Assembly (NCBI GenBank): GCA_039720395.1
Contig: CM077826.1
Coordinates: 30,686,810-30,750,809 of the forward strand
Reading direction: 5' to 3'
Source: Liquidambar formosana
Taxonomy: Eukaryota > Streptophyta > Magnoliopsida > Saxifragales > Altingiaceae
Length of the DNA: 64,000 nucleotides
The position numbers and the translations under genes are program-made. The notes below the pieces were generated by a model. The model saw nothing but the letters and a program-made list of their open reading frames with translations. It did not search any database and was not told where the DNA came from. Below, piece after piece: positions 1-64,000 of the stretch. Position 1 is the first letter of the stretch. The number at the start of each line of letters is the position of its first letter.

Positions 1-2423
1 TGATTGAGTTTTAGAAACAATTGTGACCTTGGAGGTCCTCCCATGGTGGTGCCAGCACTGGGTTCTTGAAACCCTAATGTTCTTTGAAGAAGACAGCCCT
101 ATTGGCCACTCCACACGTGTCCAATGGGCTTGGCCCACACCCTAGCACGTGTCCCTAGCCTTGCCAAGCCTTGGCAGCCCCCTGGCCTACCCATGGCAGC
201 CCACTATAGGTGGCGGCAGCCTTAGGGTTTAAGATGAAACCCTAATTTTTATTAATGATGAAACCCTAATCTATTAATGGTATTAATTAAAACCCTAACT
301 AAGCTATTAATTACCTTTATTAAAGTGTTTAATGATTGGTCATTAATTGACCAATCATGGTTATTAATCATTAGGGTATAATTAATTGCATTTATGATGT
401 CTAGGGTTTAGGGTTTAGGAAACCCTAATTCGTATTAATTAAACCCTAATTTTATTAAAGCATTAATTAATAACTAAACCTTGGAATTAATGTGTCTAAC
501 CTAGGGTTAAATGATTGGTCATTAATGACCAATCATGATTATTAAAGGTTTAGTAATTAATCATTGGCATTTAATAGGTTTAAGGTTTAGGGTTTTTAGA
601 AACCCTAACTAGTGCATATTAATTAGGTGTAATTAATATCCTAGGTGGCATTAATTAAACCCTAATCCTAATCATTAATACCGTATAAACCTAGGGTTTA
701 AATGATTGGTCATTAATTGACCAATCATAAGGCATTTAATGCATTAGGGTTACACTTAGGGTTTAGAGTTAATGCACTTAGGGTTTAGGGTTTTAGGAAA
801 CCCTAATGCACTAAATAATTAATATAATGACTTTATTTAATTCCGAAATTGATTATTTGATTAATGGTGATTAATTTTATAATGTTTTAAATGGTTTAAA
901 ACACAATTTAGGATTAAATTAAAATCTGGAAATTTTTAATTAAATGAAATTGTTTTGTTTAATTAAAGAGACCCTAATATTTGATATTAGAGTTTAATTA
1001 GGGGATTTTAAATGTTTCAATTGATTTGATTAATTGAAATTAAATGTCATAAATGTTAAGACTTAATTAATTCAGGAACTTATGCATATCCTAATAAGAT
1101 TAGGACACATTGATGAGATTAATGAAAACCAATCAATAGAGTTACCATAAATGCCCATATGTTTATTGCTTACAGTTATTTCCTTTATTATGCAATATGA
1201 TTGTATGGTTATGGATGGATGATGATTATGGACTATACCCCTTTAAACCAATTGTGATTGGCCATCTTATGAATGGGTTGTATTAATTTTCAAGAGTTGT
1301 TAATTTTGGTGATGTATTATTTATTTGGGGCTTGCATGCCACTTTCTTCTTCTCTCTCTCTCTCTATCATTCTCTTATGTACCTCACATTCCCCTTATGT
1401 ATCCCTTTCTTTAAATTATGTAAATGTTATGTAATCGAGAGTGCATTAAGGAGCATGGTGGACCTAAAGGAGCATGGTGGAGCCCAACAAGCCTATGGTG
1501 GAGACCATCAAGCTAATGGAGGAGATTGAAGGACTTGAAAGCTTGGAGAAGACTTTCAAGAGAGCATGCTATGTTTCGAATGAATGTTTTACGATCACCT
1601 ACACCCACCTTAGACCTTGGATTCAATTCATTGGCTTGGATTGAATTTTCTTAAAGTCCATAATCATCATAGTGGGAGCTTTTAATGAGATTAATAGAGA
1701 TAGCTCCAAATCCAAAGATCGTTATATGTCACCTTATTGGGACTAATATCGATGATTGGATTATATATAATGTTGTTATATATATTTATTTAAATGCATG
1801 AGATGTATGTTAGATTAGTTAATTTGATGAGACCCTTAAAACCCTTCTCTTTTAATATTAAGTTGGAAATGGAGAATACATTGGGGAATGGATTCTTCAT
1901 TGCCTTCCATCATTATAGGATCATCTAATGTCCCTTAATGTGGGTACCTGGCTGCAGACATGTAGGAGCTACCCATATTAAAGACATTACTTGAAACTAT
2001 CACATATGGAGATATCATGGGGTGCCTAAGCTGGTATATACCAAGAAACTAACATGTGAGGTATATATTTTGTGAAACATACCTGTGTGAATAATGGGCT
2101 TAACTTAACTAGGGAAGTATTCCAAGAAACTAACATGTGAGGAGCATGTACCCTAGAGGTAGAACGATTGGAATTTGCTTATGAAGCAATAGACAAGGGG
2201 TTGTCTTCTTACTGTGGGTTAGAAGTCAAGAAACTAACACGTGAGGCTTCTAGGTCACAGTGGGACCCCAATCCCCATTAGGAATAAGATTCCCGAATTC
2301 TATTAGAGGGAGTACGGAATTTGATAAAATAGCGGGAGGTACCATATGATTAAAGACCCGATCATCATGGATAAAAATGAAATCTAATTCTCTATTTTAA
2401 TTTTTTATATGTAGTTCATTGAA
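1..2423 (+). mobile_element. Long untranslated leader of Ty1/copia element A (left part outside window)
   Basis: No credible coding sequence. The first ~1.75 kb is homologous to 9470-10964, the leader of the next copia copy (B), so the window opens about 770 bases inside A's leader. The left half is full of AAACCCTAA/TTAGGGTTT motifs and CCAAT-bearing palindromes. The right half (about 1930-2330) repeats a phrase built on AAGAAACTAACATGTGAGG three times (about 2040, 2120 and 2227), each followed by different sequence. ORF-like stretches such as 1332-1529 are not conserved in B and look like chance. By comparison with B the whole leader would be about 3.2 kb, long for a copia element. Confidence 0.75.
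230..830. repeat. Telomere-like and palindromic ~185-bp repeats in the A leader
   Basis: About three imperfect repeats with a period near 185 bases. Each contains AAACCCTAA or TTTAGGGTTTAGG runs in both orientations, plus a palindrome of the type GATTGGTCATTAATGACCAATC (near 333, 513 and 703). The same structure occurs in the B leader near 9660-10060. The motifs are interspersed, not a pure (TTTAGGG)n block, so this is a leader repeat and not an interstitial telomere. Confidence 0.7.
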
Positions 2424-2972
2424 ATGGCTCACCTCAATCTGTTATCCAAAATATTGGACACCAACCATTTGATTGGACCAAATTGTCTTGATTGGCTTAG
2501 GAATCTAAAAATTGTTTTGGATTCCAAGAATCTTACCTATGCACTTCATAATCCACTTCCCATTGCTCCTGCTGAGGCTACAACTCAGCAAGAGAAAGAC
2601 GCTTACTAGAAGCGCATGGACGATGATCTCATGGCAAGGTGCTATATGATGGTATTTATGAGTCTCGAGCTTAAAAAGCAACACGAGTCCATGGGAAGTG
2701 CTTACGAGATTTTTATCAACATACAAGAGTTGTATGGTAAAGAATTCTTGCTTGAATTTAATGAAGCTGCTACTTCCAAGTCTAAGCTCAAGCCTAAAGG
2801 CAAGGGTATAGGCAAGGGTAAGAGTACGCGGAGGAAGAAGAAAGGTAACAACAAAGCCAAAGGAACCTATTTTCACTGCGGCAAGGATGGGCACTGGAAA
2901 CGTAACTGTCGGGAGTGTCTGGATACTCTAAAGAACCAATCTTTGGAAGGTATGGATCATGCTCTAAACTAA
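2424..2972 (+). pseudogene. gag: Copia element A gag remnant
   Basis: Gag normally forms the nucleocapsid of the virus-like particle. The frame starts at MAHLNLLSK and shows the usual copia gag N-terminus (WLRNLKIVL, then DDLMARCYMM). It passes an in-frame stop at about 2607, then a basic K/G-rich tract, then a CCHC knuckle: C-X2-C-X4-H-X4-C at about 2870-2915 (residues YFHCGKDGHWKRNC). The central part between ELYGKE and the basic tract appears deleted, as about 180 residues remain where relatives have about 250. It lies just downstream of the leader and upstream of eroded pol. It cannot be functional. Confidence 0.85.
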
Positions 2973-5016
2973 ATGTTAGTTCTGCTTCCACTTGGGTACT
3001 TAATTCTGATGTGAATTTTGAATTCCATGCAGAATCTAGTGGGAAGCAGAAGGCAGAGTAAAGGCGGATCAACCCTACAAGTGGGGAATGGAGCAAACAT
3101 TGCTGCATTAGCTGTGGGGCTTATTGCTTGAATCTACCTAATGGAGTAGTTTAGATATAATAGTTGGCTATCTTTACATTCCAGAAGTTATTAGAAACAT
3201 TAGTTTTATTTTAGTTTTATCTAAACAAGGTTTTAGTTTGATTTAATAAATGTTTTCTATTAAATGAAGAGTTCATTACTTCTGGAGTTTATGTGGATGG
3301 CCCTTTATTTTCTAAACTTTATTGCAAATATGAATTGCAATGGAGCATGATAGTTCTAAATTGAATGCTAATAAACCTAAGAGAACAAGACATACATAAT
3401 TATGTATGTAGAAGTTTCTTTTACTTTACAACCTTTACCAATGATTCATTCTAGGTTTGGGTGTGTATACTTAACAAAGTACAAGTCTGAAATATTTGAA
3501 AGGTTCAAAGAATTCAGATATGAAGTAGAGAAACAAACCGATAAAAGTATTAAAGCTCTTCGATTGGATCAAGGAGGCAAATATTTAACCGGTCAATTTT
3601 CAGATTAACTTGTTCAAACGGGCATTCAATCACAATGGACACCTCTTGGAACACCATAACTTGATGGTGTGTCAGAAAGGAGGAATAGAACCTTATTGGA
3701 TATGGTTAGGTCTATGATAAGTTACAACGACCTAATATTATCTTTGTTAGGATATGCCCTAAAAATTGCCACATACCTATAAAATAGAGTTCAAACCAAG
3801 GCTGTCCCTTACGACTTATATGAGATATGGAAAGGGAAGCACTAAGCCTTAAGAATGTTAAGGTATAGGGTTGCAATGCATATGTAGAGACACATGATGT
3901 AACCAAATTGGAAATTGAGATAACTTAAATGTAGGTTTGTGTATTATCCTAAAAGGAGTTTAGGATATCATATCTATCATCTTGATGAACAAAAGTGTTT
4001 GTTAATAATTTTGCAATCTTTCTTGAAAAAGAGTTTATTCAAGAAGGAGGCAATAACAGGAAAATAGAACTCAAAGAGTTATCTAATGAGACACAAACCA
4101 ACAATGATGCAACCCCTGTCCCTATTGAAACAAAACCCATTATTGCACCATGATTGTAAAAAGGGTTAGTGGGAGTGCGATCACATTTATCGTCCTATAT
4201 GTGAATGACGTTCTATTTATTAGGGAAAAATGTAGAGACATTGTCAAGAGTGAAAAATTGGTTTTTCACAGAGTTTCTCCATAAAAGATTTGGAAGAAGC
4301 ATCTTATATTTTGGGAATAGAGGTCTATAGAGATGGATCTTAAAGAATGCTAAGTCTTTCCCAATCGATGTACGTAGACAAGATTTTGAATGGGTTCAAA
4401 ATGCATGATTTCAACAGAAGTCTAATTCCTGTTAGACATGAAATCAAGTTGTCTAAAAGCATATGCTATGCTATGTACATGACCAGATATCAGTTTTGCT
4501 GTAAATGTTACAATCAGATATCAGGTAGACCTAGATAAGGTATACTAGGAAGAAGTCAAAGCTATCCTTAAGTACTTGAGAAGAACTAAGGACCTATGCT
4601 TTGTCTATGAAAAAAAAAAAGAAACTTAGAAAAGGTTGGTAAAACGGATTCAGATTTTCAAATCTGACGATGATGATAGGAGATCAACATAGAGGTTGAG
4701 CGCATTGCTGTATGTTTGGATGAGTAAGTTCATTGCAGAACTAGGAGTGGTTCCTGACATTGAGAAGCCCTTACTATTGTTTTTGTGACAACAATGAGGC
4801 TATTGCTCAAGACTAGGATCCACGGTCTCATCAAAAGTCCAAACTTTAAGCAACAATTCCAAGTGATTAGAGAGATCATTGGAAGAGATGACATATACAT
4901 ATAGAAGTTTAATACAACAGAGAATAAAGAAGACCCCTTCACTAATGCTATGACCCAAGTGTGTTGGATCACCACCGATAGGATATGGGTATGAGATACA
5001 TGGTGGATTGGCTATA
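2973..5016 (+). pseudogene. pol: Copia element A pol remnant (protease, integrase, RT, RNase H scraps)
   Basis: Recognisable pieces in copia order: a protease-side segment near 3075 (GNGANIAALAVG); the integrase core at 3402-3720 (KYKSEIFERFKEF, LDQGGKY, SQWTPLGTP, then GVSERRNRTLLDMVRSM); an RT segment at about 4175-4240, where the usual YVDD reads YVND; a SQSMYVDKIL segment at 4350-4450; and an RNase H end at 4560-4980 ending in the conserved GYGYEIHGGLA stretch. Frames change repeatedly, stops are many, and most of the RT fingers are missing. Integrase before RT is diagnostic of Ty1/copia. Reading the pieces in order is homology-based; no intact protein exists. Confidence 0.85.
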
Positions 5017-5031
5017 GTGCAAGTGGAAGAT
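5017..5031 (+). other. Polypurine tract of copia element A
   Basis: GTGCAAGTGGAAGAT lies directly before the LTR start TGTTAGG. This is the standard position of the plus-strand primer in copia elements. Confidence 0.7.
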
Positions 5032-5748
5032 TGTTAGGATTATGCCCTAGAGCCAATTATAGAGATGATTGTTTAGGGATTAGGAACAATCAATTGATTT
5101 CATTTATGTATGTCAATTTATTATTGATTTAATAAAAGGGCTTATTCTATTGTGTTTATATGCATAATTTATATTTACATAATATGTCCATGGAGTTAGA
5201 GTTGAGAATATGAAATTACAAAGTGTTGTAATTTTGAAACTGTAAATATATCTTTGTACTAAACTCCTAAACCATTCCTAGTTGAAGGTTCACTATGATG
5301 GACAGTAATGAACCATAGGACTAGCACTTGTTAGGTTGACTCTATAGGAGGATAGCTAGTCTCAAGCTATTTGTGTGGAGACACTACAACCAACAAGTGG
5401 GTGCCTATTATAAGAATAGGTACACTGAATGTGACCAAAGATATGAGATAAACTGAATGGAGTTTTAACCTGCCTGTCAATCAGTTTCTCATTGTTATAG
5501 TGGTACAAGTAATCCTTAGACCTGAGACACCATGGTTGTCTTATGCATGTAGCTTTAGAAGTTTGATAACACTGAGTGCAGATCCTATTCAAGGGTCTGT
5601 AAGGGTGTTCATTGGCCCTACTGCTATGTGTGTGAAGGCATGTGAGTGATCAACAAGGAATCCACCACTCTCAGGAAAAAGAGAGTGAATGTCTCATATA
5701 GCATTCATTGAATATAACTCAATAAATCCATGGGCCCATGGTAGAATG

Positions 5749-7401
5749 TGTTAGGATTATGCCCTAGAGCCAATCATAGAGATGATTGTTTAGGAATTAG
5801 GAACAATAATTTGATTTCATTTATGTATGTCACATTTATTATTGATTTAATAAAAGGGCTTATTCTATTATGTTTATATGTATCATTTATATTTACATAA
5901 TATGTCCATGGAGTTAGAGTTGAGAATATGGAATTACAAAGAGTTGTAATTTTGAGACTGTAAATATATCTCTGTACTAAATTCCTAAAGCATTCCTAGT
6001 TGAAGGTTCACTATGATGGACAATAATGAACCATAGGACTAGCACTTGTTAGGTTGACTTTATAGGAGGACAGCTAGTCTCAAGCTATTTGTGTGGAGAC
6101 ACTACAACCAACAAGTGGGTGCCTATTACGAGAATTGGTACACTGAATGTGACCAAAGATATGAGATAAAATGAATGGAGTTTTATCCTGCCTATCAATC
6201 AGTTTCTCATTGTTATAGTGGTACAAGTAATCCTTAGACCTGAGACACCATAGTTGTCTTATGCATGTAGTTTTAGAAGTTTGATAACACTAAGTGCAGA
6301 TCCTATTCAGGGGTCTGTAAAGGTGTTCATTGGCCCTACTGCTATGTGTATGAAGGCATGTGAGTGATCAACAAGGGATCCATCACTCTCAGGAAAAAGA
6401 GAGAGAATGTCTCATATAGCATTCATAATATAACTCATTAAATCCATGGCCATGGTAGGATGAATATGAAAAGAGTTTCATGAGTTCATCAATGAGTTGA
6501 TATCTATGAATGAGTATAAAGTAATTGAACTAGGGACTTGACAGACTTCCATGTCCTATTAGTTCAATTAGAAACATTGTGTTGAAGGAAGGATGCAATT
6601 GTAACCTATAAACTATAACAGAAGGGTTCTTTGTAAATGACTATTCACCTCATTAAGGACCACACCATGAGCCATATGCTAGGTGTTACTCATGGTTAGT
6701 AGAAGCCCTAATTGATATAAATGAGTTATAATCAATTAGGGAATTGGAAGGAGTTCCAATTAAACCCTAAATGGAAAGAGTTCCATTGTGCACATCTTGT
6801 ACTATTCCTACTACTTGATGATGTGAACCCAATGGGTCACACACTGATCATGCAAGATGAGCTTTTAAGTCTATGAGAGAAAGGGTATGAGTGCATAAAG
6901 AATAGTTCTTTGAGGCCATGTTTGTATTTGATATAAACAATAGGGGTTATTGTGCAATTTAGGGAAATTGCACAAAATCCTAAAAGGGTTTCCCCCCTAG
7001 GGCTGGCCCTTTTAGTGTGGACTATTTAAGTCACACTATGATGTGTGACATCATAACTTTTTAGAAGACACCAAGGGCTGGCCAGAATTTCCAGCCTCCC
7101 TCTCTCTCTCTCCTCTCTTCTCCTACTCTAGCAACAACATGGGAAAGAAGGAAAGGACTTGAAGCTCTAGCTAGGTGTGGATATCGTTGGAGGCAACACA
7201 CTTGGGCTGCTCATTCACCGCTGTCCAGAATCAAAGCTTGGAGCAAAAAGGAGAAGACAAAAATTCTGTAAGTGTTCTAACCCTCTTTGTAGTTAGGGTT
7301 TGATTTTGTGTTATGCATAGTTAGATTCATGGGATTGGGAATCGTAGGAAAAATTTTTATATTCCGCCTTTGTATTTTTCCCTCTTGTTCGATTCCCAAC
7401 A
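5749..7401 (+). mobile_element. Solo copia LTR nested in the LTR of element A
   Basis: Complete 1653-bp LTR from TGTTAGG to CCCAACA, flanked by the 5-bp target duplication GAATG (5744-5748 and 7402-7406). Removing LTR plus one GAATG restores the continuous sequence of the host LTR. It belongs to the same family as its host, so this is a self-insertion followed by LTR-LTR recombination. It contains only LTR sequence. Confidence 0.93.
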
Positions 7402-8045
7402 GAATGAATATGGAAAGGCGTTTCCATAAGTTCATCATTGAGTTGATATTAATGAATGAGTATAAAGTAATTGAACTAGGGACTTGATAGACTTCCATGT
7501 CCTATTAGTTCGATTGGAGACATTGTGTTGATGGAAGGATGTAATTGTAACCTATAAACTATAACAGAAGGGTTCTTTGTAGATGACTATGCACCTCATT
7601 AAGGACCACACCATGAGCCATATGCTAGGTGTTACTCATGGTTAGTAGAAGCCCTAATTGATATAAATGAGTTATAATCAATTAAGGAATTGGAAGGAGT
7701 TCCAATTAGACCCTTAATGGAAAGTGTTCCATTGTGCACAACATGTGCTATACTTACTACTTGATGATGTGAACCCAATGGGTCACACATTGATCATGCT
7801 AAGAGAGCTTGATTGTCTATGAGAGAAAGGGTATAAGTCAATAAAGAATAGTTCTTTAAGGGCTCAGTTTGTGTTTGATACAAATTAGAGGGGTTATTGT
7901 GTAATTAGGAGTAATTACACAAAACCCATTACGGTTTTAATTCCCCCCTTGGCCGGCCCTATGTGGAGGCTATATATAGTCTCTTATAAAGTGATGACAT
8001 CATCACAATTGGTATTCCCAAGTGCTAGCCGAAATTCACTAAGGA

Positions 8046-8049
<4 letters not shown>

Positions 8050-8081
<32 letters not shown>
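8050..8081. repeat. CT microsatellite in the copia LTR
   Basis: About 16 uninterrupted CT dinucleotides. The join to the next LTR fragment at 8397 also begins in a CT tract, which suggests slippage or unequal exchange at this simple repeat. Confidence 0.9.
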
Positions 8082-8087
<6 letters not shown>

Positions 8088-8396
8088 CCTCTAGCAACCT
8101 TAAGGAAGAAGAAGGAAAGGACATCAAGCTCAAGCTAGGTGTGGATACCGTTGGAGGTAGTACACTTGGACTGCTCATTCATTGTTGCCTGGAGTTCAAG
8201 CTTGGAGCAAAAAGGAGAAGACAAAGCTTGGAGCATAAAGGATAAGACTTTATTCAACTGTAAGTAATCCCAACTCTCTTGGTAGTTAGGGTTTATTGTT
8301 TTTGTATTAAGCATAATCGGATTCATGGGTTTGGGAATCGTAGGAAAATTTTTAATTCCACCTTTGTAGTTTTCCTCTTTAGTTCGATTCCCAACA

Positions 8397-8698
8397 TCTC
8401 TCTCTCTTCTCTTCTCCATCTCTAGCAACAACAAGGAAGAAAGAAGAAAGGATTTGAAGCTCAAGCTAGGTGTGGATACTATTGGAGGTAATACACTTGG
8501 ATTGCTACTACACTGCTGTTCAGAATCGAAGCTTGGAGCAAAAAGGAGAAGACTTTCAAACTGTAAGTATTCTAACTTTCTTTGTAGTTAGGGTTTATGT
8601 TCTGTATTAATGCATAGTTAGATGCATAGGTTGTGGAATCATAGGAAAAATTTTTATATTCCGCACTTTGATTTTCCCTTGTAGTTCAATTTCCAATA
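8397..8698 (+). mobile_element. 3' tail of the 5' LTR of a second copia copy (B)
   Basis: About 300 bases repeat the last part of the preceding LTR, from the CT tract through CTCTAGCAACAACAAGG to the terminal TTCCAATA (for CCCAACA). It directly abuts the complete LTR at 8396 with no spacer. It is followed by a primer-binding-like site and a leader, so it is the end of a 5' LTR. Confidence 0.8.
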
Positions 8699-8699
8699 G

Positions 8700-8712
8700 G
8701 GGTACCAAAGCC
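8700..8712 (+). other. Degenerate primer-binding site of copia copy B
   Basis: GGGTACCAAAGCC immediately follows the LTR end. It matches the initiator-tRNA-Met complement of plant copia elements (TGGTATCAGAGC) with a few transitions. Position and partial match support it; it is no longer perfect. Confidence 0.65.
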
Positions 8713-10964
8713 ATGATTATGCTTAATACAAACTTCATATGGGTTGGTACTAATGGTATAAGTTGAATGATTCAAAAATCTGGAAAATTTTTCTGCATAT
8801 TTGTTTTTCTTCTTTGGCCGAACCTAGGGTTATGAACCCTTGGTCAATTCTCTTCTACTCCTCTTCTAAATCATGGTTAAGGGTAGCCACGAATGCAAAA
8901 GGTTGCAAGGTTTTAAGATTGGAGAAGGGAAAAGAAAAACTGGGTTTTTCTTTAAGGGCCAAACCTGGGTTTTTAGAACCCTATGGTTTTTGCATTTAAT
9001 TCTCATTCAAAGTGGCTGGAAATTGATGGAATTTTAATATAGGATCATTGTACATAATGTATGTATGATTTTATTTAAGTTTCAAAAGAGTTTTGATGGA
9101 AAAAGATTCAAAAAGTTGGAAAATTTTTCATGAACAGCATAGCAGATTTTTCTGCAGAAAAGTCATTAATGGAGTTTCGATTAGAACTTTTTCTAGGGAA
9201 CTCCAAATTGCATGAAACCACTTGCATTAGTTTCCTAAGACATGTAGAATACTAGGAAAATTCGTTTGGAAGCCTAACTATGTCATCTTGGTGGGTTTTA
9301 AATTAGTTTGTGACTATGAATAGTATGTTGTCAATTCTGGATAGTTTACTGTTGTTTGAATTGTTTAGAACAATTGGGGATGATTTGATCATCCAATCCT
9401 CTTCTATTAGCTTAGTAATTCATGTAGGACATGATACAAAAGCTGGTTTTAATGGAAGAGTCGAATTGATGGAGTTTTAGAAGCTTTTGTGATCTTGAAG
9501 GTCTTCATTAGTGGCGCTAGCATGAGGGTTTGCAAACCCTAATTAATTTTGATGATGGCAGCCACTTGGACCACCCCACACGTGTCCATGGGCTTGGCCC
9601 ACACCCCAGCAACTCCCTCCGATGGCAGTCTAGCCAAGCCAAGGCAACCCCTTGAAGGTGGCAGCACACTAGGGTTTCTTATGAAACCCTAATTTGAGTT
9701 AATGATGAAACTCTAATTATTAATTGCATTAATTAAAACCCTAATTGGCATATTGATTACCTTTATTAAAGAGTTAATGATTGGTCATTAATGACCAATC
9801 ATGGTTATTAATGATTAGGGCATAATTAGATGCATTAATGATGTCTAGGGTTAGGGTTTTGGAAACCCTAATTAGTGTAATTAATTAAGAGTAATTAATA
9901 CCCTATTTTGCATTAATTAAACCCTATTCCTTATCATTAATACTGTATAAACCTAGGGTCTTAATGATTGGTCATTAAATGACCAATCATCGGGCATTTA
10001 ATGTTAGGACTTGCATTTAGGGTTTAGGGTAATGCATTTAGGGCTTAGGGTTTTAGGAAACCCTAATGCACTAATTCATCATTTAAATGATTTTATTTAA
10101 TTCCTACATTAATTATTGAATTAATATTGATTAATTTAATAATTTTTTAAATGGTTTAAAACATTATTAGGGATTGAATTAAAATCTAGAAAATCTTAAT
10201 TAAATGAAATTGTTTTGTTTAATTGAGGAAACCCTAATATTAGATATTAGAGTTATTTTTGGAAACTTTAAATGTTTCAATTGATTTGATTGATTGAAAC
10301 TAAATGACTTAAATGTTAAGACTTAATTAAATTCTAGAAATTTTGTAAAACCTAATGAGATTAGGATAGATTAATGAGATTAATGTAAATCATTCAAGAG
10401 AATTACCATAATGCCCATATGTTTAATTGCTTACAATTTTTCCTATATTATGCAATGTGATTGTATGTTTGTGGTTGGATGATGATTATGGACCAAACCC
10501 TTTAAACCAATTGTGATTGGCCGTCTTATGAATGGGTTGTAATTTATTTTTGGTCATGTAATTTTTATTGGGGTTTGCATGCTACCTTCTTCTCACTCTA
10601 TCATTCTCTTATGTACCCCACATTCCCCTTATGCATCCCTTTCTTTAAATTATGTAAATGTTATGTAATCGAGAGCGCACTAAAGAGCATGGTGGAGCCC
10701 AACAAGCCAATGGTAGGGACCATCAAGCCAAGGGAGGAAATTCAAGGACTTGAAAGCTTAGAGAAGATTTTCAAGAGAGCATGCATGTTTCTAATAGATT
10801 ATTTTACGATCACCTACACCCACCTTAGACCTTGGATTCAATCTAGTGGCTTAAATTGAATCTTCTTAAAGTCCATAATCATCATAATGGGAGCTTTTAA
10901 TGAGATTAATAGTGATAGCTCCAAATCCATAGATCGTTATAAGTCTCCTTTTAGGGACTAATAT
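8713..10964 (+). mobile_element. Leader of copia copy B, cut off by element C
   Basis: Non-coding leader. The first ~760 bases are unique in this window; 9470-10964 matches 1-1745 of the window, including the AAACCCTAA motifs, the CCAAT palindromes and the segment around CATGCTACCTTCTTC. It stops in GGGACTAATAT, where copy A continues with CGATGATTGG. The break is the first base of the LTR of gypsy element C. The rest of B is not in this window. ORFs at 8763 and 10575 look fortuitous. Confidence 0.8.
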
Positions 10965-12360
10965 TGTAGACACCCCATTTTCATCCTCCCATTCACACCT
11001 CTCCATCTCCCATGCATTATCACATGTAGACTTTTGCATCATTTTGGCACCAAACCTTTTTAGTTAAGCTCTATACATCCCAAAGAATCCATGGTATCTT
11101 CCGGGGTTCAATTTGGTTAAGTCTTGATAACTAATAAGAACTTTTGCGACTTGGAGGGCATTTATGTCATTTCACTTACACAATTCTTATTTAATATCCA
11201 ATTCTTACCAAATTCATCCCAGGATGATCCTAATGGCCTTAGGATATTATGAATAGGCTTGCTTTAAAATTTGGTTAAATTTGGAGATGATTTGCTTAAG
11301 GATGGTCCAAGTAGGCTCGGTTTGACTCCGTTCGTCGGCCCTTCTTATAATTGCTTCTTAATTTGATCCAACTGAGTTCAATTAATGCTCCATTAATGTC
11401 AATTGAGTCTTAATTAAGGTGTATTTATGCTTGGAATTATTTTTGGGGAGCTTGATTGCAACTAGGACTCCATTAGGGTTCAAACCTTAATGTTATCTCG
11501 GTAAGCCTCAATTGATCTCTATGAGCCCTATGGGCTTAACCCTTGATTAATTGACCAAGTGTGGCTCAATTAGGTCTTTTTTTTAATCATATTTTGAATA
11601 GAGAATTGATCCATGGTCGTTTTAAGTCCAAAATCAATGTATTTGGACTTGAAATGGACCAAATACATAGCATAGAAGGGATAAAAGTGCACAAAAGGAG
11701 TAAAAAAAGCACAAATCAGCTACCGTTGGCCATGTGGCCACCTAGAAGAGCCAAACAGCCACCAATGAAGGGCCAAACGGCCACCAAGGGTTCCCGTTGG
11801 CCTTTGACGGTGTTTTGCCTTATCTTGACTTCTATAGATTCTTTTTGCTCAAATTCGAATTTCCTCCAAATTTTTGAAGTGTTTGAGATAGGAACCAGAT
11901 CTTGAGAGTGTTTTAGAGCCCATGGATCATCCCTAGCCAGATTCAATCTTGGTCATTCATTCCACTTACCTTTCACTATAAATAGGGGTCCTCCCTTTCT
12001 TCATTCCTCATCAAGTCCTAGTAGAATTTTCCTAATCAAATGAAGAACTTGAGCTCTTGAGTGTGGGGTGAACGTTCCTATTATTATCCCTTCACTTGTG
12101 ACTCATTCTAAAGAAGAGCTTAGGCTCAATAGTTAGTGGGGAATGTTCTTATTAGTATCCTCTAGCTTGTGACCCATTCTAGAGCTTGAAGGCACGGAAG
12201 CTCTACCCGACTTGCGACTCCTTCCCTTGAGGCCATCTTAAAGCTTGGAAAGCGTTGAAGCTCTACAAAACCCCGAGGTTGCAAATAGAACTCTGCCTCA
12301 GTTCTGTCACGTATAATTTCTAAACTCCATTGCTATGATGTAATTGCTTATGTGATGATG
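10965..12360 (+). mobile_element. 5' LTR of Tat-type gypsy element C, left part
   Basis: Starts TGTAGACACCCCATTTTC, the terminal signature shared with the LTR at 37924 and, inverted, with 17141 and 32179. It contains a cassette of GGCCAAAC/CCGTTGGCC motifs (11721-11810) and a TATA box (TATAAATA, 11978-11985). It is interrupted at 12360 by F1 and resumes at 32185. The joined length is about 1990 bases. Confidence 0.85.
11721..11810. promoter_or_regulatory. Hypervariable motif cassette in the LTR of element C
   Basis: About 90 bases with repeated GGCCAAAC, GGCCACC and CCGTTGGCC cores in both orientations, ending 168 bases upstream of the TATA box. It corresponds in position to the cassettes of the other Tat LTRs but has its own core motif. 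A regulatory role is inferred. Confidence 0.5.
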
Positions 12361-12867
12361 TGTGAACCACGGGTTTCGATCCGGAGAAGAAGAAGGAAAG
12401 AACCCTTCTTTTAAAAAAGACTTGTAGAGATTTAAATTAATAAAAATCTGGTTTTTAAAAGGTTCACAAAAACAAAACAAACAAGGAGTCGCCACCTCAT
12501 TTTTAGGAAAAGAGGAAAACCATAAAAATAGTTTTTAAAGAAAACCTTTGAAAACAAACCACATGACTCCGATCAAGGAAAAGCAGGTCTAATCAAAACA
12601 AGAGAGGATTCGAAGACTAAGTTATGATGTGGGAAGGTTCTAGGAAACATCCTATAGGCACCCACATCGCCCCAAAATGGGTCTCTGAATTTATATGGGC
12701 TATTTCAATCACTTCCTAATTAGTCACCATGCATATGCAAAAAATCATCCATAAACCAATCGCATTCATCCATGAACATCCATAAAGCAATAAACATCCA
12801 TAAAGCATGTAAACATCCATGAACAAGTATGAGAGATATAGAAAGCAAGTAAGAGATAGAGAGAATG

Positions 12868-13021
12868 AGCAAACAAATCCACCCTATCCACTAGCAAATA
12901 TGTGATGGATAAATGAGCAAGCAAACAAATCCATCCTATCCACTAACAAATATGTGATGGATAAATGAGCAAGCATGGGTCCATCCTACTCCACTAGCAT
13001 ATATGTGATAGACAAATGGGT
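12868..13021. repeat. Three ~52-bp tandem repeats in the F1 LTR
   Basis: Units of the type AAATCCATCCTATCCACTA...TGTGATGGATAAATGAGC repeat about three times. The same block occurs at 29505-29652 (5' LTR) and, inverted and altered, at 40385-40550 in the LTR of D. It lies downstream of the TATA box, in the transcribed part of the LTR. Confidence 0.8.
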
Positions 13022-13136
13022 AGAAAGAAAGAAAGAAGAAAGAAAAAGAAAACCTAGGATACTTAGTATCCTAGGGCGGACTTAAACATTAAATGAGCGC
13101 CTACGTACCTTACATACAAAGATGTAAGGATCAAAG

Positions 13137-14797
13137 TGTTGGGAATCGAACAAGAGGGAAAAATACAAAGTGCGGAATATAAAAATTTTTCCTACGATTC
13201 CACAGCCCATGAATCTAACTATGCATAACACAAAATCAAACCCTAACTACAAAGAGGGTTAGAACACTTACAGAATTTTTGTCTTCTTCTTTTTGCTCCA
13301 AGCTTTGATTCCGGACAGCGGTGAATGAGCAGCCCAAGTGTGCTGCCTCCAACGGTATCCACACCTAGCTAGAGCTTCAAGTCCTTTCTTTCTTCTTCCT
13401 TGTTGTTGCTAGAGGTGGAGAAGAGAGAGAGAGAGAAGAGAGCCTCCAAGGGGCTGGACGGCTAGGGTTTATTGTGCAAGCCTCTTATGCCATGTCACAC
13501 ATAAGTGTGACTTATATAGGCAGCCCACTAAAGGGGGCTGGCCATGGGGAAGAAACCCTAATAGGGTTATGTGTAATTACACTTAATTGCACATTAACCC
13601 CTATTATTTGTATCAAATACAAATAGGCCTATAAAGAACTATTCTTTATTCACTAAAACCCTTTCTCTCATAGACTTTAAAGCCCTTCTTGCATGATCAG
13701 TGTGTGACCCATTGGGTTCACATCATTAAGTAGTAGGAATAGCACGAGGTGTGCACAATGGAACTCTTTCCATTTAGGGTCTAATTGGAACTCCTTCCAA
13801 TTCCCTAATTGATTATAACTTACTTATATCAATTAGGGCTTCTACTAACCATGAGTAACACCTAGCATATGGCTCATGGTGTGGTCCTTAATGAGGTGAA
13901 TAGTCATTTACAAAGAACCCTTCTGTTATAGTTTATAGGTTACAATTGCATCCTTCCTTCAACACAATGTCTCCAATTGAACTAATAGGACATGGAAGTC
14001 TGTCAAGTCCCTAGTTCAATTACTTTATACTCATTCATAGATATCAACTCATTGATGAACTCATGGAAACTCTTTTCCACATTCATCTTACCATGGCCAT
14101 GGATTTAATGAGTTATATTATGAATGCTATATGAGACATTCTCTCTCTTTTTCCTGAGAGTGATGGATCCCTTGTTGATCACTCACATGCCTTCATACAC
14201 ATAGCAGTAGGGCCAATGAACACCTTTGCAGACCCCTGAATAGGATCTGCACTTAGTGTTATCAAACTTCTAAAGCTACATGCATAAGACAACTATGGTG
14301 TCTCAGGTCTAAGGATTACTTGTACCACTATAACAATGAGAAACTGATTGACAGGCAGGATAAAACTCCATTCAGTTTATCTCATATCTTTGGTCACATT
14401 CAGTGTACCTATTCTCGTAATAGGCACCCACTTGTTGGTTGTAGTGTCTCCACACAAATAGCTTGAGACTAGCTATCCTCCTATAGAGTCAACCTAACAA
14501 GTGCTAGTCCTATGGTTCATTACTGTCCATCATAGTGAACCTTCAACTAGGAATGCTTTAGGAGTTTAGTACAGAGATATATCTATAGTCTCAAAATTAC
14601 AACTCTTTGTAATTCCATATTCTCAACTCTAACTCCATGGACATATTATGTAAATATAAATGATGCATATAAACATAATAGAATAAGCCCTTTTATTAAA
14701 TCAATAATAAATGTGACATACATAAATGAAATCAAATGATTGTTCCTAATCCCTAAACAATCATCTCCATGATTGGCTCTAGGGCATAATCCTAACA
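13137..14797 (-). mobile_element. Solo copia LTR in the F1 3' LTR
   Basis: 1661 bases from TGTTGGGAATCG to CATAATCCTAACA (minus orientation of the 5032/5749 family), flanked by CAAAG at 13132-13136 and 14798-14802. The 5' LTR of F1 shows the uninterrupted site GATCAAAGTCCACG at 29767-29780, so insertion came after F1 transposed. ORFs inside are LTR sequence. Confidence 0.96.
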
Positions 14798-16431
14798 CAA
14801 AGTCCACGTAGTTTGATTGAGAAGGGGTTACTCCCTTTACAATGAACTATAAACCCTAAGTTTCCATTAAAAGAAAAGAAGAGTTTTAAAAAGAAGAAGA
14901 GTTTCCAAAAAAGGAATTTGAGAAAAGATAGAATTGGAAAAGAGATAGAACTCTTATCCAAAAAGAAGTTTGAGAAAAGTAGAATTCTAAAGAGACAGAA
15001 CTCTAATTAAAACAGAATTTTAAGAGAGTTGGAAACATAGGACTTCTAATTCAAAGTAAAGACAATAACCCTAGGAGGGAGAAGAGAACAATCCAAAACA
15101 AACTTACCATGAACCACTTACCATATGCAAATTATCCCAAAACATCGAGAAAACATCAATTAATCACCCTATGTATTTTATAGGGCAATTATTAAGCTCA
15201 ATTGAACCATATTCATGCTCAAATCATCATTAGAAGACCTAATTCAAATCTGGACAGAATGCTAAATATGCATATAATGACCTAATACTCATGCAAATAA
15301 CAAAAATAAAAAGGAAAACAAAATCCTAGTATGCTCCTATATGCTCTAAACACCCTAATATGCACAAAACCATCAAAAAACATGCTAAATAGGCATTACC
15401 ATGATGAAAATATCATATGACAATCCTAAACATGAAAAGAAAATCTAACATGATGCCTTAGGTAAGTACTTTATGTAAGAATGTGAAATAATCATCCTTA
15501 CGGCGAGCTTTCTTAAGTAAAACTATCCGGAGATAATTTTACGTAGAAACCACTCCGTATGAATGATTTCTTCACATATCCTATGTAAAATATATACCTA
15601 AGAATGCAAAGAAACTCACAGTGCACTTAAACACACTCCATAAAGCACCCATGCACAACCTCACCCTCTAAGGACGATAATTATCCTCGAAAAGGATAAT
15701 CATCTATACACCTATGAAGATAAGGCTTACACAGCAAGTGTCCTATACAAAAGATGCTTAAAATCATGCATATAATTGAACCGTGAAGAGAAAACGGCCT
15801 AAACACATCAATTGATTTTTCATGCAAAACGTACCTCTATCCTTGAGAGAGAAACTATCCTACCAGCAAACAATTCGCAATCCTAATCCACGAACATGCA
15901 TTCTCATCATATTTGAATCATATACACTCTAAAATATAGAGTATATATGATTCCTAATTCAATTCTAAGCCATAGCTATGCAGAGAATGGAGTAGAAGAA
16001 GAAGGAATCATAAAAGGATGCAAAGGAGACTTACAACAAGGCAAAGGTCTTCGCTGCGTTCTTCCTTCTCTTTGGCTTAGTTCCCTTCTAGTTCTCCTTT
16101 GAAATTGCAGTAGAGAGCCTTCTCCAAGTGATATGGGTGTGTGCAAACTCGTGGTCCCTCTTTCTCTCAGGAATATGAAGTGTCAAATAAGCAAAAAGTC
16201 CCTTATGCTGATGAATGAGCCTCTATTTATAACCAACCAACCATATGAACCAATGGTTGAGATTAATTCACCATAAAACCAATCTAGGGCTGTAATTAAA
16301 TCCCATGAATGTTAAACAACTCAAAACCACTTCCCAATAGGCTTAGAAGTCCTTTAGAAGGCTGAAATTCGGAGTGGTAGAGTCCCATTTCGTCAAAACT
16401 TCAAAAAGAGATAAATCAGGACGGAGCTTTA

Positions 16432-16507
16432 GGGTGACCGGTTGGCCCCAACCGGTCCAACCGGTTGGTGAACCAGTCCAACCGGTTGAGCCCAACCGGT
16501 CACCCGA
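16432..16507. promoter_or_regulatory. Hypervariable palindromic cassette, F1 3' LTR (ACCGGTTGG type)
   Basis: A GGTGACC...GGTCACCCGAG frame encloses at least five copies of ACCGGTT or its complement, spaced by a few bases. It lies about 200 bases upstream (in LTR sense) of the minus-strand TATA box. The matching block in the 5' LTR is at 31469-31545. Function is not known; position and repetition suggest protein-binding sites. Confidence 0.6.
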
Positions 16508-17141
16508 GAAGAATCCAAAAATTTTGGAATTCTAGCTCGGTTTGGACTCCAAACTTCAAACGGACACAAATTCTTCATTTTAACTCCGATTTGAGTGATT
16601 CAAAAGCTAAAATTTCAAGGATTCAATGTAGAATAAAACTAGAATATTCTTGAACCAAAAATCCCTGACCATGGTCAGGTGGCTGGGTTTTCATGAGGCG
16701 ATTACCTGAAAAAAGGTCAATTAACCATAGGGTAATGTGGTGAACCAATCCCAAACCTATCAATAAATTAAATTGGCACTTCAATTAGACTCATTTCATC
16801 ATTCTAAGGTCAATGGAACACTCCAGAGCAAATTTGGAAGTCAATTGGAAAATATACGAAGTAAAAGGCGAAATTGCCCTCCAAGTCGCAAAAGTTCTAA
16901 TTGGCTATCCAAACCTATCTAGAATTGAACTAAATTTGACACACATATCCAAAATGATCCTAGAAACTAAATGCAAGTGATGGGACTCAACAAAGAGACA
17001 AAAATATGCATGCAATGATGACCTATTCTCCTAAGGCTTAAAAGGGCAAAAGTATCTTTTAAGGCTTAGGGACTCCTAGATGCTTCTAAACCTAACCAAA
17101 TGCTATCATTATCTTATGGGGGTGAAAATGGGGTGTCTATA

Positions 17142-17158
17142 GATGCCCCTCATTGGTG
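17142..17158 (-). other. Polypurine tract of F1
   Basis: On the minus strand CACCAATGAGGGGCATC directly precedes the 3' LTR. Element E has the same tract with one change at 46374-46390. Confidence 0.75.
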
Positions 17159-17269
17159 GAGTTTGCTTCACAAATGACACTAATGTTAGATAAGACAGCC
17201 CATTTTCACAGGAAAAGGGGAAAGAACCAAAGATTGAACTTCACTAGCAACTACTGGGGAAATTCATAA

Positions 17270-17625
17270 CCACTATAATGTATGCTCACCTGACGGGTGA
17301 GAACACAAAATAGGGGGCGTGTGTGACTACAAGGGTCATTTAAACACACTATACTTTCATACGCTCACCTCACTGGATGAGAGACCTCGTATGCTTCCAT
17401 AATGTACGCTCACCTCACTGGATGAGAGACCTCGCACAAAATAGGGGGCGTGTGTGACCACAAAGGTCATTTAAACACACTATACTTTCATACGCTCATC
17501 ACACTGGATGAGAAACCTCGTATGCTTCCATAATGTACGCTCACCTCACTGGATGAGAGACCTCGCACAAAATAGGGGGTGTGTGTGACCACAAAGGTCA
17601 TTTAAACACACTATACTCATCAAAC
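17270..17625. repeat. ~130-bp tandem repeats next to the F1 3' LTR
   Basis: About 2.6 units with a period of 130-131 bases (CACAAAATAGGGGG starts at 17305, 17435 and 17566). Each contains GCTCACCTCACTGGATGAG and TGTGTGACCACAAAGGTCA. Tandem repeats in the hypervariable region between pol and 3' LTR are known for Tat-lineage elements. Confidence 0.85.
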
Positions 17626-18300
17626 CAAATCATGAAGCTTCAATTTAACAACTTTGTTAAATTTAAGCAAAGGCCACCATTTCACTGTGCTATAATTTCC
17701 TTAAGAAATTAAATAGCAATCCAAAACAAATCATATATGTGACTCACAGAGTCATTTAAACATACTTCCCAAAACCAATTCCAATCAAGCATTCATAAGC
17801 TTTATTTTAACAACTTTGTTAAAATTAAGCAAATCAAATATCCCAATTGTGCTACAATTTCCTCAAGAAATTAATAGCAATGCAAAACAATTCATGTATG
17901 TGACTCAAAGAGTCATTTAAACATACTATCATAATCAATTCCATTCAATCAATGATAAGCTTTATTTTAACAATCTTTGTCAAAATCAATCAAAGCAAAT
18001 ATTCCAATTATACTATAATCTCCTCAAGAAATTAATTGCAATGTCAATTCATCATAAAGAATCAAGAAATAACAATTTCATGATCCTTACAAAGCATCCC
18101 AAGCATTCAATCAACTCATCATCCAATCAACAAAGCTTTATTTTAACCCGAGGATTAAAAATAAGCAAGAACACTCAATCAATTCCAACGTGCTATAATT
18201 TCCTCAAGAAATAAATAGCAATAGCAACTCAATCACAAAAAATCAAGGAATATAAAATTCCATGGTTCCAAACAAATATCATAAGCATCATCTTTCCATC
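17626..18300. repeat. Degenerate ~160-175-bp repeats upstream of the F1 PMD gene
   Basis: Four imperfect units beginning near AAGCTTTATTTTAACAA (17635, 17797, 17957 and 18133), each containing GCTATAATTTCCTCAAGAAAT and, in the earlier units, a GTGACTC...GAGTCATTTAAACATAC palindrome. They are non-coding and grade into unique sequence before the PMD promoter. Confidence 0.75.
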
Positions 18301-18530
18301 ATCCAAAGATAAAGCCCTTTACCAAAGCAAATGTCAAAGTGGGCTTGCAAATATCACCATGAGTGCACTAATAATTCAATTAGTGACTAATCACTCATCA
18401 TTTCATGTATTTCAAGTCATTCACATCAAGTTCTAGGCTTTTTAAGATGAATTTCATCAAAAAAGCAAGCAAAAAAGGGCCCGGTTAAGCGAAAATGTGC
18501 AAAAATTGCACAAAACGAATATGGGCATTG

Positions 18531-18571
18531 GGGGACCGGTTGGACCGGTTGGGGCCAACCGGTCACCTGAG
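18531..18571. promoter_or_regulatory. Palindromic cassette of the PMD-1 promoter (ACCGGTTGG type)
   Basis: GGGGACCGGTTGG, GACCGGTTGGGG and CCAACCGGTCACCTGAG follow each other within 41 bases, 38 bases before a TATA box. Both the core and the terminal GGTCACC.GAG match the cassette in the LTRs of the same element, though the flanking DNA is different. Confidence 0.6.
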
Positions 18572-18607
18572 AGTGGACTTTTCTACACTTTTTTGTGGTG
18601 TTTTGGC

Positions 18608-18614
18608 TATAAAG
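18608..18614 (+). promoter_or_regulatory. TATA box of the antisense PMD-1 gene
   Basis: TATAAAG in GGCTATAAAGCC, 250 bases before the inferred start codon. The same arrangement (cassette, TATA, ~250-base 5' leader, ATG) is seen for PMD-2. Confidence 0.6.
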
Positions 18615-18860
18615 CCTTGCACCATCCTTCATTTGTTCATCCTTCTTTGCTTGGTTTTTGAGAGCTTCTCTCTCTAGAAACCCAACATCCAACATTCCCA
18701 ACTTCAAAATACCAAAACTTTGGTATTAAACTTGAATCATTGTGGTGATTTATCACCAACAACACCACTTTCAAGGAATCAAAACAACCTTTGATTCATC
18801 AAATCATCCTTCCCAACTTACTTTTTTCAAATCAAACCCATTTTCTCAAGAACACCCAAC

Positions 18861-21800
18861 ATGAGTTCTTCATCAAATAAATACTCCGATGCCAAGTATC
18901 CACATCACTTTCTCAAGAAAACATACAAAGCACCTCATTATGAAGATCAACCAGATAGCTTGCTCTTGGAACCCAACAATCATCTCTCCTACATCCATTC
19001 CATGAATGAGGTAAGACAATTCCCAACTCCTTCAAGTTCATCCTTATTCTTTCATTTCATTGTTTCTTTTTAAATATTTGCTACTCTTATGAATGAAATG
19101 CATTGAGTTTTTGCTATTTTGACAATTTTTGGGAGTTTTCCATATACAAAGACCTCATTTTCCAACATAGGCATAACTATGCCCACCAAGTGTTTGATAA
19201 AATTCCCAAGAGAATAAAATCTTTCTTTTTGCTTTCAAATAGTCAAGATAATCAAAAGTGAACTCAAGAGCATTCTCTAGAATGCTAACCCATGAATTTT
19301 GAAGTTCTTTTCTTTACAAAAAACCTTGTAGGCATAACTATGCCTACTAAGTGTTTGATAAAATTCCCAAGAGAATAAAATCATTCTTCTTTTTGCTTTC
19401 AAATGCCAAAAGTTCTTGAACAAACTATCAAAGATATCCTTCAAGAGGTTTACCCATGAGTTTAGAAATACTTTTCTTTACAAAAATCTTGTAGGCATAA
19501 CTATGCCTACCAAGTGTTTGATAAAATTCTCAAGAGAATAAAATCATTCTTTTTCTTTTCGAATGCTCCAAGTTCTTAAATAAAACATCAAAGGTATTCT
19601 CTAGGAGGTTTACCCATGAGTTTACCAATACTTTTCTTTACAAAAATCATGTGGGCATAACCATGCCTACCAAATGTTTGATAAAATTCTCAAGAGAATA
19701 AAATCATTCTTTTTCTTTCAAATACCTTAGAAAACCAAAGGGAAACTCAAAGGCTTTTTCTTGGGATGCCAACCCATGATTTTTAGAGCACTTTTCTTTA
19801 TAAATACTTTGTAGCCATAACAATGCCTACCCAAATAAAATCATTTTTTGCTTTCAAATACTTTGGGAAATCAAAGGAAAACTTAAGGGCATTCCCTAGA
19901 ATATCAAGCTATGATTTTTTGAAATACTTTCTTTTATAAAACTTTGTAGTCATAACAATGCCTACCAAGTATTTGATAAAATTCTCCTTTTTCTTTCAAG
20001 TGCTTTAACCAACCCAAAGAAAACTCATGGGTATTCTCTTGAATGTTAACCTTTGATTTTTGAAATACTTTCCTTTGCAAAGAACTTTCTTTTCACATGT
20101 GTAAACTTTTTTGAAAAACTTGAAAAACCATGAATTTAAGCATTCTTGATTTATTCATTAAGCATAGCAAATACTCAAAATAACAATTTCCATGATTTCC
20201 TTTATTCTTTGTAGCCAAACTTTGAGGACAGGACAAGCCATGCCCTTGGGGGAGTTATTGAGTGGTGGCGCAAAATGGCCACACGGCAACCCGAAGCCCA
20301 GAAGATTATAATCAATGCGGGTTTTGGAGACTTCCTGAATGCTTTATGGGTGGAGTAGAGGGACAGACAAGCGCTGCTGGCCCTTACTGAGTTGTGGTGG
20401 GACACCACCAACACTTTTCACTTCAGTTTTGGGGAAATGACTCTTACCCCAACGGATTTCACCGTTATCACCGGACTTTGCCTAGGTGGGCGGAGGTTAT
20501 CTTATTATGAGAATGCCCACGAGGATTCCTATTACCTCTTGGAACAACTCGGGACCGTGGTACCAGTTCAAAGCGGTGGAGTGCGCAGAACTTGGCTAAA
20601 GAATCATTTTGGTGATTAAAGAGAAGAGGATGATGCAGATCCATCTTGTCTTGCCTGAGCTTTCATGCTATACATATTGTCCAGCATATTCTTTGCTAGC
20701 TCTGGCGATGTGGCTCATCTCGGGCACCTTGCTTGTATGGAAAATGTCTGGGAGATTGGGGAATACAACTAGGGCAATGCTGTGCTCGCTGTGCTATACA
20801 GGTCCATGAGTGACAGATCTCGCGGACTGAGCACAAACCTACTGCGGGATGTCCTTTATCTGGGAGGTAAACCAACCTACAAGCTTCCTTTTAAAATATT
20901 TGCAATGAATACACATCATCATTTTCTTTTGAAATTCATTTTCTTTTTGAAAACAGATCTGGTACTACGAGTACTTAGGGTTTGAACGTCCCGCTCTCAT
21001 GGATAATGATCCCTCATGGCCTGTTAGGTCCAATTACCACATTGACAATAGGTGTGATTCAGTGGACAATAAACATGACTATGCCCATGCTAGGGCATTC
21101 CTAGCTTGCTGATAAGGTAATCTCTAAAACTTTTATCTTTTGAATTCCATCTTTTCAATTCTTTTACTTAACACCAACTCATGAATTAGGTGGACTGGGA
21201 TCCATGGGCGCAATGGAAATATGCTCTTGAGGAAAAATGCCACAGGTGTGTTGATATGACTGAGAAGAGGATCTTCCTAGAAGGTCCTATGGGTCGCTAT
21301 TGGTACCTCGGGGAGCGAGTTTGGCGCCAAGTGAAAGGCACCATTAGTGCAGCTGTAGTTCCTATGGCACCACCTGAGAGCATGAGACATGCCAACTCCT
21401 TACAAGGGCGCGAATTGATCAAAGCTATAAGAGGCAAGGAGGCGAGTGACTTCATAGTTCCAAATGGGAACTACGAGAGTTTCTGTAGGAGGTATCTGAT
21501 GCCTCCTAGGGTCGTAGGAGTTCCACTTGTAGGGGTAAGTACATATTCAACCCTGTACATGCTTTACAAGTATTTCCTAACTGACCATGTGCAACTCTTT
21601 TCAGGGACGGCGAGCTCGTGGTCACCATTCCACAGTGGGCTCAACCTCGGGTGTGTCAAGGGTGCATATGGATAGTGATGATGAGGGCATGGATAGGGAC
21701 GCACTGCCCCCTTTACCACGGCTAAGTGGTCCATTGATCTATGCTAAGGAGGCAATATTGTGCCCACGACCATAGCACCTCCCGTGATGGACGAGGTTCC

Positions 21801-22225
21801 TCAAATAGATCCTAGATGTGAGACTGTAAGTTTCAAGGTTGACTTGATTCTCTTAATCCCCAACTATTCATTAGGCACTTCTTACCCAATTTCTCTTTAC
21901 AGACACTCGCTGGGTATTCATAAGAATGGATCAATCTCAATGCCAGTTTGAGGAGGGACATGATGAGGATGAGCCTAAGCCTATCAAGGCAAGAGGCGTA
22001 TAGAGCAGGCGAAACACTCGCACCCAGTAAGAATAGCTCAAATCAAAACTTTTGAAATTTCCTAGTTTTTTTTTCTTAAAAAGTAGTACTCAAATCATTT
22101 ATTTTTTTGAAAACTTGTAAATTGATTCCTTCCCTCAGTACAACCCAGCTGCAGCTCCACCACCTCCTCTATCAATAGAAGAAGCGGGGCCAAGCAAGAG
22201 GAGGAAACCACCAAGGAAGCGTTGA
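18861..22225 (+). pseudogene. PMD-1: decayed multi-exon plant-mobile-domain gene, antisense in F1
   Basis: Inferred exons: 18861-19010 (MSSSSNKY...), 20215-20866, 20957-21116, 21190-21534, 21605-21825, 21903-22026 and 22139-22225, each bounded by GT and AG and matching PMD-2 exon for exon. The PMD signature is clear in exon 2 (IEWWRKMA, LWWDTTNTFHFSFGEMTLT, FTVITGL, VRRTWLKNHF) and exon 4 (FLEGPMGRYWYLGERVWRQV, MRHANSLQG, CRRYLMPPRVVGVP). The C-terminus ends in a basic KRRKPPRKR, a likely nuclear signal. Exon 2 has three stops (20356, 20617 and about 20656) and a one-base insertion before its end; exons 3 and 6 also have stops. PMD proteins of hosts such as MAIL1 and MAIN act in transposon silencing; a role for this copy is unknown and it looks dead. 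Confidence 0.85.
19150..20050. repeat. ~160-bp imperfect repeats inside PMD-1 intron 1
   Basis: The phrase CAAGTGTTTGATAAAATTC recurs near 19190, 19351, 19514 and 19674, with a decayed copy near 19969. Each is preceded by CATAACTATGCC and followed by AGAATAAAATCATTCTTTTT. The shorter intron 1 of PMD-2 holds two related units (AAGTGTTCGATAAAATGCCC, near 49075 and 49235), so the repeat is ancestral to both genes and expanded in PMD-1. Confidence 0.8.
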
Positions 22226-23814
22226 AGACACTTATTTTAAGTTTAAGAAACTCAATTTAAGCATCTAGAAACTCTTAACTTGTGAAATCCTTGTATTAAG
22301 CCTATATGGGCACTTATGTTATCTTTCAAGTTCTTTCTTTCAAGACCAAGTTCATGCATTCCCCACCTTTGAATTATGATATCTATCTCTTGTTGTTTGA
22401 ATTTCACGATCTTTGGTGCAAGCTAGCTCCAATTTGAGGCCAAGATCAAACTTTCACAACAAGTGGGAATCAAAAGGGGCCAAAACGAGAAAGTGGGCCT
22501 TAACTATTTCTCAAGTGCTTTTATGGCTAAGTCAAAGAGTAATTCTAGTAAGAAAATATGAAACCATAAGTGAAGCATTACTATCCTTTTTGAGACAATC
22601 CTATGCAAATCTAATGCAATCATAAAGCCATTTTTTTTCAAAACATTTTTTCTTTAAGAACACCCTTTTTTATTTTTTATTTTTTTTTATTTTTTTAAAT
22701 CAATAATGGGGACATGCCTTCTCAGAAAATGATGTATTTTAAGAAGTCTTAATCAAATTGTGGTTTTTTTCTCAAAGTGTGAAGATAGAATGAATTCCTT
22801 TATCTTCTTTTTTTTTTTTTTTTTTTCTTTTTCCTTTCTTTTCAATAACCCTAACTTTTGCCTAGGTTGCCTTTTCAGGTTTTCAACCTAGCAGGTTACC
22901 CTAACTTTTGCCTAGGCCGCCCTTTCAGGTTTTTGTCCTAGCGGGTTTCACTTTTATTTTCATTTTCTTTTCCTTTTTCTTGAATTTTGCAACTACTACA
23001 ATGACGAAGTCTCATGCCCCTTCTATTCATGTGAATAAATCTACCCCCAAGTTCACAGAGTGTCATGCCTGTTCTTCTTCATCAAATTCAACTTATTCTT
23101 CAACCAATTAAGACAAACAAATCATTCCATGAGTATGGAGTCTCATGCCCGTTTCACCTCAGAACTTGCGAACTACCTCAATCATAGCGAATTCAACCCC
23201 ATGAATCTCACGGCCCATTTCTTCACTAGACCAATCAAATGATTCCATAATGACTACTGTTGCCCCTTTTCCATCATTAAATCTATGATAAGAGCCTAAG
23301 TTAAGAATGGAACCCGACACAATGGACCACAGGAATAAACCATGCCTAACAATAATTCTCAAAGACGCGGTCAATGACCACTGAAGACACAAGGTAAAGG
23401 GGAAAAAGAGAGGAAACAAGAACAAACAAAGGAGAATAGGGAGAACAAAACAAAACAAGAACAAATTGGGAAGATAAAGAGGAAGAATAATCATATTAAC
23501 TTTCTTAGTGGCATGTAGTATTTTAAGCTCATTAGTTCAATGAACAAAACTGATTCTTCTTAACTTAGTCACAAAGAATTGCTTTCAATGATTAGTTATG
23601 TGCAAAACTTCTTTCTTTTTCTCTTTCTTTTTTTTTTTCTTTTTTTTTCAATGAATTGGACAGCACCCAAAGTGACTTTATGGGTTGCCTATGTATCTCC
23701 ACTTTAATCTCATGAGAACACAAAATCAATGCAAACAAACAATCTTTTTCTTTTAGTGGAGAATAAGATCTTCGTAGTTCATCACATTTGTCATTCATTT
23801 TTTTCAACGCCCTA
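22226..23814. other. Non-coding spacer between PMD-1 and the integrase scrap
   Basis: Low-complexity T-rich sequence (poly-T at 22809-22826 and 23629-23648). It holds two copies of the phrase TTTTGCCTAGG...TTTTCAACCTAGC (about 22856-22945). The same phrase follows the pol end of E at 53492-53535. No open frame here is conserved in E. This is where E has its DUF7745-like gene, which F1 lacks. Confidence 0.6.
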
Positions 23815-23915
23815 ACTTTTGCCTAGGTCGCCTTTTGAGGTTTTCAACCTAGCGGGCTTAAGCTTTACACATAACCACATAGGGACAACCCCAACTTGGC
23901 TTGAACTCTTCTTTG
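23815..23915 (-). pseudogene. pol: Scrap of integrase C-terminus in F1
   Basis: Read on the minus strand, 23870-23910 gives the integrase tail FKPSWGCPYVV. This corresponds to KFKPSWGGPYVIKE of E at about 53640-53680, and it is followed by the same post-pol CTAGG phrase. It shows that F1 descends from an element with a full pol that was deleted. Confidence 0.65.
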
Positions 23916-24530
23916 CATTCCTCGAACAGATGATGTAGTTGAACTCTTCTTTGCATTTTTCGAACGGATGATGTAGTCTTCTTGATCAGGAGGTCTTCTT
24001 TTGATTGTACTTGATCTTCTTTGGTGCTCTTGTATGTTTAATCCATCCACTCTCTTTCTTCTTCAATTTTTTTTTTCAATTCTTTTTTCTTTATATAGAG
24101 AGAGAGGTAAATCATCTTTAGAAATTTTGCAATCAAGTTTTTCTTTCATTCTTCAAAATTCATCTTTGCAAGACTTCAGAACTTCTTTCAATGGCTCCAT
24201 GTGATAGAGTAGGAGAGTGATCCCCATGTTTATCATTTAAACTTTTCATTGTTTCTAAGTTAATCAGTTATAGTCCATTCATTACTCATTGTGCATGCCC
24301 CTTGCTCATTGAGCGTAGGAGGAGCTTATTGAGAAATATTTTCATGCCACTTTGATTGTCAATTGATTGATAAGAAGGATGAGATAGAAAAAGCAAACTT
24401 TATTGAATGAAGAACTGAATGGAAAGCCAAACTAACAATGATAAGAGATAACAGACTCAAAGAACCCATTAACACATGCAACTCAAAAGACAAAAGAAAA
24501 CTAGAAAGCAAAAAGGACAAATCCCAAATC
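23916..24530. other. Non-coding remnant between integrase scrap and gag in F1
   Basis: Contains two ~36-bp copies of GAACTCTTCTTTGCATT..TCGAAC.GATGATGTAG (23907-23980), then T-rich and A-rich sequence without homology I recognise. It marks the pol deletion zone. It ends in AATAC, the target of the next solo LTR. Confidence 0.55.
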
Positions 24531-25127
24531 AATACTGTAATGCCCGCATCATTTAATTAGGATAATCTCACTTTTAATGCATGATTTACATGTATATTAG
24601 TTGTTTTGTCGGGTATTGTGGTGCATAGGCATCACATGGGTACGATGTTAACATGTTTGTGATTTCACAATTTTAGATTGCTGAAATTTGGCTAAGTGTT
24701 GGAAAAAATGGATTTTCGAAAAACTTCGTTTTTAAAGATAATTTTTGGCGGTAATGGAAGTTTATAATATTATAAGATATATGTGATTTTATGGGATTTT
24801 ATTATCACGTTTCGATCGGTTTCCTCGTACGTTTGTTTTTGAAAAATCTGTCGGGAGTCGGATTTTGTACTAAAACTTGAAAATGAGATTTTGATTTACT
24901 TGGAATTTGATTTTTTTGATATTTTATTTGGATTCAAATGGGGGGTTATTTGCTTATTTTCATTAAATAACTTAAAGTAAAAGGAAGAATAAAAGAATGG
25001 AGAAGATTACTTTAAGTTATTTAATGAAAATAAGCATTACTTAAATGTTTTTAATGTAAATAAGGTAGTGGTAAGTACTGTGGGAGTTTATACACATTTG
25101 CCTGAGTTACTGGGCATTTTCAGCAAG

Positions 25128-25238
25128 TGACGATCGATCCTAACCTTGGGACGATCGATCGTCAGTGCCCCGGAAATGCAATTTTGCCTCTGTTTTTCAC
25201 GATCGATCGTACCCTCAACCTACGATCGATCGTGCATC
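25128..25238. promoter_or_regulatory. ACGATCGATCGT palindrome cassette in the solo LTR at 24536
   Basis: Four CGATCGATC-type palindromes in two pairs, ending 55 bases upstream of the TATA box. The related LTR at 60381 has a different palindrome family at the same place. Confidence 0.6.
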
Positions 25239-26088
25239 GCGGATTTTGCAAATTTTTTTTTTGCGTAAATGACGCATATGCCCCTCACCCCTTATAAAAC
25301 CCTCATATCACGATTCTAACACCCATTTTCAGCATTTTGAGTGTTAGGGACTTGAGAGAGAAAGAGAGAGAGAGGGGAAAGATAGGAGAGAGAAAGGGAG
25401 TGTTTGGAGAGAGAAAATCACATTTTTCTCTTGCATGCATGGGTTTTTGACTCTCTCTCCTCATATCAACGTTGGGATTCACGTTCTAGGGGCTGGATTT
25501 GAAGATCTACACGTGCTTTGAGAGGATTCAAGCCTGATCTGTAAAGTTTGGAGCTCATTCATGCTTTCTAGGCTCAGATCCGACCTTCCCAACACATTTT
25601 CTCTACGTTTGGTGCAATATATGTGAGGTAGGTGTAATTTTCATGGGTTTTAACCGTAGGGATGATAATGGGTTAGTATATAAGCCCATATATGTTGGAC
25701 AAAAACATATTTTGGTGTTATTTATGAGTTTTTGTGATTGTTGGGTGTATTATCATGTATATTTTGTAATGCATGTACTGAGGGGTCTAGTTTACGTAAC
25801 CCTATATTTAGGAATATTAATTTTGGGAGTATATGGGTTGATATACTTGTCATATTTTAGTTTATTTGGAAGGTACATGCTATGTAAATTCTTGTTGGTC
25901 TATATTTTACATGTTTTACATAGCTCCCACATGTTATATAATTATGAAATAATTATATATTGTTGATTTTTGGGAATAACTGACACGTGTATGAGTTTTT
26001 ATGCTCTCATGGCATTCATTGGCATAAAATGCATGAAATGGACTTGATTAATTACTTGGTAAAAGTATATTAACGGGTTATTGGATTT

Positions 26089-26290
26089 GGACTACTAGCG
26101 GTCAAGGGACTTAGCGGTGTTTTCCATTCCTTTGGTCCTGGGTACTTTCCGGTTCCAGGTAGGGACCCTTGTGTTCCCAAATCAGAGGCTACTTTCCGGT
26201 TCCAGGTAGGAACCCTTGTGTTGTCCTCTTGGAGGTGGGTTTAAATCCTCCGTTTCCGCGCGAAGACTCCTGCGGGAGTGGTTGGTAATG
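26089..26290 (+). other. Conserved structured island in the LTR at 24536
   Basis: Nearly identical to 62128-62332 although the LTRs around it have diverged. It contains ACTTTCCGGTTCCAGGTAGG twice (26144 and 26190), a GGAGG...CCTCC pairing and the hairpin ACTCC-TGCG-GGAGT (26266-26279). It lies well downstream of the TATA box, so it would be in the transcript. Function unknown. Confidence 0.55.
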
Positions 26291-26862
26291 ATGGATTATG
26301 TTAAATGGACATGAGTCGCATATCATTCATGACATTGCATGGGTTTTAATTATTTTAAGCATGGTTTTAATTGGTTATATTATCATGCTTTGGTTATTTC
26401 TATATGAAAATTATATCTACTGAGTTTTATACTCACTCCTATGTTTATAAATTTTTTTCAGATGATTTCATAGCTGGGGAGACCTCGCCTTGAGGTGCTA
26501 TGCTTTGATGGGAAAAATTTTAATATTATGGATATGTATTAACTAAACACTTTGTATTCGGCCAATAGGCACTAGACATGTAATAACTTATGGTTTGTAA
26601 TATTTTAATTTCGTAGGTCTCTTTATATGGTTTATTTAGCATGTGATGATACCAATGATGGATGACAGGAACTTTTATAACTCTTTTATACAGGATTTTG
26701 TTATGGTATGTTCCATTTACGGATGGGTCATGCCGAAATTTTTATTAAAAATTACAGGTTTTCTAACACGTGCCATTCACGTGCTTCCTCAATGATTTTC
26801 TTAATTAAACTAGATTTATTAATATTGATCACGGCTTAATTAATTTGGGTCGTGACAAATAC

Positions 26863-27811
26863 TACGCCTAAACTCTTTAGCACAAATGGTCATGATGGAG
26901 CCAGTGTAATAGCAATCATTGAATGGAACCATAAGAATTGTCTCCTTCCCTTAGTTGAAGCCTTCATTGGGAGCTTTAGGCTTGGCAATAATCCCCTTGT
27001 CAATAAGGTTTTGAATGGTGTGTCTCAACCTCATACAGTTGTCAGTTCGATGCCCTTTGCTTTGGTGGAATTCACAAAATTGATACTCATTGTACGAACG
27101 AGGTAAAGGATTGGGTGGCGGCTTTGGAGCGTGAGGCTTTAAGACACCATCAGCTTTCAGGTTGTAGAAGACTTGGTCCAAGGGCATATAAAGATTGTCT
27201 AGTTGGTGTCGCACCTTAGCAAACCATGGACGTTGTTGGGGACTCATATCAACCATAGCCCTCTTAATAATAGACTCATGGTTGTCATTAATTCCTGTAG
27301 TGGGATTTTGGAAGGTGGTTTGGGCTTGAGAGAATGGGTTTATGGTGGCCAAGAAAGGGTTCATGGGAGGCCTTTAAAGAACACTTGGATTGGTGGTTGG
27401 TTTGGGGAAAGTGACTGCCCCACGGTCATTAAGGTCTTGAATCTCATGCTTTAACCTCACACAATGGTTAGTGTAATGTCCTTTACTTTGATGGAAATCA
27501 CAATACTCATTTTCTCTAAACCAACAAGGCAAAGGATTAGGTACGGGTATTGGATCAAGTGGTGCCAATAAGCCCAAGATCTCCACTCTTCGAAAAGCAT
27601 GGCTCAATGGCATGTTGAGTTCAGTGAATTGGCGAGGCTTCTTCTTGACAGTTTGGGCTTTCAAATTGGCTTGGCGTTTCTTGAACTTGGGAACTCTTGC
27701 AACCTCCGGTCGGGCTTGATGAATAACTTGGACAATTACATACGGCATCCCCTTAAAGTCTTCTAATGTTGTGTTGCCAATTCTAGCCATGGTGGTGACA
27801 ATGGGTTCCAC
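26863..27811 (-). pseudogene. gag: F1 gag remnant with two CHHC modules, capsid part missing
   Basis: Two blocks of one frame separated by a single TAA at about 27372. Each block has the same order: F.ELNMPL (or NLYMPL), a GLLAPL/GVLKPH segment, P.P.PNPLP, then C-X2-H-X4-H-X4-C (CDFHQSKGHYTNHC; CEFHQSKGHRTDNC), then a helix ending IQDL or IQNLID. This knuckle-like unit follows the capsid in Tat gags. The capsid part seen in C, D and E (DVTRRDLETTKQ, YKYNTEV) is absent; only leader-like DNA lies upstream. The C-terminal end is cut by the solo LTR at 24536-26857. Confidence 0.85.
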
Positions 27812-28975
27812 TCTAAACTTAACCTTTTAAAAAGATACCACAGGTTCAATCAATCTTCTTTAAATAGAAAACTTTTAATTAGGCATAGTCCAAAATAATT
27901 TTGTTCTATAACTGCATTAAATTTAAAAGAATTTTGACTTTAAAAAGGTGCCCCTAGTTCAAATATATATATACTTTTTAGCAAAAGGGTTCAAAATTAC
28001 TATGCCCCTAGTTAGACAATTCAACCTTAAATGGACTTTTGGGTCCAAGGGTGAAATGCCATACTAAAGGTATAGGGAATTAACACTTGACTTTAGACCT
28101 TAGCTACTAAGCACCATCAAAACAATTAAGCACTCACATTTCCCAAGACTATGACCACATGGTTATGCAACCGCTAATGCTGGACAAAAGAATTAGGCCC
28201 AAACTAAACATGCCCCTAGTTAGACACTTCATCCTTAAGGGTGCCCCTTAGGGCAAAGAATAAAGTGACATACTAAGGGTACGTAAACCTGTTGATTTAG
28301 AGTCATGTTATCCATTAGAACTAACCACCCATATAGCATTCATTCATATCTCCAACCGCATTCAAGAGCAAGAAATCGGATCACTGTATCGAGGGCTTTG
28401 TAGCATCTTCTCAAAGAACCATGACATGAATTGCATTGCCATTCATTCCACTCACATTTATTCCCACAACACACATTCATGCCACACATACATTCATTCT
28501 ATACACACATACATTCAAACACACATCCATTATGTACCTGCATTCATTCCACAAGCATGGTGACTTTAAACTAGGCGAGTCCATGTGTCCTAGACAGTCC
28601 ACTATATGCACTAAAAAGGGTAGGATAGTGTCCCCTACTTGCTTGAATCAACCATATACCTATCACGTGTGACATGAGGGATGTCGTGTGAGTTAAGTGG
28701 TACGTGTTGATCCATTTAATATACCCAAGGGTAAAACCCAAGGATACGTGGCAAGAGGAGTTGATAGCTTTGCAAACATGACACCCGAGAACGAAGGGAA
28801 CCGGGGTCAAGGCTAGGCCAATCAGAAAAGGCAAGGATACATCGACCTATCATTCAAGTGCAATTGCGCACACAATGCAATAAAGTAAACACACATTCAA
28901 GCGTATGCAAGTGATTGATTTTAATTTAAGTAATTAAATTAGCCCATATAAATTCCTTGAGTTCAAGTCTACTAT
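27812..28975 (-). other. Untranslated leader of F1
   Basis: No conserved frame. The part 28436-28970 matches, inverted, the leader of D (41071-41620), including ATTCATTCCA/ACACATACATTCA low-complexity sequence and the segment beginning CGATGTATCCTTGCC. Repeats of CCCCTAGTTAGACA occur near 28006 and 28215. Confidence 0.75.
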
Positions 28976-28993
28976 TCCCCAGTAGAGTCGCCA
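28976..28993 (-). other. Primer-binding site of F1
   Basis: Minus strand TGGCGACTCTACTGGGGA, three bases inside the LTR end. D has TGGCGACTCCACTGGGGA and C TGGCAACTCTACTGGGG. Conservation and position identify it; I do not assign the tRNA. Confidence 0.8.
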
Positions 28994-28996
28994 GAC

Positions 28997-31900
28997 TGTG
29001 AACCACAGGGTTTCGATCCGGAGAAGAGGAAGGAAAGAACCCTTCTTTTAAAAAAGACTCGTAGAGATTTAAATTAATAAAAATCTGGTTTTTAAAAGGT
29101 TCACAAAAACAAAACAAACAAGGAGTCGCCACCTCATTTTTAGGAAAAGAGGAAAACCATAAAAACAATTTTTAAAGAAAACCTTTGAAAACAAACCACA
29201 TGACTCCGATAAAGGAAAAGCAGGCCTAATCAAAACAAGAGAGGATTCGGAGACTAAGTTACGATGTGGGAAGGTTCTAGGAAACATCCTATAGGCACCC
29301 ACATCGCCCCAAAATGGGTCTCTGAATTTATATGGGCTATTTCAATCACTTCTTAATTAGTCACCATGCATATGCAAAGAATCATCCATAAACCAATCGC
29401 ATTCATCCATGAACATCTATAAAGCAATAAACATCCATAAAGCATGTAAACATCCTATGAACAAGTATGAGAGATATGGAAAGCAAGTAAGAGATAGAGA
29501 GAATGAGCAAACAAATCCATCCTATCCACTAGCAAATATGTGATGGATAAATGAGCAAGCAAACAAATCCATCCTATCCACTAACAAATATGTGATGGAT
29601 AAATGAGCAAGCATGGGTCCATCCTACTCCACTAGCATATATGTGATGGACAAATGGGTAGAAAGAAAGAAAGAAGATAGAAAAAGAAAACCTAGGATAC
29701 TTAGTATCCTAGGGCGGACTTGAACATCAAATGAGCACCTACATACCTTACATACAAAGATGTAAGGATCAAAGTCCACGTAATTTGATTGAGAAGGGGT
29801 TACTCCCTTTACAATGAACTATAAACCCTAAGTTTCCATTAAAAGAAAAGAAGAGTTTTAAAAAGAAGAAGAGTTTCCAAAAAAGGAATTTGAGAAAAGA
29901 TAGAATTGGAAAAGAGATAGAACTCTTGTCCAAAAAGAAGTTTGGGAAAAGTAGAATTCTAAAAGAGATAGAACTCTAATTAAAAAAGAAGTTTGAGAAA
30001 AGTAGAATTCTAAAGAGATAGAACTCTAATTAAAACAGAATTTTAAGAGAGTTGGAAACATAGGACTTCTAATTCAAAGTAAAGACAATAACCCTAGGAG
30101 GGAGAAGAGAACAATCCAAAACAAACTTACCATGAACCACTTACTATATGCAAATTATCCCAAAACATCGAGAAAACATCAATTAATCACCCTATGTATT
30201 CTATAGGGCAATTATTAAGCTCAATTCAACCATATTCATGCTCAAATAATCATTAGAAGACCTAATTCAAATCTGGACAGAATGCTAAATATGCATATAA
30301 TGACCTAATACTGCATGCAAATAACAAAAATCAAAAGGAAAACAAAATCCTAGTATGCTCCTATATGCTCCTATATGCTCTAAACACCCTAATATGCACA
30401 AAACTATCAAAAAACATGCTAAATAGGCATTACCATGATGAAAATATCATATGACAATCCTAAACATGAAAAGAAAATCTAACATGATGCCTTAGGTAAG
30501 TACTTTATGTAAGAATGTGAAATAATCATCCTTACGGCGAGCTTTCTTAAGTAAAACTATCCGGAGATAATTTTACGTAGAAACCACTCCGTATGAATGA
30601 TTTCTTCACATATCCTATGTAAAATATATACCTAAGAATGCAAATAAACTCACAGCGCACTTAAACACACTCCAGAAAGCACCCATGCACAACCTCACCC
30701 TCTAAGGACGATAATTATCCTCGAAAAGGATAATCATCCATATACCTATGAAGATGAGGCTTACACACAAGTGTCCTATACAAAAGATGCTTAAAATCAT
30801 GCATATAATTGAACCGTGAAGAGAAAACGGCCTAAACACATCAATTGATTTTTCATGCAAAACGTACCTCTATCCTTAAGAGAGAAACTATCCTACCAGC
30901 AAACAATTCACAATCCTAATCCACTAACATGCATTCTCATCATATTTAAATCATATACACTCTAAAATATAGAGTATATATGATTCCTAATTCAAGTCTA
31001 AGCCATAGTTATGCAGAGAATGAAGTAGAAGAAGAAGGAATCATAAAAGGATGCAAAGGAGACTTACAACAAGGCAAAGGTCTTCGCTGCGTTCTTCCTT
31101 CTCTTTGGATTAGTTCCCTTCTAGTTCTCCTTTGAAATTGCAGTAGAAAGCCTCCTCCAAGTGATATGGGTGTGTGCAAACTCGTGGTCCCTCTCTCTCT
31201 CTCAGGAATATGAAGTGTCAAATAAGCAAAAAAGTCCCTTATGTTGATGAATGAGCCTCTATTTATAACCAACCAACCATATGAACCAATGGTTGAGATT
31301 AATTCACCATAAAACCAATCTAAGGCTGTAATTAAATCCCATGAATGTTAAACAACTCAAAACCACCTCCCAATAGGCTTAGAAGTCCTTTAGAAGGCTA
31401 AAATTCGGAGTGGTAGAGTCCCATTCCGTTAAAACTTCAAAAAGAGATAAATCAGGACGGAGCTCTCAGGGTGACCGGTTGGCCCCAACCAGTCCAACCG
31501 GTTGGTGAACTGGTCCAAACGGTTGAGCCCAACCGGTCACCCGAGAAGAATCCAAAAATTTTGGAATTCTAGCTCGATTTGGACTCCGAACTTCAAACAG
31601 ACACAAATTCTTCATTTTAACTCCGATTTGAGTGATTCAAAAGCCAAAATTTCAAGAATTCAATGTAGAATAAGCTTAGAATATTCTTGAACCAAAAATC
31701 CCTGACCATGGTCAGGTGGCTGGGTTTTCATGAGGCGATTACCCGAAAAAAAGGTCAATTAACCATAGGGTAATGTGGTGAACCAATCCGAAACCTATCA
31801 ATAAATTAAATTAGCACTTCAATTAGACTCATTTCATCATTCTAAGGTCAATGGAACACTCTGGAGCAAATTTGGAAGTCAATTGGAAAATATACAAAGT

Positions 31901-32179
31901 AAAAGACGAAATTGCCCTCCAAGTCGTAAAAGTTCTAATTAGCTATCCAAACCTATCTGGAATTGAACCAAATTTGACAAACATATCCAAAATGATCCTA
32001 GAAACTAAATGCAAGTGATGGGACTCAACAAAGAGACAAAAATATGCATGCAATGATGACCTATTCTCCTAAGGCTTAAAAGGGCAAAAGTGTCTTTTAA
32101 GGCTTAGGGACTCCTAGATGCTTCTAAACCTAACCAAATGCTATCATGATCTTATGGGGGTGAAAATGGGGTGTCTGCA
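28997..32179 (-). mobile_element. 5' LTR of F1
   Basis: 3183 bases from TGTGAACCACAGG to GGGTGTCTGCA, directly followed by the target duplication TGATG. It holds a TATA box on the minus strand (31260-31267), a cassette at 31469-31545, the 52-bp repeats at 29505-29652, and the intact site of the copia insertion found in the other LTR. ORFs in it mirror those of the 3' LTR and are not genes. Confidence 0.93.
31469..31545. promoter_or_regulatory. Palindromic cassette in the F1 5' LTR (ACCGGTTGG type)
   Basis: Same layout as 16432-16507 with a few substitutions (ACCAGT for ACCGGT, AAACGG for AACCGG). It lies about 200 bases upstream of the TATA box in LTR sense. Confidence 0.6.
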
Positions 32180-32184
32180 TGATG

Positions 32185-32780
32185 CATGCTCCTATGAGTT
32201 TTATTATTCATACGATTATATTAGGGTTTTGATCCTAAATCAAACAAGTTTTCAAATCAAAGTTGTTTTCTTTAAAGTGAGTTATTTTTCAAAAACAAGT
32301 GTTTGATTGTAGATTGGATTCTAATAGAGTTCTATAAGGAGTGAAACTCTCCCCCCCAATATATTTGTTTGAACTACGTGGATTTTGATCTTCGTCAGAA
32401 GTACGTAGGCTGCTCACTTGAGCCCAAGTCCAACTTAGTTTAGTTTTTATCTTTTAATTTTCGTAATTTTTAGTTATTGCATGGTTAAAATTAATTAAGC
32501 TCAATTAATAAATGAGGACCGATTTATCGAGCGAAATGGGTGCCTATGGGCCGTGGCTTAAAACCTTCCCATTTCGTAACCTAGCCCCCGAACCCTTGTT
32601 TTTGGTTCAAGACTTGCCTATTTTTCATTAATGGAGTCAAATTTGTTTTTATAAAACAAATCTTTTAGTAGTTTCCTCATACCCTAAAAATGAGGTGGTG
32701 ATTCCTTGCTTTTTGAAAACCCTTTTAAAAGTGGAAAGAGAAACTCGATTCCCCCACGAGTCGATTTCTAGGTGTCCACA
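32185..32780 (+). mobile_element. 5' LTR of element C, right part
   Basis: Continues 10965-12360 after removal of F1 and one TGATG. It ends GGTGTCCACA just before the primer-binding site. It shares the R/U5 phrases of other Tat LTRs (ACTACGTGGATTTTGATC, CCTAAAAATGAGGTGG). Confidence 0.85.
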
Positions 32781-32782
32781 AT

Positions 32783-32800
32783 TTGGCAACTCTACTGGGG
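32783..32800 (+). other. Primer-binding site of element C, broken by a solo LTR
   Basis: TTGGCAACTCTACTGGGG ends exactly where the LTR at 32801 begins. The sequence downstream of that LTR resumes with ATATTGAGGG. Confidence 0.75.
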
Positions 32801-35800
32801 TGTGGACCTCGGAAAGAGTGGCGGCGTAGGCCCACGTGTGTTGAAAAAAGGAGTCACCACCTTATTTTTTTTAAGGGAAAAGAGGAAAACCCTAAAATGT
32901 TTTATTTTCCAAAACAAGTGACTCCATGTTTAAAAAAGGAAAGGAAAAAATTCTTTTGGAAACCAAAGATTATGAATTCGGAGGCTAAGTTACGATATGG
33001 GAAGGTTCTCGGTAAAGCCTATAGGCACCCATATCGCCCTAAACGGTCTCTTAATTTAATTGGGCTAAATCAAAGTCTTAAACACATACAAATCATCAAT
33101 TATCATCAAAATAAAGCATGCATATCATCCATTCATTCATCCATATAAGCAAATAAATCAAAGAAAAATAGAAAAGAGAAAGAGGGGAAAGAAAACCTAG
33201 GATACTTAGTATCCTAGGGCGGACTTGAACCTCACGAAGAGCGCCTACGTACCATGTATGGAAATACATGGATTAAAGTCCACGTAATTCGAATAGAATT
33301 AGGGTTATAACCTAATAGAGGCCTATGGTAAACCCTAAGTTTCCTTTCATAGACAAAAGAGTTTCCGAAGATAAATGATTTAGAAGATATGGTATTTCAA
33401 GTAAAGATAGAAACTTTCATTCGAAAAGGAATTTTTTATGAATGGAAACTATAGGAATCTACCATATTCCCCTATTAGGGAATAACCCTAGGAGGGAGAA
33501 AGGGAAAGCTTTAGAGAAGGAAAGGTGAATTAGGGCACCTTCATACCCAACTTACCTTAAGCAAAAGCAACCTGTCAAAATAACCACCCTATTGCATAGG
33601 GTAATCACTTTACTTGCAAGATTTCATCTCGCAATAGCCAAAATAATCACCCCACATTGGTGGGGTAATTGCACCTGTCATATCCCACTTTCTATGGGTT
33701 TGTATCTGTCATGTACCCGCAATTTGCATGCAAAACACACCAAAAATACCAACAAACAAACCTAGTTTCTAACCAAGCAATTATCATGCTTAAACATAGG
33801 CTAACACATGCTCAAAATATATCATTAAAGCCATTAAACAGATCTAGACAGAATTGAAATAAGGCTTAAAATCAACCATAAATCATGTAAACAACACGAA
33901 TCATGAAATAAAGTAAACCTTAATTCAGCTCTATATGCAATAACACGCAAACAATCCTAGAATCAACTACATGCATGCAGAAAATATCATAGTTATCTAA
34001 TATGCAACACATATATAGCAACTATGAAGAAAAACTAAAGAAAATCCCTAAGCTATCATGCTATATGCAACTTTCCTAAAACAAGGATGAACGAAACCCT
34101 AGAATCACACTTGTGCATAAAATCACATGAAATAACTCTAAATCATGCAAAATCGAACATGAACAGCATTCTAATCATGCATATTAACCAATAGAATGAT
34201 CCACACATGATAAAGACATAGGCTTGCACATGAAATATAGCTATTCTAAGAATAAACTCAATTTCAGTACAAGAGAAACCCTAGAATCCCAACTATGCAT
34301 TAAATCACATGGAATAACACTTTAGCATGTAAAACAGCCCATAAACATCATCCTAATCATGCATACTAGCTAATAGAAGTAGTAAAACATGATAAAAACA
34401 TATGCCTTAATATGCAAAAGAGTTATTTCATGCAGAAAACCAATTTCAGCATTAAGGAAACCCTAGAATCACAAGCTCTCATAAAATCACATTGGAATAG
34501 CACTACAACATGCATAACTAATCATGAATGATATTTTTATCACATATATTAACCAATGGAAGTATCAACATATGATTAAAACTCAACCTTGAACATGAAA
34601 TAATGCTACTCTAGGTATGAATCCTAATTTAAAAGAGAGAAAGGAAAGGGGAAGGTATACCTATTGTGAAGTCCTTTTCTACTACTGTAGAGAGTCCTTC
34701 TCCTCTTATGGACAAGTTGAAAAGCTCTCCTTCAAGCCTCCAAGCAAAGCTCCAGCCCTCCTTCAAGCTCTCTTCCTCACTCTCTCACTTAGAATTTAGG
34801 TTAAACTATCCTAAGGATGGCTGTAATTGCCTCAAAGTCTCTCTAAGTGTCTCTTCCTCAAACATGCCTCCCCTAATGCTGAAGTATAAGGGGGTATTTA
34901 TAGGGTTTGAGGGAAAACCCTCAATGGTTGGGATTAAAACCCTAGATATTGATCCAAGGGTCTTTAGAGACTCTCTTGGGGCTCAAGTAGGTCAATTAGG
35001 GCTGAAAATAGGGTTAAATGGCGACTGGAGGCGGACAAATCTGAGGAAATACGGAGGGATCCGCTTCAGCACTCAAAAAAGGAAAGAGGCTTGGGTGACC
35101 ACCTAGCCCTGGGCGGCTAGCAGCCTGGGCCCAGGTGACTAGCCGCCCAGGCCTAGGTGGTCACTGAGGCCTCGTCATCTCTTGCCTATTTCTGACCCTT
35201 TCGACTTCCAAATGTGTTTTGGGGCCCTAAATCAACTTCGATTTTGATGAAACGAAAGCCAACACGACCAGTGTTTCGATGGGGAATGTAATTTGATACA
35301 CTTGAGGGCAAAAAGCCCTAGCCATGGCTACATGGTTAGGTCTTACAAAGGCGGTTAACCGTTATGCACCACCGTCGCTTGGCTTAGGTATGCACATAGG
35401 GTTGCACCTGTATGTCTTTCAATTTGAAATTCAACCTCCCTAAACACATTTGGGGATGAAATTAAGACTAATCAATGTTAAATGAGAAGGAATGGAGTGA
35501 AAATCATGAGCCAATTCGAGCTAACCTGAAATAGGTCTCTTAATTAACCTGAGCCATGTTGAGCTATTCTAATCCTGAACCATCAATTCATCGAATTGAA
35601 CTCATAAATACCTCAAATGTATCCATATGAACTCCAATTGGCAACTTGGAGATCATTCCAAGGTCAAATGGAAAGTTTGTGACCTAAAAGACGATTATGC
35701 CCCTAAAGTCACAAAAGTTCTTATTAACCCTCAAGATCAACTCCAAATCGAACCAAAATACATACACATCATCCTCAAGACCCTAGAAACTCAATGCAAA

Positions 35801-35878
35801 AGACTAGACTCAAAAAGAAAACAAAAAGACACATAAAATGATAAACCCTAGCTAAGGTGGCAAAAATGGGGTGTGACA
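32801..35878 (-). mobile_element. Solo LTR of the E family in the primer-binding site of C
   Basis: 3078 bases from TGTGGACCTCGG to GGGGTGTGACA, same family and orientation as the E LTR at 43374-46373. Flanks TGGGG (32796-32800) and TAGGG (35879-35883) fit a 5-bp target duplication with one substitution. It contains a cassette with TAGCCGCC cores (35093-35170) and, 190 bases downstream in LTR sense, a TATA box (34895-34902, minus). ORFs such as 34666-35106 run through the cassette and are not genes. Confidence 0.85.
35093..35170. promoter_or_regulatory. Palindromic cassette in the solo LTR at 32801 (CTAGCCGCC type)
   Basis: The same GGGTGACC...GGTCACTGAGG frame encloses GGGCGGCTAG, CTGGGCCCAG and CTAGCCGCCCAGG. 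The core differs from that of E although the LTR family is the same. Confidence 0.6.
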
Positions 35879-35883
35879 TAGGG

Positions 35884-37170
35884 ATATTGAGGGCTAAACT
35901 CAAACTTATTTATTGGGCTTAATCAATTTCATTGTTAATCAAATTAATCACTATCACTCTTTTGCATTGCATACTTGCATCGATGTATTCTTGCCAATGA
36001 TCGGCTACACTGGACCTTTGACAGTGTAGCTATCAACTCCAATTGTCTCGTACCAAATGGTTCGCCATTCAGGTATATCATATGAGTAGATCGTACCGCT
36101 GGATCCACGCGAATTCCTTTATTCACATGTGGTTAGGTATAAAACTTCCCTAGCAATTGGGGAACCTTTCACCCACCCAATTTCATATAGAATAGGGACA
36201 CATTTGGCTCATTTTGCGATAATGTCAAAACCATGCTATTATGCTGCTCGTTGCTATACATGTTATGTGATTGAATAAATAAGGTATAACATGACCCAAT
36301 GACCCTAGTATGTCTACCCACCCAATGCCCCATAAAGTATACTAATGGATGGGTTGTCTAACTAAGGCCATGTTGTGTCAGACCTCATATAATCAAAATA
36401 GTCGTGAACCTTTGATTGAGAATCTGTTGGGTCGTTATGCTGCCTAATTGTTTGTGATTGATCCTCACATTACAACTTAGGGACATTTATCTCCATGTCC
36501 TTAGTATGTCTTTGTACCCTTAAAGGATGATCGTCCAACTAGGGGTATGTCAAGTTTAGGTCTAACCTCTTATTTGTGTCTATGGTATTCCGTTGTGCTG
36601 TCCACTTAGGAAAGTAGGGTTAACTAGTCCTACAACCTCGGTATGTCAACTCACCCTTGTTTTTAGGATGTCTTGTGTAACTAGGGTATGCTGTGTCAGA
36701 CCTAGCTACAATGCATTGATGGTACTTGTGAGATACCGTTATGTTATCTATCTAGGTACTTACAGTTAGTTGGTCCCAATGTGTGTCGTCCCATCTTCCA
36801 TGCTATGGAATTCAATTAAAAAATGTCTAACTAGGGGTATGGTACCTAGGGTCAACTCTATTAGATTTAAGTGCAGTCACGGGCCTAAATTTAAAATAAA
36901 AATTTTGGACTAGGCCTAAAAGAAAATATGTTCTTGTCAAAGGTCTGGCTTGGATTCGAGATCATATAACAAGATTAATTAAAGTAGATCACATTCCAAT
37001 CACAGAAGCTATGTCTGGAACAAACTCAGTGACTCAAGCATTGACTTCAGCTGAAGAAGTAGCACCACCTGAGAATGTTAATAAGCTCTTACATGAAATG
37101 ATGACTATGTTGTAACAAGTATCTCTGAAATCTAATGAGGCAATAAGATGGCCCAGGAAGTGGTTCAGAC
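35884..37170 (+). other. Untranslated leader of element C
   Basis: No conserved frame. It contains degenerate repeats of phrases such as CTAGTATGTCTACCCACCC and AACTAGGGTATG.TGTGTCAGACCT between about 36290 and 36860. Short ORFs on the minus strand (35944, 37034) are not conserved. Confidence 0.65.
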
Positions 37171-37923
37171 ATGAGTAATCCATACCCAACCCATTCCACA
37201 AACTACCCAACCTATTCCACAAAATACCCAAGCTCCACCTCAAAATACCCAACCCATTTCACAAACTGCCTAACCCATTCCACAAACTACCCAACCTATT
37301 CCACAAAATACCCAAGCTCCACCTCAAAATACCTAAACCATTCCACAGACTACCCAAGCTCCACCACAAAATACCCAAGCCATGCCACAGAATACCCAGA
37401 ATCACCCCATTAACCTAGATGATTGGCCCAATGTCACCTTGGAACCAAATGTTGCCACTCCTAAACCTAATTTGCTCGTGCCCGAGGATCAAAAAGTGTT
37501 AGCTTCTAGAATTGAAGCCATAGAGAAAGCCCTCATGAATATTCACAAGTCAGATGATTTGATTGATATCCATAGCTTGTCTCTTTTCCCTCAAGCTCGT
37601 ATACCAACCCAGTTCAAAATGCTAGAGCTTGAAAACTTTGATGGTACGGGCCACCCTAAGACCTGTTTAAAAATGTATACTAGGGCTATGCACCAAAGAG
37701 GAGCCCCAGATGAACTTTTAGCCCAAATGTTTCATGAATCTTTATCTAGATCTATTGTCCATTGGTTTTTATCGTTGGATGAATCTCGAACCCAATCTAG
37801 GGAAGATGTTTGTACAGAATTCTCCAATCATTACAAGTACAACACCGAGGTTGATGTTACCCGTAGGGATTTGGAGACCACTAAACAGGAGCAAAATGAG
37901 ACCTTCTCTGCTTTCATTACTAG
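37171..37923 (+). pseudogene. gag: Element C gag, N-terminal part, broken by element D
   Basis: A PQNTQ/PIPQTT-rich N-terminal tract is built on 15-bp units inside a ~90-bp higher repeat (37200-37380), with stops near 37268 and 37331. From 37382 an open frame gives the capsid region: FPQARIPTQFKMLELENFDGT, HPKTCLKMYTRAMHQRG, HWFLSLDE, YKYNTEVDVTRRDLETTKQ. It stops being gag at ETFSAFIT, where the LTR of D begins (37924). E and D continue there with RWRQKASKM or RWRKKAPKM. The downstream half of C is not in the window. Confidence 0.88.
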
Positions 37924-40900
37924 TGTAGACACCCCATTTTCACCCCCACAAGTTCATGATAGCATTTGTTTAAGTTTAGAAGCATCTAGGAGTCCCTAAG
38001 CCTTAAAGGACACTTTTGCCCTTTTAAGCCTTACGAGAATAGGTCATCATTGCATGCATATTTTTGTCTCTTTGTTGAGTCCCATCACTTGCATTTAGTT
38101 TCTAGGTTCACTTTGAGTATGTGTGTCAAATTTGGTTCGATTCCAGATACGGTTGGATAGTTAATTAGAACTTTTGCGACTTGAAGGGCAATTTCATCTT
38201 TTACTTTTTATATTTTCCAATTGACCTCCAAATTTGTTCCAGAGTATTCCATTGACCTTAGAATGATGAGATGAGTCTAATTTAAGAGCCAATTTAATTT
38301 ATTGATAGGTTTTGGATTGGTTTACCATATTACCTTATGGCTAATTGACCCTTTTTTCGATTAATCGCCTTGTGAAAACCCATCCACTTGATTGTGGTCA
38401 AGGATTTTTGATTCAAAAACATTCTAGATTTATTCTACATTGAATCCTTGAAATTTTGGCTTTTGAATCACTTAAATCGGAGTTAAAATGAAGAATTTGT
38501 GTCCATTTGAAATTAGGAAGCCAAAACGGGTCAGGAATCCTCAAAACCGAGGAAACCTGAAATTCCTCTCGGGTGACTGGTTCACCCCAACAAGTCCAAC
38601 CGGTTGGCCAACGGTTCACCCTAACCGATCACCGGAGGCCTCTAGTCTTGATTTGTCATTCTTTGAGTTTTTGACAGAATAGGACTCTACCACTCTGAAT
38701 TTCAGTCCTTCCAAAGGTCTTCTAAACCTATTGGGATGAGATTTTGAGTTGTTTAACATTCATGGGATTTAATTACAGCCCTAGATTGGTTTTATGGTGA
38801 AGTAATCTCAACCATTGGTTCACATGGTTGGTTGGTTATAAATAGAGGCTCATTCATCAGCATAAAGGACTTTTGGACTTTTGGTTGAACTTTTGGACTC
38901 TTTGACACTTCATATTCATTAGAGAGAGAGGGAGAACGAGTTGGCACTCACCCATATCACTTGGAGAAGGCTTTCTACTACAATTTCAAAGGAGAATTAG
39001 AAGGGAACCAAGCCAAAGAGAAGGAAAAACGCAGTAAAGACCTTTGCTTTGTTGTAAATCTCTTTTGCGTCCTTTTACGATTCCTTCTTCTTCTACTCCA
39101 TTCTCTGCATAGTTATGGCTTCGAATTGATTTAAGAATCATATATACTCTATATTTTAGAGTGTATATGATTTAAATATGATGTGAAAGCATGCTAGTGG
39201 AATAGGATTGTGAATTGCTTGCTGTTAGGATAGTTTCTCCCTTAAGGATAGAGGTACGTTTTGTACAGAAAATTAGTTGATATGTTTAGGCTATTTTCTC
39301 TTCACGGTTCAATTATATGCATGATTTTAAGCATCTTTTGTATAGGACACTTGCTATGTAAGCCTCATCTTCATAGGTGTATGGGTGATTATTCTTTTCG
39401 AGGATAATTATCGTCCTTAAAGGGTGAGGTTGTGCATAGGTGCTTTCTAGAGTGTGTTTAAGTGCACTGTGAGTTTCTTTGCATTCTTAGGTATATATTT
39501 TACATAGGATATGTGAAGAAATTGTTCATGCGGAGTGGTTTATACGTAAAATTATCTCCGGATAGTTTTACTTAAGAAAGCTCACCGTAAGGATGATTAT
39601 TTCGCATTCTTACATAAAATACTTACCTAAAGCATCGTGTTAGATTTTCTTTTCATGTTTGGGATTGTCATATGATATTTTCATCATGGTAATTCATATT
39701 TAGCATGTTTTTAATAGTTTTATGCATGTTAGGGTGTTTAGAGCATATAAGAGCATATTAGGATTTTGTTTCTCTTTTGATTTTTGTTCTTTGCATGAGT
39801 ATTAGGTCATTATATGCATGTTTAGTATTCTGTCCAGATTTGAATTAGGTCTTCTAATGATGATTTGAGCATGAATATAGTTGATTTGAGCTTAATAATT
39901 GCCCTATAGAATACATGGGGTGATTAATTGGTGTTTTCTCGATGTTTCAGGATAATTTGCATATGGTAAGTGGTTTATGGTAAGTTTTTTTTGTGAATTG
40001 TTCTCTTCTCTCCCCTAGGGTTATTGTCTTTACTTTGGATTAGAAGTCCAAGTTTCCAACTTTTATAAAATTCTGATTTATTTAGAATTCTATTCTCTTT
40101 TGAATTCAAATCACTTTAGAAGTCTATTTGAGTTAGAATTCTATTCTTTCTCAAATACCTACTTTTTTACAAACTATTTTTGGAAACTCCTAAGTTTTTA
40201 AAACTTTTCTTAAGTTGGAAAGTTAGGGTGTATAGTTCATTGTAAAGTGAGTAACCCCTTCTCAATCGAACTATGTGGACTTTGATCCTTACATTTTTGT
40301 ATGTGAGGTACGTAGGCGCTCATTTGATGTTCAAGTCTACCCTAGGATACTAAGTATCCTAGGTTTTTTTTTTTTTTTTTTTTCCTTTTATTCATTTATC
40401 CATCACATATTTGCTAGAGGAGTAGGATGGACCTATGCTTATTCATTTATCCATCACATATCCATCACATATTTGCTAGAGGAGTAGGATGGACTCATGC
40501 TTATTCATTTATCCATCACATATTTACTAGAGGAGTAGGATGGATCTGTTTCTTATTCTCTATCTCTCTACTGATTTCCATACCTCTTTTATTTGTTCAT
40601 AGATGTTTACATGCTTTGTGGATGTTTATATGCTTTATGGATGTTTATGGATGAATGTGATTGGTTTATGGATGACTCTTTACATATGCATGATGACTAA
40701 TTAGGAAGTGATTGAAATGGCCCATATAAATTCAGAGACCCATTTTGGGGCGATGTGGGTGCCTATAGGATGTTTCCTAGAACCTTCCCACATCGTAACT
40801 TAGTCTCCGAATCCTCTCTTGTTTTGTTAAGGCCTGCTTTTCCTTGATCGGAGTCATGAGGTTTGTTTTCAAAGGTTTTCTTTAAAAACTGTTTTTATGG

Positions 40901-41049
40901 TTTTCCTCTTTTCCTAAAAATGAGGTGGCGACTCCTTGTTTGATTGTTTTTGTGAACCTTCTAAAAACCAGATTTTTATTCATTTAAATTTCTATAAGTC
41001 TTTTTAAAAGAAGGGTTTCCCCTCTCCTAATCAAAACCTGTGGTTCATA
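37924..41049 (+). mobile_element. 5' LTR of Tat-type gypsy element D
   Basis: 3126 bases from TGTAGACACCCC to GTGGTTCATA, followed by a primer-binding site. It is a diverged relative of the F1 LTR, with the same order of landmarks: cassette 38571-38640, TATA box 38837-38844 (TATAAATA), CTAGGATACTAAGTATCCTAGG palindrome near 40340, tandem TTTATCCATCACATATT units (40385-40550), and GGCGATGTGGGTGCC. It is inserted in the gag of C. The 3' LTR lies outside the window. Confidence 0.9.
38571..38640. promoter_or_regulatory. Degraded palindromic cassette in the LTR of D
   Basis: CGGGTGACTGGTTCACCCC, CCAACCGGTTGGCC and CTAACCGATCACCGG: the F1-type core with more substitutions, 197 bases upstream of the TATA box. 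Confidence 0.5.
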
Positions 41050-41052
41050 GTC

Positions 41053-41070
41053 TGGCGACTCCACTGGGGA
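41053..41070 (+). other. Primer-binding site of element D
   Basis: TGGCGACTCCACTGGGGA three bases after the LTR end; nearly identical to that of F1. Confidence 0.8.
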
Positions 41071-41860
41071 TTAGTAGACTAGATTTAAGTAATTTATATG
41101 GGCTAATTTAATTACTTAAATTAAAATCAATCACTTGCATATGCTTGAATGTGTGCTTATTTTATTGCATTGTGTGCGCAATTGCATTTGAATGATAGGT
41201 CGATGTATCCTTGCCTTTTTTATTAGCCTAGCCTTGACCCCAATTCCCTTCGTTCTCGGGTGTCATGTTTGCGAAGCTATCAACTCCTCTTGCCACGTAT
41301 CCTTGGGTTTTACCCTTGGCTATATTAAATGGATCAACACGTACCACTTGACTCACGCGGCATCCCTCATGCCACACGTGATAGGTATATAGTTGATTCA
41401 AGCAAGTTGGGGACACTATCCTACCCTTTTAGTGCATATAGTGGACTGTCTAGGACACATGGACTCGCCTAGCTTAAAGTCACCATGCTTACGGAATGAA
41501 TGCAGGTACAGAATGAATGTATGTGTGTATGTGTATGGAATGAATGTATGTGGCATGAACGTGTGTTGTGAGAATGAATGTGAATGGAATGAATGGTAAT
41601 GCAATTCATGTCACGGTTCTTTGAGAAGATGATACAAATCCCTCGATACAGTGATCCGGTTTTTTACTCTTGAATGCGGTTGGAGATATGAATGAATGCT
41701 ATGTGGGTGGTTAATTTTAAGCGGTAACATGACTTTAAAATCAATCGACCTACATCCATTTAGTGGGACCTTCTTACCTAAAGCCCATTGGGGCTCATAA
41801 AGATGAGAGGCCCAACTAAAGGAATGTTATTGGACCATTACCCGCCCGTTTAAATTAATT
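41071..41860 (+). other. Untranslated leader of element D
   Basis: Homologous to the inverted F1 leader. It includes a GAATGAATGTATGTG low-complexity block (41505-41600). The short ORFs on both strands here are fortuitous. Confidence 0.75.
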
Positions 41861-43373
41861 GTGGAGACTAAAGGCGCTTTGTGTCACTTTGTAACTAAGT
41901 ATGGGTCATTTGATTGTAATAGAGTGCTGGCTTGGACTCGTGACTCTTCAGGCCGTTTGATCAGAGGAAGTACCGAACAAGACCTTGCTATGGATAAAAC
42001 TTTTGCATTGAATAACCCAGCTACACCCGAGGGGACATCTATTTCTGGGACTCCCGCGGATCCACGAAGGATTGAGAGGCTATTAGATGATATACTTGGA
42101 AAGTTGGAAGAGGTATCAGTGAAGTCTGAAACCACAATAAGAACGGCACAAGAGATCAACAACTGAACCCCTGTCCTTATCCACAATATCCCCACAGATT
42201 AAGTTGTGCCCGACACCCAAGTCCCCATCGCCCAAAATCAATCCAATCCATCTGCCCAAGTTAGAGGCCAAGCCCAAAATCCACCACCTCCACATACTCA
42301 ATCATCACCTCAAAATCCACCACCTCTACATACTCCACCTCCACTACAAAATATCCCCATTTACACCCAATCATCCACTTTCGTCTCCACCACTAAAAAC
42401 CCTCCTGTGAGTGATGACCAAAAGATGATGACCGCAAGGATGTTGGCTTTGGAGAAAACTTTGAAGGGTATTCGTCGTGCTGATGATTTTGTGGATATCC
42501 ACACTCTTTTTCTCTTCCCTCAAGCAAGATTGCCGACTTCATTCAAGATGCCCGAGTTACAGCAGTTTGATGGAACAAGTTGCCCTAAGACCCACTTGAA
42601 AATGTATATCCGAGCGATGCAACCTCGTGGTGCTTCCGAGGAGTTGATGGCCCAATTATTCCACTAATCGCTTAGCACTTCTTCTTTGCATTGGTTTCTA
42701 AGCTTGGATGAGTTGAAGACTAGAACATGGGAGGGCATGTGTAGAGAGTTCACCGACCACTACAAGTATAATACGGAAGTTAATGTGACAAGGAGAGACT
42801 TGGAGACTACCAAACAGGCAGCAAATGAATCTTTCTCTTCCTACATCACTAGGTGGAGGAAGAAAGCTCCTAAAATGTTCGATAGGCCTAATAAAGAAGA
42901 ACAAATATGAATGGTGGTCAAGAATCTATTGCCTATATATCACAAGCACTTGTTCACTCATCACTTCCCCACTTTCAAAGCTCTGATTAGCTCTGGGACA
43001 CAAGTTGAAGATGCAACAACCGATGGCACCATCAAGGTTGAAGATCCCTCAAGGTTTCGTCGAGTAGGGAACAATGGAAAGGCATCTGCTAAAGTGAATG
43101 CAATTGCTCCACAACAGCCTTGGAACATTGGCAATAATTCTACTCTTCATCAGTTCTCTGATTTGTATGCACCACTAGACAAAGTTTATGAAAGATTGAA
43201 AGCAAGGGGCATCCTCAAACCTCTAGACCCAACACCCCCTCCAAATCTATTACCTAGATGGCACAGCGAGAATGATTATTGCAGTTTCCATTAATCCAAA
43301 GGTCATAGAACCGACCGTTGTATCCGTCTCAAACATGAAATATAAGACCTCATTGATAAAAAGATCATAGGCC
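41861..43373 (+). pseudogene. gag: Element D gag, broken by element E
   Basis: N-terminal segment 41861-42163 (acidic, with RRIERLLDDILGKLEEV), then a P/Q/H-rich tract from 42206. The capsid follows (FPQARLPTSFKMPELQQFDGT, CPKTHLKMYIRAMQPRG, HWFLSLDEL, YKYNTEVNVTRRDLETTKQ, RWRKKAPKMFDRPNKEEQ, NLLPIYHKHLF), then one knuckle module (SDLYAPLDKVYERL, PPPNLLP, CSFH-stop-SKGHRTDRC). In-frame stops fall near 42164, 42188, 42665, 42908, 43292 and 43342. E begins inside LIDKKIIG at 43374, before a second knuckle module could follow. Confidence 0.88.
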
Positions 43374-46373
43374 TGTGAACCCACGAAAAAGCGCGGCACC
43401 CACAAGGATTTGGTGAAAGAAATAGTATGTGTGGTGAAAGACAACAAACTAAAAGGAGTCGCCACCTCATTTTTTAGGGAAAAGAGGAAAACTACAAAAA
43501 TGTTTTATTTTCAAAACCACATGACTCCATTAAAGGAAAAGCAAAGTCTTTGAAACCAGAAAATTGGATTCGGGGGCTAAGTTACGACGTGGGAAGGTTC
43601 TGGGCAAAGCTCATAGCCACCCACATCGCCCGAGTTGGTCTCTTAATTTAATTGGGCTAACTTAATATCTTTTTCACTCAAATATCAGCATATATCATCA
43701 CAAGGCAGCATGCATATCATATATTCCATCCAATCATCCATGCACAATCAAACAAATAAAACAAAACAGAAAAAAGAAGAAAAGAAAAGAAAAGCCTAGG
43801 ATACTTGGATCCTAGAACAGACTTGAGCATCACGAAGAGTGCCTATGTACCATGCAGCGAAATACATGGATCAAAGTCCACGTAGTTCGAAAAGAATAGG
43901 GTTACAACCTAATACAAACCTATGGTAAATACCCTAGGTTTCCTTATTTAAAAATATATTGATTTAGTCCAAAATCGAAAACTTCCACAAGAGGAAAACC
44001 TTGATAGAAAACCAGAATTTTATTAATAGAAGAAACCTTTGATATTCACCATATGTTCATATTAAGAAATAACCCTAGGAAGGAGAAGAGAAAAGAAAGA
44101 AGAAAAGTGATTTAGGGCACTTCATACCCTACTTACTTGAGTGCAAGAGCTCCAAACATTAGCCATTTCAAGCAATAACGGCCCTATTTTGCAATAGGAC
44201 AGCATCGTACCTGTTTGCACCCTTACAAGTGCACAAAATCATGCAAAGAGGACAATATACTAATCTAGACAGAACCATGACAAGGCCTAAAATCATCCAT
44301 ACATCATGCAAACAACAAGAATAATGAATAACTAAGGACTCTAACTCAATCCTACATGCAATGACCCAACTAACATGCATAAAAAACCTATAAGAAACAT
44401 GCTAACAGTCATGAGAGACTCCAATAATATCAATAAACATGATAACAAAGCACATTCTAACCAAAAAGATGATATTTTATGTAAAATATGAAAATAGGCC
44501 TTCCTACGGTGAGCTTTCTTAAGCGAAACTATCCTAAGATAATTTCACATAAAAAAGTCATTATGGGGAGGAACAATCAACATATCCTACGTAAAATATG
44601 TATACTAGAACACAATAGAAGTGATTTCATGCTTAAACACATCACAGAAAGCTCTCATGCAAAACCTCACTCAACGAAAAGGATAATTATCCTTAGAAAA
44701 GGATAAAACCCTATAAAATCCACTATATGAATGCAAACCTAGCATGATTCAACTATATGCAGCATATATAGAATGACTATAATGAGAAATTACTCACAAA
44801 GTTAAGCTAAGCATGCTGTATGAAACTTGTGCGAATTCAGGGTTATCGAAACCCTAATTTCACAACCATGCATCAAAACCTATGAAATGACTCTAACACA
44901 TGTTCAAATAAACATGAATATCATTCATATCACATATATTAACTAACAAGAGCATCAATTCATGACAATTATGACAGCAACCTAAACATGTGAACTATGC
45001 ACGATTCAAGAGGATAGAAAAGATAATACTCTCAAATCCTTAGTAAACTAGGGATTATCAAGCATATAAAGCCATAAATCATCTCAAAATCATTCATATA
45101 TTATCCTAAAAACATTGAACTAACCTAACATGTGGAGTTATTTCATGCACTAGAACTATCATAGAAGAAGAAGGAGAAGGAGAAGGAGAAGTAAAAAGCC
45201 CAGGTTCAGCATTAAATAGACATGCTTACCTCTTGTAGACTCTTCCTTGTCTTTAAACTTCTTGTTTCCTTCCTTGCTTGGGGTTGAAGAGCCTCCTATT
45301 GATGTCCTTCTAACTCTCCAAACTCGTAGTTCCCTCTCTCTCTAAGTATAAAGTACAATTAACCTCCCTCTATATGCTGAATATCATGTCCTTTATATAG
45401 AGAACTGACCCCCTAAACCAATGGCTAAGATTAATTCATTAAATAATGATCCTAGGGCTATTAGAGACTCTCTTGGTACTCAAACAACTGAAACTTACAC
45501 ACTCCTAAAAGAAAACAAGTTGTAATGGACGGAGGAAACCGTCAAAAGAGGGAGAGAGAGTCAGAAGTTGAGTTGAAGACGAACTCTCTCGGGTGACCAT
45601 CTAGGCCTGGACGGTTAGCCGTCTGGGCTTGGATGGCTGACCGTCCAGCCCCGGACGGTTACCCGAGGGTTCTCCTATTCCGCTTCGGTTTTGACTTCTA
45701 CTTGCTTCAGAAGTCCTAAAATATTCAAATTAAGTTCGATTTTGACGAAATAATAGCCAAAACGACCGTGTTTCAAAGGGGAACACATTTTTAGGCATTT
45801 TAGGACAAAAATCCTTAACCATAGGTGCATGGTTAGGTTTTACAAAGGTGGTTAACCATGGTGCCTCACCGTCGTTAAGCTGGGTTTGTACACAAGGTCA
45901 AACCAAATGCTTTCCCAATCGAAATTTGATCTTTCTAAACATATTTAGGACATAAATAAGGCCCAATTGAAGTTAAATGAGAGACAATTGGTTGGGTCTT
46001 ATGAGTCAATTTGAGCAAACCAAGAAAGGGTCTTTTAGCCAACCCGAACCATTACGAGCCGAATTGATCTTAAACCATCAATTCATGAAATTGAACCTAT
46101 ATATAGACTCTATATAACCATATGAACTCGAGGGAATGACTCGGGATTCATTCCAAGGTCAAATGGAAAATATACGGCTTAAAGGACGATTATGCCCTTA
46201 AAGTCGCAAAAGTTCTTATTGACTATCGAAATGAACTCCAAATCACTTCAAAATTCATACACATGATATTCAACGCCATAGAAACTCAATGCAAAAGACT
46301 AGACTCAAAAAGGACTCAAAATCCTACATGAAATGATATGTCCTAGCTAAGGTGACAAAAATGGGGTGTGACA
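43374..46373 (-). mobile_element. 3' LTR of Tat-type gypsy element E
   Basis: 3000 bases from TGTGAACCCACG to GGGGTGTGACA, in minus orientation, inserted in the gag of D. It contains a cassette at 45591-45668 and a TATA box on the minus strand (CTATATAAAG, 45391-45400), 190 bases apart. E runs to the right; its 5' LTR is beyond the window, so the target duplication cannot be checked. Confidence 0.9.
45591..45668. promoter_or_regulatory. Palindromic cassette in the E LTR (GACGGTTA / GACCGTCCAG type)
   Basis: GGGTGACC opens and GGTTACCCGAGG closes a 78-base block with GGACGGTTAGCCGTC, GGCTGACCGTCCAG and CCGGACGGTTA. The same core words appear in the two antisense-gene cassettes of this element at 48393 and 51703. 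Confidence 0.6.
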
Positions 46374-46390
46374 GAAGCCCCTCATTGGTG
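46374..46390 (-). other. Polypurine tract of E
   Basis: Minus strand CACCAATGAGGGGCTTC directly before the 3' LTR; the counterpart of F1 17142-17158. Confidence 0.75.
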
Positions 46391-46789
46391 AACAAGTTTC
46401 ACTTGTGAGCCAATGATTAAAGAACAACCCATTTTTGTTCGATAGATTAATCTCATTAATACCAATAAACTCAAATGGAACCATAAGGATAGACTTCGTC
46501 ATATCCGAGCACGCGACGATTTCATCGAAGCAAATAATTGATTGCATGCCAACATTCGTTGGAGCGCTCATGCAAATGCCTTTACCATGCACTAATTGCA
46601 TTAGTGATATCCACTGTGGTCTTCTCATGATGCGAAACTAGTTGCACTAGTGCATCACAAGGTATCTTGCCAATTGCATTGGAATTCTCAAAACAAGTTA
46701 TTTCATAACAAGTAAAACTCATAGATCATCATTTCATGTGAATTTATCATTGAATTGAATGTCCGTCAATTCAAAACCAAGTGCATTTC
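46391..46789. other. Spacer between the E polypurine tract and tandem arrays
   Basis: Unique-looking sequence with loose CTAGTTGCACTAGTGCAT and GCACTAATTGCATTAG palindromes near 46600-46650. I see no gene; ORFs on both strands here are short and not conserved. Confidence 0.5.
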
Positions 46790-47535
46790 ATGCCAGCTCA
46801 CTGGGGATAACAAAGGTAGTGAGTTATTTCATAACTCATGACTCATCATTTCATGTGAAATTATCATTATCACACGATTTCATGCCACTTTCAGTGGAAA
46901 TAGCAAAGATAGTGAGTTAATTCATAACTCTTGAATCATCATTTCATGTGAAATTATCGTTATCACACGATATCATGCCACTTTCAGTGGAAATAACAAA
47001 GGTAATGTGTTATTTCATAACTCGTGAATCATCATTTCATGTGAATTTATCATTATCACATGATTTCATGCCACTTTCAGTGGAAATAGCAAAGATAATG
47101 AGTTATTTCATAACTCATGAATCATCATTTCATGTGAAATTATCGTTATCACATGATATCATGCCACTTTCAGTGGAAATAACTAAGGTAGTGAGTTATT
47201 TCATTACTCGTGAATCATCATTTCATGTGAATTTATCATTATCACATGATTTTATGCCACTTTCAGTGGAAATAGCAAAGATAATGAGTTATTTCATAAC
47301 TCATAAATCATCATTTCATGTGAAATTATCGTTATCATATGATATCATGCCACTTTCAGTGGAAATAACAAAGGTAGTGAGTTATTTCATAACTCGTGAA
47401 TCATCATTTCATGTGAATTTATCATTATCACATGATTTCATGCCACTTTCAGTGGAACTAGCAAAGATAGTGAGTTATTTCATAACTCATGAATCATCAT
47501 TCCATGTGAAATTATCATTATCACATGATATGAGA
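46790..47535. repeat. 93-bp satellite-like tandem array in E
   Basis: Eight units, spaced exactly 93 bases from 46932 to 47490 (46932, 47025, 47118, 47211, 47304, 47397, 47490). Two unit types alternate, so the higher-order period is 186. Each unit carries TCATTTCATGTGAA...TCACATGATTTCATG. Because 93 is divisible by three the array reads open on the plus strand (46948-47637); this repeating 31-residue ORF is a by-product, not a gene. Confidence 0.93.
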
Positions 47536-47559
47536 TCCAATTGCAAGTCAATTGATTCA

Positions 47560-48130
47560 AAACCAAGCTTATTCCTTATCATTTCATGTGAAATTATCTT
47601 TATCACATGCGATGACATTGAATTGAAAGTCATTTAGCTCAAAATCAAGTTCATTTCTTATCATTTCATGTGAAGTTGTCTTTATCACATGAAATGACAT
47701 TGAATTGAGAGTCATTCAACTCAAAATCAAGTTCATTTCTTATCATTTCATGTGAAGTTGTCTTTATTACATGGAATGACATTGAATTGAGAGTCATTCA
47801 ACTCAAAATCAAGTTCATTTCTTATCATTTCATGTGAAGTTGTCTTTATCACATGAAATGACATTGAATTGAGAGTTAATTGATTGAAAACCAAGCTTAT
47901 TTCATGTCATTTCATGTGAAAATTATCTTTATCACATGATATAACATTGATTTGAAAGTCAATTGATCGAAAAACAAAGTGCATTCCATGCCAATTTCAT
48001 AAAGATAGCAAGTTACTTCGTAACTAGCATAACTCATGAGTCATCATTTCATGTGAAGTTATCTTTATCACATGATTAGCAAGTCATTTCATGTGAAATT
48101 ATCTTTATCACATGATATGACATCACTATC
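47560..48130. repeat. 82-bp tandem array in E
   Basis: A second array with a period of 82 bases (TCATTTCATGTG at 47579, 47661, 47743 and 47825), followed by degenerate units to about 48130. It shares the TTTCATGTGAA...TTATCACATGA core with the 93-bp array but has a different filler (GACATTGAATTGAGAGTCATTCAACTC region). Confidence 0.9.
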
Positions 48131-48392
48131 ATCATATAGAGAATTGAATTCCAAGACTTTAAAGCCAATCTATTCGACACCAAGCTCATTTCATGAGAAA
48201 GCCATTTATCATAGCCATAACAATTTCTCGTTATGTGGGTAAATACAATCACCCAAGATTTAAAAATTTCATTAAAACTTGATAAACTGGGGGATATATT
48301 CATCCCATAGCTCAAGGATTGCACAAAAAGTCAATTGGAGAAGTTTAGAGGTTGCAAGCGCGCGAGATGGGGCAAACGAGCAAGGCGGGCTA

Positions 48393-48469
48393 GGGTGACC
48401 ATCTGCCCTCAGATGGTCAACCGTCCAGGGCAAGACGGCTGACCGTCCAGGGTGGGACGGTTACCCGAG
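48393..48469. promoter_or_regulatory. Palindromic cassette of the PMD-2 promoter
   Basis: GGGTGACCATCTG...GATGGTCAACCGTCCAGG, GACGGCTGACCGTCCAGG, then GGGACGGTTACCCGAG, ending 25 bases before the TATA box. The core words match the E LTR cassette. Confidence 0.6.
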
Positions 48470-48493
48470 CCCACTAAGGAAAAATTCTGGGTT

Positions 48494-48500
48494 TATAAAA
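48494..48500 (+). promoter_or_regulatory. TATA box of PMD-2
   Basis: TATAAAA in GGGTTTATAAAACCC, about 255 bases before the ATG. Spacing from TATA to ATG matches PMD-1. Confidence 0.6.
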
Positions 48501-48755
48501 CCCATTCCTTGCACACTCATTCCCACATTCTTCCAATTCGAAAATTAGAGAGTTTCTCTCTCTAAACTCACATTCCACCTTTTCCATCTCTTATTCTCTC
48601 ATTCCCATTTCATAAACACTCAATCCAAACATCAAATTCACATCAAACAACAACAAATCAAGCCCATTTGACAATCAAAACAACCAATTCACATCATCTT
48701 TGGAAATCAAACCAAATCAAACCCATTTTTCACAAACCCAACTCCATCATCAAGA

Positions 48756-51387
48756 ATGTCATCAAGCAAGGACTCAAACACCAAGTATCCATTCTATGGG
48801 TTCAAAAGCAAATACAAGGCACCACTCTATGATGCTCCACAAGATAAGGTGTTGCTTGAACCCGACAAGTATCTCTCATTCCTCCATTCCCAACAAGAAG
48901 TAGGTTTACCCAACTTAACACTTTTCTTTTGAATCTTTCGATTCTTTTGGTGAAATTGCATTCCCATTTACTTCTTTTTAATACCCCTTGTGTTGTTGAG
49001 TAATATCCCTTGATTTGACAAGGATTGAACACACAAATTCTTTTCATTTGAAAGCTTGAAAAATGGCACCCACCAAGTGTTCGATAAAATGCCCAAGTGA
49101 AATAAAGATGTTCAATCTTTACCAAATCAATGTATATCAACAAGTAAACACTCAAGTGAGTAATATGCTATGATTTAGCAAGGATTGATTATACAAAATT
49201 CTTTTGTTTCAAGGCTTGGGAAGTGTCACCCCCCAAGTGTTCGATAAAATGCCCAAGTGATAAAAAAGTGTTCAATCCTTGCCAAATTAAGGCATATGAA
49301 CAAGTAAACTCATAAACATTCATTAGCAATTCATTTCATGAATAAAAACAACTTCTTGACATCTTTTAGAAAACAATTTGAAACCAATTGCTAGTGTAGG
49401 CTTATTATTTCTATGTTCTTTCAACTAACCCTCAAGGTATTTTCAATGGCTATAGCCCAACTTTCAGGATATGCGCACTAGGTCCTCTATCAAAGGACTC
49501 ATTGAATGGTGGCGGAACATGGAAAACTTCCAACCTATTGCCAAGGGCCATGTCGAAAAGGCCGGTTTTGGTCCATTCCTAGATTCTCTGTGGAATGATC
49601 AATGTGATAGGCAAGCCTTGCTAGCCTTGTCTAAACTATGGTGGGACACCACCAACACATTCCATTTTGGCTTCGGGGAGATGACATTAACCCCCAAGGA
49701 CTTTACCATGATCACGGGATTGAGCATTAAGGGCAAGAGCTTGGAATTTTATGAAGAGGCTTCCACAGATGAGGATTACCTCTTAGCTTACCTTGGAATG
49801 GAAGTTGAGGTAATCAAGAAAGCAGTGCGCCGCACTTGGCTTTTCAACAAATTTACACAGCAAAAGGAGAGCGAGGGTGCGAGCCCCGATTGCATTACAA
49901 GAGCATTCCTCCTTTACATGATCTTATGCACATTCTTTGCCGGTACGAGCGACCTAGCCCCTTTGGGTCTTCTTGCAAGCATGGAAGATGTTGGCAAGAT
50001 TAGGAAATTCAACTGGGGAGGGGCTGCTCTAGCCACCATGTACCGCACAATGTGTGACATGTCATGTGGTGTGACCAAGGACTTCGACAGGATGCCATTT
50101 ATTTGGGAGGTAATGCTACTTCCTTTTTATTTCTTTTCACTCTTTCTTATATTTTCCTTTCTTTTTTGACTCTTTTCTCAACTCTTGACAGGTCTGGTGC
50201 TATGAGTACCTCAACCTATGTCGCCCATCTCTTGCTGAGGAAACCATTGAATGGCCTACCCTCAAGAATTACTTCCCTAGTTATGTGTCCTTCCGAGCGG
50301 CGAATCGGCATGATTATGCCTATGCTAGAGCTCATCTAGCAAGCCTGACAGCTGACATGGTGAAATTCTTTCCCTATTCTTTTCTTTTCTTTTTTCCTTT
50401 TACTTCCAAGTTCTCATTTTAGATTCTTGAACAGATTGAATGGAACCTGTGGAAGATATGGGTACCAATGCTACCCAAGCGATGCATTTTTAGCTTAATG
50501 TTGACTGGCAAGAGGGTGCTTTTGGAAGGCCCCGTGGGTAGGTACTAGTACTTGGGGGAGCGAGTCTTACGACAAGTCCTGGGTGATGTGAATGCAGCTA
50601 TGGCTCTAATGCTACCACCACTTAACATGAGGCATGCTAACTTGATGGAGGGGGAGGAGTTGTGGGATGCTCTGAGAGGCTGGGATGCGGAGGAGTTTAC
50701 TTCTCCTGACATTGTATACGACACTTTTTGTCATCGATATTTGATGAGGCCCAGGGTGATAGGTCTCCCTCCTCAAGGGGTAAGTCTTTGATGCTTTCCT
50801 AGCCTTTTTCTTTTGATAGAAACTTTATTTGATAGGTGAACACTTGCAGGGTCGACGAGCACGAGGGCATAGCTCGACAGTGGGCTCAGGAGTGGTCCCT
50901 GGCTCTGCAGAAGATGAGATGGAGGGGGATAGGTCACTACCCTTGCCTCAGCCTAATTAGTCCATTGACCTATGCTGCGGGTCGGACTTTGTCAAGACCG
51001 CAATCACTCACCCTGCATTTGATGAATCCCCTAGGATCGACCCAAATCGAGAATAGGTGAGTTCTCTTTAAGGGTATTTCTTTCTTTCTTCCAGCATTAC
51101 CTTCAATTTAATCTCATTAATTATCCTAGGTGCCGGCGGCGTATGCCCAAGAGTTCATCGACCTTAGTGAAGGCTTGAGGCGTGACCTTATGAGGATGAG
51201 CTTAGCCAAATCCATGGCGGAAGCTCGTCTGGATGTCATGGTAAGTGTTCAACCTATTTAAAATTCCCATTTATGGTTTTCAACCAACCTATTCTCATAC
51301 TTAGCTTCTTTGCAATGGATTTTGTCTATGCAGCCGCCACCAACAATGCGCCCTCCTAGAGCACCAAAGAAGCTCTGGGGGTCGTGA
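48756..51387 (+). pseudogene. PMD-2: seven-exon plant-mobile-domain gene, antisense in E, with three TAG codons
   Basis: Exons by GT-AG boundaries: 48756-48899, 49456-50109, 50192-50359, 50435-50779, 50850-51056, 51130-51240 and 51334-51387. Every exon length is divisible by three, so all introns are phase 0; total about 560 codons. The PMD hallmarks are LIEWWRNME, LWWDTTNTFHFGFGEMTLT, FTMITGLS, AVRRTWLFNKF, CRRYLM-like CHRYLMRPRVIGLP and the C-terminal PRAPKKLWGS. Exons 1-3 are open; TAG codons at 50546, 50958 and 51054 each fit a TGG or similar codon after deamination. The PMD family (PF10536) occurs in host silencing factors and in transposons. Its position between pol and 3' LTR on the opposite strand fits the known antisense additional ORFs of Tat elements. 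Better preserved than PMD-1. Confidence 0.88.
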
Positions 51388-51702
51388 CGGAGTTGGGCCG
51401 AGCCACAAAAGAAGCTCTGGGAGCCGCTGAGTTCATTTACTTTCTTGTTGGACTTGTAGAAACAATGAGACAATGGTTATCTTCTTGCATTTCATGCCAT
51501 GTTTTGTAATTGCAACCTTATACCAACTTTCTTACGGATACTTGTAGTGCTTCTTTGAATCTATCATGATGATGTTGTGGTGCTTTTCTTATGGAAATTT
51601 GAGTCAATGTGAGCTCATAGGAGTGAAAATGGCCTAAAAATGCCATCCGAACACGAAAATAGGCAAAACCGGGCGAAACAAGGCAAAACAAGGCGGGGGC
51701 CT
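51388..51702. other. Spacer between PMD-2 and the DUF7745-like gene
   Basis: PMD-2 3' flank, with a repeated CAAAGAAGCTCTGGG(G)G near 51363 and 51407. It is followed by GCAAAACCGGGCGAAACAAGGC-type short repeats running up to the next cassette. No open frame of note. Confidence 0.6.
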
Positions 51703-51780
51703 CGGGTGACCGTATGGCCCCGGACGGTTAGCCATCTGGGCCTAGACAGTTGACCGTCCAGCCCCGGACGGTTACTCGAG
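51703..51780. promoter_or_regulatory. Palindromic cassette of the DUF7745-like gene promoter
   Basis: GGGTGACCGTATGG, CCGGACGGTTAGCC, GACAGTTGACCGTCCAG and CCCGGACGGTTACTCGAGG. It is almost the same wording as the E LTR cassette 6 kb away, ending 88 bases before a TATA box. Confidence 0.6.
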
Positions 51781-51867
51781 GTTGACGCATTTTTTCGCGA
51801 TTTTTCAGGTTTTTTGCTATTTTGACGATTCTACTCCTTTTAGGACTCGAATTTGTAACCCTTTCCC

Positions 51868-51874
51868 TATAAAA
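51868..51874 (+). promoter_or_regulatory. TATA box of the DUF7745-like gene
   Basis: TATAAAA in CCCTATAAAAACAC, 55 bases before the ATG at 51923. Confidence 0.6.
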
Positions 51875-51922
51875 ACACATGAGGGAAGCCTTCTAACTCA
51901 CCTATTTTGATTGACAATAATT

Positions 51923-53209
51923 ATGGAAGCCTTGGATGGGTTCTTAAGAGGGTTTTTGGCAGTCATGGCTGCCAAAGACAAAACTGAGTTTAAGCGCTTC
52001 GGCTTGGAACCATTGCTCTCTATAAGGCATACGAAGCTCGAGACAACTCTTCTCACTGCTGTTGCATATTTCTGGGATCCTCAAATCCATGTCTTTCGAT
52101 TCAATTATGAAGAATTATGCCCAACCATGGAAGAATTCAGTGCTTTATTTGGAGTTTCGCCCGCAGGGCCATTCATCCTTCCTACACCTTGCTCGGATTA
52201 CCTCGCTTCCTTCTCAAACCTTTTTGGCATTCCTCAGAGGGATGCAACGATCTTTGTAAAGGGCCATATGGTAGACTTAATGAAGTTAGCAACCTCATTC
52301 TTGGCTCACGATAGCGAAGGTACTCTGACTTTCACCCTTTAAATTCAGCGTGCACTCGCTTTTTGCTTAATTAGTCGATTTCTCATCTCCATCGGCATTC
52401 TTCAAGCCCCTGTTCAAATATGTGAGTTAATTGCCCCTCTTCTCAGGCGACATAGCATCATTCCCTTGGTATTAGCTGAAACCTTGAATGGTTTAGATAA
52501 GGTTCATGGCAACCCTAAAGCGCCTTTAGGAGGTAGCCCCTTTTTATTGCAAATGTGGCTACTCGAGCGCTTGAATTTTCTATCTCCCACCACTATCAAT
52601 CCATACAAGCCCCAACACTTCTGTCTGCGCTGAGTTGAACTCCCTGGGCCGTTCTCTTTAAGAGATTGGTTGGGTTACTTCCAAACACTGTCGTGGCAGA
52701 ATATCAAATGGTACGTTTTCATATGGGGATGTAAAAAGCAGGTACTTTTTCGAACCTCGGGGTGTGCTTTTGTCAAGCTCATAGGACTGAGATCGACTTC
52801 CTTCTATTGGACTTCGAGAGTTCTTCGCCAGATGGGCGCCATGCAAACCATACCATCCTTAACAGGACCTTGTTGCTCTGTGGAACCTGTCGGTCTTACC
52901 ATAATCAAGTGGGCAAGGTCTCGCTGGCCTACAGACCTAAAATTGACTCGAATTGCCAACACTGAAGGACCTTTTGAGATGAGTAAAGAATATAAGCAAT
53001 GGTTGAAGGATGATTTGGGCGAAAGGGAAACTTCTCGTCGAGAAAGAATTTATGACCTTATCAAGGACACGAGGCTTGGGCTTCGCAAAGAAGACATTCT
53101 TGAGGTAGTAGAGGCATCCCATGACCACGACTTACGAAAGAAAAGAAGACTCGAGAGAGAAAGAAAGAAGACAGACAAGACGACTTTGAAGAAACTCAAG
53201 AGGACTTAA
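51923..53209 (+). pseudogene. DUF7745-like antisense gene of E, two in-frame stops
   Basis: One continuous frame of about 429 codons with no introns, interrupted only by TAA at 52340 and TGA at 52631. Features: GFLRGFLAV near the N-terminus, AVAYFWDP, the motif CPTMEEFSALFGVSP (compare LTPTLEEYEALL of DUF7745-type retroelement proteins), WLLERLNF, FSLRDWLGYFQTL, and a lysine/arginine-rich C-terminus (KKRRLERERKK) that could be a nuclear signal. It has its own cassette and TATA box and converges on pol. The family name is from memory of the motif and is less certain than the PMD call. Function unknown. Confidence 0.65.
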
Positions 53210-53537
53210 AGACTCAAGGAATAGAATATCTATGGTACGTCAATAGTTCTTTTACTTAACACCAATAAATTGTTATGTCAAACAATTAGTTTCAAATGAA
53301 TTGCCAATAATAATCTACTTTTGAGATTTTTTGATTATGTTGTTTGGACCTTACCCAAAGTAACTTTATGGGTTGCCTACGTATCCCCATTTTCTTTTTC
53401 TTTCTTTTTTTTTTCTTTTTCTCTTTTTTTCTTTTTTTTTTTTCTTTTTTTTTTCTTTTTTGGGGAATCAAGTCCTCATAGTTCAAATGCCTTAACTTTT
53501 GCCTAGGCCGCCCTTACAAGTTTTCAACCTAGCAGGC
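53210..53537. other. Convergent intergenic region between antisense genes and pol
   Basis: Contains a ~75-base pyrimidine tract (53391-53461, mostly T with C) and the TTTTGCCTAGGCCGCC...TTTTCAACCTAGC phrase that also occurs in F1. Transcripts from both strands would end around here. No gene. Confidence 0.7.
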
Positions 53538-54645
53538 CTTATACATAATACTTCTTTAATTAATCCAAATTGGTAGGACGAGCGAACTCGATCCCATCTA
53601 AATCCATAAGTCGAACAGCCCCTGCTGGCAATATTTCCTTGATGACGTACGGTCCGCCCCAACTTGGTTTGAACTTTCCTCATGGATCGAAAATTAGAGC
53701 TCGAATCTCTTTCAATACTAAATCCCTTTTCTTTAAGCCTCTCTCTTTGACATATTTATTGAATGCCCTTGCGACTCTTCTCTGGTACCCTTGCACATGA
53801 TAGAGAGCCCTTAATTGCCTTTCATCTAGCAATGCCAACTCATCATAACGACCTTTGATCCAGTCCACCTCTGCCAGTTGACTTTCCACAGCAACCCTTA
53901 ACGAAGGAACTTCTAATTCCACTGGTAGAACGGCCTCCATTCCATACACTAAAGCATATGATGTAGCCCCTGTTGACGATCTGACTGACGTTCTGTACCC
54001 CTATAATGCCAATAGTAGTTTCTCATGCCAATCAGTGTACGTGTCAGCCGTTTTCTATAGTATTTTCTTGATGTTCTTGTTGGCGGCTTCCACTGCGCCG
54101 TTAGTCTGTGGGCGATACGGGGACGACAAGTGGTGAACGATCTTATATTTCTGTAAGAGTTCTTTAGGTTCCTTCTGAAAATGTTGACCGTTGTCTGAAA
54201 TGACATCATGCGGTACCCCATATCGGTAGACAATGTTGAGCTGTATGAACTGCGCCACCTTTTTGGCATTCAACACTTTGAAGGAAGCTGCTTCCACCCA
54301 CTTGGTAAAGTAATCGATGGCTACCAAGATGTATTCATGACCATTGGATGCCTTTAGCTTAATCTGTCCGATGATATCTATTCCCCACACTGCAAACGGC
54401 CACGGAGTTGACATACTTGTTAAGGACATGGAGGGCAAGTGTTGTCCGTTGGCGAAGAGCTGACATTTATGGCACTTCTTGACGTGGACATAGCAATCCC
54501 TTTCCATTGTAGACCAGTAGTACCCTAGCCTCATGATCTTCTTAGCCAGCATGTATCCATTCATATGCGGAGCCCCCACTCCTTCATGAATTTCTTCGAT
54601 GAGTTTTCTAGCCTCTTCCTCCGTGACACATAGCAAGTGAATCCC
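53538..54645 (-). pseudogene. pol: E pol: integrase
   Basis: From the N-terminus: HHCC zinc-binding module (HEGVGAPH, GYYWSTMERDC, CHKCQ); catalytic core with GIDIIG (first D), DYFTKWVEA, ISDNGQHF (second D) and PQTNGAVEAANK (E). The C-terminal domain has YGMEAVLPVE, AFNKYVKERG and KPSWGGPYVIKE. Stops lie near 54649 (before the module), at about 54054, near 53997 and at about 53678. The catalytic triad is still visible, but the frame is interrupted, so it is not functional. It joins cDNA to host DNA in the family. E's own pol is the source type for the integrase scrap in F1. Confidence 0.92.
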
Positions 54646-55690
54646 GTCTTAAGACCTTTGATACAGTTTTCCTCCGTAAACCACATAATGGCTTGCCAAT
54701 CTCCTCAATGTCCATCTGTCCACACGAGATGCTTCCTCTGGATACTCCCTTTCTTCGATGAGCCTTCTTATGTCATAAAACCAAGGGTGATTATTTGTTA
54801 TCTCCCCTTCTCGGATAGAACAGCAATAAACTGGTTTCTCTCTGCATTCGATCACGAGTGGTTTCACACTTCCCCCTTCTGGTATTTCCACCATTGAAGC
54901 TAGAGTTGCTAGGGCGTCAGCAAACTGATTCTTGTTTCTTGACAAGTAATTGAACTCGATCTCTGCAAACTCTTTAGTCAATGCTTCCAAATAGGCATGA
55001 TATGGCAACAGCTTCTCGTCGCGAGTTTTCCCACTACCCTTTTATCTGGCAGATGATTAATGCTGAATCCCCAAACACCTCGAGTTCTTTTATTCCCAAC
55101 TCTAACGCAGCTTCCAATGCTAGGATGCAGGCCTCATACTCCATAATATTGTTGGTAGCTTCGAACCCCAATTTGACTGTTAACGGCGTGAAGGCTTCTT
55201 CGGGCGAAACTAATAGCACTCCTATTCCATATCCCCTTCTATTTGCAGCTCCGTCGAAGTAGACTCTCCAAACTTTCTTCTTGATTTCCAGGCTGTCTTC
55301 ATCGGGGAACTCATCATTGAATTGGGTTGATGATGACATAGGGCAACTTGCCAAGTGGTCTGCAACAACGCTTCCTTTAATAGACTTCTGCGCCAAGTAC
55401 TTTATGTCGAATTCATTGAGGAGAAGCGACCAGTGAGCGGTCCTATATGATAGAACTGGTTTTTCTAGCAAATACTTCAAAGGATCCAATCGACTTATCA
55501 ACAGGACTTCGAAAGACATCATGTAATGACGGAGTTTCTGGGTGGCCCACACCAATGCTACGCAAGCCTTTTCCAACGCATTATACTTTACTTTATAATC
55601 TGTCATTTTCTTGCTCAAGTAGTAGATGACATTTTCCTTTTTCGATCCTTCAAGGTATTGAGCTAACATGGCTCCCGTCGCGGTTTCAGT
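54646..55690 (-). pseudogene. pol: E pol: RNase H and second (Tat-type) RNase H
   Basis: After RT, the thumb/RNase H part reads YYLSKKMTDYKVKYNALEKACVALVWATQKLRHYM, with LASCPM after it. A second RNase H-like domain follows: WRVYFDGAANRRG (D), NIMEYEACILALEAA (E), VFGDSALIICQ (D) and NQFADALATLASM (D). Two RNase H domains, the second of this type, mark the Tat lineage (Ogre and relatives). A stop plus one-base shift near 55030-55036 separates GDSALIICQIKG from PYHAYLEALT. It degrades genomic RNA during reverse transcription in the family; inactive here. Confidence 0.9.
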
Positions 55691-56906
55691 AACCGTTAAA
55701 TATAACAATAACGGTTCACCTTGCCGTAGGGGAACCAAGATTGGGGGATTGCTCAGATACCTTTTAATGGTCTCAAAGGCTTCTTGGCAATCCTCGTTCC
55801 ATTCCTTGGGCACACCCTTCTTAAGTAGCTTGAAAATCGGCACACCATAGTCAAATTGGCGATAAAACGGCTTATGTATTGAACTCTCCCCAGAAAAACC
55901 CAGATCTGCTTTTCCGTTCTTGGTGGCTCCATCTCCGTGATAGCTTTTATCTTCCCTGGATCAACCTCAATTCCCCTTTGAGTGATCATGAAACCCAACA
56001 GCTTCCCTACAGTGACTCCAAAGGCACACTTTGAGGATTCAATCGAAGGTTGTACTTCTTTGCCAGTTCTAGGAACTTCTCCAATGCCGCGAAATGTCCT
56101 TACCGGTCTACAGATTTGACTATCATGTTGTCCAAATACACCTCTACTTCTTTATGGATCATATCATGCAATAGGGTCATAGCAGCTCTTTGGTAGGTAG
56201 CCCTGGCATTTCTCAAGCCAAAAGGCATTACCTTTACGTGCCCCACTACGTGATAAAAGCCGTCTTTTCCATGTCTCGAGGCGCTATCTTTATTTGGTTG
56301 TAACCGGAGAACCCATCCATGAAGGAAAGAAGAGCATGGCCTGCTGTACTGTCCACCAACACATTGATATGCGGTAGAGGGAAATTATCCTTCGGGCTCG
56401 CAGCCTTAAGGTCGCAGAAGTCAACACACATTCGCACTTTCCCATCTTTTTTAGGCACAGGCACTATATTAGATAGCCATTCAGGGTACTCCACAACTTG
56501 GAGAAACCCAGCATCTAATTGTTTAGTTACCTCTTCTTTTACTTTCAAAGCCCATTCTGGTTTTAATCTTCTTAATTTTTGCTTTATAGGCTTTTTAGTG
56601 GGATTAGTGGGGATGTAATGTTGCACAATATCTGGATCAATACCAGGCATATCCTCATAAGACCATGCGAAGGCCTCTACGTTGGCTTTTAGAAGTATTA
56701 TCAGTTTTTCTTTTTCAGCAGGCGAGAGAGTTATCCCAATTTTAATTATCCTTGGCAATTCATCTGTCCCTAGATTGATTGATTCCAATTCATCCATGTT
56801 AGGTTCGGTAACACCCCTTTTCCTTTGCTCGACGAGCTCCGGAGGGACGTCATTCCTAGGATCTATATCTATGCCATAGATATCCATAGAGGAGAGAAAG
56901 GAAACA
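55691..56906 (-). pseudogene. pol: E pol: reverse transcriptase
   Basis: The exon starts just after the inferred intron (VSFLSSMDIYG...). RT motifs: WSYEDMPGIDPDIVQHYI, WLSNIVPVPKKDGKVRMCVDF, DNFPLPHINVLVD, FMDGFSGYNQIKIAP, DMEKTAFIT. A stop and a ~8-base loss at 56232-56246 precede KVMPFGLRNARATYQRAM. The active site, normally YVDDM, reads YLDNM (about 56120-56135): the second catalytic aspartate is asparagine (GAC to AAC). It continues into GFMITQRGIEVDPGKIKAI. Clearly Ty3/gypsy and clearly dead. Confidence 0.92.
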
Positions 56907-57071
56907 CTGCAAATAATGAAAAGAAACACACTTTATTGACTGACCTAACAAAACAAAGAAAAGAAAACACGTGTGCCACAACTAGGGAACGACTCCTAAC
57001 TCCACAAGGTGGGCTAGGCGGACACACTTTATTTGAAAGGAAAACTAAACAAGACTACTAAAGGAACCTAC
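56907..57071 (-). other. Putative spliceosomal intron inside E pol
   Basis: On the minus strand a donor GTAGGT follows GATAGTAGCTT, and an acceptor TTTGCAG precedes TGTTTCC, behind a T-rich stretch. Removal of 165 bases takes out the stop codon after DLDLPDSS and joins the two frames without shift (the junction codon TTT is made from both exons). An intron between protease and RT is known from Ogre elements. Confidence 0.75.
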
Positions 57072-58059
57072 AAGCTACTATCAGGTAAGTCGAGATCCTC
57101 GCCCTCAAGAATTTCTACAATGGAACCCTCTTCAAGATACCAACTAAGGAGCGGCACGGCTGCATGGTGAATTGAAGAATACTCAAAATCAGATTCCTCC
57201 AAAGCAAGAACCGTATCTTGAAACATTGTGACCATGGCTTCCGAATCCATCTGTTCTGCCCAGTCCTCGCTCTTCTCTTCCCAATAGTCATCATTGATTG
57301 CTTCATCATCGACCATTGTAGCAGTGATGGGATACCACTCAATGAAGAATATCTCGAACCTTGGAACTCTCGCCTTGGTTGCTTTGTCAATGGATGGTTT
57401 GGGGAATCCACAGAATAGAAAGTCCTCCCCTTCCTTAACAAAGTAGCCATTTAAGGTAGGTCGGTATGGCGAGATTCTAATATCTAGCACTCTCCCTTTT
57501 GCTTTTGCTTTGACCCTTTCTCTGCTTCTCTGCAACATCTCCAGACGGTCTTTCTTGGAAGGCTCATACCCCAAACCGAAGGTGTAAGTGACAATGCAGC
57601 TCTGAACGGATACCGGTATACCTTGCGGATGGCGTCCTAGTCCTATGCCTGGGAAGAAACTCATTTTCTTCATTATGTTCCCCACATGTAAGTTGCCATG
57701 GGGACAAAAGTCGAGAGGTATCAACTCCCTCTGTTCTGGCTCTTTCTCTATGCATTGAACATACTCGAACCCAGACAATGGTGCTCCAACGGGCTCGGGC
57801 TTGATCTCGCAAATGGGTATCCCTGACGAATTCAGGTCATAATCACCTTGGAGTGTGACAATAGCCCCTTTATAAGGGAACTTGACTTTTTGGTGCAATG
57901 AAGAAGGGACAGCCCCTGCAAGATGAATCCAAGGTCTTCCCAATAAGAGATTGAAGCATGATGGGACATCCAGCACTTGGAACTCCACTCTGAATTCTGT
58001 AGGCCCCATAATCAGCGGCAAAGTGACCACTCCAATCACCTCTCTGCTGGAGTTATCAT
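57072..58059 (-). pseudogene. pol: E pol: protease C-terminal half and G-patch region
   Basis: Begins mid-protease at YDNSSREVIGVVTLPL, right at the insertion of the copia LTR, then FNLLLGRPWIH (protease C-terminal motif). A G-patch-like segment FFPGIGLGRHPQG follows near 57610-57660, then an acidic linker (DDYWEEKSEDWAEQMDSE) up to the intron. The frame itself is open across this ~330-codon exon. G-patch segments between protease and RT are known in this lineage; role unclear. Confidence 0.88.
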
Positions 58060-58064
58060 AGGCT

Positions 58065-59725
58065 TGTTGGGAATCGAACAAGAGGGAAAAATACAAAGTG
58101 CGGAATATAAAAAATTTTTCCTACGATTCCCAATCCCATGAATCTAACTATGCATAACACAAAATCAAACCCTAACTACAAAGTGGGTTAGAACACTTAC
58201 AGGATTTTTGTCTTCTCCGTTTTGCTCCAAGCTTCTACTCCGGACAGCGGTGAATGAGCAGCCCAAGTGTGCTGCCTCCAACGGTATCCACACCTAGCTA
58301 GAGCTTCAAGCCTTTTCTTTCTTCTTCCTTGTTGTTGCTAGAGGTGGAGAAGAGAGAGAGAGAGAAGAGAGCCTCCAAGGGGCTGGACGGCTAGGGTTTA
58401 TTGTGCAAGCCTTATTATGCCATGTCACACATAAGTGTGACTTATATAGGCAGCCCACTAAAGGGGGCTGGCCATGGGGAAGAAACCCTAATAGGGTTAT
58501 GTGTAATTACTCTTAATTGCACATTAACCCCTATTATTTGTATCAAATACAAATAGGCCCATAAAGAACTATTCTTTATTCACTAAAACCCTTTCTCTCA
58601 TAGACTTTAAAGCCCTTCTTGCATGATCAGTGTGTGACCCATTGGGTTCACATCATTAAGTAGTAGGAATAGCACAAGGTGTGCACAATGGAACTCTTTC
58701 CATTTAGGGTCTAATTGGAACTCCTTCCAATTCCCTAATTGATTATAACTCACTTATATCAATTAGGGCTTCTACTAACCATGAGTAACACCTAGCATAT
58801 GGCTCATGGTGTGGTCCTTAATGAGGTGAATAGTCATTTACAAAGAACCCTTCTGTTATAGTTTATAGGTTACAATTGCATCCTTCCTTCAACACAATGT
58901 CTCTAATTGAACTAATAGGACATGGAAGTCTGTCAAGTCCCTAGTTCAATTACTTTATACTCATTCATAGATATCAACTCATTGATGAACTCATGAAACT
59001 CTTTTCATATTCATCCTACCATGGCCATGGATTTAATGAGTTATATTATGAATGCTATATGAGACATTCTCTCTCTTTTTCCTGAGAGTGATGGATCCCT
59101 TGTTGATCACTCACATGCCTTCATACACATAGCAGTAGGGCCAATGAACACCTTTGCAAACCCCTGAATAGGATTTGCACTTAGTGTTATCAAACTTCTA
59201 AAGCTACATGCATAAGACAACTATGGTGTCTCAGGTCTAAGGATTACTTGTACCACTATAACAATGAGAAACTGATTGACAGGCAGGATAAAACTCCATT
59301 CAGTTGATCTCATATCTTTGGTCACATTCAGTGTACCTATTCTAGTAATAGGCACCCACTTGTTGGTTGTAGTGTCTCCACACAAATAGCTTGAGACTAG
59401 CTATCCTCCTATAGAGTCAACCTAACAAGTGCTAGTCCTATGGTTCATTATTGTCCATCATAGTGAACCTTCAACTAGGAATGCTTTAGGAGTTTAGTAC
59501 AGAGATATATCTATAGTCTCAAAATTACAACTCTTTGTAATTCCATATTCTCAACTCTAACTCCATGGACATATTATGTAAATATAAATGATGCATATAA
59601 ACATAATAGAATAAGCCCTTTTATTAAATCAATAATAAATGTGACATACATAAATGAAATCAAATGATTGTTCCTAATCCCTAAACAATCATCTCTATGA
59701 TTGGCTCTAGGGCATAATCCTAACA
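58065..59725 (-). mobile_element. Solo copia LTR in the E protease
   Basis: 1661 bases, exactly the length of the copy at 13137 and nearly identical to it, flanked by AGGCT at 58060-58064 and 59726-59730. Removing it rejoins SGQTVRA with YDNSSREV in the protease. Only LTR sequence inside. Confidence 0.96.
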
Positions 59726-60375
59726 AGGCTCTCACTGTTTGCCCGGATGACATGAAGTTTGTTGGATCCAACCCCAAGACGATGGCAGTTCTGAGAGGGC
59801 ACACATTAAGAGCAGAACCGTTGTCAATCAGGACTGTCGGAACTCTCTTTCCCATGGTGTCGACAGTAATGTACATGGCTTGTGAATAGCTAGGTCCACT
59901 TTTAGGTAGGTCTGCTTCTGATAACACAATGGTTGAGTTCTCCGAGGTTGGATTCACCAAGTTCACCAAATTTTCCGGAGACGTGTCAACGGGGACCTGT
60001 ATCTGGTTGAGCAATTTCAAGATGGTCTGCCTGTGCTTGTAAGAGCCATGAGCAAACCCCATATGGTAATGTTTGCATTAGTCTTTCTCAATTGTCTAAG
60101 CACCTCGTCCTCCTCTTCTTGCAAGTCGAGGTGGCGATTACCTTCCAAGTCTCCCAGTGGATTGTCAGATTCTATGTGCGGAGGCTTGAAATGGCGACCC
60201 CCTCTAGTTATGTGCTCTACCTCATCATCACTTATCCACATATCATCAATCTCCCCTACATCACCCATGAGATCATCCCATATGATTGTATCGATCTCCT
60301 CCATTTGGACTTCCTCTGGTAACTCATCCCAACCTGTGGGGATTATAGGCTCATCAGGGATGGGGTCGGGTTAGA
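59726..60375 (-). pseudogene. pol: E: gag-protease linker and protease N-terminal half
   Basis: Acidic linker (MEEIDTIIWDDLMGDVGEIDD, DLQEEEDEVLRQL), then TNANITIWGLLMA, a one-base shift near 60050, HRQTILKLLNQIQVP, ADLPKSGPSYSQAMYITV, and the aspartic-protease active site VLIDNGSALNVCP, in the DNG form usual for the lineage. It is cut by the copia LTR at 59725 and, on its N-terminal side, by the solo LTR at 60381. Confidence 0.88.
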
Positions 60376-60980
60376 GTACGTGTAATACCCGTAATTTTTA
60401 AATAGGGTATTAAGGGTTTAATCTATGGTTAACGTAGTTAATCCCTTGATTTTTCGAATGATTTCATGCATGGGAAATGCATGTATATGATATTATGATG
60501 TTGGATGTGTTTGGATGCTTGTTTTGTGCATTGAGTATCTTTCGGGTGCATTTAGCCTTAATTGCAACTTAAGGGTTTAAGCTGCTGAAATTTGGCTAAG
60601 TGTAGGGAAAAAGTGAATTTTCGTAAATCTTCGTTTTAAAGGATAATTTTTGGCGGTAATGGGAGTTTATAATATTATAAGACATTGGTGATTTTATGGG
60701 ATTTTATTAACATGTTTGGATTGGTTTCCTCACATGTTTGTTTTAGGAAAATCTGTCGGGCGACGGAATTTGTACTAAAACTTGGAAATGAGATTTTGAT
60801 ATATTGGGTATTTGATTTTTCTGATATTTTATTTAGATTCAAATGGGGGGTTATTTGCTTATTTTCATTAAATAACTTAAAGTAAAAGGAATACTTAAAT
60901 GTTTTGGATGAAAATAAGGTTGATATCTAAGCTGAGGGAGAATTGCCTGACTAACTGGCTAGTTTCTGCTGTCTGTGTGT

Positions 60981-61127
60981 TTCAGACGGCTGAGACATGT
61001 TTCAGTCGTCTGAAAGTCAATTTTCAGCCGGCTGAAAGTTCATGTCAGCCGACTGAAAATTCCAGAGAAGGGTTATTTTGTGTTGGGCATTTCAGCCGGC
61101 TGAAAATAGTTTTCAGCCGTCTGAAAG
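60981..61127. promoter_or_regulatory. TTTCAGCCGGCTGAAA palindrome cassette in the solo LTR at 60381
   Basis: Six palindromes of the type TTTCAGNCGNCTGAAA within 147 bases, ending 56 bases before the TATA box. The relative at 24536 has ACGATCGATCGT palindromes at this place and the same distance to TATA. Confidence 0.65.
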
Positions 61128-62127
61128 TGTCGGCGGACAGTTTTCAAAAATGATGAAAATGACCCTTTTGCTCCCCTTTTTCTATATAAACCCTTTCATC
61201 TATGAAATTCTAGACTCTTCTCCATATTTTCAGCCATATAGAGAGAGAGAAGGGATAGGAGAGAAAGAGAGAGGGGACGGTGGAGAGAGAAAGGGCTTCT
61301 CCCTCCATTTTTATGGGTTTTCATGCATAGGGAGCTTGGATTTCGACATTTCTAGCTTGGATTCACTCATGTTTTACCCCCATTTCGGATTTGAGAGGTA
61401 ATTTCTCATGTATAAAGTTAGGGTTTTGCATTCCTTTTTGGGATTGGGTTATCATATCCTTACATTTTGTGTTTATTCATGGTAATTGTGAGGTTTGGTC
61501 CCATTTTGGAGTTGGAATCTCCATTATTTTCATCAAGCATGGCATTTGGGAGCTAGGGCTTGGATTGGGGGGCTTACATGTGCATCCTAGGCTTGGATCT
61601 ACACACTCACCACATCAAGACTGCATTTTTCTACACGTTTCATGGAGGTAGGTGCAATTTACATAGGTTTAAACTATTGACATGATAATATGGTATATAT
61701 TATCATAGTAATTGGTATCCATGGGCTTAGAATATGTATATAAATGATTTATGGAATAAATCTTGAAAGAGAACTTTGGGTATTTGACAACATAGATTGG
61801 AATTATGTTTATTAATAAGTTTGGTCAGTTGTATACATCCTATGGAATATAGATGTAGGGATTTTACGGTTACTTTCCCTGTTTATGCAAGGTTTTCGAT
61901 TATGATTTCAAGGTTATAATCATAATGAGAAATTATGTTGTTTATTACAACTTTGGGTATAATTATGATGTTATTTGATTATGACTTATATAGCATACTT
62001 TGGAGATGATTTTGGTTATAAAATCATTTTATGGTTTATCGCACTGCATGTTGGGCATAATCATGCATTAAATGGACTTAATGAATACTGGGTAAAAGTA
62101 TTGCATAAAAAGGGGTCATTGGAATTG

Positions 62128-62332
62128 GACTACTTGCAGTCAATGGGACTTTGCGGTGTTTTCCATTCCTTTGGTCCTGGGGTACTTTCCGGTTCCAGGT
62201 AGGAACCCTTGTGTTCCCGAATCAGAGGCTACTTTCCGGTTCCAGGTAGGAACCCTTGTGTTGTCCTCTTGGAGGTTGGGTTTAAATCCTCCGTTTCCGC
62301 GCGAAGACTCCTGCGGGAGTGGTCGGTAATAA
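62128..62332 (+). other. Conserved structured island in the LTR at 60381
   Basis: Counterpart of 26089-26290 with only scattered differences, including both ACTTTCCGGTTCCAGGTAGG copies and the ACTCC-TGCG-GGAGT hairpin. Confidence 0.55.
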
Positions 62333-62974
62333 ATGGATTTAATGTAAATTGGACATGAGTCACATGCATTGGGCATTATGCATTATTTATTTTAAGTTAT
62401 GGGTTATAACTTATTTTGGGATTTATAATATACTCGGTTGGTATATTTTGATGTAAATAATATAATCGGTTTTATTTATATCATTGCTTTAGTTTACTAT
62501 GTTAAATTGTATCTACTGAGTCGTCGGACTCACACCTATTTATTTCCATGTTTTTCAGAGATTATTTTCAGGTGGATTTATGCTTTACACGGGGATGCTC
62601 TTAATGGGAAATTACCTATGTTAATTATTGATGTAATTAAATGGGGAGAATATGTATTAATTCATTTTATTGGACCAATGTAAATGTAAATTTAATCCGG
62701 GTTGTAATTTTAATTACTTATAGTTGTGTGTATGTGGAATGCGACGCATGGGATGATACCACTACCATGGATGACAGGAAATTTTTATGTATGGATTTTA
62801 TAACAGGTTTTCACGATGGTATGTCCTATCTACGGATGGGTCATGCCGAAAATTTTTAAAATAGTTGAGGATTTTAACACGTGTCATCCATGCCTTAACA
62901 AAGGATTTATTAAAGAAAAAGCTTGTTTTATTATCATTGATCACGGCTTAATTAATTTGGGTCGTGACAGTACG

Positions 62975-64000
62975 TAGTAATCAAACTTTCCGGACGACTC
63001 TCCCAGCAAACCCACTTTAGGATCTCCTGCGTCGAACCTTTCTCTCAATTGTTGTTGAACGGATTTCCTTGGCAATACCAAAACCTTTTGATCAATAAGG
63101 TCTTGAACTACCTTTTTCAATATAACACAGTTCTCCGTATCATGCCCGGGCGCCTGATGGTACAAGCAGAATTAGTGAGGAGTCAAAGGTCTCGGCTTTG
63201 GATGGTGTGGCAGTAGGAGCCCTTTATCACAACATTGGTGGAAAACTTTAGTTAAGGTCATGGGAAGTGGTGTGTATTGCCTTATGACTTGACGGGATTG
63301 GGACAAGTTAAGCTCGATGGCATTTATGTTGTTGGGAGGAGGCATATTGTGAGTGGGGAGGGGATTTCGAGTGACATTTGGGCGATTTGGTGCGGTAGGT
63401 GGCGAAATGATCTGCTTATCAAGCAAATCTTGAATCTCATGACGGAGGCGATAGCAATGGTTGGTTGGATGGCCTTTGGCTTGGTGGAACTTGCAATATT
63501 CATTTTCATTGTAGTTCTTGGGCAATGGGTTTGGTGGAGGCCTTGGGTCGAGGGGTTTCAAGAGATCACGGCTTCTTAGCTTGTCAAAAACTCTTTCGAG
63601 TGGCATGTATAGCTCAGTGAATTGGCGAAGTGAGGTGGAGTCATTTAGGGAGAAAGGGTGAGCGGGTTGGGTAATGGTATTGACCTCAGCATTGGGTTTT
63701 CCTCCAAAGTTTGTCCTTCGACTTCTTTGGACTTCCTCCGTTTTGATTGTTCCATCGGCGATTGCATCTTCAACCTGTGTGCCAGTCCCAACAAGAGCCT
63801 TAAAGTTCGGAAAGTAGTGAGCAAAGAGGTGCTTATGATATATGGGCAACAAGTTTTTCACCACCAACTGAATCTGATCTTCTTCATTCGGTCTGTCTGT
63901 CATTTTGGAAGCTTTTTGCCTCCACCTAGTGATAAAGGCGGAGAAAGTCTCGTTAACCCCTTGCTTAGTGGTTTCCAAGTCCCTTCGCGTGACATCCACT
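62975..64000 (-). pseudogene. gag: Element E gag, C-terminal two-thirds (runs off window)
   Basis: Enters at the window edge in the capsid (VTRRDLETTKQGVNETFSAF, RWRQKASKMTDRPNEEDQ, NLLPIYHKHLFAHYFP). It continues through two knuckle modules. First: FTELYMPLERVFDKL, PPPNPLP, CKFHQAKGHPTNHC, LRHEIQDLLD. Second: YTPLPMTLTKVF, a TAA at about 63168, CLYHQAPGHDTENC, VVQDLIDQKVLVLP. The end (GKFDYYVL) is cut by the solo LTR. The single stop sits just before the second knuckle. Start and N-terminal capsid lie outside. Confidence 0.9.

Follow-up and report, generated by a model that had tools for sequence, protein, structure and literature searches.

In the elements examined here, the same mirror-symmetric sites precede the LTR promoter and the promoters of two antisense genes, in what looks like a switch private to each element. 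The arrays, their spacing, their distances to TATA and, in the elements counted, the use of one half-site class per element are direct observations. From sequence, we give roughly even credence to the reading that these blocks are operator arrays for one dimeric, sequence-specific factor that co-controls the promoters of one element, plausibly the element's own PMD or DUF7745 protein.

Structure and distribution of the arrays

The window, a 64,000-nt stretch of Liquidambar formosana contig CM077826.1, contains arrays in LTRs and upstream of antisense genes (Table 1). All blocks listed in an initial annotation were found where it had placed them, to within a few bases, but its inventory overlooked the third F1-family copy and the two arrays in another LTR type (25131 and 60982). 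The solo LTR at 35090, which had been assigned to the E family, is 74% identical to the E LTR over the aligned part but belongs to the GGCGG class, found also in other elements. The pol order, read for E only, is RT, RNase H, integrase on the minus strand, which we take to be the Ty3/gypsy order; the antisense ORFs of E sit between pol and the 3' LTR.

Table 1. Arrays and antisense exons in the window, with positions counted from its first base.
Feature	Position	Strand	Remarks
Element C LTR array, 22-bp period, GGCCAAACGGCC / CCGTTGGCC	11718..11806	+	TATA ~11977
F1 3' LTR cassette, ACCGG/CCGGT half-sites	16428..16508	-	TATA 198 bp away, minus strand
F1 PMD-gene promoter cassette, 41 bp, ACCGG class	18531..18571	+	TATA +37
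F1 antisense PMD exon, with stops	20215..20931	+	Pfam PF10536 over 20377-20607, E 2.9e-10; 49% identical to E PMD exon
ACGATCGATCGT-type array in solo LTR 24538-26857	25131..25234	+	CGATCGATC starts 25131, 25152, 25200, 25223; TATA 25293
F1 5' LTR cassette, ACCGG class	31465..31545	-	TATA 199 bp away
Solo LTR cassette, GGCGG/CCGCC class	35090..35168	-	TATA 188 bp away
Third F1-family LTR copy, decayed cassette, opposite orientation	38568..38637	+	TATA 200 bp away
E 3' LTR cassette, GACGG/CCGTC class	45588..45667	-	TATA 189-191 bp away
E PMD-gene promoter cassette, GACGG class	48390..48469	+	TATA +25
E antisense PMD exon	49456..50169	+	Pfam PF10536, E 1.6e-22
E DUF7745-gene promoter cassette, GACGG class	51701..51780	+	TATA +88
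E antisense DUF7745 exon	51911..52342	+	Pfam PF24924, E 6e-10
TCAGCCGGCTGA-type palindrome array in solo LTR 60390-62970	60982..61127	+	starts 60982, 61002, 61024, 61045, 61092, 61113; TATA 61183

The cassettes had been described as 40-90-base blocks of short motifs; such blocks are present but are not loose, the E cassette being an 80-bp near-palindrome in which four palindromic sites follow one another every 22 bp, with ends CTCGG/CCGAG. The block at the F1 PMD gene is shorter (41 bp), the other listed arrays hold four to seven sites, array steps are 20-23 bp (about two helical turns), and cassette length varies by whole 22-bp units (80, 58, 36 bp). Six cassettes (E LTR, the two E antisense, solo LTR at 35090, both F1 LTR) match their own reverse complement at 52-64 of 78-80 bases, a self-complementarity reached by none of 2000 letter shuffles of each; for the decayed copy at 38568 the symmetry is not clear-cut (32 of 70 bases, p 0.05).

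Two motifs had been proposed to frame the blocks. GGTYACCCGAG, allowing at most one mismatch, occurs 11 times in the window (shuffles: mean 0.57, maximum 2), while GGTGACC gives a weaker signal (10, versus a mean of 4.2 and a maximum of 9). Across the 718-Mb genome, exact GGTYACCCGAG matches numbered 19,495 (9787 + 9708), compared with 450 (241 + 209) for a reversed control, and TGCGTACGCA pairs at 19-22-bp steps were found at 6474 places, compared with 0 for the reversed control. CpG observed/expected was 0.64 in 50 cassettes versus 0.48 in flanks; since this excess is mild and partly supplied by the motif itself, CpG protection was rejected as the role of the cassettes.

The cassette lies about 188-200 bp from TATA in F1/E-type LTRs and ~170 bp in element C, 24-28 or 37 bp at PMD genes and mostly 87-89 bp at DUF7745 genes; 28 of 32 cassettes have TATA at 25, 87-88 or 188-200 bp. 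Within the window, the distances (188-200 bp in F1/E-type LTRs, ~170 bp in element C, and 25, 37 and 88 bp at antisense genes) bear out the ranges first reported. The possibility that the block is a mobile unit, 80 bp long and bounded by inverted ends of 11 bp, was also considered; the set TATA distances count against it.

Further loci (L001-L029, all on contig C1) were mostly picked by end-motif or TGCGTACGCA matches and are therefore uninformative on cassette frequency. The blocks are not missing from most sampled copies: among 20 E copies, hand-picked down a list of 150 and all with a stop-free PMD exon, so that decayed copies are unrepresented, the cassette was present at 17 PMD promoters and 17 DUF7745 promoters. 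Insertion, loss and shifted position are pooled in the three PMD and three DUF7745 slices from which it was absent. Slices placed by guess beside six of the 20 copies contained an LTR cassette in three cases and lacked it in three; two of those recovered closely resemble the E LTR cassette and have TATA 187-190 bp away, and the third is of the GACGG class, matches the E LTR cassette at 58 of 80 positions and had no TATA found. Arrays of the same design also occur in solo LTRs (25131, 60982, L028, L015, L016) of elements for which no PMD gene is known.

One half-site class per element

Inner half-sites have the form xxCGG, and xx is constant within an element across the LTR, PMD and DUF7745 promoters: GA in E, GG in its sister family and AC in F1. 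Own-class matches outnumbered other-class matches 121 to 11 (18 cassettes, 7 elements, three half-site classes), with the decayed forms GGAGG, GGCAG, GACAG and ACCAG accepted as half-sites, a choice made after seeing the cassettes. AC-class sites were counted on both strands because ACCGGT is its own reverse complement. The count covered elements showing two or more promoter classes; cassettes standing alone were excluded, as was L029, because its cassette pairing is ambiguous (its PMD cassette is GGTGG, the nearest LTR cassette is GACGG in the wrong orientation, and the one in the right orientation, of the GGCGG class, is 4.4 kb off). In L003 and L002/L003, the LTR cassette was paired with the PMD cassette by orientation and distance only, and in L028 the PMD and DUF7745 cassettes flank a solo LTR insertion.

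A distant element, L010 (PMD 25% identical), carries ATGCGTACGCAT in all five arrays found, two in the LTR and the others in the PMD promoter, PMD intron 1 and a second antisense promoter, with steps mostly of 20-21 bp; its copy, L027, has the same five arrays. L008 (GGCGG) and E (GACGG), with 68% identity between their PMD exons, differ in every half-site counted, at three promoters at once. The claim that the motif follows the element and not the promoter type thus holds in the 7 elements counted and in L010 and L027, and comparison within and between elements indicates that the within-element agreement is real. Four motif classes were distinguished (GACGG, GGCGG, ACCGG and GCGTACGC); the chance of full agreement at family level is 1/36 for three families and 1/576 for four, so the independent classes are few.

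Candidate factors

If the arrays are operators, one factor would read their several palindromic sites, which are spaced by roughly two helical turns and lie a fixed distance upstream of TATA. This would be a protein that binds the arrays as a dimer. The likeliest candidate is a product of the element itself, PMD (or DUF7745), which would act in trans as well as on the gene that encodes it, and would probably activate or de-silence rather than repress. Such a factor would jointly control the sense LTR transcript, the antisense PMD gene and the antisense DUF7745 gene. The arrays themselves vary as 22-bp units are added or lost, as cassettes are copied among the promoters of one element and as the whole block is exchanged between LTRs.

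That the factor is element-encoded, as first suggested, is plausible, motif class being nowhere at odds with the PMD tree. The GGCGG rows form no supported clade in this tree, and since only four motif classes were compared, the agreement may be plain inheritance. Structure prediction was poor (pLDDT 60 for the PMD model, 39 for DUF7745); no DNA-binding fold was found (best Foldseek E 1.8, PMD model only), a PDB sequence search with P0002 returned nothing usable, and neither PMD relatives nor TGCGTACGCA pairs turned up in scans of IMG/VR.

Alternatively, though we consider it rather unlikely, host transcription factors may bind the sites, each family having adopted a different host factor for all its promoters. 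The same-design arrays in LTRs without known antisense genes weigh against an element-encoded factor and would fit a host one. In addition, AGCCGCC in the GGCGG class corresponds to the core of the GCC box bound by AP2/ERF factors, and CCAACGG in element C is a MYB-like core. To our knowledge, however, several motifs (ATGCGTACGCAT, ACGATCGATCGT) resemble no nameable plant site, and a host factor is harder to reconcile with the joint difference between L008 and E at three promoters. It also sits uneasily with P0001, a PMD protein 47% identical to that of L010: the in-frame residues preceding it (DAYA/CVRT/NAYA/MRTH) can be read back as the L010 palindrome at 22, 20 and 20 bp. Sirevirus motifs, according to excerpts of one study, held mainly stress-factor sites (Bousios et al., PMC2829016), a further point for host factors.

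Half-sites, spacers and copying

The initial annotation offered two causes for the shared motifs, a common factor and copying, and both find support. Between L010 arrays, sites are 92% identical and the 8-9-bp spacers 41% (null mean 34%; the observed spacer value lies above all 200 shuffles). Likewise, the E LTR and PMD cassettes agree at 28 of 30 half-site positions versus 8 of 24 spacer positions (null 6.8, p 0.36), and the flanks of the E LTR and antisense cassettes are 27-34% alike. The LTR and DUF7745 cassettes, in contrast, look copied from one another, spacers included: spacers are identical at 19, 20 and 24 of 24 positions, and whole cassettes at 79/80 in L008 and 68/80 in E, with unlike flanks. 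PMD spacers exceed chance in their likeness to LTR spacers in L004 (p 0.02) and L008 (p 0.01), and match DUF7745 spacers at 12-13 of 24 positions in all three elements (p 0.003-0.009). A whole block has also been exchanged between LTRs otherwise 92-96% identical.

These signs of copying, together with the shifts by whole 22-bp units and the slight excess over chance that PMD spacers show in most comparisons, could mean that agreement arose purely by conversion or template switching plus homogenisation of tandem units, with no factor involved. We regard this as improbable: in the PMD cassettes and L010 arrays sites are shared far beyond spacers, so conversion alone is insufficient, and the fixed TATA distances and the retention of cassettes in most sampled E copies also argue against it.

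Least probable of all is that the arrays act as hairpins, either because folded transcripts of the cassettes supply small RNAs and silencing or because DNA cruciforms form. In each of seven cassettes, folding does surpass that of shuffled sequences (z -3.4 to -9.1; shuffles folding as well, 0/200 for six and 1/200 for L008), but any palindrome array folds, and hairpins alone would not require each element to keep to a single sequence, nor fixed distances to TATA or steps of whole helical turns. Palindrome clusters of maize Sireviruses are small-RNA hotspots, but excerpts of the same papers also interpret the palindromes as cis-regulatory (PMC10760457, PMC5311732).

Comparison with known systems

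Excerpts of the literature offer several parallels to the proposed operator arrays. The palindromic repeated motifs (RM) of Ty1/copia Sireviruses, found in the LTR and before ENV and stated to be Sirevirus-specific (Bousios et al. 2010, PMC2829016), are likewise element-specific palindromes in many near-identical copies upstream of the LTR TATA. They precede an accessory gene, ENV, as the present arrays precede PMD and DUF7745, and their core is mostly CGG-CCG, like the E, GGCGG and F1 classes; four Sireviruses without ENV retain palindromic arrays (PMC2829016), a point against an element-encoded factor. RM form CpG islands, and CpG is mildly enriched in the present cassettes. By its pol order E is not a Ty1/copia Sirevirus, and the present arrays occur in Ty3/gypsy-type elements with antisense PMD and DUF7745 genes and in LTRs of another type. 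What they add to the RM description, and what the excerpts of PMC2829016 consulted lack, are steps of 20-23 bp, fixed distances to TATA, the contrast between half-sites and spacers, and the coordinated difference that separates sister families.

VANC proteins of VANDAL transposons are also element-encoded accessory proteins with family-specific short motifs in noncoding tandem repeats (PMC5735166, PMC10398659). VANC proteins recognise YAGTATTAY and AGTTGTCC/AC, and neither text uses the word "palindrome". VANDALs are DNA transposons with VANC binding and demethylation shown, whereas the present candidate sites belong to LTR retrotransposons that carry pol together with PMD and DUF7745.

Retand elements resemble E in carrying antisense genes, suggested to be regulatory, between pol and the 3' LTR (PMC11963269); the excerpts of that paper do not mention shared promoter motifs. 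The Retand antisense gene is TRP28 (PF04195), which was not among the antisense exons searched here; these match PMD, DUF7745, DUF1985 or nothing.

Cellular PMD proteins are similarly tied to genes with a common promoter motif: MAIN/MAIL1 are needed for genes sharing such a motif (25/26), as excerpts on MAIN, MAIL1 and PP7L describe (PMC7156037, PMC9899485). These are cellular genes, and their "DOWN" motif (CATGCAGTTT in MORC1) is unlike the present cassettes. More tentatively than the operator reading itself, PMD and DUF7745 may be element-encoded dimeric DNA-binding regulators co-evolving with a private palindromic operator at every promoter of their own, giving one insulated circuit per family, and cellular MAIN/MAIL1 may descend from such regulators.

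The observations tie the orphan family PMD, with DUF7745 and DUF1985, to repeated, element-specific candidate binding sites that can be tested directly. The arrays suggest a design rule common to Ty1/copia Sireviruses and Ty3/gypsy-type elements, in which a private operator serves the LTR and the accessory genes, and such private operators could explain how the expression of many families is controlled separately within one genome.

Results

In E and F1, LTR elements on the minus strand of the window, the LTR TATA is preceded by a near-palindromic array of palindromic sites (cassette). Like cassettes stand upstream of the TATA of antisense genes on the plus strand: both elements have one at PMD (PF10536), and E has another at DUF7745 (PF24924). 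The blocks that the initial annotation had described as shared by LTR and antisense-gene promoters are present where it placed them; its observation was correct, and the regularity is greater than it stated. The end motif GGTYACCCGAG occurs 11 times in the window with at most one mismatch, versus 0.57 in shuffles, and 19,495 times exactly in the 718-Mb genome, versus 450 for the reversed control. The F1 3' LTR cassette heads a window scan for inverted 7-mer pairs (35 pairs; maximum of 9 in ten second-order Markov simulations), which also revealed two arrays absent from that annotation, though AT-rich repeats score high too and a high score does not always denote a cassette.

Read from the sequence, E cassettes comprise CTCGG-N4-CCxxC, two copies of GxxGG-N4-CCxxC, and GxxGG-N4-CCGAG, with a 22-bp step between units and a total of 80 bp, near-palindromic over the whole length. 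Cassettes of GGCGG elements measure 80 or 81 bp, and shorter forms of 58 or 36 bp lack one or two units; F1 LTR cassettes differ little from those of E in overall length, their steps being 21 and 23 bp when read by eye. E and locus L004 have GACGG as the inner half-site, whereas GGCGG is that of L008, L002/L003 and the 35090 solo LTR, and ACCGG that of F1 and L028; thus, the CGG core is constant while the two preceding bases depend on family.

For 32 cassettes with both ends recognized, the distance to the TATA is 188-200 bp in 20, 87-88 in six and 25 in two; no TATA was found for the other four, two of which have TTTAAA at 24-25. In F1-type PMD promoters (window and L028) it lies at 37. A protein search with the E PMD exon gave 4182 candidates, of which 150 were scored (all at least 89% identical), and 20 E copies were picked down that list, none with stops in the PMD exon. 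A PMD cassette was found in 17 of the 20 slices (16 whole, one cut), with the TATA at 24-28 in all 17, and a DUF7745 cassette likewise in 17 (13 four-unit, four two-unit). The latter have the TATA at 88-89 in 12 of the 13 four-unit forms and at 59 in one, and at 88 in three of the four two-unit forms and nowhere in the other (the value of 44 for copy 9, with a short cassette, being counted from 44 bp past the cassette end). Every cassette found in these copies was of the GACGG class.

The claim that motif identity follows the element was borne out by 121 own-class versus 11 other-class half-site matches in 18 cassettes of seven elements, a count over elements in which two or more promoter classes were seen, leaving aside lone cassettes and L029, and scoring AC-class sites on both strands since ACCGGT is its own reverse complement. 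At L029, an LTR cassette of the GACGG class, wrongly oriented, sits between a GGTGG-class PMD cassette and a GGCGG-class LTR cassette, a mix that is probably a nested insertion.

An unplanned find, locus L010, carries a PMD gene with open exons and five arrays of ATGCGTACGCAT (at most two mismatches). The LTR has two of them, and one each lies before PMD, in PMD intron 1 and before a second antisense gene, whose counterpart in copy L027 matches DUF7745. Steps are 20 or 21 bp, with exceptions of 17, 69 and 31. Genome-wide, 6474 places have ATGCGTACGCAT sites paired at steps of 19-22 bp, versus 0 for the reversed control.

Coordinates of arrays and associated features (in the window unless a locus is named)
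Feature	Location	Remarks
Arrays revealed by scan	61021; 25141	28 and 24 inverted 7-mer pairs, respectively
L010 arrays	4871-4962, 5588-5681, 6302-6496, 7184-7297, 9609-9722	ATGCGTACGCAT
L029 cassettes	2211-2291; 4436-4515; 6684-6763	GACGG LTR cassette in the middle; GGTGG PMD and GGCGG LTR cassettes on either side
Solo LTRs	24538-26857; 60390-62970; L028:1608-3902	ends TGTAAT..GTGACA; flanking repeats AATAC, GTACG (by eye)
Further array	L015:2524-2605	CGATCGATCG
Further array	L016:7108-7277	CAATCGATTG plus GGATCGATCC
DUF7745 exon	51911-52342	weak PMD match too
PMD exon	L010:7460-8050	DUF1985 match below cut-off
1.66-kb insertions	13137-14797 (F1 3' LTR); 58065-59725 (E pol region)	98% identical
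Related pieces	5031-8699	opposite strand; related to 1.66-kb insertions
Tandem repeats	46785-47964	93 bp and 82 bp; between E LTR and PMD gene
Tandem repeat	19168-20088	160 bp; between F1 PMD promoter and PMD exon

Discussion

Of the two causes proposed in the initial annotation, an element-encoded factor binding its own sites or conversion, both have some support: sites agree better than spacers, and some spacers are copied. Between the five L010 arrays, sites are 92% identical and spacers 41% (null 34%); since 0 of 200 shuffles reach 41%, some spacer likeness is left. LTR and PMD cassettes of E agree at 28/30 half-site bases but at only 8/24 spacer bases, which is chance level (p 0.36), with corresponding values of 27/30 and 11/24 (p 0.02) in L004 and 27/30 and 12/24 (p 0.01) in L008. 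DUF7745 and PMD cassettes of these three elements share 25-28/30 half-site and 12-13/24 spacer bases (p 0.003-0.009). LTR and DUF7745 spacers agree at 19/24 (E), 20/24 (L004) and 24/24 (L008); in L008 the two cassettes are 79/80 identical between flanks that read as unlike. Across families, the E and L008 LTR cassettes match at 21/30 half-site and 17/24 spacer bases. Selection on sites and copying of cassettes are thus both seen in these comparisons.

In solo LTRs of another type, whole array blocks seem to have been exchanged. The LTR beginning at 24538 and its L028 copy are 96% and 92% identical on the two sides of a non-aligning stretch of ~285 bp that contains the array, with ACGATCGATCGT-type sites in one and TTTCAGACGTCTGAAA in the other; a cousin beginning at 60390 has TTTCAGCCGGCTGAAA-type sites. 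The plan of site starts is similar in the two window arrays (21, 48 and 23 bp in the first LTR versus 21, 47 and 21 bp for the last four sites of the cousin), and these comparisons suggest wholesale exchange between LTRs.

Excerpts of Bousios et al. 2010 (PMC2829016) describe element-specific palindromic repeats that precede both the TATA of Sirevirus LTRs and ENV, and consider them Sirevirus-specific; excerpts of two later papers refer to them as variable, as cis-regulatory and as hotspots of small RNAs (PMC10760457, PMC5311732). The CAATCGATTG sites of L016 resemble the Sirevirus Tnd-1 motif ACAATCGATTGT given in the former (PMC2829016). None of the literature matches listed reported operators common to the LTR and the antisense genes of Ty3 elements, and those to GCGTACGC with 'retrotransposon' were, judged by title, unrelated. 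VANC/VANDAL, as portrayed in parts of PMC5735166 and PMC10398659, offers a functional model for element-specific arrays. The tandem repeats that E has between its LTR and PMD gene occupy the same place as repeats of Retand elements, according to a portion of PMC11963269.

Motif class is not in conflict with the 12-row PMD tree, where the two GACGG sequences group with support, as do L010 and L027; P0001 (a PMD protein 47% identical to that of L010) joins the latter two at 90/95, while the GGCGG rows form no supported clade and the ACCGG pair has no settled place. The in-frame residues upstream of P0001 are compatible, on our back-reading, with the L010 palindrome recurring at 22, 20 and 20 bp. 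Furthermore, cellular PMD proteins are, in excerpts of two studies, required directly or indirectly to express genes with a common promoter motif (PMC7156037, PMC9899485). Together, these points make PMD and DUF7745 products first candidates, and no more, for the putative cassette-reading factor. Weak cross-matches among PMD, DUF7745 and DUF1985, under cut-offs, suggest that the three perhaps belong to one superfamily; no fold was recognized in the predicted PMD and DUF7745 models (Foldseek search with the PMD model only). The likeliest reading makes the cassettes themselves a putative operator array private to each element.
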